From Diaporthe sp. PMI_573 (taxonomy: Eukaryota > Ascomycota > Sordariomycetes > Diaporthales > Diaporthaceae): DNA of 64,000 nucleotides. The position numbers were made by a program, and so were the translations under genes. Positions 1 through 64,000 of the stretch are shown piece by piece. The notes under the pieces were generated by a model, which was not told the DNA's origin, searched no databases, and was given only the letters and a program-made list of their open reading frames with translations. Where the stretch lies: NCBI GenBank assembly GCA_021399435.1, contig JAJTUP010000028.1, positions 186,001 through 250,000 of the forward strand. Reading direction: 5' to 3'. The first letter of the stretch is position 1; every line of letters begins with the position of its first letter.

Positions 1-959
1 CTGCTACCGCAATACCTTCTTTCCTGGTTCCCGCGCTGTGATACGAGCGCGAGCTCCCGCTTAATTAACATGCGGCGTCGAGAGCGGGTCCAAGGTTATT
101 CACGTGGTAAAATTTCATTATTTCACGGTTGAGGGTTATCCGCTCTAGTAGGAAGAATGGCTCGAGCGACGTGTATTATTCGTATTATTTTTTTCGCGCG
201 CGTTGTAACCACCCTCAGATCCTACCCTACCGACATTGCTCATCAGGTAGTCTGGGGGACTCGGTTCTGAGCGCGGGAGGTATCCCCATCAAGAGTTCAC
301 GTAGGAAAGCTATGTCCAGATCTGGTTCCTATCATCACCCCAGGGTAGAGAGGGGGACCCTCCTCATCTTTCATGAGAATCGCCTGCAACAGTCCAGAGA
401 AATGATGACGGACGACCTTCGCTTCTTCCGACTCCGTCTTTCCTGAGTAAGGTAGCTCGGGGTCCCGTGGCGCAGTTGGTCGCGCGCTAGGTTGCCTCTC
501 TTCTCCTTTGCAAGGGCGCAGGTTCGTCATGCAACGACCCGTCACGCCGCAATTGTCCACCACAGACGTCAGCTGGTATACGAATGGAAACGAACTTACG
601 AATGTAAACGAGTGGATGGAGAGAGGGGGCCCCAGTACCCCGCACATGCCCCTGGGCGGGGTCATTGTAAGGAGTTGAATGAGGGGTGGTATAGCGGGTT
701 TTGTTGGTAATTATGCGAGCATTGTTTGTTGGGTTGTTCTCTCTTCTCATGCTGCTGATGTATTCGGGCCGCTACGGGGGGACAGTGCTTTTTCTGCGAA
801 GTAGTCAACGGGGAGGTGAGATGGAGCACTAGACGAAGCTTGACCGGTACCGGTAGAGGAGGGACTGGCCGAAAGGATGTTCTAGGGATCCAGAAAGTTA
901 AAGGTGAGAATAGTTATTAGTTCAAGCAAAATGCAAGGGCAATAGAGGACACGCGCGAG
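1..959. other. Left-edge region without a recognised gene
   Basis: No open frame here has a recognisable motif or a fungal gene-like structure. The region is GC-mixed, with short purine runs and a tRNA-like segment at 461-534, listed separately. Near 895-962 the sequence could be the last intron of the gene that follows: GTGAG at 904 and an acceptor CAG ending at 962. Any first exon of that gene should lie in 800-903, but I cannot define it. Confidence 0.4.
461..534 (+). other. tRNA 5'-half-like sequence (A-box remnant)
   Basis: Bases 461-486 read like the 5' half of a eukaryotic tRNA: a 7-base acceptor strand GGTCCCG, then TG, a perfect GCGC/GCGC D-stem and an A-box TGGCGCAGTTGG. The 3' half fails. 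I find no CGGGACC acceptor partner, no matching anticodon stem and no proper T-arm, although GGTTCG is present at 521. It is best read as a broken tRNA or tRNA-derived fragment, or as chance. Confidence 0.3.
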
Positions 960-962
960 CAG

Positions 963-1760
963 ACTGCCGTCTACACCGTGATCCCGCCCGAGCACGTCGC
1001 CTCGCTCACGGTCCAGCCATGCCGTGTCCCCGAGGTGTCCTCCTCGTCCCTCTCGGGCCTTCCAGCGCTGTGTCTGCACCTCTCCATGAGCGAGCCCACC
1101 ACCATCGTGGGCCCGGCGGCGGCGCCTTACTTTTCGCCCAAGCCCAAGACTGCAGCCGACTCGCGGCTGTTGACTTCCTTGGATCTGCTCGCGCGGCTGC
1201 ACTCACTCGTCCTGTACATCAAGGAGGACGCCTTTCCAGACTCGGCCCCGCAGGTACTGAGTAACATCAGCACCTTCAAGTCCAGCCCGAAACATGCCGA
1301 CCTCAAGTGCCTCTACGAGGGGCGTGGAGGAAGGCCAGTCTGTTGGCCGGCACTCGAAATGCACATCCGGGCCCCGACCTCAACCACCGACAGCCCGCCT
1401 GCGTACAACGACGCCGAGGTCGAGATGCAGCTGGGACCCCATTTGAGCAAGCGACAGCGACGAGGAGAAGGACTAGATTCAAAGAACAACGCAGAGGCAG
1501 GTGGTAGCAGTAGCAGCATTGTCGATCGCCTCCTTGACAGAGTTGGCCGGATAGAAGCCCGACTTACACACATGGAGACTGAACTCCGGGAGGCAAAGGC
1601 CCACGACAAGGCATCTGATGAGCTCGACGACCTGTCGGCTCACATGGATGATTACGTTGTCGTAAAGATGGACGACCACATGGACTTTGTCAAAATTGAT
1701 CTTCAAGACTTTGTAGAAGATAGACTTGCCGATGTCGAGGACAGAGTTATGGACCGAGTC
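963..1760 (+). pseudogene. Gene Y: conserved-looking fungal gene with coiled coil, 3' end removed by hAT insertion
   Basis: The frame is open from a plausible splice acceptor at 962 and reads without interruption into the hAT end at 1761, where the last host residues are DRVMDRVQ. The N-terminal half is Ser/Pro/Ala-rich. The middle is a globular segment (LLTSLDLLARLHSLVLYIKE). Residues from about 190 on form a charged heptad-like stretch (VGRIEARLTHMETELREA), then an acidic HMDD/DFV tail. I do not recognise the family. The true start must lie in an upstream exon, because the first in-frame codon here is GTG, not ATG. After 1760 the frame runs about 95 nt into transposon sequence and stops. 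Codon use is GC-rich, unlike the transposon. The missing 3' half is not visible in the window. Confidence 0.5.
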
Positions 1761-2590
1761 CAGGGTGGGGAATCAATCCACGACTTCCACGGTATTGATC
1801 AATATGTTGACTTCAATCCACGTCAACGTCAATCCACGAGACATGTTGTTACGTAATCAATCCATCCACGGTTGAGGGCTCGTGGATTGAGATGTGGATT
1901 GACGTGGACGCTAGTCAGGGGTATGGGTACCCTGATATATTTCGTTAATATTTGCTATGCATATCTGCGCAAACACTAACAGATCTAATCAGGCAAAACA
2001 TCCGACGCGTTGTGACACGTCGCGACGCGTTATGACGCCTGAACCCAAATGTCTCCTCCTTTACTCGATTCCTACGGTCGGTGAACCTTCAATTTCGAGA
2101 TGGCGGACTTACCTCTTGACCCTGAACTACCGACCAACAACGAGGGGCATGCCGAGGTCCCTCGACGTTCTCTGGATCCAGACCCCGAAGTCCGCCAGCC
2201 TTCTACTTGGGCACCAACAAGTGATGAGGAGCAGAGAATCTTCCGCGTCTGGAAGGGATTCACGCTGGCCGAGCGCAGCAAAGATACCCTATCATGGGTA
2301 TGGAACTACGGGGTCGAGATTCAATCCAAAACATCCCGACGATGGATCTGTATGCCATGTGTGCGCCAGAAGACCCCCACGCCACAGTCATACGAATCCA
2401 AAGGCACCCAAAACGCTGAACTCCACCTCTGGAAAGCTCACGGCTACTGGGATCCATCAGGACGACGATCAACACCGTCAGAGAAGAAAGGAGGCAAGAG
2501 GGTTCTTGCTTCCATTTCGGACTTCATGAGCCTCAAACGTTCCGATCCAAAGGAGCAAGCGCTGGCCAATAGCTTGATCAAACGCTTCGA

Positions 2591-2598
2591 TCGAGGAG
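2591..2598 (+). repeat. Target-site duplication of the nested hAT
   Basis: TCGAGGAG at 2591-2598 is repeated exactly at 5623-5630, bracketing the nested element. The length is 8 bp, the hAT value. Removing the element and one copy restores the codons for the host transposase sequence FDRGEFQKL, the position where related transposases in this window have FDRDHFQQL or FDKKHFQRL. Confidence 0.95.
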
Positions 2599-5500
2599 CA
2601 AGGCTCGGACCCACTACACTGCAAATCCACGTGGACCACAAATAAGTGGCCCATCTCTATTACATCCACTTGTCGGCCCTCAGATTACGTAATAATCCAC
2701 TACACTTGGACCTGAAAGTGGATGTAATGGAGTGGATTTAGGTGGATTTAGGTACAGGGGGATATTCCCTGACCCTGTACGGTTCATAGTACTTATTTTT
2801 GTATATAGTTGCCTATTAAATCGAGGTACCTGGACCCAAGTTAGCCGAGGTCGATCACCCCTACAGCTAATCTTATAACATTATACGAGAAACTACCCCT
2901 ATTGAGCGCGTTTTCTACAGATTTCCTGCTTTGTTTTTGCCAAAAACTTTTTTTTTTGACGATGTCAGCCAGCCAGCCAGGCCAACCAGGCCAGCAGCAG
3001 CAGCTCGAAGACCGTCTTTTTCGCCATTTCAGAGGCTGGAATTGGTCAGAACGCGCTCGTGATACTAGCTCTTGGCTGTGGGACTTTGGCTATGATATTC
3101 AACGTCATGGCTTACGCAAATGGGCTTGCAAGTACTGTATCCTCGGAAATCGTCCCATTATCGCGAGTTTTACCTCTTCAGGTCTCCAGAACGCGGCAAA
3201 TCATCTATGGCGTGAGCACAAAACACCAGCACCAGAGGGAGAGAAAAGGAGCACAGCACAGCTCAAATCCGAAGGCGCACTGAAATCGAACCAGCCAACT
3301 ATTGCATCTGTTTTGAAACTGGACGTCAACAAGCCTACGGAACAGAATATCGCGAATAGCTTCATCTCACGCTTTGATAAGCAACACTTTCAGCGTATGC
3401 TAGTCGAGCTAATCGTCAGTAGCAACCAGTCATTTTCCTTCGCCGAGAACCCCATCCTCCGAGAAATCTTCGACTATTTGAGTCCCTCCGTTTCGATCCA
3501 ACGCGCCAACTTGAGTGCCAGGGCTGTCCGATATAAGATCATTCAAGAGTATAACCGCCAAGCAGAGGGTTATCGAGGTGCTGAGGAACTCCCCTGGAGC
3601 GCTTCATATCTCATTTGATGGCTGGACGTCTCGAAATAAGCTTGCCCTCTACGGTATTGCTTGTTTTTTCAGAGATGAGAAGAATCGGCCATGCAAAATC
3701 ATGATCGGGGTTCCAGAGGCTCATCGTCACTTCGGCTCAACGATCGGTGGGGAGGTTCTCGACGTCCTACACACTCTTGGCGTGGGCCCAGAGAAGATTG
3801 GCTATTTCACGCTCGACAATGCTGAAAACAACGATACTGCAATGGAGGTCATAGGTGCTGAACTTGGGTTCGATGGCCGACTACGCCGAGGACGCTGTAT
3901 TGGCCACACAATTAACTTGTCAGCCAAGGCGCTCTTATTTGGCAAAAACACCGACGCGTTCGAGCACCAATTATCAGGCGCAGAAGCGTTATCTGATGCT
4001 GAATACGCTCGATGGCGCAAAAGAGGACCAGTTGGCAAGTTACACAATATCGTAGTTGATGTGCGTATTAGCCATCGGCTGATTTACTTATTCAAGGAGG
4101 TCCAGAGGGTAAGCGGTTTTACTAAATCCTGTTCGTCTCATACTAATTCCATATATCTAACAGGACGAAATTAATCGCGCCACCACCCTTAAACTCCGAT
4201 CGAAGAAACCAGTCAAGCTAATTATCGATAACGACACGCGTTGGCTGTCACAACTCTACATGATCCGCAGGGCTCTACGGTTGAAAATCTCTATCGAACT
4301 CCTACTGATCAAGTATAAGGCGCAATGGGAGGACGAAAATCGGTCTAAAAAGACTGGCCAAGTGACACAAGCCAAGTTGGCGAGAAAACCACGCATCCTC
4401 CGAGACGAGAATCAGCTAACGGACAGAGACTGGGAGGTTCTTTACCATTTGGATATTCTGACTGTTTTTGAGACCGTGGTGAAGACGCTTGAGGGTGATG
4501 GACACACCCGCAGGCGTAAGCAAGGCTGGACTGGCTCCTATGGCAATATCTGGGACGTGGTGCTTGGCTATGAGTTGCTGCTTAACACACTGGAAGAATA
4601 TAAGCAGCTTGCTGCTGACTTTCCTGATCCAGAGCACTTCCGCATCGGAATCAACCTTGCTTGGGATAAGCTGGATGAATATTATCGGCGGCTGGACGAG
4701 ACGCCCATCTACTATACGGCTATGGCGCTCCATCCAGCCTATCGTTGGGACTGGTTTGATGAAACGTGGGCTCATGAGCCTAGTTGGGTTGGAGGGGCAA
4801 AAGGGGTGGTCGCCGGCGTCTGGCTGTCCGGTTACGCTCATCTCGGGGTTGGGGCCAGCAGCGGCAGGGGCGACGACGAGCCTCCAGCAAAAAAAGTTCG
4901 GGTTTTCAACCCCTTCGAGAAGAACAGCCGTCTGCCAAGCTCAACACCAGCCTCCGCAGCAGCTATTGTTGGTGACGAGTACCAAGCGTGGCAGACGGAT
5001 CGTGACGTCAGCGACGGCAACGTTCGTGATCCAATTGGTTACTGGATCACTAAGCAAAGCAGATATCCTCGATTATCCAGGATGGCCTTGGACTTCCTGA
5101 CAATCCAGCCGATGTCAGCCGAGTGTGAGAGGTTATTTTCAGCTGCTGGCAAGATGGTCTCGGGGTTGCGTGCAAACCTAGATGCTGAGATTATCGCCAT
5201 TTGTCAGGTTTTACGCTCTTGGTACCGTGCTGGCATTATCAAGGACCTGGATCCATTGCTTAAGTCGCACCTTGAAAGTAAGCTGGATGGCGGTTGTGGG
5301 ACTCTAGGCGACGACGAGCTGGCGCTTGCTGAGTCAAAATGGCTATTGGAGGGCGAGGATAGCGCCAGCGAGGTTGACGATTCATCACAGCAGCAGCAGG
5401 CTGAAGAGTTAGTGTCAACCTCTGAAAGTGAGGCTGAATAGGCGTCGACGAGGTTGTGAATAGCCTCAAAAATCCACTTATAAATCCACTTATAAATCCA

Positions 5501-5622
5501 CGTGTGTACATCCATTCCACTCCGGTCGAATATGTGCTACATCCACTACGTAATTGCTAAAAAATCGTACATCCACTCTACTTGGTCCAAAAGTGGAGTG
5601 GATGTAGTGGTTCCGACCCTTG
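2599..5622 (+). mobile_element. Inner hAT transposon nested in the outer transposase gene, left copy
   Basis: The element is 3,024 bp. The left end is CAAGGCTCGGACCCACTACA, and the right end read inward from 5622 is CAAGGGTCGGAACCACTACA. Exact 8-bp target duplications flank it. Subterminal repeats are of the type ACATCCACT / AAATCCAC (2630-2760 and 5470-5605), differing from the TCAATCCACG of the host element. It carries one hAT transposase gene in the same orientation as the outer gene. The CAAGG ends resemble those of the truncated hAT beginning at 19197. Confidence 0.94.
2962..5441 (+). pseudogene. Inner hAT transposase, one frameshift and one intron
   Basis: ATG 2962 starts MSASQPGQ. A BED-like finger follows (WLWDFGYDIQ, WACKYCI, LWREH), then SFISRFDKQHFQ. 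Near 3560 the frame shifts by one base: IIQEYNRQ continues as KQRVIEVLRNSPG in the next frame. The core then reads HISFDGWTSRN, IGYFTLDNAENNDTAM and GRCIGHTINLSAKALLFG. A 55-bp intron at 4109-4163 (GTAAGC, branch TACTAAT, CAG) joins in phase 0 to DEINRATTLKLRSKK, DNDTRWLSQLYM and the C-terminal AECERLFSAAG. An acidic Q-rich tail ends at 5441. The same frameshift is present in the right-arm copy, so it predates the duplication. Without it the protein would be about 800 residues. Confidence 0.88.
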
Positions 5623-7695
5623 TCGAGGAGAGTTCCAGAAGCTCATTGTCAACTGGATAGTCGAAAGCCAGCAATCGTTCAAGCAGGTTGAACACCCTCG
5701 ATTGCAACAGATTTTCGAATACCTCAATCCGGCGGTCAAGGTTACGAGTGCGCACATTACGGCGAAGACTGTGCACAGACTGGCGGTTCAACAATTCGAG
5801 CGATATCATGGCACGGTCCAGCAGGTCTTGAAGAGGTCGCCGGGTCAGATCCACATTGCCTTTGACGGCGCAAGGACTAGGAATCGTCACGCGTTATATG
5901 GCGTGACGGCTGTCTTCAGAGACCACGAGAATCAGCTCCAAAAAGTTGTGCTCGGCATTCCGGAGCTGGTAGAACGACATACTGGCGAGAACATTGCCGC
6001 CGAGATCCTCGAGATCATTAGGTCGTTTAGCATCGAGGACAAGGTCGGTTACTTCACTCTCGATAATGCAGCAAATAATGAAACGGCAATGTCAGAGATT
6101 GCAGAAGAGCTGAAGTTCGACCCGGTTCAACGACGAGTTCGATGCATGGGACACATCCTCAACCTTGTTGTTAAATCCCTTCTCTTTGGGAAGGATGTTG
6201 ATGCGTTTGAGAAATCTCTCGTCGAGGAGGAGCCTTTGGCGAGAGCAACCCATGACCAGTGGATGCGGAAGGGTCCTGTCGGGAAAGCGCATAACTTCGT
6301 CGTTTGGGTCCATCGGGCCGACTTACTGACTCAGTTGCTTCGTCAACTGCAACGAGACTCATTTGCAGCTTCTGGCGAGCCTGAAAGTGGAAAGCAACGG
6401 CCAGTTGACGTTGTCCTTGACAACGATACTAGATGGTTGTCCCAATACTACATGATAAAACGAATGCTTCGCTTGCAGCCCGTCTACGAAGAATTCATCG
6501 CCAAAGCCAAGCGGCTATTCCGAGACGCTCGGAAAGGTGAGGGTGGACAGAAGCTTCCTCCCTGCCTCGAGGAGTCGAGCTTCATCAACGAGAGCGATTG
6601 GGCGGTGCTGAGGACATTTGATGAGATACTCTCTGATTTCCACGTCGTTGTGCAAGTACTTCAGGGAGACGGACAGTCGCGATGTCGATCGTCTGGAGTT
6701 AGGGAAGCTTTTGGTTCCATGACTGATGTGCTGGAGGCGTTCGAATTTCTACTTGGGAGGCTCGAGGACGCAAAATCGCGTATTGAGAGGCATCCTGAAC
6801 CGGAGCAATTCTGTGTCAATATCAACCTTGGCTGGAAGAAGCTCGATAAATATTACAATACTTTGAGGGACTCGCCAGCATACTACGCCGCCGCCGCCTT
6901 GCATCCTAGCCTACGATGGGACTATTTCGACGAGGTTTGGGGTCAACAGCATCCAGGTTGGGTCGATGAAGCGAAGGAAATCGTACAACGTCTTTGGGAT
7001 ACGGAATACAGAGACCTACAGATCACAGTCACCTCTCCTGAAGGTCCGGTTGTGAAGAGGCGAAAGACGACTTTGTCCTCCTTTGATCGGTATCGCAACC
7101 GATACCGTCAAAGCCAACCGTCCGCTGCTCAAGCGGATGAATATATCCGCTGGCAGGCCAGTGTGTCTGGGAGCGACAAGGACGTCGCAGACCCAGTTGA
7201 GTATTGGGTCCTCAAGAGGTTTGAGTATCCAAGGCTATCTCGAATGGCTCTTGACGTCATGACAGTGCCGGCCATGAGCTCGGAGTGCGAGAGACTGTTC
7301 TCCGCCACCGGGTTGATGGTCACGCCCCTCCGAAACCGCTTAGACGCCGGGACGATTGGACTAATCCAAACGCTGCGATCTTGGTTACGCGCAGGCATTA
7401 TCGAAGATGTCGATAGCATACTGCTTGACGATACAGCGTTACAGGAGGCTGTTGAACGGGCTGGTTTGGAGGAGCGCCAGGAGTAAGGCAATAGAAAGTT
7501 TCGGCGACGGGTTCCCGAATTGCCCGATTAGGAAATCCGAGTTAATGTGACAGGGGTCTTCCACGGGTTCAATATTATGGACATCAATCCACAGATGGCT
7601 TCGTGGACGTCAATCCACGAGCACTTTGCTGAGTAAGCCGTCAATTCCATCCACAAAGTCGGATATTGACGTGGATGGATTGATTCCCTACCCTG

Positions 7696-7703
7696 CTGGT
7701 CCG
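7696..7703 (+). repeat. Split target-site duplication, copy 1
   Basis: CTGGTCCG lies directly outside the right terminus of the outer hAT. Its identical partner is the reverse complement of 33977-33984, directly outside the terminus of the right arm, 26 kb away. The eight bases adjoining the left terminus (1753-1760, ACCGAGTC) do not match. Confidence 0.92.
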
Positions 7704-8413
7704 AGCTGAGCAGGTTCATGAAGATCGCCCGCCGCATGCGCTGGAAGCTCCCCTTCCTGGGCCAGGCCTACCGCGCCGCGACGGACCGCGACCTCAACAC
7801 GCTCGAGGACCGCGCCGAGGCCGAGCTCATGTTCAAGCTCGACTTCTTCGAGTACTACATGCTCCTCGAGCGCGCCCTGGTACATCTTATGGGCGTCTTT
7901 GGCGTCAAGATCACGGGCGCGTTCACAGCTGCCTCGAGGTCGGGCACCACGGGGAGAACCACAAATGGGAACGGGACAGCGGGGCAGCACCAGAGCGACC
8001 ACCGCTTCCACGCCAACGTCCTCGAAGCCCTAGACGACCCGCGAAACCCCCTCCACCCAGTCCTCGGCGCAGGCGACGCCCGCTACGCCCTCGCCCGCGC
8101 CAAGGAATTGCGAAACCGGTGGAAGAACGCCGACGAGCCCGACTCGATAACTGCCATCACCGCCGCCGGTGCCACGATCACGAAATTGACCGCGGCGCGC
8201 CCGCTCGAGGACTATGATCTGGAGCGGATCCTCGAGTCCATCTTCGGTGGTCTCGAGGGCGCATACGTCATTGCAGAGCGGTATGTGGCCGGCGTGCGGG
8301 CGCTTGCTTCCGAGCGCGGGTCCGCTGCACCAGGGTCTGCGTTGGATAATGGTGTTGCTGAGGAGGCGCAGTGGGAGTTTATGGTTGATGCTATGGACTG
8401 GGAGGCTGTGTGA
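7704..8413 (+). pseudogene. Gene X, 3' part (separated from its 5' part by inversion)
   Basis: The frame is open from the hAT junction and continues through FMKIARRMRWKLPFLGQ to the stop at 8411-8413. ATG 7718 is merely internal. Including one target copy, the 5' part at 33977-34277 (minus strand, 301 nt) plus these 710 nt give exactly 337 codons, crossing the junction as TPWSELSRFMKIARR. The visible part is mostly helical: RDLNTLEDRAEAELMFKLDFFEYYMLLERALVHLMGVFGV, a Gly/Thr/Asn linker, then LEALDDPRNPLHPVLGAGDARYALARAKELRNRW. I do not recognise the family; a conserved fungal protein is likely. Codon use is strongly GC-ending, like an old host gene. Confidence 0.8.
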
Positions 8414-8664
8414 GCTAACTATGGCCACGTGACGCTGCTCGATGGCGGGCCGTTGGTATTGTGTATCTGCATTGGGAGGTGTTGTGTTTGTTTGCGTCGA
8501 GTTTCCCCATCAGGACAGGCATGGGTCGGGTAGGAGTATGGCGTTCAATCGGGAATTGAGGAAACTTTGGGTTGGGCTTGACATTGGCGTCTAGATCGAT
8601 ACCCTGCGCACCGTGATGAAGCACACATAGCATCTGTTCTTCACTACTACATAGAATCGCACAG

Positions 8665-9051
8665 GTTGCCAATGCCATGACTATGGTCCTCATCCTGGCC
8701 ATGGCGGTTAGTTTCGGCATCCAGTCTTGGATTGAGGGTGGCGTCGTTGCCGGCGTCATCCTCCTCAACATCGTCGTCGGCTTCTTCCAAGAATATTCTG
8801 CTGCCAGGATGATGGATTCCCTCCGGTCACTGAGCTCTCCCACTGCCCAAGTCATCCGCGACGGACAGTCTCAGACCGTAGCTTCTTCCGATCTGGTCCC
8901 CGGAGACTTGGTTGAGCTCAAGACGGGCGACACCATCCCAGCCGATATTCGGTAAGTCCGGGCGCATGCTTGAATGATCATACGCTTGCTAACAGGTCAT
9001 CAACAGCGTCTTCGAGGCCGTCAATTTCGAGACAGACGAAGCTCTCCTGAC
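8665..9051 (+). pseudogene. ENA-type P-type ATPase (Na+/K+ exporting) fragment
   Basis: Exon 8665-8951 follows a CACAG acceptor and encodes VANAMTMVLILAMAV, SWIEGGVVAGVILLNIVVGF, the cytoplasmic SSPTAQVIRDGQSQ and VPGDLVELKTGDTIPAD. A 56-bp intron (8952-9007) leads to VFEAVNFETDEALLTG, where the sequence enters a MITE at 9052. These are the second transmembrane region and actuator domain of fungal P2D (ENA) ATPases, plasma-membrane pumps for Na+ or K+. The cytosolic N-terminus, the TGES catalytic loop and the whole phosphorylation half (DKTGT) are absent from this window. It is a remnant broken on both sides; gene X ends about 250 bp upstream. Confidence 0.82.
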
Positions 9052-9200
9052 AGGGTGGTCATCAATTCAACTCAATCGCCCCTCCGGTGGACAAAAGATC
9101 ACTATGTGCACCGTGCGAGCGTGCGCGTGCCGTAAAACAGACCGTGCCACCCCTGTTTCAACTCAATCGACGCCCCAGATTGAATTGATGACCACCCTGT
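9052..9200. mobile_element. hAT-type MITE, 149 bp
   Basis: The left end CAGGGTGGTCATCAATTCAA and the right end (inward from 9200) are the same 20 bases. Inside are further TCAACTCAATC-type repeats in both orientations and no coding capacity. CAGGG ends and subterminal repeats fit a non-autonomous hAT. The flanking octamers TCTCCTGA and TGGCTGGG do not match, so the two flanks were probably not neighbours before insertion. Confidence 0.82.
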
Positions 9201-9394
9201 GGCTGGGGCGCAGAAGTACGAGGGTTACCTGGTTGTTGACGTTCTTGCGAGCAGAAGTGAGTTCAAGTACCATTGAAGCGAGCTGGTGAGTTCTTGTGTT
9301 CCCTAAAGATGACCGCGAGCGGGAAGAAAGGGACCATAAGGAATCAGAAAGGTCGCAGCAACGTAAGCGGAGGCGGCGAGACTCCGACTACTAT
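9201..9394 (+). other. Unidentified coding-like remnant right of the MITE
   Basis: Reading + from 9211 gives AQKYEGYLVVDVLASRSEF and then a stop. From about 9296 a second frame gives a basic Arg/Asp/Glu stretch (DRERE, QQRKRRRRDSDYY). Neither continues the ATPase. They look like exon pieces of other genes, without a recognisable family. Confidence 0.3.
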
Positions 9395-10135
9395 TCAGTG
9401 CATGGTAAGGACGCTGGCCTTGCAGATATTGTGGCAAAACATGCTGGAGCTGTTGTCGATGCGGTGACTAATGAGGGGCGTAACGACAAGCGCAACGCGC
9501 ATGTAATTTTGCTGTAGAGGAAGCCCGAACGTGTTCTCGTTGAGCGCAGCGTGGCTATCGTGATTGAACATAACTCCGCATTCGTCCCAGCTGAAAAAGA
9601 ATGGCCGGCAGCTCGTCCTCATCTTGGCGCTGCACTCAATGGCAACACTAGCGATGGATTGCAGACTGGAGATGACGTTTCGCTGCTCAAGCCCGTCCCG
9701 CATGAAAGGACCGGCAATGATTGCCTCGACCTGTTGATTCATCCGGAAGTCGGGGAACCCCACGACACCAGCGTCGGAAAGAGTTCGTTTGATTATGCGG
9801 CGCTGGTCAATCAAGCCGTTATCCAACTCAGGAAGGGTGGGTAAGCTCGGGATTGAGTCTGAATGTGCGTCCAGGCCCAGCCAAAACCTAGGATTGAGTA
9901 TTTCTTTCTGGATGTACTGGACAATCATGCGGGCAACAAACGACACACAGTGGATGGGCGATCCTAGCATGAATAGCGCGTGTTTTTCAGCTCCCCTTTC
10001 GTTTTCACTGTGGCACCTTGCCGTACGGAGGACGTACTGCCACATGCCGGGACTCTTTGTTAGAGCCCTCTCATTAATTCTGGGGCAGCTGACTTTAACA
10101 AAATCCTTCGACCAGCTCATGATAATGTTGAACAA
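9395..10135 (-). CDS. Uncharacterised fungal protein, paralogue of the fragment at 47568-47980
   Basis: The 246-residue frame contains KHALFMLGSPIHCVSF, MIVQYIQKEILNPRFWLGL, and later FPDFRMNQQVEAIIAGPFMRD. The 47.5-kb fragment has the matching QHAIFMLNSPLHRAQF, LLLQYIYQEMLCPKSWLGF and YRNFRIGQHADALMSIARPLMRE. This shared spacing supports real coding sequence and a dispersed family. I know no function; the SSMFCHNICKASVLTMH tail may be non-native. A first exon may lie upstream around 10140-10390, so the 5' boundary is uncertain. It lies beside a solo LTR. Confidence 0.55.
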   Translation of the reverse strand: MFNIIMSWSKDFVKVSCPRINERALTKSPGMWQYVLRTARCHSENERGAEKHALFMLGSPIHCVSFVARMIVQYIQKEILNPRFWLGLDAHSDSIPSLPTLPELDNGLIDQRRIIKRTLSDAGVVGFPDFRMNQQVEAIIAGPFMRDGLEQRNVISSLQSIASVAIECSAKMRTSCRPFFFSWDECGVMFNHDSHAALNENTFGLPLQQNYMRVALVVTPLISHRIDNSSSMFCHNICKASVLTMH

Positions 10136-10393
10136 GTTCTCAAATATTGCTCTGAACTTTTCTACCTGATCCGGGTTATCTCTTTGTTCGCGGACTAGAT
10201 GATTGAGGCGGCTGGGATTGATATCGTCATGATGTCGTGCCTGGCCGAGCGGTAGGTTTGGCGTACTGTAGACGTGGTGCTGCTCAAGTGGTCTATAAAT
10301 AGAGGTGCCTATGTTAACGTTATAGCTAGAAAAAATCCCGGATCGCAGAGTTTACGCGCCTGTACAAGTTTGGGCGTCGGACAGTATTGCTAA

Positions 10394-10691
10394 TGTCGAG
10401 AGGTCAGGGGAAGATGCTGGGCAAGGTTTTGCTTGAGGGCAGATCAGGATCTGAACATTCCGTGCTAAGTTACGATTGATACCTAACTACATTGTGATTC
10501 CAGTGCGTCTAGCCACCCATCTTATAACCTGGCCTGCCCATCCCTCATGGATCTCGATGCACGCTGGCCTGAGCGAGGCTCAGCCCTGACTTGGGCGCCA
10601 TATGGGCCTGAGCGGTGCTGCGGTGCCTTTCGCTGATACTACGGTGCCCTTCACCGGGCCTCCGACGGGCCCGAAGTGCTGCCTTCCAACA
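10394..10691. mobile_element. Solo LTR of a Copia-type retrotransposon
   Basis: The 298-bp unit begins TGTCGAGAGG and ends CCTTCCAACA (TG...CA ends) and is flanked by a perfect 5-bp duplication GCTAA at 10389-10393 and 10692-10696. It shares long stretches with the LTR at 59045-59301, e.g. GGGGAAGATGCTGGGCAA and GAGGGCAGATCAGGATCTGA. No internal retrotransposon sequence is present, so it is the product of LTR-LTR recombination. Confidence 0.92.
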
Positions 10692-10696
10692 GCTAA

Positions 10697-10830
10697 TGAT
10701 ATGGCAATAAAATAGTAAATTGCAATACAACCAATATGGTATGGACTTTTTCATATTGCGACAATATGATATGAGGTTCTTTATATTGTGGCAATACAAT
10801 ATGAGGATGTCCACATTGGCAACATATTAC
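10697..10830. repeat. AT-rich imperfect tandem repeat
   Basis: Imperfect units of about 35-50 bp share CAATATGATATGAGG / CAATACAATATGAGG and TATTG motifs. The tract lies just outside the solo LTR's right-hand target duplication. No coding signal. Confidence 0.5.
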
Positions 10831-11407
10831 TCATTGGGTGGCCCGTGCCGGGGCCGACTTGCCTTTCTGCGATAGCCGAACGTGTCGTACCCTGTACCCA
10901 GGACAGGGGAATCTTTCCTTCTGAGTCGTCGACCTTTTGCTGGTAAACAACGCCGCCACCTTGGGTGGTGGGTGGGCTGCACGCGTTCGTCCTCATATGT
11001 TGGGAAAGCGACGGAACAGCCGGTGCAGCAGAGGCGACCGCAACTGGATTTTGGTCAGGGAAGAGCGAGAACCAATGGCCGCCGCTGTCGAAGACGTTGG
11101 TGCTGAAGATGGGAGAGAAATCGCAGCTGTCTTTGAATTTCGGCGATTGACTGTATATATAATCTGGGATCCAGACGGTAAATTCAGTGAAGTCTGGCAC
11201 CGACATGACGGGCTCCTTCATTGGCATGTGTTGCAGTGAGGCTGTGCGGATATCATAGGTGTCTACGTAGTTGCTGAGGTCGAACGGGCCGGCTCCTCCG
11301 GGAGGCCTAGGAGGCCGCACTATTGAGTCACCATGCGTTGGACATTTGGCCGATTGGCGCGACAAGGCGCCTGGGGATGTGAGAGATGCGCGAATGCAGA
11401 CATTCAA
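10781..11407 (-). CDS. Possible coding exon, unrecognised
   Basis: The frame is open for about 208 codons, with normal-looking composition in the middle (FDLSNYVDTYDIRT, DFTEFTVWIPDYIYSQS, DSGGHWFSLFPDQNP). It has no ATG at its 5' end (the first codon is TTG), so it would need an upstream exon in 11408-11800. The C-terminal 40 codons run into the AT-rich repeat and are probably not native. No family recognised; it could also be a pseudogene. Confidence 0.35.
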   Translation of the reverse strand: MNVCIRASLTSPGALSRQSAKCPTHGDSIVRPPRPPGGAGPFDLSNYVDTYDIRTASLQHMPMKEPVMSVPDFTEFTVWIPDYIYSQSPKFKDSCDFSPIFSTNVFDSGGHWFSLFPDQNPVAVASAAPAVPSLSQHMRTNACSPPTTQGGGVVYQQKVDDSEGKIPLSWVQGTTRSAIAERQVGPGTGHPMSNMLPMWTSSYCIATI

Positions 11408-11837
11408 ACGCCACTTTCGTTCACACCGCCGGTGATTGGATCTTGAACGCTGACGTTTCTACGCAGTTGCCGAAACAGTGGGCTGACGACTCACTTTCAC
11501 GGGGGTTCACACCCTCTGCAGGCCAAGACGCAACGTCCCGTAAATGTCGCTTGAAATGATTTATCCCCACAATATCCAGAATTTCCAGGGCTCGACTGAT
11601 TATCGCGCTAATTTTCGGATTAAGCTTCTACGCGTCCAGACACAACTGGAGATGCAAATGTAGTTTACAGTGTCAAGCTCATCCTCAACCGCACGCGAGT
11701 CCTCCAGAGACACATTACATACTGGGCTCCGGAGGTAAAGATTCAAGCGATTTAGGCCACAAGAGAGCCATGGCCATCCACTCAACCAATGGTGAGACCG
11801 ATGAGTATTCCATGCCTTACATTGAGATCAGCAATAT

Positions 11838-12871
11838 AGGAGTCTTTTGTTCCTAAACCTGTACCAGACCAGATTCCGAGCCCAGACCGGGAAACACGGC
11901 GTGCCCCGAATTCCCTCTACGGCACCCCATCGAAATATCCAAGAGAGACCGAAAACCAACGAAGCAGCAGTTGCGGTGCGAGATTGGTATGCAAGGACCA
12001 ACATTACCCGGGCCAGAAGAGATCATATGAGCATTCGTTGGACCCTATCCAAGGCCATAGAAGTCAAAAGAAGCGCAAATTGTCGGGCAGGGGGAATCTA
12101 GCGGACGAAGAAACACCACAACTAGCCTGCCCTTTTTCAAAGCTGGATGGCGGTCGGTACTACGAGTGCCTCAAGTTCAAGCTGCACCGAGTGAGGGACG
12201 TGAAGCAACACATCGCCCGAAGACACAGGGGTCCCGAATTCTATTGTGCCCGCTGTTGGCAAACGTTCCCCGACCGAAGCGAACAAGACGAGCACATGAG
12301 GACTGTCGTCTGTGCGACGAAACCGAAACCTCTTTTTGAAGGGATATCAGACAGTCAGAGAAACCAGCTGGCACGGAGTGCAGATCGGGGAGCGACGCCA
12401 GAGCAGCAATGGTACAGCATATGGGAAATTCTTTTCCCTGGAAAACAGAAGCCTAGCTCCATTTACCTCGGGAACTTCATGGAAGAGACGCTGAGCCATA
12501 TCGGAAAACGATGTCAAAACGCAGACTGGGGCACACTCTTGAAAGCCTTGGGGAAAAGGCGTCGCAATCGCGTGGATGAAGAGCTTGTCAAAGATATTGT
12601 GATGGTCGCTCTGGATTGGTTTCCTACAATCATTAACACTGAACCTGCAGAATGTGAGCTAGGAATGGTTGAGGCTGAAGAATCCTCCACTCCTGGTCAG
12701 GTCAGTCCAAATGTGTCAACCCCGGGTCTCACTTCATCCCATAGTGTCTTCAACATTGATCTTCCCCTGCCAGACTTGCAATCAAGCAGTGATATCTGCG
12801 ATTTGAAGGATCTGGGCTGGGTTAGTTTGGAAGACTCTTTTTTCGACTGGGACAAAGAGTTTCCTGTGTGA
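11838..12871 (+). CDS. Fungal C2H2-like protein of the ACPFxKLD family
   Basis: The frame is open from an ATATAG splice acceptor at 11837 and has no ATG before residue ~150, so a short upstream exon is expected (ATG 11768 followed by GTGAG is a candidate, but its phase does not fit cleanly). The hallmark is at 12118-12315: LACPFSKLDGGRYYECLKF, VRDVKQHIARRHRGPEFYCARCWQTF, then DEHMRTVVC, i.e. paired Cys/His sets like a degenerate C2H2 pair. This family is common in Sordariomycetes, often near nuclear or defence-like genes, but its biochemical role is unknown. C-terminal of the fingers is a Trp-rich region (WYSIWEILFPG) and an acidic tail. A truncated paralogue lies at 50713-51060 on the minus strand. 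Confidence 0.72.
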
Positions 12872-13356
12872 ACTTGATAGTCCTCTGATCTTCTGAAGGC
12901 TTTTCTGTACTAAATTCAATGGATTTGAACTCTTTCGATCAGCATGATTGACCTTCAACTGGTCCATCATCATGCACTTGTGGCATTTGTGAGCTGTTCT
13001 TCTTACTTGATTGCGGCCATATGATATGGCAACGCCTCTAGAGCATGGAGGTATCCAAAAGAATGCCATGTTGCTCTTCTTTTGCAATGATTTCCTTCGA
13101 ATATGGGAACCCTGCTATCATATGTGTTCAGACCCCATTGCACCGGTCTCGAGTTGATCAGGTAGATCTGTTTGATGTATCTTGTTAGGCTGTTTAATCC
13201 CCTATTCTAATTTCCCACGAGTCATCAACTATTCGTCCTGTACGAAGTAAATCCTGTGTTACCTAAGCGTAGTCACAAAAAGATTGATTTGTTTGGATAA
13301 TGGATGTTTTCTCTAACTTACTCGGCTTTGTTAGCAGCATTCTAAGGTGGTCTTTG
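12872..13356. other. Intergenic region
   Basis: AT-rich with no supported coding frame. Several TTGTTAGGCTG / TGTTAGCAGC short motifs but nothing that makes a recognisable element. Confidence 0.5.
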
Positions 13357-13847
13357 TCACAAACCTAGAGGCCCACTATCATTTTTACTGATCACATATA
13401 ACAAGGCGCGAGCCAAAAACAGTCGGTGTTTCGACCATACACAGAAATTGTGGTGGATGTCCTTGAAGCCAAACGCCATGACATGAATCAATTGATATGC
13501 TTGGTAACCAGCCTCTTCGGAAGTCCTAGAGATTTGGTTTGGACTACAGGCTCCAAATCGTTCTTGGATTCCGCCTTCAACTTCACGGAGGTGTTTATTC
13601 AAGTCCGCTGGCCAATCAATGTGTGCCAAAGTGCAGATAGTTCCGGTCATTTTCGCACGAATATCTTGTATGAGGTGTCCAGGGGCGGGGTGGTCAACAA
13701 CTTCTGCTCGTCGACGCTGAAGTCTACCAGCCAGCTCTCCACGATCGGCCTGCAGTGGGTATAGAGGCACGAGACGATGCCCTCGGCGTAGTGAAGGATC
13801 TGAAACTTGTACTTCCGGGCACCCCAAGCATCATAACAAGCCCTCAC
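13357..13847 (-). CDS. Possible exon pair of an unrecognised gene
   Basis: One frame gives ACYDAWGARKYKFQILHYAEGIVSCLYTHCRPIVESWLVDFSVDEQKLLTTPP (13660-13847); a second continues as TICTLAHIDWPADLNKHLREVEGGIQERFG and FGFKDIHHNFCVW (13400-13650). The two could be exons or frameshifted parts of one gene. No obvious splice pair joins them. No family recognised; immediately 5' of it (to the right) lies pogo debris. Confidence 0.3.
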
Positions 13848-13959
13848 ATCCCCCTAATCAAAACTTCCTCTTTCCAGATTCTTTTCTATAATTTTAAGAC
13901 TTCATTTCCAACCCCCCCCTCCGGGGGACCGTTCTGGATGGAAAATATCGACCCGCCTC

Positions 13960-14330
13960 AAGGAACCAGCAGAGCATATATCCGAAAGCATCGCATAGAT
14001 TCGAATGGTGTCCCAGGAGCCAGTGCCCTAAGCCACACCCCCGGGTCATCTCGTCGTATCCTTTTTCGACCTTCTTGAACAATAGCCGTTGAGTTGTCGC
14101 CGAGTAACTGCCGTGGTCATAAACACTCGCCATCGCACGGAGCTCTCGAGATCCCCTAGGCGTCGACAACACCACTTTTTCTACTATCAGAGGAATGGGT
14201 GTAATTAATTCGATCCTTCTCTTTCTCGTGGCGTTATCGATTTTTGGTGTAGATGCCGTCTTGTTGGTGTTTTGGTAGCACAGCTTAGTGAGGCAAGATG
14301 CGAGGGAGAGAGGTTGATGAATTGGAAACT
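13960..14330 (-). pseudogene. pogo/Fot-type transposase C-terminal fragment
   Basis: STPRGSRELRAMASVYDHG, ATTQRLLFKKVEKGYDEM match in pattern the same region of the other pogo transposases in the window (TPKRSQELRGMVARY, PTQRLLFRKILKSWD at 59.9 kb; SIATQRILFGKVGKAYD at 46.8 kb). This is the segment C-terminal to the DDE domain. The catalytic part is absent, so it is a relic. Confidence 0.6.
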
Positions 14331-14421
14331 GGGTAAAAAGTGACAATGTCTAGGGTAACTCTGTGATGGAATTGAGCTATCCTCATCATATGTGGACTTT
14401 TTTAACTTACATTCCTTACCA

Positions 14422-14454
14422 CAGACTCCCCACCCATTTTGGGTGGGGAGTCTG
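14422..14454. repeat. Perfect 15-bp hairpin
   Basis: CAGACTCCCCACCCA, a 3-base TTT spacer, then TGGGTGGGGAGTCTG. The stem is perfect and GC-rich, between pogo debris and a BED-finger remnant. It may be a tiny foldback element or a head-to-head fusion of transposon ends. Confidence 0.85.
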
Positions 14455-14499
14455 CGGTTTCAAATCGTCAAATAAAGCAGACATGGTGGCACAGCCCAA

Positions 14500-14650
14500 T
14501 GGGCAATTTGAAGTGTGAGAGCGAGTGATTAATTGGGAACCGAGATATCCAAAAGGAAGGCGACCGTAGATGGGTTTGCCAAGCGTGCATTTGCAAGAAT
14601 GCCCTACACCCACGTCATTTTGAAGCTGATGGCATTCAAGAACGAGCAGA
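14500..14650 (+). pseudogene. hAT BED-finger remnant
   Basis: The frame reads GNRDIQKEGDRRWVCQAC, ICKNALHPRHFEADGIQ, matching the pattern of the BED-type N-termini of the other hAT proteins here (YDIQNVTERRWVCRPCI, IQNAMEHVY). No catalytic core follows; the sequence is replaced by a pogo element at 14962. A short coding-like stretch, KHMDSKEVEAFIEDKN, lies at 14890-14945. Confidence 0.5.
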
Positions 14651-14961
14651 GCTGGACGTTCAAGTTGATCCCCAAGACAGCCACCATCAACGCTCCCGTC
14701 AGTCTGAGCCTGGATCCTGGAACTGTCGACAAGCGACTTTATCCAAGTCAAGTATCACAAAGACCAAGCAAATGACAAAGATTATAGCCACGAGTAAGCT
14801 CAAAGTTACATACCTAGAATCACTGCTAATAAACATCACAGGGGGTGTTGGTTTTTCATTCAAGAAATGGCAAGCGATAATGTCGCTAAGCACATGGACA
14901 GCAAGGAGGTTGAGGCATTCATTGAGGACAAAAATGCTAGCAAGAACAAGGTCAAGAAGTA

Positions 14962-17141
14962 CTATTCCACACCCAACCCCCTGAACACCCCCAACCTCAT
15001 GAACACCCGCCACACCAAAAGTCCTCAACTTTGACGATGCGTAGCACACTCATTCTTGGTGTTGAGAAGCAATTCCTATATGATTCTGATGCCCTGAAGC
15101 TGCTTAATTCTCGTATCTAGCTGGTCTGCAGATTTCCCGCCCAGATCTCGTGACAACCTCGCTCGGAATGTCCTCATTAATGTCCTCATCTTGCTCCGCA
15201 TTACTAACGCCGTAAATATCCTCTTCTTTAATAACGACAACCTCTTCTGGCTTCTTTTCTTCTTGAGGACCTTCTTTAAGGTCTTTAATATAGCCTCCCT
15301 TACTCAGAATGTTATGAATACTTATGAACTTCTTGTTGGGATTTGGTACAGCCCGTCTCTTTGTGCCGGCTTGAGCATCTTGTTTGGCCTTTATCTCAGC
15401 ATTTTTCTGCTCGAGAAGTGCGATTCTGGCTTGGAGGGTGTTGAATTTGTCTGCAAGACGTCTAAATTTGTACCTCTGATGAGGATTTTCCCGACATATC
15501 GCCATAATAAACTGACGATTGATTGGATCGTCCTTATCGACTGCCATGGCCTTAGCAACCCGTTTCTCCTTATCTGGGCGTATTTCCGGGTGATTTAAGG
15601 CTTTCTGACGGCTGACTGGCCAATTACTAGTATGTTGCCAAGCCGATTTGATAGTCTTCTTAGTGACGGCCTTCCGAGCCGTCGCTAAATATTGTAGGAA
15701 GTTGATCTTCCTAATGGGGGCTGAATTGGTGATGGAGGCTAATTTGCCTAGTTTATTGCAATACGCACGCTTTAGTACACTGAAGTGACCGTTATCTGCT
15801 GGCTGTAGCCCGTGGGAAGTATGTGCTGGGAGGAAGCACAAGTAAACGTTGCCAAAGAAGCATTTCTCTATGAACTCGGTCTATAGTATATAGTCAGCTT
15901 TACACCTATTTGCTAGCCATTTAGAGGGTATCACCAACTAAAGTATGGCTCTTATGGCCATCCAGAATAAGCAGAATTGCTTAGGAATCATCGTTTTTAC
16001 GGATAACGTTTATCTGGGGCAAGAAGACGTCTCGAATCCACTTAACGGCGATCTCATTGCTTGTTTATCTATTGGAGAAGTAATATATCGCCAGGGGCAA
16101 ATTTGCTCGAATTGCCGAAGGAACCACTATGCCTAAAGGTCTTTGCCTTTAAAAATAATGCCTGGGTCAAGATAATGACTAGCGGCGGTAATGGCGTCGA
16201 TTAGGGTCACCCATACACGGCTTCCGCTATTCTTGTTAAGGGCTTCCTTTGTCTCTAAAGTTCCGAGGACAAGACCATCTATATCTAGCAAATAGTCAGC
16301 AATAAGGCAATAAACACTATAGTATACGACTATTGTAGCTAACCCAAGCCTTCTATAATACTACCCTTATCGACGTTAACTGTTAGCTCGGGCTTCACCC
16401 AGCTAAACTGCTCCCGGTGGTCGAAATACTAGTTGACCGCCTTCGGCGTAAAGCCGTCAAATCGTACGGCTTCTTGTGCCCTGCCTATTTTGGTATGTAT
16501 ACAATTATGTCGCTTTTTAAAGCCATCCATCCAGTTCTTGCCCAGGGGCTTCGTATTACCCTTCTTTTTAAGGATGGCTTAAATAACGCTCCGGACGACT
16601 TAGGCTATAGGAGCATATCCTAGTGATTCTTGCTTGAAGACCCAATCAACTACTCTATCCTCTTCAGCAGCAGATAGTCGTAATGCCAGCTAAATACTCT
16701 CAGATTTCGAGATAGTGCCATTTATGCGGCTATAAAGTATAGAGAGAGGTATACCGTTCTTATCTGCAGATTGGCGTATAGAAAGACCATTGTCGATAAC
16801 GTCAAATATAGCGTCAGCTACCTCTTCTTCCGTATAGGAAGGCATCTCGTCGTTAGGCCGTGAGAAGAGGTATAGGGCTGGGTGGTCATGAAGAGAATAC
16901 ACATTTGGCACACGAGGGCTACATTTGTATGCGGGGTTCGGACCAATAATGCACCCAAAACCCTACCCCGAAATGGAATTGGCTACCATAGACTAAAACA
17001 CCTAACTAAATACTACATCTTAATCAAATCGCCGTGCAAATAGCCTCAGAATTGACCAGATTGGGTATAAGTGAAGTTGGGTAGGTTGTGTGGTGAGGGT
17101 GTTCAGGAGGTGGGGGTGTTCAGCGGGTGGGGGTGGGATAG
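14962..17141 (-). mobile_element. Degenerate Tc1/pogo (Fot/Tan-type) element
   Basis: Element of 2,180 bp. The left end is CTATTCCACACCCAACCCCC, and the right end read inward is CTATCCCACCCCCACCCGCT; the similarity continues through CTGAACACCCCCAACCTC, giving an imperfect inverted repeat of about 50 bp. TA lies on both sides (14960-14961, 17142-17143), the Tc1/mariner/pogo target duplication. The interior is AT-enriched, with a broken transposase on the minus strand. Confidence 0.85.
15104..16911 (-). pseudogene. pogo-type transposase, multiply interrupted
   Basis: The N-terminal part (16690-16911) is a Psq-type helix-turn-helix: MPSYTEEEVADAIFDVIDNG, LSIRQSADKNGIPLSILYSR. The C-terminal part (15104-15841) has CFLPAHTSHGLQPADNG, the last catalytic segment of the DDE domain; the usual LQPLD is LQPAD here. 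A long Lys/Glu-rich tail follows (IKEEDIYGV). Between the two parts many TAA/TAG stops occur, in an AT-rich context compatible with repeat-induced mutation or age. Not functional. Confidence 0.8.
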
Positions 17142-17388
17142 TATGGAACCGGCAAGGCCGAAGGAGATGCGCCTACGTAAGACTTCTGATTCGACATGTG
17201 TCTATACCTAAGGCTTCGTTTTGACCTGATTTCTGATATGCAATGCAATTTTCTCAGCCTTTTCTCAATATGGTACCTGCATTCCCCCGGAGGTGGTGTC
17301 GAAGATCCTTCCTGGCAGTATATGTAGTTGTCTAGACTCGAAACGTTGCATTTCCTGCCAGATCCCGCCGCTGGTTTTCGATTGTTGA

Positions 17389-17880
17389 GATGGGTATGAC
17401 GCGCGTGTCAGGTTTCATTGCATCCAGCTTAGTATCGATCTGCTTTTAATCGCCAAATACACCCATTTTTATCTCGGTTGCCTCACAAACAAAGAGGCTG
17501 TCGAAAGGCGGGACGCTAAGCCTGAGTTCACGATAGTGAACGAGGTTGAGGTCAGCGCTACAATAATCGACACGTTGCGGAGGACGTGGTTCACGGAAAC
17601 GGTACCCTTGGGTGAGGACAGGGCACCAATTGTCAACGTGTCACCTGGTATTTCCCAGGGAGGGAAGATCAGTATGGCCTTCACCGAGCCGGTAGTCTTT
17701 GAGATCACTTGCTTCTCCTTCCATAAGGAATCCAACACGCGGTTTTGGAGCCTTCGATTCCCCTACGTATCAAAGATCCACCCTGACAGGACCTTCATGG
17801 ATTGTCTCACTTTCCAAGAGCTACAGGCACTTGCAGAGGAGGAGCTGAAATGTGCAGACAGGGAAGATAGCCTAGATTAG
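17389..17880 (+). pseudogene. C-terminal part of an ATP-dependent DNA-ligase-like protein
   Basis: The frame is open from 17389: FHCIQLSIDLLLIAKYTHFYLG, then KPEFTIVNEVEVSATIIDTL, and the end NTRFWSLRFPYVSKIHPDR, FMDCLTFQELQALAEEE. This ending (TRFxxLRFPrVxKIHxDR) is the one I associate with fungal proteins bearing an ATP-dependent DNA ligase adenylation/OB domain. The catalytic Lys motif and the N-terminal two thirds are absent; a stop lies upstream of 17389. It ends just before the GGGTGCG repeat at 17889. Identification is from memory of family patterns, not a search. Confidence 0.5.
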
Positions 17881-17888
17881 TCAGAAAT

Positions 17889-17926
17889 GGGTGCGCGGAA
17901 TCCGATTTTGGGTGCGCGAATATCCG
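17889..17926 (+). repeat. GGGTGCG double-motif repeat, copy 1
   Basis: GGGTGCGCGGAATCC followed by GATTTTGGGTGCGCGAATATCCG. The same arrangement, GGGTGCG-GCATCC-ATTTTTTGGGTGCGAATATCCG, occurs in the same orientation at 43821-43855. Two copies 26 kb apart suggest an element terminus; see the findings. Confidence 0.65.
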
Positions 17927-19196
17927 CCTTCCAAAAGCAAAAGCCTCCGCAAAGGCTTTGTAGAGCGGAGACCACCTCAGCTATTTTAAGGGGCAGATGG
18001 AATGTGGTATCGTCGACCTCTACGTCAGTCTCAAGATCTTGTAGCCTCATGATTAGCACATTTTGCATCAGATGCCTTTTGTAAAGGCGGCTTGACGGCT
18101 GCCTAATGACAAGGGAGTAAGAGAAGATAATCAAGCAAGAAGTATATAAGGCGAGTAGAGGGCCCCGTATTTCTATCCGCTCTCATTTCTCTTACATTTA
18201 CAAATCTACAAATTATCTTACCATTTATCATATCCTTAAATGTTCTACATCTTTCATCTGAGTACAGCCTGATCAATTTTAAATTGGTCTTGCATCATTT
18301 CCATTCCCTCTATTTCCCACATTTTTGTCTAAACCGCTGGCATCTCATGCTGCATGGCGCTCGACTGCCTTGCCTTGGTGCGTTTTGACGACCTTGAGGA
18401 ACCTTGTGAAGATGCCTTGCGCTTTCTCCCCGGCTGGTCTGGTGAATGAGGACAAAATCGTGGGTTTGATGACGACAGAGCCGAGTCGGATGACGACCCT
18501 CGGTCTGGTCGTGCCTGCCTTCTTCCAGTCGCGGGGGCGCTTAAGTGGTGGTGGCAGCTTTCGCTATTACCTGTGGCGCACAGAAGTTTGCCCAGGCCGT
18601 TTGATGTGGACTTTGGAGGATTCTCGTCGGTGAGGTCTACTGGGTTTGGCACAGTGCCCTTTTTAGGGACCATTCCGCGAAGGCTGAGGCTAACAGTTCA
18701 TCGTGACCCATAGCGAGGACCTCTGACAAGTAGAGATCATGTTGGTCCGGCAGCCAGAGACCATACTCGGCTACCGCCAGCTCGAAGTCAGCGTCACTTG
18801 CGTGCTGAGGAGGGTGATCACCGTCCACGTCGTCAATATCCGTGGCGGGAGTCATCCAGGGCGACTGGAGACTGTCCTTGAGACTGATGGAATCCGGATA
18901 ATGGAGAAGTGTCTCCGGGAAAGATGAGGAATGAGCATGTTCATGATGAAGGCGTTGCGCAGGCGGCGTGCTGAGCTGCAGGAGAACGAGACGAGAGAAA
19001 TGAAGAGAAGAAGGGTTCGAGGAGAGGTTCGAGGAGGCCTTGACCCCTTTAAATATTCAGCTTCAGCGTCAATGTGGTGGGTCATGGGCGTGGCACAGCG
19101 GGTTGCCCTAGATGCCGGCATGACTTTGGACATGCTGCCTCGAGGGAGGTATGTGACGACGTCGAGTGCGTTGGGCCAAAGGTCGGTAGCCTTTCC
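17927..19196 (-). other. Region with one possible minus-strand gene (18329-18855)
   Basis: 18637-18855 (minus) encodes MTPATDIDDVDGDHPPQHAS, FELAVAEYGLWLPDQHDLYL, SEVLAMGHDELLASAFAEW. 18329-18673 in another frame is Ser/Arg/Lys-rich (GRKRKASSQGSSRSSKRTK), like a nuclear-localisation-type tail. An intron could join them, but I see no decisive splice sites. 18140-18250 has a TATATAAGG box followed by pyrimidine-rich sequence, promoter-like for something reading right, but no clear gene follows. Confidence 0.3.
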
Positions 19197-21243
19197 CAAG
19201 GCTCCGATCAACTTCACATTTTCCACATGTGTATTACACATGTTGATCAACATCTTGTCAACATACACATCACATCGAAAATGGGAATGTTGATACACAT
19301 CAACATCACTTCACACCCCTTTATCTCCGTGTACACGATGTTGATCATGTTGATATGGCCCGTGCTAGTACTAGGTGGGGCATTACCCAGGGGCGGCAGA
19401 ACCCCTCCCTCCCGGAAAACCCTGTCCAGTACCTAATTTGGGGTGTTTACCTACCGAAATTCTCCACCCAACCGCGTTTTTGGAAGGACAAACCCGTCCA
19501 ACATGTCCGGAGCAGACCCCCTACCCTTGGTGGAGTCGACACCTGAGACTGCATATGAAAACCGACTCTTTACCCATTTTAAAGGCTATACCTTGTCTGA
19601 GCGCACCAAAGAAACACGATCATGGATTTGGCGCTTTGGTTACGATATCCAGAACGTGACCGAACGTCGATGGGTGTGCCGACCTTGTATCAAGCAGAAT
19701 CGCCCCAAGCCGACTTCCATCACGTCCGTCTGTATTCAAAATGCCATGGAACACGTTTATCTGATTCACCACATCTGCGCGCCAGTGGGAGAGAAGACCA
19801 AGTCGGCGGCAGAGCGGAGGGCAGAGTTGATGGCAGAGAGGGATGGGCGCGGTGGGAGACACAAGTCGATTAGCCAACACTTCGGCCTGGACGCAGCCAA
19901 ACCCCGTGAGCAAGCTATTGCCAATTCCTTCATCAAAGGATTTGACCGAGACCACTTCCAGCAGCTGGTTGTTCAGTGGGTTGTCAATACTAATAGGCCC
20001 TTCACTGATGCCGAGGACCCGGAGTTACGCGCCGTCTTCGAATACTTGAATCCATCCGTTGCGTTACGCAAGGCCCATGTAACTGGAGATTCCATTCGAA
20101 ATAAGATCATTGCCGAGTACTACAAACCACCGAGATACCATTATTGGAGTTCTGCGTCATTGCCCGGGCCTGGTGCATCTCTCTTTTGATGGCTGGACTG
20201 CTCGAAATCGACAGAGTCTGTGTGGAATTGCGTGTTTCTTCAGAGATGAGCAGAATCGTCCCTTGAAAATTGTCCTCGGTCTACCTGAGATATCGAAACG
20301 GCATACAGGCGAGAACATTGCGGCAGAAGTATCCACAGTCATCGATCTCTTTGGCATTCGAGACAAAGTAGGGTACACAACCCTCGACAACGCTGCCAAT
20401 AACGATACAGCAATGGACACGCTCGGTGGACTCCTCGGGTTTGATGGCAAGCGCCGACGCGTGCGCTGCTTTGGCCATACCCTCAATCTTGCTGCTAAAG
20501 CCCTTCTTTTCGGCAAGTGTGCGGATGCTCTCGAGCTGGATGACCCATTCAGTGGTGCCGGTGTCGTATCTGATGCCGAATGGGCAACGTGGCTGAAGAA
20601 AGGGCCAGTTGGTGTGGTCAGTTGCCCTGAATCTTGGGTTCCTTCGCTAAGATGTTTAGGCAAGCTGCATAATATTGTTCATGATATTTATCGTGCGCAG
20701 CGCTTATCCTATCTACTTCGAGACATCCAAGCCGATGATATCAAAAAGGCATCAAGTGCCAAGTTACGAGCTAGAAAGCCACTCCAAGTCATTCGAGACA
20801 ACGACACGCGCTGGCTCTCGCAGCTCTACATGATCCGTCGAGCGCTCAAACTTCGACGACACCTCGAGCTCACTGTTTCTCAAATTCAAGCAGGAGTGGG
20901 AGGATGAGAACAGGGGCAAACGCACCAAGCAAGTCAGGAAGGGTGTTAAGGTACCTCACATCATCAGAGATGAATCACAGCTGTCTCAAAATGACTGGGA
21001 TGTGCTCCAGCGGCTCGAGGAGATCTTAACAGAGTTTGAAACGGTGGTGAAAACTCTGGAGGGTGATGGCCAAGTCCGAAAGCGTAAGCATGGATTTGTT
21101 GGCTCTTATGGCAACATATGGGATGTCCTCTTAGGGTTTGAGAGGCTTATGGCCAAGCTTGAAAAGTTCAAGGCCGAAGCTGAGGGCTTCCCTGATCCGG
21201 AGCAATTCAGGATTGGTATCAACTTAGCATGGCAGAAGATGAC
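19197..21243 (+). mobile_element. hAT-2 element, 3' truncated
   Basis: The left end CAAGGCTCCGATCAACTTCA resembles the inner hAT end (CAAGGCTCGGACCCACTACA). The subterminal region 19217-19355 is full of the palindromic repeat TGTTGATCAACAT and ACATCAACAT. The transposase runs in + orientation and stops abruptly at LAWQKM (about 21243), after which unrelated sequence begins. No right terminus or target duplication can be found. Confidence 0.78.
19503..21243 (+). pseudogene. hAT-2 transposase, two frameshifts, C-terminus missing
   Basis: ATG 19503 starts MSGADPLPLVES. BED finger: YDIQNVTERRWVCRPCI, with His residues in MEHVYLIHH. A frameshift lies near 20125, after RNKIIAEYY. The core resumes with [30 protein letters not shown] and RCFGHTLNLAAKALLFG. 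A 48-bp stretch after KKGPVG (GTGTGG...TTTAG) is in frame but is probably an intron, since GKLHNIV follows directly. DNDTRWLSQLYM follows, a second frameshift near 20880, then VGSYGNIWDVLLGFE and the break at 21243. The C-terminal Glu/dimerisation region is gone. Confidence 0.82.
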
Positions 21244-22397
21244 CTCGGACCCTCAGCGCGCCGTCGTCGTCTGGCTGCTAATTTGCCCACGGGGCTCAGA
21301 GAGTTCCCGAGGACACTGGACTGGCAATTGGGACGATTGTTTCTCTTGGACCTCGGGACTCACATGTGACACACTTTTCAAAGGGTCGACGAAGAGTCGT
21401 CGGAATTCGAACGCAGAAGAGAAGGGCAGAACCATCTGCTTTTAAAAGCCGTGTCACATCGTCCTTGTTCGTCCCTACTTCCCCAGACGCTACCCTCGGA
21501 CCTCGCTATTTACCACCTCACCACGGCAAATGCGCGCTCCTGAAGCATCCGGCATGATCAGCAACTGTCAAAACATTGTCTGCGATAGGCTTCTGAGGCG
21601 TCCGAGCACGTTGAAGCGGCTAATGACACCGTGGCTTCTGGCGATCTTGGTTGAGTAACACTCGAGACAAAAGGGAGTATTTGGCTTTTCTTTTATTCTT
21701 CTTGCGCCGTCGCAACGCTGCCCGTCCCGGCCGGGAGAGTTTTTATCCTCGCGGCGAGGCGATGTCTGATGAAACCTCCGACCGAAGAAATCTGTCTGGG
21801 GATCCATGCGATCCTTGATTTGGCGCGCCTCCTCGTCGAAATGATTTGAGACCGTTACGCACATGTATTGTGCGGCCGGTTCTTGTTACCAAAACAATAA
21901 TCAACAATCATCAATGTCGGACTGAAGTGACCTACGATGCTCACATCAAGCCTGTCTTATGATGCATCATACAAAATTTCTACAACACGGTAGGATCATG
22001 GACACACCCTTAGGTAAACTAATATTAACTTGCCAATTAGCGGAGCGTGACGTCCAGCACTTAATTACCCTAACCACAGAACCGGGGGAGGGGGCAAATT
22101 GGGTGCAGGGACGTTAGCGTCTTACTTCCGCCTTTCTTACCCCCCAGCGTCCTACTTCTGACTTTTAAGGTCCCAACTGTATACTTCGCTCTAAATTGAA
22201 AACCGAAGCCATTTCAAGCTCGACCACATGAACTTTACTCGGCCACTAGCACCATACAAATTGGCTATCCATCTTTTAGTCTCGAACTGTCACATTCCAG
22301 CCAGGATTCCCTTGCTCGCTGCACATCACTGAGCGCTCACTCTCCGTAGTGATCAGTAATATCATTCCTCGGCCTCAACTACATATTGCCAGCAGAC
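21244..22397. other. No recognised gene
   Basis: The stretch after the truncated hAT has short frames on both strands without motifs. At 22080-22160 two near-identical phrases (GCGTCTTACTTC and GCGTCCTACTTC) suggest a small decayed duplication. The last 200 bp before 22398 are likely leader and promoter of the next gene. Confidence 0.45.
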
Positions 22398-23376
22398 ATG
22401 GCAAGGAACATCGTAGAGGACAACTGGCGCCTGATGTCTTCTGCCGAGCTGCCACCCTGTGACGGGCCCAAGATCCAAGCGTTTAAGCACCGCTTCTCAC
22501 CCATATATTGGGCGGAATGTATCGGTGGGATCGGTGAAAACGGCGAAGACATTGGCTCACAGGCCTACGTGTTCAAGGTTGAGATCCAATTGAAGACCTA
22601 CGCTTTGAAAGTGGTACGGATAGCTGAATCGGCTTTGTTGTCTTTCGAGTATAAAACACTTACACGTGTCCCAGTTCAAATTTTTCAACCCCTCAACGCA
22701 GAGCTCCGTCCTAGGTCCTATTCTTGGGAGACAACTCGACGCTGACGAATTGGCCTTCCACACGGATCCCTTTTTTGCAGAGTGCCGAGCGTATGGGCGT
22801 ATTGAGGAAGCGCGCGCCAAGGAAAAGCGAGCGCGCCAAGTTGCAGCCCAGTGTTATGGTTTCCTGATCCTGGGTGCTTCAGAGGTGGAGCGGCTGAAAA
22901 AGAACGGCTTTGATCTATGGCCCGAAAACCTGCCACCAGGACATGAGTATCGGACTATGGCCGACGGGAGTCCCGTTCGCGCCCTTGTGAAGGAGTATAT
23001 TGAAGATGACCAAGATCCTGAACTGCGTGCCATGAGCTGGATGCTGAAAGACATCCGTTTCCTCAACAGAAACGGGTGTCTGAACAGGGACATCAGGCGG
23101 GATAACTATCGCAACGGTCTTTTGGTTGATTTCGGATGCGCTTGGACCGAACCGCACTGCCTTATTCGGCTGGCGGGCAAAGAGCGTGTGGAGAATTGGA
23201 AGAAAACGGACAGGGTGCAATTCGATACAATGGCAAGGGAGCTAGGGTTTGGTGATGTAATTCATGCGATACCCAACTGGGAATACCGGCAGAAGTTGCG
23301 AGAAAGCCGACATGATTCACTGGATGACGAAACTCAATCTGAAGAGTCTTCGAGCATCCCATCAACAGCTAAATGA
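22398..23376 (+). CDS. FTA2-like (kinase-fold) fungal protein
   Basis: Two exons: 22398-22613 and 22675-23376, joined in phase 0 by a 61-bp GT-AG intron, give about 305 residues. ATG 22398 (MARNIVEDNW) is the first Met. Visible pattern: HRFSPIYWAECIGG, YVFKVEIQLKTYALKV (a kinase-like beta-strand with Lys), FKFFNPS, DPFFAECRAYGRI, GSPVRALVKEYIED, then RDIRRDNYRNGLLVDFGCAWTEPH, which resembles a kinase catalytic and DFG segment. I associate this combination with the FTA2 (Sim4-complex-like) domain family, heavily expanded in filamentous fungi, mostly of unknown role. It appears intact. It is flanked by hAT relics on both sides and is one of the few complete genes here. Confidence 0.72.
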
Positions 23377-23747
23377 GCAATTCCAGAATTTCGACCTATG
23401 CACAGCCCAGTAGAATCCGACGCCGGCCTTTCCCGCGCCTCCCACTCCGACAAATCGACATGAACAGAACTCCATTTGTCATTTCATTTGATCATTCGCT
23501 AGACTTTGTTGGAGACTAAAGCTTGCCTCAATATAGTCCTAGCACGAGAGTATCTGTTCGGGGTATTTGACCTTGCTACAGTTTTGGTTAGATTAAGTAT
23601 CTAATTTATACAGTGGCTATATTGGCTGTAATCAAGGCCGTGATATATTTTTTAGCACCCAAAACAAGGTGGTCGCCTTGTTTAATGTAAAAGCCCGTAG
23701 ATTCTATATACAGGTCTATGGCCACTCCCCGCCCAAGAGATCTACAA
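23377..23747. other. Downstream intergenic region
   Basis: 3' flank of the kinase-fold gene, AT-rich; no coding signal or terminal repeats recognised. Confidence 0.5.
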
Positions 23748-24371
23748 CAGACTTGTCAACAAATAAATGAGTTCAAATAAATTCAAATAAATCCAAATCA
23801 AATCAAATCAAATCAAGCTAAAACGAATTCAAATCAAATCAAATCGCAGGGGCCGGATTTATTTGGATATCTGAATTCATTTAGATAATATGCTAGCCAA
23901 TCACCGCGTGTAACCCGGGACAAGTTGACCCACTCTCGGCCAACACGCGTCGCGCCCATCGCGTGTGGAATTGCCTGAATTAGCCTCCGCTCGCGGCCCC
24001 GCTCCGGTCAGAATTGTATCCATCCTCTCGCTACAATGGTTCATTCTAAGAGTACCGATATCTCAGCAGCGCTGATTTCAACACCTCCTTCTATCGCCAA
24101 CAGCGATCCCTATACGGCGGCCGGCTTCAATCGATCCGATGACAATAGAGAAGCGACAGAGGACACTTCTTCCTCGGCTGGTCACTCGGCGTACGAAGGC
24201 ATCAATTGGAACCGCCTTCCAGGATATTTAGCCAGTAAGCAACGAAGAAGACAGCGGACGGGATGGGTTTGGGAGCACGGATACGATATCGAGAAAGATA
24301 GCTCCGGTCACCGTTTCTGGCTCTGCAAAGAGTGTCACCGGGCAAAGGCTGCCATCACCCACATCAGAGAC
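23748..24371 (+). mobile_element. hAT-3 5' end fragment with TCAAAT repeats
   Basis: Begins around CAGACTTGTCAACAAATAAA (23748). The next 130 bp carry repeated TCAAATAAA and TCAAATC units, typical of hAT subterminal regions. The transposase start follows (24036). The sequence switches at about 24372 to another element's GTTGAGTTG-type repeats, so this hAT lost its 3' part. The exact terminus is inferred. Confidence 0.6.
24036..24371 (+). pseudogene. hAT-3 transposase N-terminus (BED finger)
   Basis: ATG 24036 starts MVHSKSTDISAALI. A Ser/Thr-rich leader is followed by a BED-like finger: TGWVWEHGYDIEKDSSG, FWLCKECHRAKAAITHI. The WVWxxGYDI and WxCxxC arrangement is the same as in the other hAT proteins of this window. 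After IRDP the frame enters the next element's repeats and stops at 24410. The catalytic core is absent. Confidence 0.75.
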
Positions 24372-26785
24372 CCAAACAACTCAACCAACTCAACGGACGA
24401 CCTATATTGAGTGAATTGGCTTAGTAATCGCCGACCTCTCGTTGAGTTGATCAACTGAACGCTTTCGTTGAATGGATTGACGTTGAGTTGGTGTGAGGGA
24501 ACGATCATGTGACTTTCATACTTTATGAATAGTCTCACTTTATGAATATTGTGTAAATAGCTTAAGTCGGAGTTTTCCTTAGGCGTCTCTTTCTTTACTC
24601 GTAAACAATCACTTTACCCAAGTCACACTCGACCTCGTTCGTGCTCTTGTCCTGTCACAGTTGGCCTAGTTGACGAGATATTCGCGACATGCTCCACCAG
24701 TTATTCCCACCCATTCTCCTCTTCTGCCAGCTCTCCCGCTCGGCCGAGAAATGACGCCATTGACTCTCTTGCGCCCGCCTCGCTTCTGGCGCTGCTCTCG
24801 ACCTCGATTTGCGTGGGAACGAACAGAGGATCCAGGTCGTCGATTATCTTGGCTTGTAGCCACGAACGCAGCACTAGACACATCCCGATTATATCGACTT
24901 CGAGGCGGCTGCGCAGGGGAGTCACCAATCGACCTGCGGCAGAAAAGAGCCTCTCGCACTCGGCTGACATCGGCTGGATCGTGAGGAAATCAAGAGCCAT
25001 TCGACAGAGGCGGGGATATTGAGCTCGGTTATCCTGCCAATATGCGCTGGGGTCTCGAATATGGGTGTCTGTTGGAACCCAGCTTTGTTGCCACGCCTCG
25101 TACTCGTCCCTCGGGGATTCAGGAGTCGCAGAAGACCTCATCCTCGCTGGCGTAGTCGTAGGCGTCGATAACCGGCTTGATGGCTCGTATCGTGACTGCT
25201 CGCAGTATTCCTCGAAGGCATTTTGGTACTTCCTTCGCCGTTTAGCAACGGGCTCATTTCCTGGGCTCAATACCACCTCGAGGTTGCGATATTCGGTCTC
25301 CCATACCTCCTGAACCATCTCTTTCGCAGTTGCGATCCAATCCGGATGTTTTCCCCAGTGTTCTTCGAACCAACCCCATCGATACGCAGGGTGGAGAGCC
25401 AACGCCGCGTAATATATTGGTGTCTCGTCGAGAATTGTGTAATATTTGTTGAGCTTCTGCCACCCTAGGTTGATGTTGATCCTGAAGTGTTCGGGATCAG
25501 GATAATCCGCCGCGACTGCCTTGTACTCCTCCAGTTTTGCCATTAGGAATTCGAAGCCTTGGATGACATCCCAGATATTTCCGTACGAGCCGACCCACCC
25601 TCTCTTCCGTTTGCGTTGAATACCGTCTCCCTCAAGGGTTTTGACGGTGACCTCGTAGGATCCAAGAATCGTGGCGAGGTGTTCGAGGACGTCCCAGTCC
25701 TTGTCTGAAAGCTGGTTTTCGGATAGGCAAATTCGCGGTTGAACAGCCGACCTCCTCATCAGGCCCGTCTTTTTCGACCTGTTGTCCTGCTCCCAAGCTT
25801 GTTTGTGTTTAAGAATCATCACATCGAGGTAAGGACGGAGTTTGATCGCGCGGCGGATCATGTAGAGCTGGGACAGCCATCTGGTATCGTTATCGACGAC
25901 GATGTTCAGAGGCTTCCTCGCTCGAACTCTCGGATCGATAGATTGGTCCATATCAGCCTGCTGAACACCTCGAAGAAGGTAACTCAGCACATCAGATCTG
26001 TCGATGTCAACAACGAGGTTGTGGAGCTTCCCGACTGGCCCTCTCCTCCTCCAAAGATCGTGTTCAGTTTCAGACAACGCTGCTGCGCCGGAGAGCTGAT
26101 TCTCAAATGCCTCTGGATTGGAGCCAAAAAGCAATGCTTTGGCAGAGAGGTTGAGTATGTGGCCAAAGCATCGACCTCTGCGCTTGCGTCCATCGAAGCC
26201 CAACTCTCCTCCGATCACAGCCATTGCTGAATCGTTGTTTTCGGCGTTATCAAGCGTGAAATACCCGATCTTATTCTTTATACCATATGAATCGATAATC
26301 TCGAGGACTTCTGCTGCAATATTTGTGCCAGAATGGCGAGTAGAGACCTCGGGTACTCCAAGGACGATTTTGCGGGGCTTGTTTTTCTCGTCTTGGAAGA
26401 AGCACATAATCCCATATAACGCGTGCCGATTTCCGGACCTCCAGCCATCAAAAGAGACGTGAATTAGGCCGGGAGAGCTCTGGAGGACCTCCATAACCTT
26501 CGTCTTGTGCTGTTCGTATGATGCCACGATTTTCCTGCGAATAGATGTTGCGGAAAGATTGGCGTCACAGAGCTTCACGCAAGGGTTCAGATATGCGAAA
26601 ATCTTCCTGAGCTTGTCGTGTTCTGCCGTTTCGAACGAGAGGTTGGCCTCCACGATCCATTCCATTAGAAGTCGTTGGAAATGCTTCTTGTCGAAGTTCT
26701 TGATGAAGCCATTCGCAATTGCTTGTTCTCTAGGCTTATTGGTATCAAGCTTCATCAACTCGGCGAGGTCTGGATTGCCCTCTGG
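24372..26785 (-). mobile_element. hAT-4 element, 5' truncated, inserted at the patatin gene
   Basis: The 3' end (left in the window) carries repeated CAACTCAAC / GTTGAGTTG units at 24375-24500, different again from the other hAT families here. The minus-strand transposase is long and open but lacks the leader and BED finger. At about 26785 it abuts patatin coding sequence. No matching terminal repeat or target duplication is found on the right, so the 5' part was lost by deletion or recombination rather than intact insertion. Confidence 0.75.
24701..26758 (-). pseudogene. hAT-4 transposase, catalytic core intact, BED finger missing
   Basis: 685 codons without a stop. Order: NKPREQAIANGFIKNFDKKHFQ, LIHVSFDGWRSGNRHALYG (first Asp), IGYFTLDNAENNDSAM (second Asp), RCFGHILNLSAKALLFG, VDNDTRWLSQLYM, VGSYGNIWDVIQGFEFLM, and the C-terminal SAECERLFSAAGRLV with the catalytic Glu. 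The N-terminal 150 or so residues, including the DNA-binding finger and initiator Met, are replaced by patatin sequence. It is the least decayed catalytic core in the window and may be recent. The in-frame TTG/ATG at the 5' end is not a native start. Confidence 0.85.
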
Positions 26786-27935
26786 TTGTCAACCAAGTAG
26801 TTCCTTGTGTGAGCGGCTATCATGCTCGCTTTCTGGTAGTCTGATAATGTGACATCATCCAAACCACGGTCCACGTTGAATCTGCAGTACTGGCCTCGAT
26901 CTTCATATTTGCCATCAAGTCTTGTTGCAACTTTTGTTGACTCTGCAGCCATTTCCTTTAATGCATTCAAGATAGCCAACCTTGAATCCTGAATTGTAAC
27001 AACTCTTCCTAGCCCTGTGCCAATGCTGAGGATACGCAGCTGGTCGTGTCCAGGGAATAGCTTTTCTGCTTCTTCAATCAGGATCTCTGCCGGGTTATTA
27101 TACCCAAATCCTGCATCGATAAACTCGATCTTGTCGCGTCCGAGTTGGATGGATTTGAAGAAGGTTGTCGCAGCTGAGGTTGCGCGGGCGACCTGCCAGA
27201 TGCAGCAGTCTCTAAAGGCAACATCTGTATCATATGTCTTGAAGAGCATAGGACGAGCATCTATATTTGCCTTTGTAATAGCTAGAACGACACTAAGTTA
27301 GAAGACATTAGCATTAGTCTCCCCCACTATACTACCCCCCCCCCCTTTAGGACTTACGTCTTGGTGCAAGTCTTGTCCCGAAATAGCAAATCGTTATGCG
27401 TGCAAGTTGTCTCGCTCTGTGGATCTTCGCTTCGCTTTGCAGTGCACTCTGGGTCGGTACAATTTTCCCGCACGACTTGCTTGATCGCCTTCTCGAGGGC
27501 AGTGGCTGAGAAGGCGCCTTTTGGTTCCGCAGGTAGTGGAAAGATCCGCCGTTTTGGCGTGAAGGCGGCCTGACCAACTTTATCATATACCTCTATACAC
27601 TCGTCTACTGTCATTCGCAGTCGTCCAAGCATGATCGCAATGATTCTATCAGGTTCATTAGCAGGTAAAACAGATGGGACGACGACATTCATACCCTCCA
27701 GTGCTAGTGCCGCCAATTAAATCGAAGTAGTCACATGGTCGAGGCACTTGGTTCAAGCCCTGGGACTCGCGAATACGCTCCATGATATTCTCCAGGATGA
27801 GGAGGCTGGACTTGCCACGGATACCCCCGCCATCTATCAATAGTCAGTTGCTATTCTCAGATGTCGAGTTGGGATGGATACCAAGCGAGAGGATACTGGG
27901 CGGCCGACCCAGACCACTAATGGCATACCTATCTG
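26786..27935 (-). pseudogene. Patatin-like phospholipase, C-terminus cut by hAT-4
   Basis: Exons (minus): upstream of 27882, 27833-27695, 27645-27358, 27292 to about 26786. Introns of 48, 49 and 65 bp with GT-AG ends restore the family sequence: LSLDGGGIRG (oxyanion hole), GTSTGG (nucleophile Ser, GXSXG), IIAIMLGRLRMTVDECI, then TYDTDVAFRDC, WQVARATSAATTFF and FIDAGFGYNNP with the catalytic Asp of the dyad. Such proteins hydrolyse acyl esters of lipids; in fungi they also form N-terminal domains of STAND/NLR-like proteins. The Ser-Asp dyad is present. After YLVDNQRAIQ the sequence changes to hAT, so any C-terminal repeat or STAND domain is lost. No in-frame ATG is seen in the first exon, so the start is unresolved. 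Confidence 0.8.
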
Positions 27936-28128
27936 CTTTCGTGCTGACATAACCGAATGAGACAGATCTGATAGCTATAAATACAGACAGTTGCTATCTC
28001 CTAGTTCTACCACCATACGAGATTCTTTACTAAGTAATATACATTTCATTGACCACGCTAATCACCATACCAACCTCTCTCACTTCTGTCAAAGCCTGCA
28101 GCCCTGCGAATCTTTCGAGTAATTAACA
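27936..28128. other. Divergent upstream region between patatin and MPGS genes
   Basis: About 190 bp separate the two oppositely oriented genes. GCTATAAATAC at 27972 is a TATA-like box for the rightward gene, followed by pyrimidine-rich sequence before ATG 28129. Confidence 0.45.
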
Positions 28129-28840
28129 ATGCGCATCACTCCGCCTTCCTCCACTATACACGTGGGCAACGTCCAGGTGCTAGGTGTTCAGCAAGTCTTG
28201 GAGTATGCTGCCAATACATCAGGCCGAAGCGATCAAGGAAATCAGCAATGAGGTCATGCTTTCTCGCCCGAAGAGCTTGGTATAATACAGAGCAGGACGG
28301 CGATTGTTGTCCCATGCAAAGACGAAGACTTGGATCAGGTACGGAATGTATGGCGTGCCATCCCAGCTACCAGCCTGATCATTTCTGTCTCGGCAACACA
28401 AGAACATGACTACACTCGTGAGAAGGAGGCAATGGACGACTTCTGGCGCGATACGGGACGGACCGGTATCAGCATCTATCAACAAGACCGCCAGCTCGCT
28501 AAGGCTCTCAAGGAAATCGGATTGGAAAGTCTTATGGACGACAATGGAAATATCTACAAAGGCAAGGGCGAGGCCCTCATTATTGGTATCCTACTCGCAG
28601 CTATTTCCCCAGCGCCAGCCGACAAGACCAACTGTTCTACCCGACTTCATACTCCTCACGCCGGCGCCATAGACTACAATCCTGAGCAAGAAGAAGGCAA
28701 TACGAAGACCGAGTGTCCCCAAGTAGCTCATGACAACATCTATAACGGGTATTATAAATATATCGGGTTTATCAATGCAGACAATCTTGCCCCTGGCAGT
28801 GTTACAGAGTACTGCAATGCATTCAGTGCTGGATTTTGCG
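28129..28840 (+). pseudogene. Mannosyl-3-phosphoglycerate synthase (GT55), broken
   Basis: ATG 28129 starts MRITPPSSTIHVGNVQVLGV. A TGA at 28249-28251 interrupts the frame; the same frame continues with FSPEELGIIQSRTAIVVPCKDEDLDQV, LIISVSATQ, NGNIYKGKGEALIIGILLA and YIGFINADNLAPGSVTEYCNAFSAGF, then enters the hAT arm at 28840. Family landmarks are VPCKDE, GKGEAxIxGI and the D-x-D-type metal site; here FINADN replaces the usual FIDADN, a change expected to weaken catalysis. The enzyme makes mannosyl-3-phosphoglycerate from GDP-mannose and 3-phosphoglycerate, a cytosolic step to the compatible solute mannosylglycerate. The stop, the D-to-N change and the loss of the C-terminus make it a pseudogene. 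Confidence 0.82.
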
Positions 28841-30114
28841 CGGCGGCGGCGTAGTATGCTGGCGAGTCCCTCAAAGTATTGTAATATTTATCGAGCTTCT
28901 TCCAGCCAAGGTTGATATTGACACAGAATTGCTCCGGTTCAGGATGCCTCTCAATACGCGATTTTGCGTCCTCGAGCCTCCCAAGTAGAAATTCGAACGC
29001 CTCCAGCACATCAGTCATGGAACCAAAAGCTTCCCTAACTCCAGACGATCGACATCGCGACTGTCCGTCTCCCTGAAGTACTTGCACAACGACGTGGAAA
29101 TCAGAGAGTATCTCATCAAATGTCCTCAGCACCGCCCAATCGCTCTCGTTGATGAAGCTCGACTCCTCGAGGCAGGGAGGAAGCTTCTGTCCACCCTCAC
29201 CTTTCCGAGCGTCTCGGAATAGCCGCTTGGCTTTGGCGATGAATTCTTCGTAGACGGGCTGCAAGCGAAGCATTCGTTTTATCATGTAGTATTGGGACAA
29301 CCATCTAGTATCGTTGTCAAGGACAACGTCAACTGGCCGTTGCTTTCCACTTTCAGGCTCGCCAGAAGCTGCAAATGAGTCTCGTTGCAGTTGACGAAGC
29401 AACTGAGTCAGTAAGTCGGCCCGATGGACCCAAACGACGAAGTTATGCGCTTTCCCGACAGGACCCTTCCGCATCCACTGGTCATGGGTTGCTCTCGCCA
29501 AAGGCTCCTCCTCGACGAGAGATTTCTCAAACGCATCAACATCCTTCCCAAAGAGAAGGGATTTAACAACAAGGTTGAGGATGTGTCCCATGCATCGAAC
29601 TCGTCGTTGAACCGGGTCGAACTTCAGCTCTTCTGCAATCTCTGACATTGCCGTTTCATTATTTGCTGCATTATCGAGAGTGAAGTAACCGACCTTGTCC
29701 TCGATGCTAAACGACCTAATGATCTCGAGGATCTCGGCGGCAATGTTCTCGCCAGTATGTCGTTCTACCAGCTCCGGAATGCCGAGCACAACTTTTTGGA
29801 GCTGATTCTCGTGGTCTCTGAAGACAGCCGTCACGCCATATAACGCGTGACGATTCCTAGTCCTTGCGCCGTCAAAGGCAATGTGGATCTGACCCGGCGA
29901 CCTCTTCAAGACCTGCTGGACCGTGCCATGATATCGCTCGAATTGTTGAACCGCCAGTCTGTGCACAGTCTTCGCCGTAATGTGCGCACTCGTAACCTTG
30001 ACCGCCGGATTGAGGTATTCGAAAATCTGTTGCAATCGAGGGTGTTCAACCTGCTTGAACGATTGCTGGCTTTCGACTATCCAGTTGACAATGAGCTTCT
30101 GGAACTCTCCTCGA

Positions 30115-33100
30115 CAAGGGTCGGAACCACTACATCCACTCCACTTTTGGACCAAGTAGAGTGGATGTACGATTTTTTAGCAATTACGTAGTGGATGTAG
30201 CACATATTCGACCGGAGTGGAATGGATGTACACACGTGGATTTATAAGTGGATTTATAAGTGGATTTTTGAGGCTATTCACAACCTCGTCGACGCCTATT
30301 CAGCCTCACTTTCAGAGGTTGACACTAACTCTTCAGCCTGCTGCTGCTGTGATGAATCGTCAACCTCGCTGGCGCTATCCTCGCCCTCCAATAGCCATTT
30401 TGACTCAGCAAGCGCCAGCTCGTCGTCGCCTAGAGTCCCACAACCGCCATCCAGCTTACTTTCAAGGTGCGACTTAAGCAATGGATCCAGGTCCTTGATA
30501 ATGCCAGCACGGTACCAAGAGCGTAAAACCTGACAAATGGCGATAATCTCAGCATCTAGGTTTGCACGCAACCCCGAGACCATCTTGCCAGCAGCTGAAA
30601 ATAACCTCTCACACTCGGCTGACATCGGCTGGATTGTCAGGAAGTCCAAGGCCATCCTGGATAATCGAGGATATCTGCTTTGCTTAGTGATCCAGTAACC
30701 AATTGGATCACGAACGTTGCCGTCGCTGACGTCACGATCCGTCTGCCACGCTTGGTACTCGTCACCAACAATAGCTGCTGCGGAGGCTGGTGTTGAGCTT
30801 GGCAGACGGCTGTTCTTCTCGAAGGGGTTGAAAACCCGAACTTTTTTTGCTGGAGGCTCGTCGTCGCCCCTGCCGCTGCTGGCCCCAACCCCGAGATGAG
30901 CGTAACCGGACAGCCAGACGCCGGCGACCACCCCTTTTGCCCCTCCAACCCAACTAGGCTCATGAGCCCACGTTTCATCAAACCAGTCCCAACGATAGGC
31001 TGGATGGAGCGCCATAGCCGTATAGTAGATGGGCGTCTCGTCCAGCCGCCGATAATATTCATCCAGCTTATCCCAAGCAAGGTTGATTCCGATGCGGAAG
31101 TGCTCTGGATCAGGAAAGTCAGCAGCAAGCTGCTTATATTCTTCCAGTGTGTTAAGCAGCAACTCATAGCCAAGCACCACGTCCCAGATATTGCCATAGG
31201 AGCCAGTCCAGCCTTGCTTACGCCTGCGGGTGTGTCCATCACCCTCAAGCGTCTTCACCACGGTCTCAAAAACAGTCAGAATATCCAAATGGTAAAGAAC
31301 CTCCCAGTCTCTGTCCGTTAGCTGATTCTCGTCTCGGAGGATGCGTGGTTTTCTCGCCAACTTGGCTTGTGTCACTTGGCCAGTCTTTTTAGACCGATTT
31401 TCGTCCTCCCATTGCGCCTTATACTTGATCAGTAGGAGTTCGATAGAGATTTTCAACCGTAGAGCCCTGCGGATCATGTAGAGTTGTGACAGCCAACGCG
31501 TGTCGTTATCGATAATTAGCTTGACTGGTTTCTTCGATCGGAGTTTAAGGGTGGTGGCGCGATTAATTTCGTCCTGTTAGATATATGGAATTAGTATGAG
31601 ACGAACAGGATTTAGTAAAACCGCTTACCCTCTGGACCTCCTTGAATAAGTAAATCAGCCGATGGCTAATACGCACATCAACTACGATATTGTGTAACTT
31701 GCCAACTGGTCCTCTTTTGCGCCATCGAGCGTATTCAGCATCAGATAACGCTTCTGCGCCTGATAATTGGTGCTCGAACGCGTCGGTGTTTTTGCCAAAT
31801 AAGAGCGCCTTGGCTGACAAGTTAATTGTGTGGCCAATACAGCGTCCTCGGCGTAGTCGGCCATCGAACCCAAGTTCAGCACCTATGACCTCCATTGCAG
31901 TATCGTTGTTTTCAGCATTGTCGAGCGTGAAATAGCCAATCTTCTCTGGGCCCACGCCAAGAGTGTGTAGGACGTCGAGAACCTCCCCACCGATCGTTGA
32001 GCCGAAGTGACGATGAGCCTCTGGAACCCCGATCATGATTTTGCATGGCCGATTCTTCTCATCTCTGAAAAAACAAGCAATACCGTAGAGGGCAAGCTTA
32101 TTTCGAGACGTCCAGCCATCAAATGAGATATGAAGCGCTCCAGGGGAGTTCCTCAGCACCTCGATAACCCTCTGCTTGGCGGTTATACTCTTGAATGATC
32201 TTATATCGGACAGCCCTGGCACTCAAGTTGGCGCGTTGGATCGAAACGGAGGGACTCAAATAGTCGAAGATTTCTCGGAGGATGGGGTTCTCGGCGAAGG
32301 AAAATGACTGGTTGCTACTGACGATTAGCTCGACTAGCATACGCTGAAAGTGTTGCTTATCAAAGCGTGAGATGAAGCTATTCGCGATATTCTGTTCCGT
32401 AGGCTTGTTGACGTCCAGTTTCAAAACAGATGCAATAGTTGGCTGGTTCGATTTCAGTGCGCCTTCGGATTTGAGCTGTGCTGTGCTCCTTTTCTCTCCC
32501 TCTGGTGCTGGTGTTTTGTGCTCACGCCATAGATGATTTGCCGCGTTCTGGAGACCTGAAGAGGTAAAACTCGCGATAATGGGACGATTTCCGAGGATAC
32601 AGTACTTGCAAGCCCATTTGCGTAAGCCATGACGTTGAATATCATAGCCAAAGTCCCACAGCCAAGAGCTAGTATCACGAGCGCGTTCTGACCAATTCCA
32701 GCCTCTGAAATGGCGAAAAAGACGGTCTTCGAGCTGCTGCTGCTGGCCTGGTTGGCCTGGCTGGCTGGCTGACATCGTCAAAAAAAAAAGTTTTTGGCAA
32801 AAACAAAGCAGGAAATCTGTAGAAAACGCGCTCAATAGGGGTAGTTTCTCGTATAATGTTATAAGATTAGCTGTAGGGGTGATCGACCTCGGCTAACTTG
32901 GGTCCAGGTACCTCGATTTAATAGGCAACTATATACAAAAATAAGTACTATGAACCGTACAGGGTCAGGGAATATCCCCCTGTACCTAAATCCACCTAAA
33001 TCCACTCCATTACATCCACTTTCAGGTCCAAGTGTAGTGGATTATTACGTAATCTGAGGGCCGACAAGTGGATGTAATAGAGATGGGCCACTTATTTGTG

Positions 33101-33138
33101 GTCCACGTGGATTTGCAGTGTAGTGGGTCCGAGCCTTG
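30115..33138 (-). mobile_element. Inner hAT transposon, right copy
   Basis: Complete copy of the 3,024-bp nested element, in the same position within its host, flanked by the same 8-bp duplication (30107-30114 and 33139-33146). It is therefore a product of duplicating the composite, not an independent insertion. Confidence 0.94.
30296..32776 (-). pseudogene. Inner hAT transposase, right copy
   Basis: Same structure as the left copy: start ATG at 32776, frameshift near 32177, 55-bp intron at 31628-31574, stop at 30296. The shared frameshift shows that the element was already defective when the arms became separate, or that gene conversion has homogenised them. Confidence 0.88.
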
Positions 33139-33976
33139 CTCCTCGATCGAAGCGTTTGATCAAGCTATTGGCCAGCGCTTGCTCCTTTGGATCGGAACGT
33201 TTGAGGCTCATGAAGTCCGAAATGGAAGCAAGAACCCTCTTGCCTCCTTTCTTCTCTGACGGTGTTGATCGTCGTCCTGATGGATCCCAGTAGCCGTGAG
33301 CTTTCCAGAGGTGGAGTTCAGCGTTTTGGGTGCCTTTGGATTCGTATGACTGTGGCGTGGGGGTCTTCTGGCGCACACATGGCATACAGATCCATCGTCG
33401 GGATGTTTTGGATTGAATCTCGACCCCGTAGTTCCATACCCATGATAGGGTATCTTTGCTGCGCTCGGCCAGCGTGAATCCCTTCCAGACGCGGAAGATT
33501 CTCTGCTCCTCATCACTTGTTGGTGCCCAAGTAGAAGGCTGGCGGACTTCGGGGTCTGGATCCAGAGAACGTCGAGGGACCTCGGCATGCCCCTCGTTGT
33601 TGGTCGGTAGTTCAGGGTCAAGAGGTAAGTCCGCCATCTCGAAATTGAAGGTTCACCGACCGTAGGAATCGAGTAAAGGAGGAGACATTTGGGTTCAGGC
33701 GTCATAACGCGTCGCGACGTGTCACAACGCGTCGGATGTTTTGCCTGATTAGATCTGTTAGTGTTTGCGCAGATATGCATAGCAAATATTAACGAAATAT
33801 ATCAGGGTACCCATACCCCTGACTAGCGTCCACGTCAATCCACATCTCAATCCACGAGCCCTCAACCGTGGATGGATTGATTACGTAACAACATGTCTCG
33901 TGGATTGACGTTGACGTGGATTGAAGTCAACATATTGATCAATACCGTGGAAGTCGTGGATTGATTCCCCATCCTG

Positions 33977-33984
33977 CGGACCAG
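33977..33984 (-). repeat. Split target-site duplication, copy 2
   Basis: CGGACCAG on the + strand, i.e. CTGGTCCG on the minus strand, directly adjoining the right-arm terminus. Identical to 7696-7703. Confidence 0.92.
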
Positions 33985-34277
33985 GGCGTCGGGATGCGGG
34001 TCAGGGCGGAGGCGTCGGCTTCGTATGGGTTGCCGGTGTATGTGATGCTGCTGCTATTGGAGGTGGTTGCTAATGTGCTTGTCGGTGGGGGCGGGCGGGT
34101 GCTTATTGTTGATGTTGATGTTGTCGTTGTGGTGTGTATCGCGGTCGAGGTGGAGGAGGTAGATGAGGAGGAGGCGGGGTGCCTGAACTTGTTGGAGGTC
34201 CAGTAGTACGGCGGGCGGCCGGTGTTGATGGGCGCCCACGTAGAGCTGGCGAGGCCTTTCTCGCCTGGCCCGACCAT
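33985..34277 (-). pseudogene. Gene X, 5' part
   Basis: ATG 34277 starts MVGPGEKGLASSTWAPI. The segment is very Ser/Thr-rich (SSSSTSSTSTAI, TTTTTSTSTIS) and Pro-rich, then YTGNPYEADASALTRIPTPWS at the junction. Such a low-complexity leader is normal for a fungal N-terminus and may be disordered. After the junction the frame enters the transposon and stops at 33939. Joined to 7704-8413 it forms a 336-residue protein in one frame, with the joint at TPWS-ELSRF. The promoter presumably lies in 34278-34560, so this stub may still be transcribed into the hAT. Confidence 0.8.
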
Positions 34278-36790
34278 GGTTTTTGATGGGTGAAGAGTAA
34301 AAGCAGGTTGCGTAAATTGTGTTGTCAGAGGCTCAGAAATGCTTGGAAATCATGGTTGGGAGAGAAAAGGACATGGCAGAGACCGACGGAGATAGACGGG
34401 AACAGATGAGGGAAAAGGAAATGGACGAGGCGAGACACTCAATAGAAGTGAGGATAATGAAGTTGGTTGTGTGTTTGAGGCACGACAATGCAATTGTTGG
34501 TTCTCAGCAGGTGCCATTATGATAGTTAGATATTGTACATAGCCGGGACAGAAAATTCAAAGCGCGACCGTTCAAGCTTTTATACTTACCGAAATGTACA
34601 AAGATTGATTGCAGGAACCTTCTTTCTATAAAATTCTGCTGAGGTATGTAAATTGAAGACCCAGTCTAAATCCTTAATTTGTGTTCAAAGAAAGCCGATT
34701 CACACGCAGAGTTCCCAGTTCCAGGTTCCAGTATTCTTTATTTAAGACCCGTCTTGACTCTTTTGCTGCACAAAGCAATTGGCGCACTGAATTCTGTTGT
34801 GGCCAACTGTTTCGCACAGTACTTCTGATGTTCTTGATCTACAAATTGACAGGTACTTTGTGTTAGATAAGCCGCGATATCTCTAAAGTTGCAAAAGTTA
34901 TCCGGGTCCTTTGTAGGTACCGCGTTATTGGTTATAACTAATATTGCTATGAGCCTCCTGCGGCGTGGTTGTGTGATGAAAATTGATGCCGTGGAGTCGA
35001 ATTGCTTTCACCACAGTTTGCAAAACTGCTTTATCATCCACAAGCAATTAATATTATGGAATTATTCACGGCGTTACTTTATTTTTATTTATTTATTTTT
35101 TTTTTTTTTAAAAAAAAAAGACTTCAACCTCATCTATTAGTAACCAGATTGCTGCAGAAAGCGAGAAATGTGGGCCGCAAACGCAGGCGTCGCAATATGA
35201 TTGGACAGAAGGTCAGCAGTCGCTAGATCCTTATTAATACAACCTCCAACCGTAACATCTACATGTCAACTGGTAAGTTGTCTCTAGGATACGTATATTA
35301 AACCATTGGAACACTCTTTGATTGCAGTTTGCCTAGGAGGGTTATTTAAATCTACATTGTAAGAATAGGGTGTGAATAGTTGTGTATTTTCCATGTCCTT
35401 CACTATTCTAAGTCGTGTTAGTGGGCTAGCAAGCCCCTATATATATTCGTCTTACACGGGGATTTCACATGTTTGTCTGTGTATTTACAAGGGTTTCTTT
35501 GAGTCCTTGGTCCCGTCGCTGAGTTACGCTCCTATCATCGTCCTCAGTAGAGTTGCTGTTGCGAAATCGGTTCGCCTGGGGTAGCTCGAGGTTGTGCGTA
35601 TACAAATGGGCTAAATACTGATAATCAGTCTATATTCAACACACATATTGTTCAGATTATTGTATCGACCTTGGGCTGCTTCCTGAAGAAGCTGATCGCT
35701 AGGGGAAAGGGGCCGAGACATTACTATATTCTGGGGGGAGAGAATGTTAATAACAGCGTTTAGGTACTAATGATATAAACGATAAGTTAGAGCAAGTTAA
35801 AACGATTTTTATTAATGAGTCTGAAGCGATAGACGAACTAACTGCCTTGCCTGTCCCGTTCGTGGTTTTCGGCAGCACAGCTTGAAGTGGGGTAAAGATA
35901 TACGCGATGCAAGAAGTCACCAGGATGGCACCTTTACTGACCGTGGCGGTCAAGCAGAAGGAATTTGGGTTGAACCGTATCGGAGGGAATAAGCAATTCC
36001 CCATATATCATCTTTTTTTTCTGGATATTGCCTTAGGTGCAGCTGTATTCAACGCAGTTCGGGGCATTCTGTAAAGAGCAAGGGGTGGATATTCCGTATC
36101 GAATCCCTCCCAAGTACGGGGTTCTCGAGCTGAGTTTCCGCAGGCACAATATGGAATTGAATAGTGTGTGTTTCATCTCCTACACCCAGACAAACGACTT
36201 CGACCCCAGTCCTAAACATCTTTTCCAGAGGTATAAATAGCTCCCTTATTAGAACGGGCCCTCACCAGATGAGTCCGCACCAAGGGAAACTGACTAGAAA
36301 CCATGGCAAGTAACTATCGTGCCTGTAGGTGCATCTCGTGTTTGTGTCATCAGGCGTTTTCTCGACACAGACCTCTGCAAGTTGACATATCAAAAGTGCA
36401 TCTGGATTGACGGACGTGTGTAGGTGATCTGTGCCTATGCTGCGGACCTTCTCTATGTATCCTTACAGGAAATAGATTCCAGCAACCAAAGCATGCTACC
36501 ATGCCAATAGCTTCCGATATATGGAACCTACGTAGTCTCAGCCGCCACTACGCATAGTTGACAGGTCTCTTTTGGCGGAACAAGAAAGAATAAACCGTGT
36601 TGATGTCCACATTCAGTTTCTATCCCAGCTGCCTACCTAAGAGCATTTTCGTCATTGAAGAAGATCATCGCCAGATTCTACGTTAAGGATCTAGCCCCTT
36701 TGACTGGGGGCCTTGGCTGATATTTGCACTGACGATTCCGCTATTCTTGCTTCATTTAATGTAAATCTCCCTCGTTTAGTATAAATTTTA
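34278..36790. other. Long region without a supported gene
   Basis: 34278-34560 is the expected promoter of gene X. 35095-35119 is a T-run followed by an A-run (a simple palindrome). At 35780-36000 a + frame reads KLEQVKTIFINESEAIDEL, then VPFVVFGSTA before a stop, and 36037-36240 reads YRIPPKYGVLELSFRRHNMEL; these may be decayed exons of an unrecognised gene. The rest holds no recognisable motif. Composition is AT-rich compared with the host genes. Confidence 0.4.
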
Positions 36791-36913
36791 TAAGGAATCA
36801 CGAGTTAAGACCCGAATGTCCTGTTCATCGTGCCGGGCCGACAAGGGCCCGTTCGATGGATGTGTTGAACTGTATGTTGTTGAACGGCAACGCTGCGCGA
36901 CTATTGCGTCCTG
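36791..36913 (+). pseudogene. Cys-rich GPFxGCVEL domain fragment
   Basis: Reads SRVKTRMSCSSCRADKGPFDGCVELYVVERQRCATIAS and a stop, when taken in short pieces: SCSSCRADKGPFDGCVEL and RQRCATIAS. It matches the C-terminus of the gene at 48317-49537 (PCSSCRADEGPFNGCVEL, DRCANC). A CxxC-x9-C-x12-C spacing suggests a zinc-binding module. The second CxxC pair is broken here (RCATIAS against RCANC), so it is a relic. Confidence 0.55.
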
Positions 36914-37115
36914 ATGTGTCTTGAAACACCGCCCTGGACTCCTATTTTTACGCCGGGCTAATGATAGACGCGTTGGCTTGTGTTGCTCGTCGAGGACGGT
37001 AACATTGTCGCCGTGAATTGGCGACATTGTATTTATGTGGCACATATCTTGGGAAATGTATGGTCAAATTGTTAATTGTTGCCCTTTGGGGTTAAGCCCG
37101 CCGGGCGGAATAAAT

Positions 37116-37120
<5 letters not shown>

Positions 37121-37150
<30 letters not shown>
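37121..37150. repeat. (GT)15 microsatellite
   Basis: Fifteen uninterrupted GT units, 57 bp upstream of the ATG of the next gene, likely within its 5' leader or promoter. Confidence 0.97.
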
Positions 37151-37152
<2 letters not shown>

Positions 37153-37206
37153 AATACACAAAAGGATATCTTTGATTTTCTGGTCTCCTTCTCCTCAAAT
37201 CTTAAC

Positions 37207-38070
37207 ATGGCGCCGCTCATCTGTAGAGTAATTAATGCTCTGGGGCAAGGTATACCCAATGCTCATGTTACTCTCGACCGTCTATCATCGAACAAATACG
37301 GATCGGTGCGAAACGTAACTTGTACTCAGACGGATGGCTTTACACATTTCTGGACCTCAAAATCTGAGACAAGCAGATCAGGATGGGCACGAATCCTAGA
37401 GGACAGCAATGATAAAAACGGCGTGCTCCATTTTCACACCCGCTGGGGAGTCATTCCTATCGAGGTTAAATTAGCAGGCGAGAAGATTGACAGCTTTTTC
37501 ACGCTGATGCGCCTGTCGCGTGAGAAGAACGCCAGCCCCGAGAACCCCCGCATCGTGCACTGCAGCGCGGGCGTAGGACGGAGTGGAACGTTCATTGCGC
37601 TGGAGCACCTCATGCGCGAGTTGGACGCGGGCGCGTTGGAGGATTGGGACTCACCCTCACACTTCCGGCATAGGTGTACGGACAAGGGGGGCTCTGTCAC
37701 TACGGGAGGTGACAACCGCAAAAGCCACCATCGAAGCGATGACGAGTCGGACGGCGAGATGGAAGTTGAGGACCAGACCGCGACCACCACAGAGATCGAG
37801 GGTGACGATCTCATTTTTCACACGGTGAACCAGCTGCGCGAACAGCGGCGTAGCATGGTGCAGGCTGAGCCACAGTTCCTCTTCATCTACGAGGTCATAT
37901 GCAAGCTTTGGGAGGCTAGGTGCGGACCGGCCATGGTCCCGCCCGCGGCGGCGGCTCCAGGGACGACAACGCCGGCGCGGATCGACGGCCCCGGCGACAC
38001 AGAAGGCGAGGAGAGCGGTACCTGGCAGCCGCCGTGCAAGAGGCAGGAGCTCGACCTATTCGCCGGCTAG
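37207..38070 (+). CDS. Chimeric ORF: HIU-hydrolase/transthyretin-like N-terminus joined to tyrosine phosphatase C-terminus
   Basis: ATG 37207 starts MAPLICRVINALGQGIPNAH, resembling the first strand of the 5-hydroxyisourate hydrolase/transthyretin fold (xxCxVLxxxGxGxPxxxVxL); TQTDGFTHFW and later VIPIEVKLAGEKID fit the rest of that fold. Directly after GEKID comes SFFTLMRLSREKN, ENPRIVHCSAGVGRSGTFIALEHL: the PTP signature HCSAGVGRSGT with nucleophile Cys and phosphate-binding Arg. It ends with a fungal-type insert and LREQRRSMVQAEPQFLFIYEVI (Q-loop). The WPD loop with the general-acid Asp is absent, and the substrate-recognition N-terminus too, so phosphatase activity is unlikely. One open frame of 287 codons suggests a fusion rather than random debris. 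A complementary PTP piece lies at 57787-58016. Confidence 0.6.
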   Translation: MAPLICRVINALGQGIPNAHVTLDRLSSNKYGSVRNVTCTQTDGFTHFWTSKSETSRSGWARILEDSNDKNGVLHFHTRWGVIPIEVKLAGEKIDSFFTLMRLSREKNASPENPRIVHCSAGVGRSGTFIALEHLMRELDAGALEDWDSPSHFRHRCTDKGGSVTTGGDNRKSHHRSDDESDGEMEVEDQTATTTEIEGDDLIFHTVNQLREQRRSMVQAEPQFLFIYEVICKLWEARCGPAMVPPAAAAPGTTTPARIDGPGDTEGEESGTWQPPCKRQELDLFAG

Positions 38071-38811
38071 CACAGGGGCCGCCAGGCTTGGGGGCTCGGC
38101 AGCTCGGCAAGTGGCGGTGACAACGGGCGCGACGATAGCAGCCGCATTAGAAATGCGCCGTCGCGACGAGGGAAATAGTGGGAGTGAAGTGTTACGTGGG
38201 GAAGGCTTAAGAAATTCCTGCTTTCGAACGAGATTTTAATGATGTACGGTACCTACTGATCAACCAAGATTTCTGCATGGACCTCACGTGGCTCTGGACT
38301 TGAACTCTGCGTTTTATAAGGATGTGGTATTACTTTTGTATGATGTGTCATGATTAACAAAACCCCACGGTATTACATTTCCCTTGTGCTCGCCTAGCTC
38401 TTATTAGTCTCGTCTGTTATGGGAATGGTTGTTTCAGAAGTTGCAGCATTCAGTGGAACACCAGCATCGGAAGATACAGTCGTGCTAGCAGCAGATATCG
38501 ATTTAGGAGATATGATCATGGCTGAGTTGCTGGACATGGCAATTCCATCCTATGTGTCCGACGTTTACGTTTGTACAATTCTTTTGACGATGTCTTTGAC
38601 AAGAACAGTCGGCTGTTCATCTATATAGTTGATCTACACCTATTTTCACTGAAAGAGCCGCTTTCCATACTTCTGCCTCTCGTAAGCCCAAGCGATCCGT
38701 GCCTCCCGATTTCGCACTGCCAATTCAGCCCAACTGGCACAGGCCGAGCAGTTCTTATTGCGTCGGAATGTAAGAACATTACACTGCTCTGGATCTGCCA
38801 TACTGCGCAGG
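38071..38811. other. Intergenic region
   Basis: 3' flanks of two convergent genes. A short + frame at 38419-38628 (VVSEVAAFSGTPASEDTVVL) has no support. Nothing else recognised. Confidence 0.45.
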
Positions 38812-39411
38812 TCACGATTTTCGATCCTGCTGCACATCTGGCGCGTGACGTCTTAGGTGGCCATTACGTGCGGTCGCACGTGTAAACTCAGCCCTACAAT
38901 GTGGGCAGCTGAACTTAGGTGCCTGTTCGGACTTTTCTCGCTGGTGGCGAATGAGGTTGCTGCACGTGGAGAACTGACGGCCGTTACAGCCGTGTTCCCA
39001 ACACTGTGGCCTGGGCTTGCGGGCAAACTTCTTGCTGTGCCGAGAACCTCCCTTATTTTGCGTAGTTGAGATATGGCTGCCATTGGCCGAAAAGGCATCA
39101 TTGGAAATGAATCTACCACGTGAATTAATTTCAAAGTCATTAAATACCAGTACAACTGACTATAAGTACCCATAATACGAGGGAATGAGGGCTGGATTTA
39201 AGCAAGATAGGTATATATATGGTTGTTGATAGTATGGGTTAGGGATTAAAGTTTGGTTTGGGATCGTAAACGGTGGAGCATAGCTTAGAGCTGTCCCATC
39301 TTGAGCGGCAGTTATTGGGCTGACAAGCTTGGCCAGTGGGTCGTGAAATGAAATTTGAGGTGCATGAGTTTCGGCTATTGCCTGGTCCCGCGGCCACTGC
39401 CCTGCAACCAT
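38812..39411 (-). CDS. Small C2H2 zinc-finger protein
   Basis: Two exons on the minus strand, 39411-39170 and 39112-38812, separated by a 57-bp intron (GTACTT...GTGGTAG); the joint reads [14 protein letters not shown] in frame and gives 180 residues. The N-terminal half is Pro/Tyr/Asn-rich ([20 protein letters not shown]). The C-terminal half holds two fingers: [23 protein letters not shown], then [21 protein letters not shown] (CxxC-x12-H-x3-H). The RKPRPQ stretch before them is basic. It is probably a nuclear DNA-binding protein. The spacing of the first finger (C-x4-C) is typical of fungal factors with a WExCGxxF-like first finger. Intact as read. Confidence 0.7.
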
Positions 39412-39829
39412 AGTTATTGAATCTTGGAATGTTGTATGGTTGTTGGCTTGCCTTTATTGAATTTGTTAAATAAGCAGAAGAGTGTAGCATAGAAAAAGAA
39501 GACGATTGAACGAGAGTAGCCCTGAAATACTTGTAGTTATATATACATTACTCTAGATACCACTTTTGCTCATCGCAGGTTCAATCACAAACCCGCAGTG
39601 CTGTACTGTACTTACAGATCACGATTTGGGCACAATGAGAAAGGACATTGCAAGTCCAATGAATGCAAAGTACATACTATTAATCAGGCGTTGGTGTAAA
39701 GAGGGCGTCCAAACAGAAATATCGCAGTACTTCTCAAAAGTGGCTACGCTTTATGTATCAACTCAGAAAGTTTGGAATTTGGGCTCATTTGAACCTTCCG
39801 CTTCTTCCTGGCTATACTGGCCTCAACCC

Positions 39830-40430
39830 GGGCCTTTGCGACTCCCACGGACTCCAACTGCTGATTAAAGATATCCTCCTCCTCCCGTGTTTTGAGGACA
39901 TCTTTCAGGAAGTTAGTAGCGTTCTTACCCTCTTCTCGCGATCAAAGTTGCAGCTCTCCCGGTTACGGGCCTGTCAGCGTAAAGGTGGAACGGTATACAG
40001 CGCGCTCTGATTAGAAGGTAAGTTTATAAATGTCTAGTAACTTACGCATTTTATACTAACTAATCATCTTATCTCTTTATTAGCACAATCACGCGATGGG
40101 GTTCTCAATTCAACTCCTTCTACTCTCTCCTCCGTACACGCGAGCCGGCCTGAGATTGGTCTATTCTTTCCGACGTTCGCGATAAGCTTAAACATAAGGA
40201 CTGTCCTATCCTTCTGCAGAAAGCTGTACATATTATCAAAAGCAACGGCTTTTGGCTCCAGCTAGAAGCTATCCTCGCAATTCTAAAACCTGTGCACAAG
40301 TTCCAGCATGCTTCTGAAGCTGATAATGCTGGCATCGCCTACGTTATCAACCGTTAGCTTCAGATTAAGAAGAAATGGCAAGAGCTGAAAGAGACGGAGC
40401 AATACCCTTTTCCACCTTCCTACACTATTT
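39830..40430 (+). pseudogene. Decayed hAT transposase middle segment
   Basis: DSHGLQLLIKDILLLPCFEDIF and VLTLFSRSKLQL, then after an intron-like gap (GTAAGT at 40019, TTATTAG at 40083) ITRWGSQFNSFYSLLR, FWLQLEAILAILKPVHKFQH and ADNAGIAYVINR with stops between. The TRWxSxxxxxxSLL and LKPxHKxQ pattern belongs to fungal hAT transposases of a different clade from the five near-related ones here. Several stops and shifts; no termini found. Confidence 0.65.
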
Positions 40431-42626
40431 ATATAATCGTTGTCTCAGGGAAAACAAATATGCCTGGATTTACAGAGAATAGAGGTATAGCTTTGATCCC
40501 TCGAAACCTACGTATGTCTGTATTCTCAGGGAATTTAGGTATGAGAATGCGTTTAAAAGATGCGGAACTTTGCCGTAAGGCCTTGTGGAAAGCTGCGGGA
40601 ACTTGACCCAGCTTGAGAACACTGGGTAGATGGGTCCACTCGAACCGCTGGCCGCCGGCAGGGCGTCGCCGATGCTCATGACGAATCGAGCCGGAAGGCC
40701 CGCATCTGGGTTTCGATAAAGGACAGGTGACTGTACATCACGGAGGCTTAACCATACATTAGTTATTTCCGTCTTTCCATGGCTCGATCTTAGCCAGCAC
40801 CTTCTTTTTTTAGTTGTTGTGCTTTTCCGATTGATTTATATAGACTCATGGCATTTGGTGCAAATATAGAATGCTTATTTCAAATTTCTTCTTTCAGAAA
40901 ATTGTATAGCTAGGATGTGGTCGCCGAAGAGAACAAAGAAAAAGGAACGTTCTTGACAATGCGAAGTCCCAGCCTTGGACATCAGGTTTTCCGAGGACAA
41001 TGCCGTCCTGTTCTAGTTCCGGTAGGGCGTCTTGCGATTGGTGGTCTGAAAAGAAAGGTGCATTTTCTATGGCGCATGTAAAAGTTTCCAGCTCTTTGCG
41101 TGGCTAATTGAAGCGACAGTTAGAGAAAGTTACTTTGTTTTTTTAGGTTTCCCATTAAGGTTACACTCAGAAATAGCTCTTGGGGAAGTCGTCGTAGTAT
41201 TCGGGTGGTAGGGCGGGATCGCCTAGTTCACAAGGTCGGGCGCGGACGAGAGTACGAGGGCCCCTTAGATATGAGAAAAACGAGGAGAATGTAAGAATGG
41301 TTTGCAAGTCCGAGTTATTCAAATATTACAAAAAGGAGGAGTACCAAGAAAGAATCATAGATTTCTTGACTCAAGCGGGGATGCCTATCCCGAGGAAGAC
41401 CTCAGGAGAGTTGCTGTAGTGAGATCAAAAGGGTGTAAAGTGGATCTGTACCAAACAAAAGAGGGCTATGTTCAACACATCAGTCATTGTAGAAAAAAAT
41501 GGAAATTAACAAATTTTGACATATAGAAAATGAATTGCGTCATGTATACTATACAATCACAGCACACGTCACTCTACTCATCACTGACACACCCATAAGT
41601 AAATCGTTTCAACACAAGATACAATGACCTTGGCGAGGAATACCATGCTCATGAAAGATGAGGATGACAGGAAGGACGCTAATCAAAGTTATCGACCTAA
41701 AATACATTGTTCGCTAAACTCAATATGGGCGAAAATAGAAAGGAGCATCCTATCGTCTAAAGATGGCGAGTATATCCACCGCAGCTGGTTTGCAAAAGTA
41801 GATTAAAAAGTCACTTTTCAAAGCCTTGCATAGCGAATTTCACTGTTTCTGTCGAAAAGACACCGTAACGTCTTGATGAGCTCCAAGACCGGGCTTCTAT
41901 TCAGCGATGGGTCTGTACACTATTTACATTCTTATACCGGTACTGTACAATATCTAAGAATTCGGTCTCTACCTCCTGTGCCTCAAACAGTCGGTCCACA
42001 GAATTTTAAAACCGGAGGGCTGAAAAACTGAATTGATACTATGGGATCAGAATGCCCGGAATAGGAACTTGGTTCCGATTTTATCCTCACCCATCCATGA
42101 TAGAGATAGACCACTATGTCAGTCTCCAGAGGGACTCCTGGGTTACAATAGACAATAAACTGGGCATATACGCCGTTTACACTCACAAACCAAATGATAA
42201 TCCCTAACCCAAACTATCAGAAAACACGTATATAAGGGGGGGAGAAAAAAGCGACATATCTCCGGTTCTTCTTGAGGTACGTCAGAACTCTGCCGAGAAC
42301 TGCCCATCCAGTGTCAGCAACTGTCCCTCTAAAAAGGTGTAGATAGAGAGGCTAGGCCAGCTAAAATGAATCTGGGAAGGCGTCTAACTTGTGACCGTTG
42401 ATCCGTCGGGATCAGCTCCTGGTATATAAAGGCAGGCTATGCAGCGGCGCCGCCCATTGACCGTGTAGATGATGGACAACGGGTGTACTACGCCCATCTT
42501 GGTGACAAGAATGAAAACAATTGGAAGATCAATACGGATGTTGCGGACGTAAGACGAAGTAAGAGAGAAGGACGAAGAGGAATGAAAAATAAAAAGCAAA
42601 AGTAGACAGGAAACAAAAAGAAATGA
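40431..42626. other. Region without a supported gene
   Basis: At 41270-41420 a + frame reads YEKNEENVRMVCKSELF, YYKKEEYQERIIDFLTQAG, MPIPRKTSGELL and stops: a coding-like remnant with no known family. 42060-42240 contains short imperfect repeats of TGGGATCAGA type. The rest shows nothing I can support. Confidence 0.4.
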
Positions 42627-43200
42627 ATGGAAAATACAAGTCCCGGGACGGAGTTTGAAAAGGTGAATAGTAGGGTTGAGGCGAACTGGACCAGCCACGA
42701 GCAACTAGTGTGGCTACGGGACGCTAAGAACAGTGCCCGGGAATTCTTTGAACAACAGTATCCACGTAAGGAGCAGTTCGAGACAGCGAGAACCGTGATA
42801 GGAAAAGCGATGCAGCAAGATGAGCCCAGTCAATTCGACCAGTGGATGCAGAGCTACGATCGATACATGATGGAGGAGGAAGATGAGCTTGGAGTTTATA
42901 TGAGGCAAGGGCCAGTCCGGCGAGAGAACTTGAACCCCATTCTATGGTGGAAGGATCACCAAGAAGAATATCCACGTCTGAGCAAGTTTGCCCTCGACAT
43001 CCTGGCAATTCCTGCTATGTCTGTCGATCCTGAGCGGACGTTTAGTGTCACAAAGTTGACAGTAAGCTCGCAAAGGCACAGCTTAAGCCCCGAGATAATA
43101 GAGGAAATATAGTGCCTACGGAATTGGCTAGGCCATCAAGCGATCACTGTGGGCAAGGTCGTCAGTTTTGGTGGAGACCTGATGGGTTGGGATGGAGTGG
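42627..43200 (+). pseudogene. hAT transposase C-terminal (dimerisation) fragment
   Basis: Reads LNPILWWKDHQEEYPRLSKF, ALDILAIPAMSVDPERTFS and VTKLTVSSQRHSLSPEIIEEI, then an in-frame TAG at 43110 interrupting EEI-CLRNWL. This is the hAT dimerisation region of a third clade (PERTFS in place of ECERLFS). The catalytic Asp segments are absent upstream. It may be the right-hand end of a dead element. Confidence 0.72.
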
Positions 43201-43246
43201 AGGCGTGAGAGTACCAATAGCTTCATCCTGGCCTCAGGTCAGCGCT

Positions 43247-43349
43247 TTCAATTCAAGTATACCAATTCAAATCAAGTTAAGTAAGTTCACGGACGATTTT
43301 ATTTCAAGTAATCAAGTTACACCCCCGAACTTGACTTACTTGAATTGAA
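43247..43349. mobile_element. 103-bp foldback/MITE with 9-bp direct repeats
   Basis: TTCAATTCAAGTA at the left and TACTTGAATTGAA at the right form a perfect 13-bp inverted repeat. GTCAGCGCT occurs immediately outside both ends (43238-43246 and 43350-43358). The interior has more CAAGT/TCAAG repeats. Size, TIR and 8-9-bp duplication fit a small hAT-derived MITE. Confidence 0.8.
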
Positions 43350-43820
43350 GTCAGCGCTGATGAAAAGTGTTTTGAGGTAGGTATCTTGTGCAAAGTAGCA
43401 GGGGAGACAGGAAACTAAAGGAAGTTAAGCAGCATAAGAAAGCTATAAATACTGGCATCTTCTTTGCTTAAAAATTAATCAAATATTATTTATCCCAATA
43501 TTCACGATACAAAACTTAAACGGGCGATATCTCGATCGAATAAGCGATAACTCGAAGGGTTATCGTGTTGCGTGTGTCGGCCAGACCGTCGATTCCCAGC
43601 CCACGGGGCCAGCTGTGTCGGCCCGGCGCCGGCCCGATCATGTTTTTTTTTTTAGTTGTTTTTGCTTGGGAAACCACCAAGAATCTGTCACAGTTTCCTA
43701 TTTGGGGGTTGGGTGTGTTGGGTGTATGCGAGGAGATGATAGTGCATTAGTGATTTGTACGGGAATGCCATAGTTAAAATAAATTCGTGCACATAGGGCT
43801 GCATACTTAGTGAGATATTT

Positions 43821-43855
43821 GGGTGCGGCATCCATTTTTTGGGTGCGAATATCCG
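43821..43855 (+). repeat. GGGTGCG double-motif repeat, copy 2
   Basis: GGGTGCGGCATCC then ATTTTTTGGGTGCGAATATCCG, nearly the same as 17889-17926. It lies 11 bp beyond the 3' end of the Ulp1-like ORF. Confidence 0.65.
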
Positions 43856-43866
43856 TACTTTATAAA

Positions 43867-44685
43867 TTACTCCAGTCGCGCAGTCGACCGTGTCCGTCTC
43901 CGCTTGGTTGCTATGGCTGAATCTGTAGGTGAAGTGACTGAAGCAACTAGTCCTTTGAGAAAAGAGAGACGTACTATGAATGGGCCAACTCCAGGGTTCC
44001 AAAGCGCGGGTATGAGCCCTGCTTGTATCATGGTCCACGGGTTTTCAAGCGTTGCCCCTGGTAGCATCAAAACACCGCAGCAACCATAATCGCCCACTTC
44101 GATGAATATGCCGCCGTTCAGCGCGGACTGGGTGAAGAAGCCGCGGAAAAGGTTCGAGAGCACAGACACATGCTTCTTTGAGTCGGTCGCACTACCTCCC
44201 ATTTCGGAAAGTTGGGCGGTGGTGCCGAGCCGTGTCATAATGGTTGGAACGTTTAAGCCCGCTCTGTTCAGGATGGTCTTGAGGGCAGAGCCTAGTCTGG
44301 CCACCTTTTCGTTGGACATTGCCTCATAGCCGGAGTGATGTGAGTCAATCATAAGGAGCTTGCTGGTTTTATGGTCAAACCAGCACAAGACGTAGTGGTC
44401 TTCCACCACGTCTTTCACCAAAAAGATGATCAGACGTTTCAGTTTCACATCCCTGGGTAGTTGCATGTCGGTCTTTGTGGTACTCGCACTGGCGCCGATC
44501 TTGATGCATGTTTGAGTGATATACACCACATGTTGTAAGTAGTGGGCAAAGTGGTTCATTCCAGCCAGGACATGATTGACTTGAGGTTCCCAGCCCTTGA
44601 GCAGGAAGGCTTCCAGCTCGTAAAGCGCGGCAAGGTGACGGTAGGCATTGTGTCCAAAAATCCCATCCTTGTAGCTCTGGCGCAT
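43867..44685 (-). CDS. Ulp1-like (C48) cysteine-protease-fold protein, possibly element-encoded
   Basis: ATG 44685 is the first Met in a frame opened by a TAA about 80 bp upstream; 272 residues. The order DHYVLCWFDHKTSKLLMIDSH (His, then Asp at MIDS) and GGIFIEVGDYGCCGVLML (Cys region) recalls the His-Asp-Gln-Cys arrangement of Ulp1/SENP proteases, where HW, DS and DCG form the active site; here Y replaces W and GCCG replaces DCG. The tail is basic (ATKRRRTRSTARLE). Ulp1-like domains are often carried by eukaryotic DNA transposons. Beside it lies the GGGTGCG repeat. Function is inference only; a plain conserved fungal protein is the alternative. Confidence 0.45.
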   Translation of the reverse strand: MRQSYKDGIFGHNAYRHLAALYELEAFLLKGWEPQVNHVLAGMNHFAHYLQHVVYITQTCIKIGASASTTKTDMQLPRDVKLKRLIIFLVKDVVEDHYVLCWFDHKTSKLLMIDSHHSGYEAMSNEKVARLGSALKTILNRAGLNVPTIMTRLGTTAQLSEMGGSATDSKKHVSVLSNLFRGFFTQSALNGGIFIEVGDYGCCGVLMLPGATLENPWTMIQAGLIPALWNPGVGPFIVRLSFLKGLVASVTSPTDSAIATKRRRTRSTARLE

Positions 44686-46159
44686 GGGAAGGCCCTCGAA
44701 GTAGTGTTTTACAATTCGTTCGGCATGTGAGATCGGCGTGTTATCTCCCAGCCTTCGATCTTATCCACAACAATGCTCGCTTTCCTAGTAAAAGGCATCC
44801 GTCGTTCGGCTCAGATCGCGACTAAAGCGGCAAGTAATTGAGGCTATAAATCGGGCCTCTAATCGTGCACGGCATAACTCGTTGGCCATAAGAACTCGTT
44901 CGCCAGATTACCCCATACTCCTCAACTCCGAATCGGCTGCAGAAATGTGTTTAGGAATACGTCTATAGAATTTGAGGGTCTGAAAACGATAGACGGCTAC
45001 GCAGAGTACCTATGTCTATAGAGGTTACTGATGCCTTAGTACGGCACACCTGGAAGGTAGCAGGCCAGATTGAAGGTTCAGGGGTTGATGGGAGCTCTGA
45101 TTATTAGCTTTGAAGACTCCATTAAGATTTGAATCAAAGAGATCTTCTGATGAAATAGTTACGTTACGGTCTATGGCAGATGGTTTAAGGCGACGGTGGC
45201 TTGGAGTTTAATAACCAAGGTGTTGGCCATCAAGGGCTGTATGAGCTGTAAATTAGGGCGAGTGAGCTGTGAAAATAGACAAAAATACAGAGGTGCTGCA
45301 CCTCGGCCACGGGCTAGGGTATATCCTCTAGCAGAGTATTTGGCTCAGGCCCGAGCCCCTGTTCTGAGTCTCGGTTGTCTCGTCCAATCCCTGATGCACC
45401 TCTTCTTGCATCGCCTCAATCTTCTCTACTTCCCTTTGGCTGTGATCAACCTATAAGGCATTTTTGCTGCTGCTGCGCTGCCTCTGCCCCTACATTGTTG
45501 CCTAACAACAGGGGAGTATGAATCTAAGCAATGAGTATAAAAGGCTCCCTTAACCCCGGACATCTGGAGATATTCCTAACTACAAACACTTACAGTATAG
45601 ACTTATAATCTACTACCTTCTCCGATTGATAATATTTAGTTTTAAACTAGGATGTAAATCTAGGTCGCCCTGAAGGATATTGAACAGTATGCGCGTTAAG
45701 ATGGGTTACTTAATGCGCGATGTTTGGCAACACTTGGGTCTAATAGCTTATTTGGTGCCCTTGAGTGTATGGGAATAGTGGCATGTAGCGGCATGTTAGT
45801 CGGTATAGTCACATTAATTATTTGTATGGTAAACCTATAAGTTGGTTCACCAGTCAGCCGGTCATACCACATGCCCGGTCAGTTTCAGCAAGTCTGCTAA
45901 CTTTGGCCAACCCCAGCACCCACCAGGTGCAGAGGAATCAATTAAAATTGGCACCAATTGGTGCCAACTGGTCCCAATTGCTTATTTCCAATTGATTCCG
46001 TCAATTTGGAGGCGTGGTAGTGTTGCAGTGCCAGTCCGAAAATTTGGAGTTTGGGTGGGCAGGTCTGTTTTTGGTGCAGATCGCGTCCCCATTTTTCGCG
46101 TTAGTCACGCATCACTCTACCTACTTAAACATTCAACACGCTAGAAATCAACGACCACA
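44686..46159. other. Region without a supported gene
   Basis: 45530-45640 has a TATAAAAGG box and CA-rich leader-like sequence without a following gene. 45930-46000 holds nested palindromes (AATTGGCACCAATTGGTGCC, CCAATTGATTCC), possibly the end of an unknown element. The last 100 bp lead into a pogo N-terminal fragment. Confidence 0.4.
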
Positions 46160-46218
46160 ATGCCAATCTACTCAAAAGAAGACAAAATCCAACTAGCACT
46201 TCAGGCAATTGAGCAAAT
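46160..46218 (+). pseudogene. pogo transposase N-terminal fragment
   Basis: ATG 46160 reads MPIYSKEDKIQLALQAIEQ, the opening of the Psq-type helix-turn-helix found at the N-terminus of Fot1-like transposases. The helix-turn-helix is not completed; the frame continues into unrelated residues. Confidence 0.5.
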
Positions 46219-46542
46219 AAGCCTGCCTTTATACCCTCCGCGGCTTCTTTCTTCCAACCAACTAGGTTTCCACAGCCCATACCAACAACCACAGTATTTA
46301 AAGTTACGGTATAACCTTTGACGCTGAAGATTACAGAGAGAGGTACTGATGATAGAAGAATTAGGCCAATCGAATGTGTGTGTGGCCTAGTGTTTAAGGG
46401 AGGAAAGCAACTGAGGAAAAGTGTCTGACAAGCTGCTTCCTATTCTCCAAGCCCACAGGCTTGTGACAAATACCAACAAGAGGCTCAAGGGTCTTCAGCC
46501 ACCCCCCCCCTTCCGGCCACCAAATCGCTTCGCCCACCACAA

Positions 46543-47567
46543 CTACCCTTCGACTTCGTCGTCGTCGTCGTCGACGACGGAGCCAACTTCAATACATTCT
46601 TGGGTTCCAACAGACTGGTTAGACCCTTCTTCGTCTTCTGACCCAACCTCAATCGCTCTGGCTTCTATTTGTGCCCTCCGAATAGCTGCAATGTCGACGA
46701 ACCTCGAGTTGGGACTTATGTCGACCTTCCTCCTCTTCGTCGGTACTGTGGCTTCCAATTGGCCTTTCAGCTTCTGGTTTTCTCTTAGGGCACTTTTTAG
46801 TTGCCAGTCTTCCTTGTCGTATGCTTTGCCAACCTTCCCGAAGAGTATTCGTTGAGTTGCGATTGAGTGTTTCTGGAGGTCGTAATTGGCTAACACGGCC
46901 CGAAAGTCTCGAGATACCAATAGGGTCGCCAACACATAGTTTCTTGCCATAATCGAGTCTTGACTGACTGATTTAGACCTTCTGATTCTATTGCCAATAG
47001 CAGAATTAGCTGAAGGTGTTGTCTTGTTGGTATTTTCGACAAGAAAGCGGCTCATTAGTGGTTTAGCCATATTGACAGGCCACAAACCGGTCCCACGCCA
47101 GCCACTACGTATATGGCTTTCCTTTAGACCAGTCAATCTCGCCTTCCGATAGCAGTGAAGAAATAGCTGCTTTCCAGTGAGGGTATCGTCGGTATATAGG
47201 TTGACTAGCCTAGCCTCTTTCCGATAGACTGTCTTGAGACTAGAGAAAACCCCTACATCAAGAGGTTGTAGTATATGTGAGGTATGTGGCGGTAAGTAAA
47301 CACAATATATGTTATTTATAAAGCAAAGCCACATAAAATCGTATGTGGTATGGCTTCTATGCCCATCTAGCACTAATAAACGCCACTGGTTTGGGTCTAT
47401 TGGCTTGGTCTGAGGGATGAAGATCTTCTCTAGCCATTCGAGAGCAATATCGTTGTTGGTCCAGCCGTTTGGTGTAGCAGTAAACTCCCAGTGTTGAAGA
47501 CCCTCAAGCGATTTAAACCACTGCTGTTGGACCGTTTTCCCCTTGAATATAATAAGTGGTGGGCAAG
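46543..47567 (-). pseudogene. Fot1/pogo transposase, C-terminal two thirds
   Basis: Read from 47567 leftward: PLIIFKGKTVQQQWFKSL, FTATPNGWTNNDIALEWLEKIF, QWRLLVLDGHRSHTT (second Asp), YLPPHTSHILQPLDVGVFSSLK (third Asp), IRSGWRGTGLWPVN, and the tail ATQRILFGKVGKAYD with an acidic Asp/Glu run encoded by GTCGTC repeats (46555-46576). The helix-turn-helix domains and first catalytic Asp are missing: at 47567 the sequence changes to the unrelated fragment at right. No terminal repeats or TA could be assigned. Confidence 0.8.
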
Positions 47568-47980
47568 GCGCAGCTCAACATGCCATTTTCATGCTGAATT
47601 CACCACTTCACCGTGCTCAGTTCATCCTGCGCTTGCTCCTGCAGTATATCTACCAGGAGATGTTATGTCCCAAATCCTGGCTGGGTTTTCGCGCGGATAT
47701 CGACTTCGTCTTGAGGACATCAATCCTTCCCGCGGCGCAAATTGCCAGCAGCACGTCTCAGCAGCGCCATATCGCACAACAGCAGTTGCAAGACGTGACT
47801 CAACGGATTGTCACTGATGTCCAATGCGAGAACTACCGCAACTTCCGGATAGGCCAACATGCGGACGCTCTTATGAGCATCGCGCGTCCATTGATGCGTG
47901 AGGCGGTCGCGCCTGGAGACCGTCTATTTAATTTGTATATGTTAATGAAATTGTGTACAGCTGAATGCCGAATGGCATAG
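47568..47980 (+). pseudogene. Fragment of the uncharacterised family seen at 9395-10135
   Basis: QHAIFMLNSPLHRAQFILRL, LLQYIYQEMLCPKSWLGFRA, then FRIGQHADALMSIARPLMREA and a stop at 47980. It starts abruptly at the pogo junction, so the N-terminus is lost. Shared landmarks with the 9.4-kb gene are HA(L/I)FML.SP.H, QYI.(K/Q)E and WLG. Confidence 0.6.
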
Positions 47981-48316
47981 TGATAAACAAACCTATTTAT
48001 TCACTCTAGACCGAAATCCAAGTGACTATCCAGATACCCTCACTCATCCCGTAATTTTGTGAGCCCCCACTACACACAGCACAAAAAAGAAACCCCTCTC
48101 TCCCTCTATTTGGCCCATCTTTTTCATTCACCCTGCCCTCTCGTCTTTGGCCGTCATGCTATCCTTCCGGCTTTATCCAAGTGGGACTCCTATCCGCCGT
48201 ATTGGTCTCATTGTATACCAATACCCCATCACCAGCCGGCATGCTCCTCGTCCCACCCGGTCGGTGACGATCAACAACTGACGGAGTTCGGTAGATTCCA
48301 CTCCCTCCATTCACGA

Positions 48317-49537
48317 TTAAAACTCATCCCTGTCGCAGTGGCGCGAGAGAAGGATACAATTCGCACATCGATCAGGGTCGACAGCATGCAGCTCAACACA
48401 CCCATTGAACGGGCCCTCATCGGCCCGGCATGAGGAACAAGGCAGTCGTACCTTCAAACCTCGGCTCTGGCATAAGAGGCCATGCGTGGCCCGTTCCTCC
48501 TTGTTCTTTAGTCCTACAAGCACAGGCCTTAGTCGGTCTATCCCTCCCATAATGAAGTTTCGCGTAGGCAGCGAATAAATCTGTCGCTGCTTGTCTGAAC
48601 GTATCCATGCTGGAGCCGGCCCAAACGTTGTAATGGCAATATACACTACTGATGGTAAGTCTGGCCTCCGGCGCCGGAATACCGTAATAGGGACCCCAGG
48701 TAATACGTCATGTGGCCAAGCGTTCTATAAAGAATCAGAGTTATGAAACATTAGGATAGTCCAGGCGCTTACTACGAAGTCGCATCCTACATCTCCTTCC
48801 CTGTCTTCGCATTTTTCTTCCAGGGCTAGGTCAGTTCTGTAACGGTAAAATACCCTACCGCGGCTACTGCGAGCTTGCTCAAATACCCAGGAAGTTAAGC
48901 CTAATTGTTTGAAAACGAGATCAGGACACTTTGTGAAATTGATATGCCATGTGCCAACCATCCCAGGTACAGGGTAAAGGCTAGCAACTTGAGGCACTAT
49001 TGCGTTTCTGTAGTAGACAATTTGTGTTGATGGTTGTTGTGTGTCAGACATATGAAACACATGCGACCATATACTACGCGATAGAGTCGTGCGTTTCTGT
49101 CCAGCGAGCGGCCTGTATGCGCTCTCGAGGCGGATGACAATGTTGGTGTTATTCAGATGGCATTCGGCCCTCTCCTCGACGTAAGTGTGATCTTGCAGGT
49201 ACTCAAAAATACGACGATGACCATAAGGTAAGGAACGATGGCCGTCGTCATTGAAATCAAGATCCAACAGGACGAGAAAGACTCGTCTGGGAGTGGCTCG
49301 ATATAAGGACGGTAGGTCTTTCCCGATCAACACGGGATCAGCACCGGCGTTAAACATTGCATCGAGCCAGTCACCCTGCTTAAAAACTTTGAGCCAGACA
49401 AGAGAGTGTTGAAGCCTAGATGGACTAACTGGCAGGCCTGCTTGTTTAAGCTTTAGGCGGTCAAATGGTGTGCATTGATCCCCAATGGCGAGAATGATCT
49501 CAACTGACAGAGTTTTCCAGGACTTGGTGACTTCCAT
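48317..49537 (-). CDS. Possible F-box-type protein with C-terminal Cys-rich module
   Basis: ATG 49537 starts MEVTKSWKTLSVEIILAIGD. The LSVEIILAIGDQCTPFDRLKLKQ start resembles a fungal F-box-like segment (LPxEIxxxIxxxL). Exons 49537-48773 and 48724-48317 are joined in phase 0 by a 48-bp intron (GTAAGC...TTATAG), giving 390 residues. The middle is an alpha/beta-looking region (RVFLVLLDLDFNDDG, SWVFEQARSSRG). The end is PCSSCRADEGPFNGCVEL, DRCANCILLSRHCDRD, a putative zinc module shared with the relic at 36791-36913. Coding seems intact. Role unknown; such proteins are abundant and lineage-specific in filamentous fungi. Confidence 0.6.
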
Positions 49538-50712
49538 ATCTGATACTTGATAGTGTTTGACTGAAGCAGTGGTGATGATATAGGACAACACATAAATACA
49601 TGGAAGAGCGACAAATATATGCTGAAATCAAAATTTTAGAAGCCCCTCAGGTGAGATCATGTACTTCCGCCAGTATTACCATGACACAGATTCTGCAGGC
49701 TGATACTTTTGAGGGCCGAGGTACTTGTGAACCTATGTAATTTTCCTTACCATCCACATAGAGGTGTTCCTGTACTATACGGTACTTGTGCAACTTATCA
49801 GTTGTAAGTAAAGGGGTAAGGTACTTTTAAATATTTCAGTACTGTACATAGCACTTCCATGATTATTTTACAATATACACAACCATATACACACACACAC
49901 ACACAATTTATTGACGCCCGGCGGCGGCTTGCGCCGAAAGGGCAACTAATACTACAACCATATACTGTAGTACAGTATTACAGTACCATAATATTCAAAT
50001 TATGTTTTCTATGCAAGGTCTTTCTATCTATGCTTTTTTTAAGAGGTTCGTGCTCATATTAATTTAGATGCGGTCTTCCTCCACGCATATGTAGTCAACA
50101 TGTTTGACTTGGGTGCATTCGCCTATATTGGATTCATCGCTCGGACGTTCTGACCTATGCTCTTCGCAATTTGCAGAACAATCGCCTGAGTCCTGGAACT
50201 ACACGTATCTTTTCGGATCACCTTCCCCATGAGGATACTGTGCAGAAAGAACCGTGCTCAGCCGGTGTCTCTGTGGTTGCATTGCCCCTGTGTGTAGGAG
50301 GGGAAGGGGTTGGTGGGAGGAAGTTTTGCGAGGGAACTTTGCTAACTTTTGGCGCTGTTCCCAAGGTGACTTATTCTCAACCAACGTCTAACATCCAGCC
50401 AGTAAGAGCAAATCCCAGGCGTCCAATAACCCTCCCTGCCGGTCTCCTTCGCGCACCTGATCGCGTGAAAATGGTGGGGCATGTCCAGGCAACGACCCCC
50501 ACAGAGCGCGTCGCCATGCGCGTCGATGCGCGAAGCCTCACCTCCCTCCCTTTCTGCACTGACCGGCGAACTCGCTGTGTTGTGGCTGGTAAGTAATGCG
50601 GGACGTTTGATCAAATTGTGTACAGGTCTTGGCCCTTGTGAGCTGGCATATCCGAGATGATACGTCGCCAGACTTTGACCCAAGGTGGTGTCGGCATCCG
50701 AATAAATGTGAC
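49538..50712. other. Intergenic region
   Basis: Contains a short (CA)n run at 49890-49905 and AT-rich tracts. Frames at 50171-50596 and 50342-50767 on opposite strands have no motif and are probably chance. Nothing else recognised. Confidence 0.4.
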
Positions 50713-51060
50713 TCACGACTCTTCCATCGAGGCTTGCTGTTGGAGTGTGTGCCCGCAGCGTGGACAATAAAACTCCGGACGAAAGTGTTTTCGGCTGATG
50801 TGCTGCTTAACATCCTTCACCCGTCGTAGTTCAAACTTGCGACACGCGTGGTACCGATTGCCGTCCAACTTTGAGAATGGACAAGCCAGCAGCTTGTTTG
50901 GTTGAGCTCCGTGTGTATCTTCGTCCGCCAAGTCCCTTGTTTCTGATAACATCCGCCTCTTTGGACTTTTGCGGCCTTGAGTGGGGTACTCGAGACATTC
51001 TGATGATCTCTTCTCGTCCTGATGCCATCGGTCTGCGCATCGTAATGTCGTGGTGGAGCT
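50713..51060 (-). pseudogene. Truncated ACPFSKLD-family C2H2-like gene
   Basis: Minus-strand frame: KLLACPFSKLDGNRYHACRK, ELRRVKDVKQHISRKHFRPE and FYCPRCGHTL, then QQASMEES and stop. Same module as the gene at 11838-12871 (LACPFSKLDGGRYYECLKF, VRDVKQHIARRH). The part after FYCPRC is lost, and an upstream exon is not defined. Confidence 0.62.
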
Positions 51061-51879
51061 GCTGCTTCGTGTGATTTCGTTCTCCTCTGGAGTCGTCCAA
51101 GGGCCGCTATGGGTGGATTTACAAACGCGTTGTGTAGGTCGGTATGGGATCAGAACGCTGTCTAATGGGGATTTAGAAAATGAAGATCTTGATGATTTAT
51201 GTTTTGAATGCGCAGGGCGGAATGTTCATTGTGCTCACCAACTGTTGAGTGGCCAGGCATAGCCTTATTGTCACTTGCTCCAGTCGACGCTCCACCTCCC
51301 GAATCGAGCGTGTAATCTTTCTCGGGAGGCATCTGGTGCGGCTCAAGACAAATTCGATCGCATGTATCAGTTTCGGCAGTAGAGTTTTAGTAGGAGAACA
51401 TGGAAACCTGAGCCTCAGATTCCGAATACCGGCACGGTTTTCAAGTCAACATCTGAGCATTTGCTTTAGGCATATAAATTATTTAAAGTGATTTCTGGTG
51501 GTAAGTATATCCTGGCTCGCAGATACGAGCAACTCTGCCACTGATCACCAATGAAACCCGGGAACCATGACATCAGGTCACTCATCCCGCAACTGCGTGA
51601 ATATATATGCCGCCAAGATCCAATCACTACCTTTAGAAGAGAAGGTGGTGTGAAGCCTTACGCGCTCGCGTACTCGACCCCACTTATTGCTCCAATCGGC
51701 CAAGTATCGTATGCATGAATCACTTACTGGCGCAGCCCTCGGCCCTGCAAATATGCCATTTGCGTCCTTCACCGTAGCAGAGTGTGGTGGCCGGACAAGA
51801 ACAGGTTAGAATAATGAGGAGGCCTCATACCTATGTTCTTTCAGGCGCAGGACAGTGCAGCAAGGACTTCTACGCAAGT

Positions 51880-52545
51880 CACACCTGGTCACCGTATGGT
51901 CACCGTACAGCCATGACCATATGGCTCATCTTGCCAGGTCTCAGGAAGCGCCATACCGGAGCAGCGCTCGCAGATGAAGTTGCAGATACAATATGCGCAT
52001 TTGGTCTTCAAGACAGGTACAAAACCATGGCCAAAAATCTTACCTGCCAAACTGACTATGTTAACTCTTATTCGGCTTCAGGATCGGGTACTACACGCTT
52101 GACAACGCTGCGAATAATACTACGGCTATGGAAGCACTTGGCACTGAGTTCGATTTCGACGGGGATGAGCGTCGTGTCCGCTGCGCCCCTCATTTTCTGA
52201 ACCTGACAGTCAGAGCCATGATGTACGGCAGCAAAAGGGATAATTTCAACGAGCTGCTAGCTCACTGGGGCGATAAGGACTTTATGACTGAAGAAGACGA
52301 GCAGCGACAGTTGTCCGAGGCTATCAATGAGCTGGCGACGGACGACGACTTCAGTGAGCCGAGCATGGATGAGGTCTTCGAGCTCGAAAAAGTCCCCGAG
52401 GAGAGTCAGCACCAGTATCCAGTCCCTGAGATTATTAACGCCGAGGAAGCGGACAAGTACCGCAAGTTTGGGCCGTTTGGCAAGCTACACAATATTGGCA
52501 TCGCTCTTCGAACGAACAGTCAACTTCTCGAGGGCTTTTATGAAG
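51880..52545 (+). pseudogene. hAT transposase core fragment with intron
   Basis: [20 protein letters not shown], then a 65-bp intron (52017-52081, GTACAA...TTCAG) joining to [20 protein letters not shown] (second catalytic Asp), [19 protein letters not shown], an acidic insert, then [15 protein letters not shown]. Both ends are missing: no BED finger, first Asp or C-terminal Glu. Related to, but diverged from, the other hATs. Confidence 0.75.
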
Positions 52546-53184
52546 CTCAACGGCAAACCGCCCCTACCGAACATTTGTCCTTTGCTGCTCTCGATGGTTG
52601 TCGCCGCCGGCTGACCGTTCCGGGCCCTTGCGACATGGAGTAAGATGTCGTTCCTTTACGTGGCCTGCTGATTTGGAAACCAACGTCTTTCCCCGATATC
52701 CTGAAACTAACAAACCTGCTCTTGCCTCGTTACTAGACAATCTTAGTGGTACCTGTAATGAAAGCCGGCTTCGGGTTTGTCTCAGAGTCTGTGGATATCG
52801 CTGATGCTTGCCCTTGATACTACCATCGTTTCCATAAGGTCTCCTCTCCAAATCGGCTATACACTCTTTGTTCTTTTTCCCTATAATTATTAAGCAACAA
52901 GATAATTAATAAGACCAAGATAGTGAAGGAAGCAGCTTACGGTAGTTACGCTGGGATTCGGCAGCGTTCCGCAACGTCTGACACCTTAGTCCAGTCCTCA
53001 TGTGGCAACAAAGCCGGGCATCACGGCAACAATCTTGTCCTGCGTTTCCTTGGCGCCCTCGGCGCCCTTGCCGCCGTTACCGCCGTCGATATCGCCAGCC
53101 GTTAGGTCTACGCATAACAGCTGGTTGACAGTCCTCCGTGCCCCCGTCCGCTGCCTCTTAGCCGCTGGCCGTGAGCTTAAGGGT

Positions 53185-53540
53185 AAAGCCGCTGGCAACT
53201 ATTTGCAGTCGGCTTTAATCGTTGTGGCGTTGCTTTTTGTTCAGTGTCAGGACCGTAATGACAAGAAGTAGCCCTAAAGCGCAGAAGGGGAACATAATGT
53301 GGAATATCCAACGCCAGGTTGTCTTTTCCGCAAGTACGCCACCAAGCACAGGCCCTAGGCAATTACCCAAGGCCCACGCCCCAAGTCTATCATATGTCAA
53401 TAATGATCACATAATGCCGTTATGAAAGAGACTTACACAAATCCATACCACTTAGGCCTATGGCGGAGGGGCACAATATCTGTAAAGATGACCAAGCTCA
53501 AGGGCAAGAATACGGAGCACCGACCGGTGTGGTTCATTTT
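53185..53540 (-). pseudogene. MFS transporter (DHA14-like) fragment
   Basis: Read leftward on the minus strand: FTDIVPLRHRPKWYGFV, a 50-bp intron (GTAAGT...TGATAG), then LGAWALGNCLGPVLGGVLAE, KTTWRWIFHIMFPFCALGLL and TVLTLNKKQ. The GxxxGPxxGG and WRWxF motifs mark transmembrane segments 5-6 of drug:H+ antiporters. The rest of the 12-14 helices is absent. A lone LALDTTIVSI on the + strand at 52808-52840, resembling transmembrane segment 1 of the same family, may be an inverted piece. Confidence 0.65.
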
Positions 53541-53865
53541 AAATTTTTCGGCTTATCGAGCCGCTGAGCAGTAAAATCCAAGGTTATGGCCAGACAGATG
53601 TTGGTGTTGGTGACCCCTTTCAGCCTGTATTCTAGGACGCGAGCTTGGTGGCACACCTTTGGTAACTCGGTGTAATTACAGCTGTGGTCAGATTGGATGC
53701 GTCTTAACGCGCATAGACTGCTTGAAAGCGAACTATTCTGTGAGATTGACTATAGTTGTTTTGCAAGCTGGTTCGCATGTGAATGGCGGAGATGGCACTG
53801 TCAAAATGTAGTTCTTTTGTCTGCTGTAGCAACACGAACTCGTCTTGCGATTGTGAGAAGACTCA

Positions 53866-54660
53866 TCAATCCTGCGAACTATTGACAGAAAAGTCCTCCA
53901 GTTCGAAGGGAGCGTCTTCAGAAGTTGAGTCTGGGAAATCGGGAAAGACTGGTAAATTTGGATTGATGCTAATGAACCCTAGGGACTCCATGCCGCTATT
54001 GGGGCTCTGAGGATCAATGTTCGGGGTCCCAGAAAGGTTGTTCACAAATTTGGTGCGCAAATTGACGTCGAAGGGCGCCATTTGGGGGTTCCAGCCATAG
54101 GTCAAGCCGTCAGTCTCCACATCTAAAAATCCAAATTGCATGGCCTGATGGCCCATGATCGAGGATATATCCGGGGAATGTCTGTTATAGTGGTTGTGAG
54201 GTCGGCCCATAGGACTGTCGTCATGACCGTGGGCTGGTGGCATGTGGGCCACCGGTCTATTGACTCTGCCAGATAACATCTGTTGCGCGGTGCCGTTCGC
54301 AACATTTGTGGTGTTGGCTGTCGGCCACATTGAAGGAAGATTCGGGAAGTCAGTGCGAGCCGGGCCGGCGGCATTGTTCATGAGAACTTGGCTCTGGGCA
54401 ATAATCACGACGCCTGCGCTCTTACGACAGTTGCGACGAGCAGCCGGCGGTGATCCAGATTGGTGTAAAGTTCGTTCATGACGAAGGAGGAGATCACGCC
54501 TGCCGAAGCAGCGTTTGCATGCTTGGCACTCGAATGGCTTCTCCTTCGTGTGGGACCTTTTATGTCTGTTCAGGTGCGCCAAGCGGGTGAACGCTCCTTG
54601 ACAAATGGGACAAGTATGAGGACGGGGTTTTGCGGACTTGAGAGGCGGTAGATCTGCCAT
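53866..54660 (-). CDS. C2H2 zinc-finger transcription factor
   Basis: ATG 54660 starts MADLPPLKSAKPRPHTCP. Two tandem classical fingers: CPICQGAFTRLAHLNRHKRSH and CQACKRCFGRRDLLLRHERTLH, joined by the canonical-type linker TKEKPFE. A basic stretch follows (ARRNCRKS), then a 180-residue Asn/Pro/His-rich low-complexity region and an acidic end (STSEDAPFELEDFSV), a plausible activation domain. Length 264 and a single exon; fungal factors of this type often continue into a fungal-specific transcription factor domain, which is absent here, so the protein may be short or truncated. It looks intact. Confidence 0.75.
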   Translation of the reverse strand: MADLPPLKSAKPRPHTCPICQGAFTRLAHLNRHKRSHTKEKPFECQACKRCFGRRDLLLRHERTLHQSGSPPAARRNCRKSAGVVIIAQSQVLMNNAAGPARTDFPNLPSMWPTANTTNVANGTAQQMLSGRVNRPVAHMPPAHGHDDSPMGRPHNHYNRHSPDISSIMGHQAMQFGFLDVETDGLTYGWNPQMAPFDVNLRTKFVNNLSGTPNIDPQSPNSGMESLGFISINPNLPVFPDFPDSTSEDAPFELEDFSVNSSQD

Positions 54661-54752
54661 TGCTGTCTCGGTATTAACGGTTATGATTCAAGTTTCTACA
54701 CTATTGAGGTAATTTGCAAGTTGCTGACAATGTCAGGCTACGAAGGGGAAGT

Positions 54753-55241
54753 TTAGTGGACATGTGGCCTACCAGTTTCTTCAACCTGGAGACCTGAGTT
54801 GGATAAGTTGGCAGTCGACATGGCAGCAGAGTCAAGGTCCTGTCCAGCGTCGTTATCCAAAGCGTGTACTTTTGTACGAGTTTCCAGTAGATCGGTTTCG
54901 TGGAGCATGGTATTGTGGCTTAAAAGGGTGGCAATGCTGGGAGGAATTTTATTGATGCGTCGTAATGCAATCCACAGCGCCGAGGTCACGCTAGGGGCAA
55001 GGAACATATGTGTTCTCCAGACTGTTTGGGGAAGCGGGTTAATTAATGCCGTCCAGGTCGAGGTCGGAGGCTCAGGCAGGGCCACCCAACCAGAACCTCG
55101 GGTTGGGGCCAACGTGACATGAACCGTGCAGATATTGCGACACGTGATCACTACGATTCTGCTTTGCGTCAATGGCGTGACCGGGACCCGAAAATCTCCC
55201 ACCTCAAAGCCAAACAATGTAGCTCCGTCTCTCCCGCACAA
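54753..55241 (-). other. Possible ORF, unrecognised
   Basis: 162 codons on the minus strand: TQSRIVVITCRNICTVHVTL, SAMWIALRRI-like helix region and a Ser/Asp-rich end. No family recognised, no supporting splice or promoter signal, and a + frame overlaps it. It may be chance. Confidence 0.25.
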
Positions 55242-55399
55242 AACCTAGCTGTGCCGATGCCCCAGCCTCGAAGACGCTCTCAAGGTCTTTTTTCGGTCTG
55301 CCTGGACTGGACTTGCGCATATTTGACCACCAGGTCATAACTCAATTTGAGGACTCAACCGCACTCACAACTAATTTTTCTGATCCTTCCCACCGCATT

Positions 55400-55966
55400 A
55401 TGGCTCACCAGCGGGGAGACTTTTCTTTCTACTTCCAGGGCCAACATCTCCAGGCCATATCAGATGATCCACGACAGCAGCCACCTGAGTCTCAGCCACC
55501 GCCAATTGAAGCCGCTCTAAAAGCTGGGCTCTTCCCAGAGTTGGAAATCGATCGTACAGATCGATTCCGAGCCCTGATCGATCGATTTATATCGATCATC
55601 ACCTTCAATCGATCGATATCGATCGAGCGGCCCTCTCAGTCGATCGATATCGATCGATCATATCGATCAGACAGAGCCTCACGTGACAAGGCAACGAAGC
55701 TGCTAAAGTCGGCAAATCATCTAGGTTCAAGCGTGGCTGCGGCCAGGTTGGCGACTGGAAATCTGGCCTTTTTCGGTACGATGGGCCCGTACTGTGATGT
55801 GTGTTTGGCCGATAGGAGGGAAGTCTACTACCACTGTTCAGTTTGTATAAACGGTTATTTCGATATCTGTTCACATTGTCAGAAAGTTGGAGCTCTTTGC
55901 TTTGTTAAGTCACATATATTACATACTTATGGACAGGGGTCTGTTGCTTATGACTCTTCCTCATGA
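55400..55966 (+). CDS. ZZ-type zinc-finger protein
   Basis: ATG 55400 (MAHQRGDFSFYFQGQHLQAI) is the first Met before the conserved part. Residues ~45-95 are encoded by a run of GATCGAT palindromes and give an Arg/Asp/Ser/Ile repeat. Residues ~135-170 form a ZZ-like finger: YCDVCLADRREVYYHCSVC, YFDICSHCQKVGALC. ZZ fingers bind zinc and often peptides or SUMO/ubiquitin partners. Many fungal proteins carry one after a long N-terminal region with NACHT or ankyrin repeats; none is seen here. It ends at 55966. Confidence 0.65.
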   Translation: MAHQRGDFSFYFQGQHLQAISDDPRQQPPESQPPPIEAALKAGLFPELEIDRTDRFRALIDRFISIITFNRSISIERPSQSIDIDRSYRSDRASRDKATKLLKSANHLGSSVAAARLATGNLAFFGTMGPYCDVCLADRREVYYHCSVCINGYFDICSHCQKVGALCFVKSHILHTYGQGSVAYDSSS

Positions 55967-56419
55967 TACAGTACACGGAAATTATCATCAGAAAAGTCAC
56001 TATAGTATCACGCCTGCTATTCTGCTTCCAAAGAAGATAGGAGGGAAGAGTGTTCAACAGCCACATGTGCCGAGAGAGGAATTTTTCTTTTTTTTTAAAA
56101 AAAAAAACGGGGTTTCCTTTGTCAAGGCTTGTCGAGCATCTTGTGATCCTGGACAAATTGAAAATTCGTAATTAGAATTTGGTACTGTTTTTTATGCTCT
56201 TCCGTGCTCACTTGATAATCCTGTCAGGCACTTTGTTCCCCGATATGGTCAATCATAAGGGGAATCAGACGTCAGCAGGGAGATGATAGAAAGACTATCA
56301 CAGGAGAGGCGGGAGAGTAATTCTTGACACTGGCACATCGGGGCTTTAAAGCAGGCACCGCATCCAATGCCGATTGGGAAGTCACGCCAATTCTAACATG
56401 AATTCATTCGCAACTCTAG

Positions 56420-57284
56420 GTACGCTCATTCGAATATTCTATCGTGAACCCGGAAGGCGATCATCATTTGCGGTTTCTGTGCCATCGGGAAAACGTATTT
56501 TCTATCCGACAAAAATAATCTACAGCAGGGTATGGATATTTATGATATAGACTCGAGCAACTACAGCTCCAAGCCAGGCTTCCCGCACAACTATATCTCC
56601 GAGATCCGAAGACTGGCAGATAAGCGCTGTATCATCCTGGTCTCGACCCACGGAGGCGTGCCCACACAGCTGGCCAAGGAGGGCTATTACGTTGCACTAG
56701 TCTACCCTGGTGACAGCCTATAAGCGAAGCGGGAATGGCTGCGGAGGCTCGAAGGACGGGAGAAAGCGGGTAAAGACTCGAAACTCTATAAACTCACTGT
56801 CAAGAATTGGAACTCGTGGTATGCAAGAACAACAAGTGAAGAGGTCAGCCGCAGATGGATTCTTCCCAATAATCAGTACTTGAGTAATATTTTTCAGGAG
56901 ATATATGACGACTTCCGAAATTACCAAGCCCGCAAAGCAGGAGAAACAAAGCTACTTTCCGATGGCGAAATTAAGCAAATAGTGCCGCATAACCTTATAG
57001 CCCCAGTTCCGAAAGATTTTCTTCATCTTACTTCTACGTCATCCAACATGGTACCTCTTCAGCATCAACCTACCGCTAGTCAAGCAAAGGCCCGCTACGG
57101 GAACCACGACAACGTCGACAGGATTAGCGCAGTGCGTATTATGTACATTCTGAATCTCACGGCATTCTTGTACATCATAAATATGGCCGCAGCGTCCTGG
57201 ACGTTTCGAGCTTGGGTCACTTGGTTTCCAACAAGGTCGAAGCGCTTCGACATCACAAGACGGTCGGCCAATAAAACTGTGTAA
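56420..57284 (+). pseudogene. Nucleotide-kinase-like protein, interrupted by a TAA
   Basis: From about 56480 a VPSGKT-like P-loop piece precedes the main frame: DIDSSNYSSKPGFPHNYISE, CIILVSTHGGVPTQLAKEGY, YVALVYPGDSL, TAA at 56721-56723, then in the same frame AKREWLRRLEGREKAGK, LTVKNWNSWYARTT and NQYLSNIFQEIYDDF. The order NxYIxxI, VSTHxxV, LVYP, K-EWxxRL, W-xxW, YLSxI is one I recall from small nucleotide-kinase-like proteins of phages, large DNA viruses and some fungi. The single stop and the displaced P-loop make it a pseudogene. The part after 56930 has lost recognisable sequence. Confidence 0.5.
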
Positions 57285-57786
57285 TACTCGAGCGAGGTGA
57301 AAAGGCCACGTTGGTGAGCTCACCACAGTGTGATTTGCCGTCGGAATGTGGGCTTGACAACATGAATGCGTCATTGGAACTAGAGCGGCAGAGACAGCCA
57401 ATCTCGCCAATTGAAAGTGACAAACCGTCGGGCGGACAGGTTGATTGGACTGCAGGTGGAGGGTCTGACTGTGTGCGAAGGGGGTGAGGATGGGAAGAGG
57501 ATTTGGGATCAAGGAACAAGGGAAATGTTTCATGCTTAGTGTGGCTGCAGGGCACCGCCCCACACCAGAACTCCTTCGCCCCTGCGGGACCCGTTGGACT
57601 AGGTTCTAGCACTGGGTTATCGGTGTACAATGAGACCAAATACGGCGGATGAGAGGAGAATTTAGGTTAGGCCAGGAGGAGAGCAGAACAGCCAAAGACG
57701 AAAGGGCAGGGGCGAGAAGGCGGCAGGGTAGATCGACCGGCATACAGTATCTATAGCTGCCTCTATTAGCAGTGATGATAAATGAG
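57285..57786. other. Intergenic region
   Basis: Frames on the minus strand (57039-57639) are Pro/Ser/His-rich without motif. Nothing supported. Confidence 0.4.
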
Positions 57787-58016
57787 TTAAGGTAGAGCTC
57801 GGAGAATCGACCACTACACAACAGAAAGAGTTGCCACGGGAGTGTGAGGAGCGCATTGTATGGCATTTCCTCTACAATAACTGGCCTGACTTTGGTGTCT
57901 TAGCCATTGAGGACCTTGACAGCTTTTTCAAATTGATGCGCATGTCGCGCGAAAAGAACACTAGCCTTGCACCAAAACTTTCCAGATATTTAACTTTGGG
58001 TCCAGAAGCAAGCTGA
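57787..58016 (+). pseudogene. Tyrosine phosphatase fragment with WPD loop
   Basis: ECEERIVWHFLYNNWPDFGV, LAIEDLDSFFKLMRMSREKN and then TSLAPKLSRYL and stop. It holds the WPD loop (general-acid Asp) but ends before the HCxxGxGRS loop. The chimeric ORF at 37207-38070 holds the opposite part, joining at the same DSFFxLMRxSREKN segment, so two related PTP genes were each cut in or near this region. Confidence 0.7.
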
Positions 58017-58574
58017 GAGTTCTTGCCCAACAATTCGTGGGTTATTAGCTTCAATGGTATTTCTCCAAAAACATAGATGTATCTATTCCCTCTTGTCAAA
58101 GTCATGCATTCAAGCTTTCCCACCAATAAACTAGCCCGCTACAGGCGACCCAAAGTAGAGACCTTACATCCCGGAATAATATCACATCGCTGGCAGGAAT
58201 GCACCTCAATATACCCGTTGACGCCAAAATCGAACGATATGAGATCGGTGATGTGCCCATGTTAGCACTATTTGCCCCTCAAAGGCGCCGAAAAGATAGC
58301 CGTAGATTGGAACGCAGTGCACTGCTCGTTTGTGGTGCCCTCTCATCTGGGGTGAAAAAAGTACGGCGCTGGAAACCGAATATTTAGGAATTCTAATTCC
58401 AGCTTCCAAAATCTGAAAATGCTCAAAAGGGCGAGTATAACTCAAATTTAACAATTAGAATAATTGGCGTAGAGGTATATAAAACAGTCCTAACATGATA
58501 CCAAACCGCCGTGATGCCCATTCTTAACATTAATAATAAAAAGTATCAGCGCCAACATTATTTTCGAGAGGATC

Positions 58575-59012
58575 ATGGTTTATCAGGTCAAAAGCACGCG
58601 TGTACGGAAGGATGCCAAGTCCAATGTTGCTAACATCAGAGGGCTAGTTCAGAAGGCGTTGCACCGCGCAGCAGAGAAGTTCAAAGGCTCCCCCAAGACT
58701 ACGCGAACTTTCCATTCTCCAACTGTTTTGAGATTGAACAGTTCCCAGTGCGCCAATCCAGGTATTGTGTACTACCATAAGATAGGTTCCGAAACCTTCC
58801 AATCCCCCAAAGTAGGAATACCTAACCAGGAGGAGGATGCAAAAAACTCATCATGCTCTACACTTGACGATGCCGACTCATTGAAGGGCTACCTGAGTCT
58901 TACCGACTCCGCTGAGTCCGACGATGGCGAGCTGGCATTCTATTTCGATAAACAAACAGCTTTTGAATGGTGTCTCAGCCAACAAAGTACTGGTTACAAG
59001 GAAAAAGTATAG
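58575..59012 (+). CDS. Small protein of unknown function
   Basis: ATG 58575 starts MVYQVKSTRVRKDAKSNVAN. The N-terminus is basic and helical (IRGLVQKALHRAAEKFKG); the C-terminal half is acidic with DDADSLKGYLSLTDSAESDD and ends AFEWCLSQQSTGYKEKV. 145 residues, no signal peptide or transmembrane segment. A compact ORF with normal composition, so probably real; no family recognised. Its stop is 30 bp from a Copia LTR. Confidence 0.45.
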   Translation: MVYQVKSTRVRKDAKSNVANIRGLVQKALHRAAEKFKGSPKTTRTFHSPTVLRLNSSQCANPGIVYYHKIGSETFQSPKVGIPNQEEDAKNSSCSTLDDADSLKGYLSLTDSAESDDGELAFYFDKQTAFEWCLSQQSTGYKEKV

Positions 59013-59044
59013 AGTATCAGGTGGTCCCTGAGATCATAATGTAC

Positions 59045-59301
59045 TGTCGGAATCTCTGGGGAAGATGCTGGGCAAAGATTGCTTGAGGGCAGATCAGGAT
59101 CTGAACATTCTGTGCTATGTTGCGATGCCTAACTACATTGTGATTACAGTGTGTCTGGCCGCCTATTTATAACCTGACCTCCCTGCCACTTATAGGTCTC
59201 GGTATATAACCGTGCTCAGACCTTATCCCTTGCTGGGCCGCGTGTCTCTTGCTGGGCCGCGTGTCATGTCCCTGACGAGCCCGAAGTGCTGCCTTCCAAC
59301 A
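59045..59301 (-). mobile_element. Copia LTR (3' LTR of a minus-strand element)
   Basis: 257 bp. On the minus strand it begins TGTTGGAAGGCAGCACTTCG and ends TTCCGACA. It directly follows the RNase H end of the Copia polyprotein and shares much of its sequence with the solo LTR at 10394-10691. 5' LTR and target duplication are not found: the element is truncated at about 61860. Confidence 0.88.
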
Positions 59302-59674
59302 CTCCCTCCGAAGCCACGTCGCTCCCAAGTGGCGATGGCTTCTTGGGCAGGCTGGGGCGCTCGTCGGCGTCATCCCATTCCATTCCCGCTCTGATCAGTA
59401 GCCGATCCATCGTAGCCTGGTCCAGTGACTTCGTTAGAAGGTCGGCTACGTTATCCTGCGACGGGATGTATTCAAAGGCCAAATTGCCCTTCTTGACTTC
59501 GTCTCGGGTGTAGTGGTATTTAGCCATGATATGTTTTGTCCTCTTAGATACCTCGCACTTGTTGGCGACGGCGATCATGGCCTGATTGTCACTATAGACG
59601 ATGATGGGTTCCTGGACCCACTCTTCCTCGTTCAACTCCGTAAGAAACTCACGCAGCCAAGCCAGCTCTGTGGC
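59302..59674 (-). pseudogene. Copia polyprotein 3' end (RNase H), downstream of pogo
   Basis: TELAWLREFLTELNEEEWVQ, IIVYSDNQAMIAVANKCEVS, KRTKHIMAKYHYTRDEVKKG, FEYIPSQDNVADLLTKSL: the final part of the Ty1/Copia RNase H, with DNQ and HI.xxYH landmarks. The end of the reading frame overlaps the LTR start. The upstream half continues at 61531 across the pogo insertion. Confidence 0.9.
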
Positions 59675-59676
59675 TA

Positions 59677-61528
59677 ACGTGCCCGGCCCGGAATTGGGCC
59701 CACCCCCGATTTGGGCCCCCTTCCGTCACGCACGCCCCCTTCGCCTTGACGACGACGTCGTCGCCACCACGATAGTTGACGATGTTTCCGATGGTGTTTC
59801 TGACTCGTCTGACCCGTCGCTATCGTCTGGCACCACGCCGGCTTCAATTTGAGTCCTCCGTACCGCTTCAATGTCTGCAAAAAGCTCATTTGGGTCAAGT
59901 TGAACCTTCTTCCTTCGGACCACCCTGCTGACTTCAATCTGGCGTTCTAGCTGCTCGGCTTTTCGTGAGGACATCGTCAGATCAACGTCTTTCTGATCCC
60001 AGCTCTTGAGAATCTTCCTGAAGAGGAGTCGTTGTGTGGGGCTTAGTTGCTTCCGACGGGTATACCGGGCCACCATGCCACGTAGCTCCTGGGACCGCTT
60101 AGGGGTCGCAAAAAACGGTCCCTTGAGGCAGACAAAAGCACTTGTCGGTGCAAAAATGGTCGTTGAAGCTATCGCCGGCACCCAAATTCAGCGATCTGGC
60201 TTCCTTGACGCGGTTGTCTTCAATAAAGTGGCTTCCAAGTGCCCTATGCTTAGACAACGGCCAGAGACCCGTTGCCCGCCACCCTGAACGGATATTTGAC
60301 TCTGTAAGTGTCTCTATTCGGGCCTTGTGATAGCAATAAAGAAACCGTTTCTTTGCTACGACTGACGACGAGTCGTGGCCGCCTTGTTGACCGAGATGCT
60401 TCTTGAAGGAGGTCTTTAGAGGGCCGAAGACCGCCACATCTAGCGGTTGAAGCATGTGTGACGTATGGGCCGGCAAAAAGACGATATACACGTGATTTGA
60501 GAAGCACTCCCACATAAAGTCGACTGTTGTATGTGTGTGGTGCCCATCTATTACGAGTAGGCGCCATTCAGATGGGTCTTCCGGCGCCGTCAGCGGAAGG
60601 AAGACCTTCTGTAGCCAATGGATGGCAATAGGTTCCTCCATCCACCCCTTTTTTGTCGCCGTAAACTGCCAGCCGTCGTGATCTTCAAGGGCAATAGGAA
60701 ACCACTGCTGCTGAATGCTTAGCCCTTTGAAGATAATCAGAGGAATCAGGGACCTGCCCGTGGCAGAGATACACTCAAGTAAGGAGGTCCACGCTCGTGA
60801 ATTGAAGTCCTTCTGAAGGAGGTCGCTTCCGTTTGAATAGCCGATCGTCAAAGCCTTCTCAGACTTACCCTCCATTAGCCCTCCCTCGTCAGCGTTCCAA
60901 CGGTTGGCCGGTTTTATCGCCTTGACGATAGGCAGCTGCATAAAGTCAAACCACGACCCAATGTTCTTTTTAGTGGCTGCTCTGAGCCGCTTTGATTCAA
61001 CCCTTTGATACTTACGGCTTTGGAGGAGAGGGTGACGAAGGAGGAAGGCCCTGAGCCACTTCCTTCCGAGCGGAGCGACCTCCTCCCCTGAGGAGCCCAG
61101 CCGGGCCGCCAGAGCCCTGGTTTCCCAGCGAGTTAACGCATGGCCAAGGCTGCTTTGGTTGGCCAAAAACATCGCCAATTGGTCCTCTTGGTGGTTAGAA
61201 AGAACCCTCTGAGGGTCGGCAGCAACCCTATGGCTTTGTGTGCCGGCGAGACGATGTTGAAGTGTAGAGCGTGGGATATGCCAGGTCCTGGAGGCCTGCT
61301 TGACTGACATCCCATCCCTGACCGCCACGATGGCGTCATGGATATCAATTTCGGCATAGGGCTTCATGACAACAAGGATAATGCCTGGGAGAAGTTTGGT
61401 GATCAGAAAACAAGTACTCGTTGAGAAAAAGTTGAGTTTATGTAGGGTGGGTACAGACGCGTGCACGCGTGAACGCGGGTGTGGGGGGGCCCAAATCGGG
61501 GGTGGGCCCAATTCCGGGCCGGGCACGT
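59677..61528 (-). mobile_element. Fot1/pogo element, near intact, inserted in Copia
   Basis: 1,852 bp. Ends are ACGTGCCCGGCCCGGAATTG (left) and the same 20 bases inward from the right end; the inverted repeat runs about 44 bp. TA is duplicated at 59675-59676 and 61529-61530. Removing the element and one TA rejoins Copia RNase H as STCESEYYA-ATELAWLREF. The ends are GC-rich, with GGGCCC palindromes. Confidence 0.93.
59726..61366 (-). pseudogene. Fot1/pogo transposase with one frameshift
   Basis: ATG 61366 starts MKPYAEIDIHDAIVAVRDGM, the Psq helix-turn-helix with GMSVKQASRTWHIPRSTLQ, then a CENP-B-like helix-turn-helix. The DDD triad is visible: RWNADEGG, LLVIDGHHTHTT and PAHTSHMLQPLDVAVF. 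A frameshift at about 60180, after SLNLGAGD, moves the remaining KGPFFATPKRSQELRG, PTQRLLFRKILKSWD and acidic tail into another frame. About 545 residues if unbroken. Otherwise no stops: a rather young element. Confidence 0.88.
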
Positions 61529-61530
61529 TA

Positions 61531-61860
61531 CAAGGTAGGCCGCGTAGTACTCTGATTCGCACGTTGATTGCGGTACAGGAGTTGTCAGCTTTGAGGACCA
61601 GCTGATAGCGGCGCCTGCCAGCATTATGATAAACCCGATAGTTGACCTGCTTGTCTCCTTATCGTCGTTATGCGAGGCGTCGCAGTAGGCGTGTAGGCCC
61701 AGTCCCGGGCATCCGGTCGCTCTAACACCTCGTCAAGTCCGATGGCACCGACTTTTTCAACCAGAGTACCTACGAACCTCTGGTTTTTAGCGCAACCGGC
61801 GTCTCTATATCGATCGACAGCCGTCAGTATGCAGAGGCGCAGAACCAACTAGAATCAGAA
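61531..61860 (-). pseudogene. Copia polyprotein, upstream RNase H part
   Basis: Minus strand: YCDASHNDDKETSRSTIGFI, MLAGAAISWSSKLTTPVPQS, TCESEYYAAY directly at the TA of the pogo insertion. The D of CDAS and E of SEYYA are RNase H landmarks. Upstream residues (VGTLVEKVGAIGL, RPDARDW) are less certain and need a frame change. Reverse transcriptase, integrase and the 5' LTR are absent. Confidence 0.82.
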
Positions 61861-62373
61861 TTGATTGGCAACAGCATCTCTCACGGGGGGCTGGTTTCTT
61901 GGCCTCGCCTTGCCACCCACATTGAACTCGCCAGGGTTTTGTGATATGACTCACAAGAGTTTCACCTGTCCAATATTGTCATCCAATGAATATACTGCAA
62001 GTTGCATTCTTAGCAGGCAGCAGGAGGAGTCGTGTAACGCAACACGGCTAGAGATAGGTAGGCTACACATTCGGCATACTCCTAGCCCTGGTTTTGTTAC
62101 AGCATGACGAGATTACAAATACAAGCCGGCCTATCTACAACCAGATTGTACAGACGACGCTTGCAATCGCATAACCCTATCTCTCGTTTCCCCATCACGT
62201 TGTACATCGAGCGCCTGGTCACATCCTTTGATAACTCGGCCTTCTGTGCTTTCAGCTCTGCTCGACACTTAATCGTCTTTGGGAATTCAGGGGCTAGACT
62301 CAGGCCTTCTTTGCTTTTCCACTTCTCAGCTTTCTCTTCCCATAACAAGTTCCGAGTGGTCCAAGATACCAGC
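61861..62373. other. 5' flank of the M16 gene
   Basis: Holds the promoter and leader of the metallopeptidase. An in-frame ATG at 62104 would add 90 residues beginning MTRLQIQAGLSTTRLYRRRL, basic and without acidic residues, compatible with a mitochondrial presequence; see the gene entry. Confidence 0.45.
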
Positions 62374-64000
62374 ATGTCGTTTCCAAATTACGAGCGCCGC
62401 TCTGCGGAGCTAGTAACGGCTGATCTCGAGACTTCCTCTCTGGATGATCGGAAATACCGCGTAATCCGCCTTCCGAACCAGCTGGAGGCCCTTCTCGTTC
62501 ACGATTCCGAAGCCGACAAGGCCAGTGCTGCCATGGACGTCAATGCCGGAGCCTTTTGCGACGAGGTGGATATGCCGGGTATGGCACACGCTGTTGAGCA
62601 TGTGAGTTGCATCGCATATATGGTTCTCAGGGCTACCGGGCGACACTGTGCTAACGCCAGACCACAAAGGTCTTATTTATGGGTACGAAGAAGTATCCCG
62701 AGGAAAATGCCTACGACCAGTACTTATCGGCACACGCTGGCACTTCGAATGCGTACACTGCCTCAACTTCTACCAACTACTACTTTGAGGTAGCCGGTCG
62801 GCCTAGTGACGATAGCGAGCCTTCGGCGACCAATCCGTCCCCGTTGAAGGGCGCTCTTGATCTCTTTGCTCACTTCTTCATCGAGCCCTTGTTTCTTGAA
62901 TCGACCTTGGACCGGGAACTCATGGCCGTGGACTCCGAGAACAAGAAGAACTTGCAGAGCGACATATGGCGACTTGACCAGCTTGGGAAGTCTTTGTCAA
63001 ACCCCACGCACCCCTACTGTCATTTTTCTACAGGCAACCTGGAGGTTCTCAAAATTGAGCCCGAGGCACGAGGAGTCAACGTGAGGCAGAAATTCATCGA
63101 CTTTTATGAGAGTCACTATTCTGCTAACCGTATGAAACTGGTTGTCTTGGGACGGGAGCCACTGGACGTCCTCGAGTCTTGGGTAGTGGAGTACTTCTCG
63201 CATATCCAGGACAAGAATCTCAAGCCCAACCGCTGGCCCGACGCTGCACCCCTTGGCCCTGAGCAGCTGGGATTGCAGGTCTTTGCGAAGCCGGTCATGG
63301 ATTCGAGGGAGCTCGGTCTGTCTTTCCCATTCCTCGACGAGGATGAGCTTTTCGAATCCCTCCCAAGCAGGTACATAAGCCACCTCATAGGACACGAGGG
63401 TCCCGGAAGTATCATGTCCTACATCAAATCCAAGGGTTGGGCGAATGGGCTCAGCGCTGGCGCTTATCCAGTGTGTCCTGGTTCGCCCGGGATTTTCGAC
63501 TGCCAAGTACAACTAACAGAAGAGGGTCTGAAACATTACAAGGAAATTGTGAAGGTCTTTTTCCAATACATTGCGCTCCTGCGAGAAACGCCACCACAGG
63601 AATGGATATTCGAAGAGCAGAGAGGCATGGCCGATGTGGACTTCAAATTCAAACAAAAGACGCCCGCAAGTCGTTTCACGAGCAAAATCAGCTCCGTCAT
63701 GCAACGTCCTCTGCCCCGAGAATGGCTCCTGAGCGGTTCTAGCCGGCTGAGAAAGTTCGAGCCAGAGCTTATTCGGAAAGGGATAGAATGCCTACGGCCC
63801 GAAAATCTGAGGATGTCAATCATATCTCGTGACGTTCCTGGACAATGGGAGAAGAAAGAGAAGTGGTACGGGACTGAGTACACGTGCGAGAAAATTCCCA
63901 GTGATCTCATGGAGGAGATCCGGCAAGCTGCAACAAGCAGCCCTGCGGACCGCGTCTCGAAGCTGCACATGCCACACAAGAATCAGTTCATACCGACTAA
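62374..64000 (+). CDS. M16 metallopeptidase, insulysin/Ste23-like (5' part)
   Basis: ATG 62374 starts MSFPNYERRSAELVTADLET. Exon 1 ends at 62601; a 68-bp intron (62602-62669) splits the active site in phase 0: GMAHAVEH then VLFMGTKKYPEENAYDQYLS. HAVEH (residues 72-76) is the inverted zinc motif HxxEH; the third ligand is the Glu of DSENKKNLQSDIWRL about 90 residues on. HPYCHFSTGNLEVL and later domain-2 sequence follow. Insulysins are about 1,000 residues with four half-domains; some 520 are visible and the gene runs past 64000. Ste23 clears a-factor and other peptides in the cytosol. The 62104 start would make a mitochondrial isoform possible. No defects seen; this is probably a functional housekeeping gene at the border of the TE-rich region. 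Confidence 0.88.

What the first reader, a model, noticed from the sequence alone, without database searches (positions are those of the whole stretch)
1753..34277. Split 8-bp target duplication and split host gene record an inversion between two hAT copies
The hAT right end at 7695 is followed by CTGGTCCG; the right-arm terminus at 33976 is followed (read outward) by the same octamer reversed. The true partner of 1753-1760 is missing. Gene X 5' (34277-33977, minus) and 3' (7704-8413, plus) join at exactly this octamer into one 337-codon frame. The simplest history: composite hAT A inserted in gene X, truncated copy B lay inverted in gene Y about 25 kb away, and crossing-over between them inverted the interval. 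This is a base-level record of transposon-driven chromosome inversion.
Basis: seen in the sequence. Interest (0 to 1): 0.88.

Follow-up and report, generated by a model that had tools for sequence, protein, structure and literature searches.

The report
Fungal gene split by transposon-linked inversion
In a fungus, two near-identical copies of a jumping gene sit at the ends of a flipped stretch of chromosome, and a host gene cut in half at the flip still fits together to the letter; such flips are a known kind of event, and which known mechanism made this one (or whether the assembly shows the true orientation) cannot be told from the sequence alone.

Summary
A composite hAT transposon (a 3,024-bp hAT nested in a 2.9-kb hAT) lies at 1761-7695; a copy lacking its right end lies inverted at 28840-33976; the arms differ at 1 of 5,137 bases. 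CTGGTCCG follows the right end of one copy and precedes the left end of the other, and the two pieces of gene X join there into a 336-aa frame. Three gene X copies in the same genome are uninterrupted at this join and carry the octamer once; named Diaporthe proteins run across it. Four gene Y copies show the matching empty site for 1753-1760. Of 461 cross-comparisons of hAT flanks, only the window pair matches.

The mechanism is not settled. The layout fits crossing-over between inverted copies, and equally the published reversed-ends transposition signature of maize Ac (8-bp duplication at both breakpoints, one complete and one fractured element). The discriminating end is deleted: the second copy breaks off inside a mannosyl-3-phosphoglycerate synthase-like gene. 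Assembly error is a real rival: contig C168 repeats about 19 kb of the interval, differing by indels only in the first parts read, and starts 99 bp inside the transposon. A new, well-documented member of a known kind.

The parts
921..1760 (+). 5' part of dispersed gene Y, cut at the hAT left end
   Evidence: open frame 921-1856; near-identical relatives on C172, C211, C176 and a frame-broken one on C158 align up to exactly 1760 and go on without the hAT
1753..1760 (+). octamer ACCGAGTC, target site of the left end in gene Y; its partner was not found
   Evidence: single copy at the empty site in L057, L058, L059, L060, one difference in L061; partner search
1761..7695 (+). composite hAT A, 5,935 bp, both termini present
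   Evidence: termini CAGGGTGGGG / CCCTACCCTG; Dimer_Tnp_hAT PF05699 in the outer and the nested element's protein; C-terminal match of the outer protein to Hermes transposase
2599..5622 (+). nested hAT (3,024 bp) inside the outer hAT, with 8-bp duplication TCGAGGAG at 2591-2598 and 5623-5630
   Evidence: uninterrupted outer copies overlap by these 8 bases; termini and octamers
7696..7703 (+). octamer CTGGTCCG, first half of the split duplication
7704..8413 (+). 3' part of gene X
   Evidence: joins 33977-34277 in one frame; contiguous in L044, L045 and, up to window 8131, L046
24365..26788 (-). another hAT-like element (hAT-D), truncated at about 26788; contig C168 leaves the window sequence inside it
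   Evidence: ORF 24701-26788; C168 alignments
28129..28839 (+). 5' part of a mannosyl-3-phosphoglycerate synthase-like gene (PF09488), cut by the truncated hAT; one search lists an in-frame stop within its first matched stretch (intron or decay, not resolved)
28840..33976 (-). truncated composite hAT B: left end at 33976, right 798 bp missing
30115..33138 (-). nested hAT in the right arm, same site and duplication (30107-30114 / 33139-33146)
   Evidence: the left nested-in-outer junction is found only at these two places in the genome
33977..33984 (-). octamer CTGGTCCG on the minus strand, second half of the split duplication
33977..34277 (-). 5' part of gene X
   Evidence: L044 homology runs 34907-33977 and then 7696-8419, the two pieces sharing only the octamer

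Best explanation
A composite hAT element was inserted in gene X with an 8-bp duplication. A second copy of the same composite lay nearby in opposite orientation, with its left end in gene Y and its right end lost by a deletion reaching into an MPGS-like gene. Homologous crossing-over between the two 5.1-kb arms inverted the 22-32 kb between the exchange points, splitting gene X and its duplication across the two breakpoints. Shown: the structure, both empty sites, the shared origin of the arms, and the deletion junction. Inferred: that the second copy arose by ordinary transposition, that crossing-over was the step, and that the assembled orientation is real.
For: Split octamer with a continuous frame and empty sites in the same genome. 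Of the 120 listed relatives (of 479 found), 79 align across the join and 57 of those without a gap in residues 90-110; at least one of the 79, P0013, is from this genome itself. Arms differ at 1 of 5,137 bases, while the closest other outer copy read in full, L036, is 99.41% identical to the outer part and the closest nested copies read, L011 and L012, are 99.70%. 14 of 18 two-ended outer copies outside the window have an exact 8-bp duplication, so the family normally leaves one. Identical inverted repeats 22 kb apart are good recombination substrates (established knowledge).
Against: No un-inverted chromosome was seen. This composite (nested element at this site) was found nowhere else in the genome, so independent mobility of the composite, which this history needs, is unsupported. 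The one end (right end of B with ACCGAGTC) that would favour this over reversed-ends transposition is missing. The assembly repeats the interval in C168.
Confidence: 0.47

Rival explanations
1. Alternative transposition. The hAT transposase paired the right end of one composite with the left end of another copy (a fractured neighbour, or the sister-chromatid copy of the same element) and inserted both into gene X. One reaction inverted the segment and made the split 8-bp duplication; the segment between the elements, with the rest of gene Y and the ACCGAGTC partner, was lost or later deleted.
For: The structure matches the published signature: 8-bp duplication at both inversion breakpoints, one whole and one fractured element, loss of the fragment between them (PMC8225341 section 15 and passages). 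The only two places of this composite in the genome are the two arms, as expected if the second copy arose in the same event (sister-chromatid version). An uninterrupted outer copy (L036) has a 789-codon open frame, so a transposase source may exist.
Against: Rarer than standard transposition even where elements are active (PMC8225341 section 15). The sister-chromatid version predicts right end + ACCGAGTC on the inner side of the right arm, which is deleted. No fungal hAT case was seen in the titles and abstract starts listed by six paper searches (one search listed 15 of 30).
Confidence: 0.25
2. Assembly error or unfixed orientation. The genome (or most nuclei) has gene X carrying an ordinary composite hAT with both octamers, and the assembler joined the interval in the wrong orientation through the identical 5.1-kb arms.
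For: C168 bases 1 to about 19,178 follow window 7597-26766 (C168 13203-14000 not compared). In 2,313 and 2,000 bases compared base by base, and the first 982 bases of L091, there are indels but no substitutions, and C168 starts 99 bp inside the hAT right end, as if paths branched at this element. C168 then carries a different hAT-D copy whose outer flank octamer does not match the near one, so a repeat-guided misjoin or a further rearrangement exists here.
Against: C139 (885 kb) passes through both arms, which assemblers usually do only with spanning reads (general knowledge). C168's flaw is at hAT-D and not shown to be at the arms. No reads were available.
Confidence: 0.23
3. No inversion: the X pieces are two unrelated or separately duplicated fragments and the octamer is chance.
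For: Gene X is a dispersed gene with other copies in the genome (C183, C150, part on C157).
Against: L044 is continuous over 34907-33977 and 7696-8419 at 99.2-99.4% with exactly the 8-base overlap; chance of the octamer about 2e-5.
Confidence: 0.02

Closest known systems
Ac/fAc reversed-ends transposition inversions in maize (PMC8225341: section 15 whole and other passages seen)
   Same: hAT elements at both inversion breakpoints, 8-bp duplication shared by the two breakpoints, one complete and one fractured element, loss of adjoining donor DNA
   Different: Here the event is ancestral and unobserved, in a fungus; the progenitor arrangement is unknown and crossing-over fits equally
Inversions by ectopic recombination between inverted transposons, e.g. 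Galileo in Drosophila (abstract starts and 53 listings; summary in PMC8225341 section 15)
   Same: Inverted near-identical copies at the breakpoints; exchanged target-site duplications
   Different: After such an event both elements should show exchanged duplications; here the second pair cannot be seen because one end is deleted
impala rearrangements in Fusarium (Hua-Van et al. 2002, known only through one sentence in PMC8225341)
   Same: Non-standard transposition rearranging a fungal genome
   Different: impala is a Tc1/mariner element (recalled); this is hAT

Membership tests
hAT superfamily (outer and nested element) | hAT C-terminal dimerisation domain in the encoded protein | tested here: met
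   PF05699 E 3.3e-16 (outer) and 2e-15 (nested); the outer protein matches four PDB transposase sequences, two named Hermes, at 6e-14 to 3e-13, over about residues 512-608 only
hAT superfamily (outer and nested element) | 8-bp target-site duplication | tested here: met
   outer family: 14 of 18 two-ended copies outside the window exact; nested family: 6 of 14 full copies exact, two of which (L018, L019) share one octamer, plus the copy in the composite
hAT superfamily (outer and nested element) | short terminal inverted repeats | tested here: met
   CAGGGT[A/G]GGGAATCAATC / GATTGATTCCCTACCCTG in the outer copies read; the C65 copy and the right arm differ at one base; nested CAAGGCTCGGACC / GGTTCCGACCCTTG
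Inversion by crossing-over between inverted copies | homologous inverted copies at both breakpoints | tested here: met
Inversion by crossing-over between inverted copies | both pairs of duplications exchanged (ACCGAGTC also at the inner end of the right arm) | tested here: inconclusive
   that end is deleted at 28839/28840; no partner found elsewhere in the genome
Reversed-ends / sister-chromatid transposition | one 8-bp duplication shared by the two inversion breakpoints at transposon ends | tested here: met
   also predicted by crossing-over after an ordinary insertion in gene X
Reversed-ends / sister-chromatid transposition | no earlier ordinary insertion at the target (gene X) before the inversion | not testable with these tools
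   needs sister strains; no relatives of this genome are held (message)

The most novel reading that the evidence does not exclude
A natural fossil of alternative transposition by a fungal hAT: one composite element, through its sister-chromatid or fractured neighbour copy, made the inversion, the split target duplication and (in the sister-chromatid version) its own second copy in a single transposase reaction.
Probability: 0.25. Interest if true: 0.6.

Novelty: new member of a known kind. Interest (0 to 1): 0.36.

Why it matters
It is a base-level case of a transposon-bounded inversion in a filamentous fungus, with both empty sites present in the same genome. If strains show that gene X never carried a plain insertion before the flip, it would be a natural fungal hAT example of a rearrangement route shown in maize. 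If reads show the flip to be an assembly error, it is a warning that a split target duplication can be made by an assembler at inverted repeats. The direct cost to the fungus may be small, since full-length gene X copies exist elsewhere in the genome (L044, L045).

Tried and rejected
Chance match of the octamer: rejected. Separate-gene reading of the X pieces: rejected by L044, L045, L046 and by named Diaporthe proteins. The SNP at terminus base 5 as a tracer of two different parent elements: the A was seen only in the right arm among the left ends read, so it tells nothing. Looking for the other half of the cut MPGS-like gene or of gene Y inside the window: PF09488 gave no further match there and the gene Y continuation was not found as an exact 12-mer or 19-mer. 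Using C168 as the un-inverted chromosome: it leaves the window sequence inside hAT-D, and window 26790-28845 matched C168 only at 87% over its first 1,130 bases, far away in the contig, and over one 62-base piece, so C168 does not show the un-inverted order. DNA searches with queries of 10 kb or more did not list even the window itself, so their absences mean nothing. A search for the isolate by name in papers gave nothing.

Full report
Setting. The window is 186001-250000 of contig C139 (885 kb) of an 83.7-Mb, 217-contig genome. Two contigs of that genome have the lengths (564,982 and 447,598) of contigs that carry proteins named Diaporthe sp. PMI_573, so the window is most likely from that fungus. 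This is an inference from lengths. A search for the isolate's name in the paper library gave nothing.

The observation. Arms 1761-6897 and 28840-33976 are inverted copies of 5,137 bp with a single difference, at base 5 of the terminus. The left copy runs on to a complete right end at 7695; the right copy stops at 28840. CTGGTCCG stands at 7696-7703 and, reversed, at 33977-33984. Joined on one octamer, the gene X pieces read through 336 codons and a stop.

Gene X was one gene. In the same genome L044 (C183) matches window 34907-33977 and 7696-8419 contiguously at 99.2% and 99.4%, with an overlap of exactly eight bases; L045 (C150, DNA 89-91%) and L046 (C157, up to window 8131) cross the join in the same way. 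Of the best 120 of 479 homologues, 79 align across the join (residues 88-112) and 57 of these have no gap in residues 90-110; 22 have a gap there, and the best local alignment of the other 41 does not span the join. At least one of the 79 (P0013) comes from this genome itself. The named Diaporthe proteins P0002, P0005, P0010 and P0015 read PTPWSELSRFMKIAR at this point.

Gene Y. 1753-1760 (ACCGAGTC) is the end of the window's piece of a gene found in several further copies. L057, L058, L059 and L060 read GGACCGAGTC then AGGTCTGCG where the window reads GGACCGAGTC then the hAT; L061 has one difference in the octamer. The continuation is not in the window as an exact 12-mer. Right end + ACCGAGTC was found in the genome only with mismatches, at three places: one with 1 mismatch that is another copy's left flank read backwards, one with 3 that is another copy with its own duplication, and one with 3 that was not examined.

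The element. The outer hAT is a family of about 2.9 kb. A nested 3,024-bp hAT sits in it with duplication TCGAGGAG. The left nested-in-outer junction, searched with up to 3 mismatches, occurs exactly twice in the genome, in the two arms, so the arms are copies of one composite. A further outer copy, on C10, holds a nested-family element at a different site. Other outer copies read in full are 0.59% or more different from the outer part (L036 99.41%, L037 99.28%). An uninterrupted copy (L036) holds a 789-codon open frame. Flank census: of 18 two-ended outer copies outside the window, 14 have identical octamers; C9:106k, L028 (C200), L030 (C176) and C155 do not. Five more right flanks come from copies without a usable left end. 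In all 461 cross-comparisons of left and right flanks between different copies, only the window pair matches, also with one mismatch allowed. One search scored 40 of 432 candidates, so more copies may exist.

The truncated end. At 28839/28840 copy B meets the 5' part of a PF09488 gene. The C202 relative (88-89%) continues past this point where the window turns into the hAT. With C202 as stand-in for the lost sequence, the printed junction shows no microhomology. The break lies one base from the edge of the 8-bp site at which a nested-family hAT sits in the C10 outer copy. This could be a footprint of a lost insertion or a coincidence in a GCC run.

Mechanism. Crossing-over between inverted copies, and alternative transposition, both put one 8-bp target on the inner side of one element and the outer side of the other. 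PMC8225341 (section 15 whole; other passages) describes this for maize Ac/fAc: matching 8-bp duplications at both breakpoints, a fractured second element, loss of the fragment in between; it contrasts this with ectopic recombination, which makes no new duplication but exchanges the old ones. PMC3744419 (passages only) reports tandem duplications at hAT elements in the maize genome with the features predicted by reversed-ends transposition and describes sister-chromatid transposition. The geometry for a single element on sister chromatids is my own derivation: it gives the observed order plus a complete right end with ACCGAGTC at the inner end of the right arm, followed here by the deletion. 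The discriminating end is the one that is gone. I favour crossing-over because ordinary local transposition is commoner than alternative transposition and identical inverted arms recombine readily (general knowledge). The absence of any other copy of this composite leans the other way.

Assembly. C168 bases 1 to about 19,178 follow window 7597-26766; 13203-14000 of C168 was not compared, and 2314-13202 only as summary rows of 100% rounded identity. In the 2,313 and 2,000 bases compared base by base there are no substitutions, only indels, one of them inside the frame 22624-23376. Substitutions begin inside hAT-D at about 24.58 kb (7 in the 1,500 bases of L091, 8 in the 1,678 aligned bases of L067). 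C168 then continues in a longer hAT-D whose far flank (CTGGTGAG) does not match the near one (ACCCACAT). So part of the interval is either recently duplicated or assembled twice, with a repeat-guided join. I could not check reads. I therefore give the assembly rival 0.23.

Literature on fungal hAT inversions: six searches showed none in the titles and abstract starts they listed (one search listed 15 of 30 papers); only PMC8225341 and PMC3744419 were opened.

Noticed in passing
window 7597-26766 against G000:C168:1-19178: About 19 kb of the interval is repeated at the end of another contig, starting 99 bp inside the hAT right end, with indels only in the first parts read and substitutions only once inside hAT-D: a duplication or the same locus assembled twice.
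   Followed up: partly
window 6891-6898 and 28840; L023 1494-1501 and 4522-4529: Copy B is truncated one base from the edge of the GCC-rich 8-bp site at which a nested-family hAT is inserted in another outer copy (C10): a hot spot, the footprint of a lost insertion, or coincidence.
   Followed up: partly
window 28129-28839: Fragment of a mannosyl-3-phosphoglycerate synthase-like gene (PF09488); longer copies on C136, C202 and C1 of the same genome.
   Followed up: partly
L028 (C200), L030 (C176), L038 (C155), C9:103881-106769: Four other two-ended outer hAT copies have non-matching octamers, so further rearrangements at this family may exist; no partner was found among the flanks read.
   Followed up: partly
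window 24365-26788 and 26790-27919: hAT-D is truncated against a piece with a weak patatin match (below Pfam's cut-off) that has several relatives at 78-93% elsewhere in the genome: another broken transposon junction inside the inverted interval.
   Followed up: no
L031, L033, L034, L035: Four outer-family copies lose similarity before query base 268 but share the same 60 bases there, a sub-family with its own 5' part.
   Followed up: no
window 1761-6897: No sign of repeat-induced point mutation in the arms (TA/AT 0.67; (CA+TG)/(AC+GT) 1.21; thresholds recalled), and many hAT copies are 98-100% identical.
   Followed up: partly
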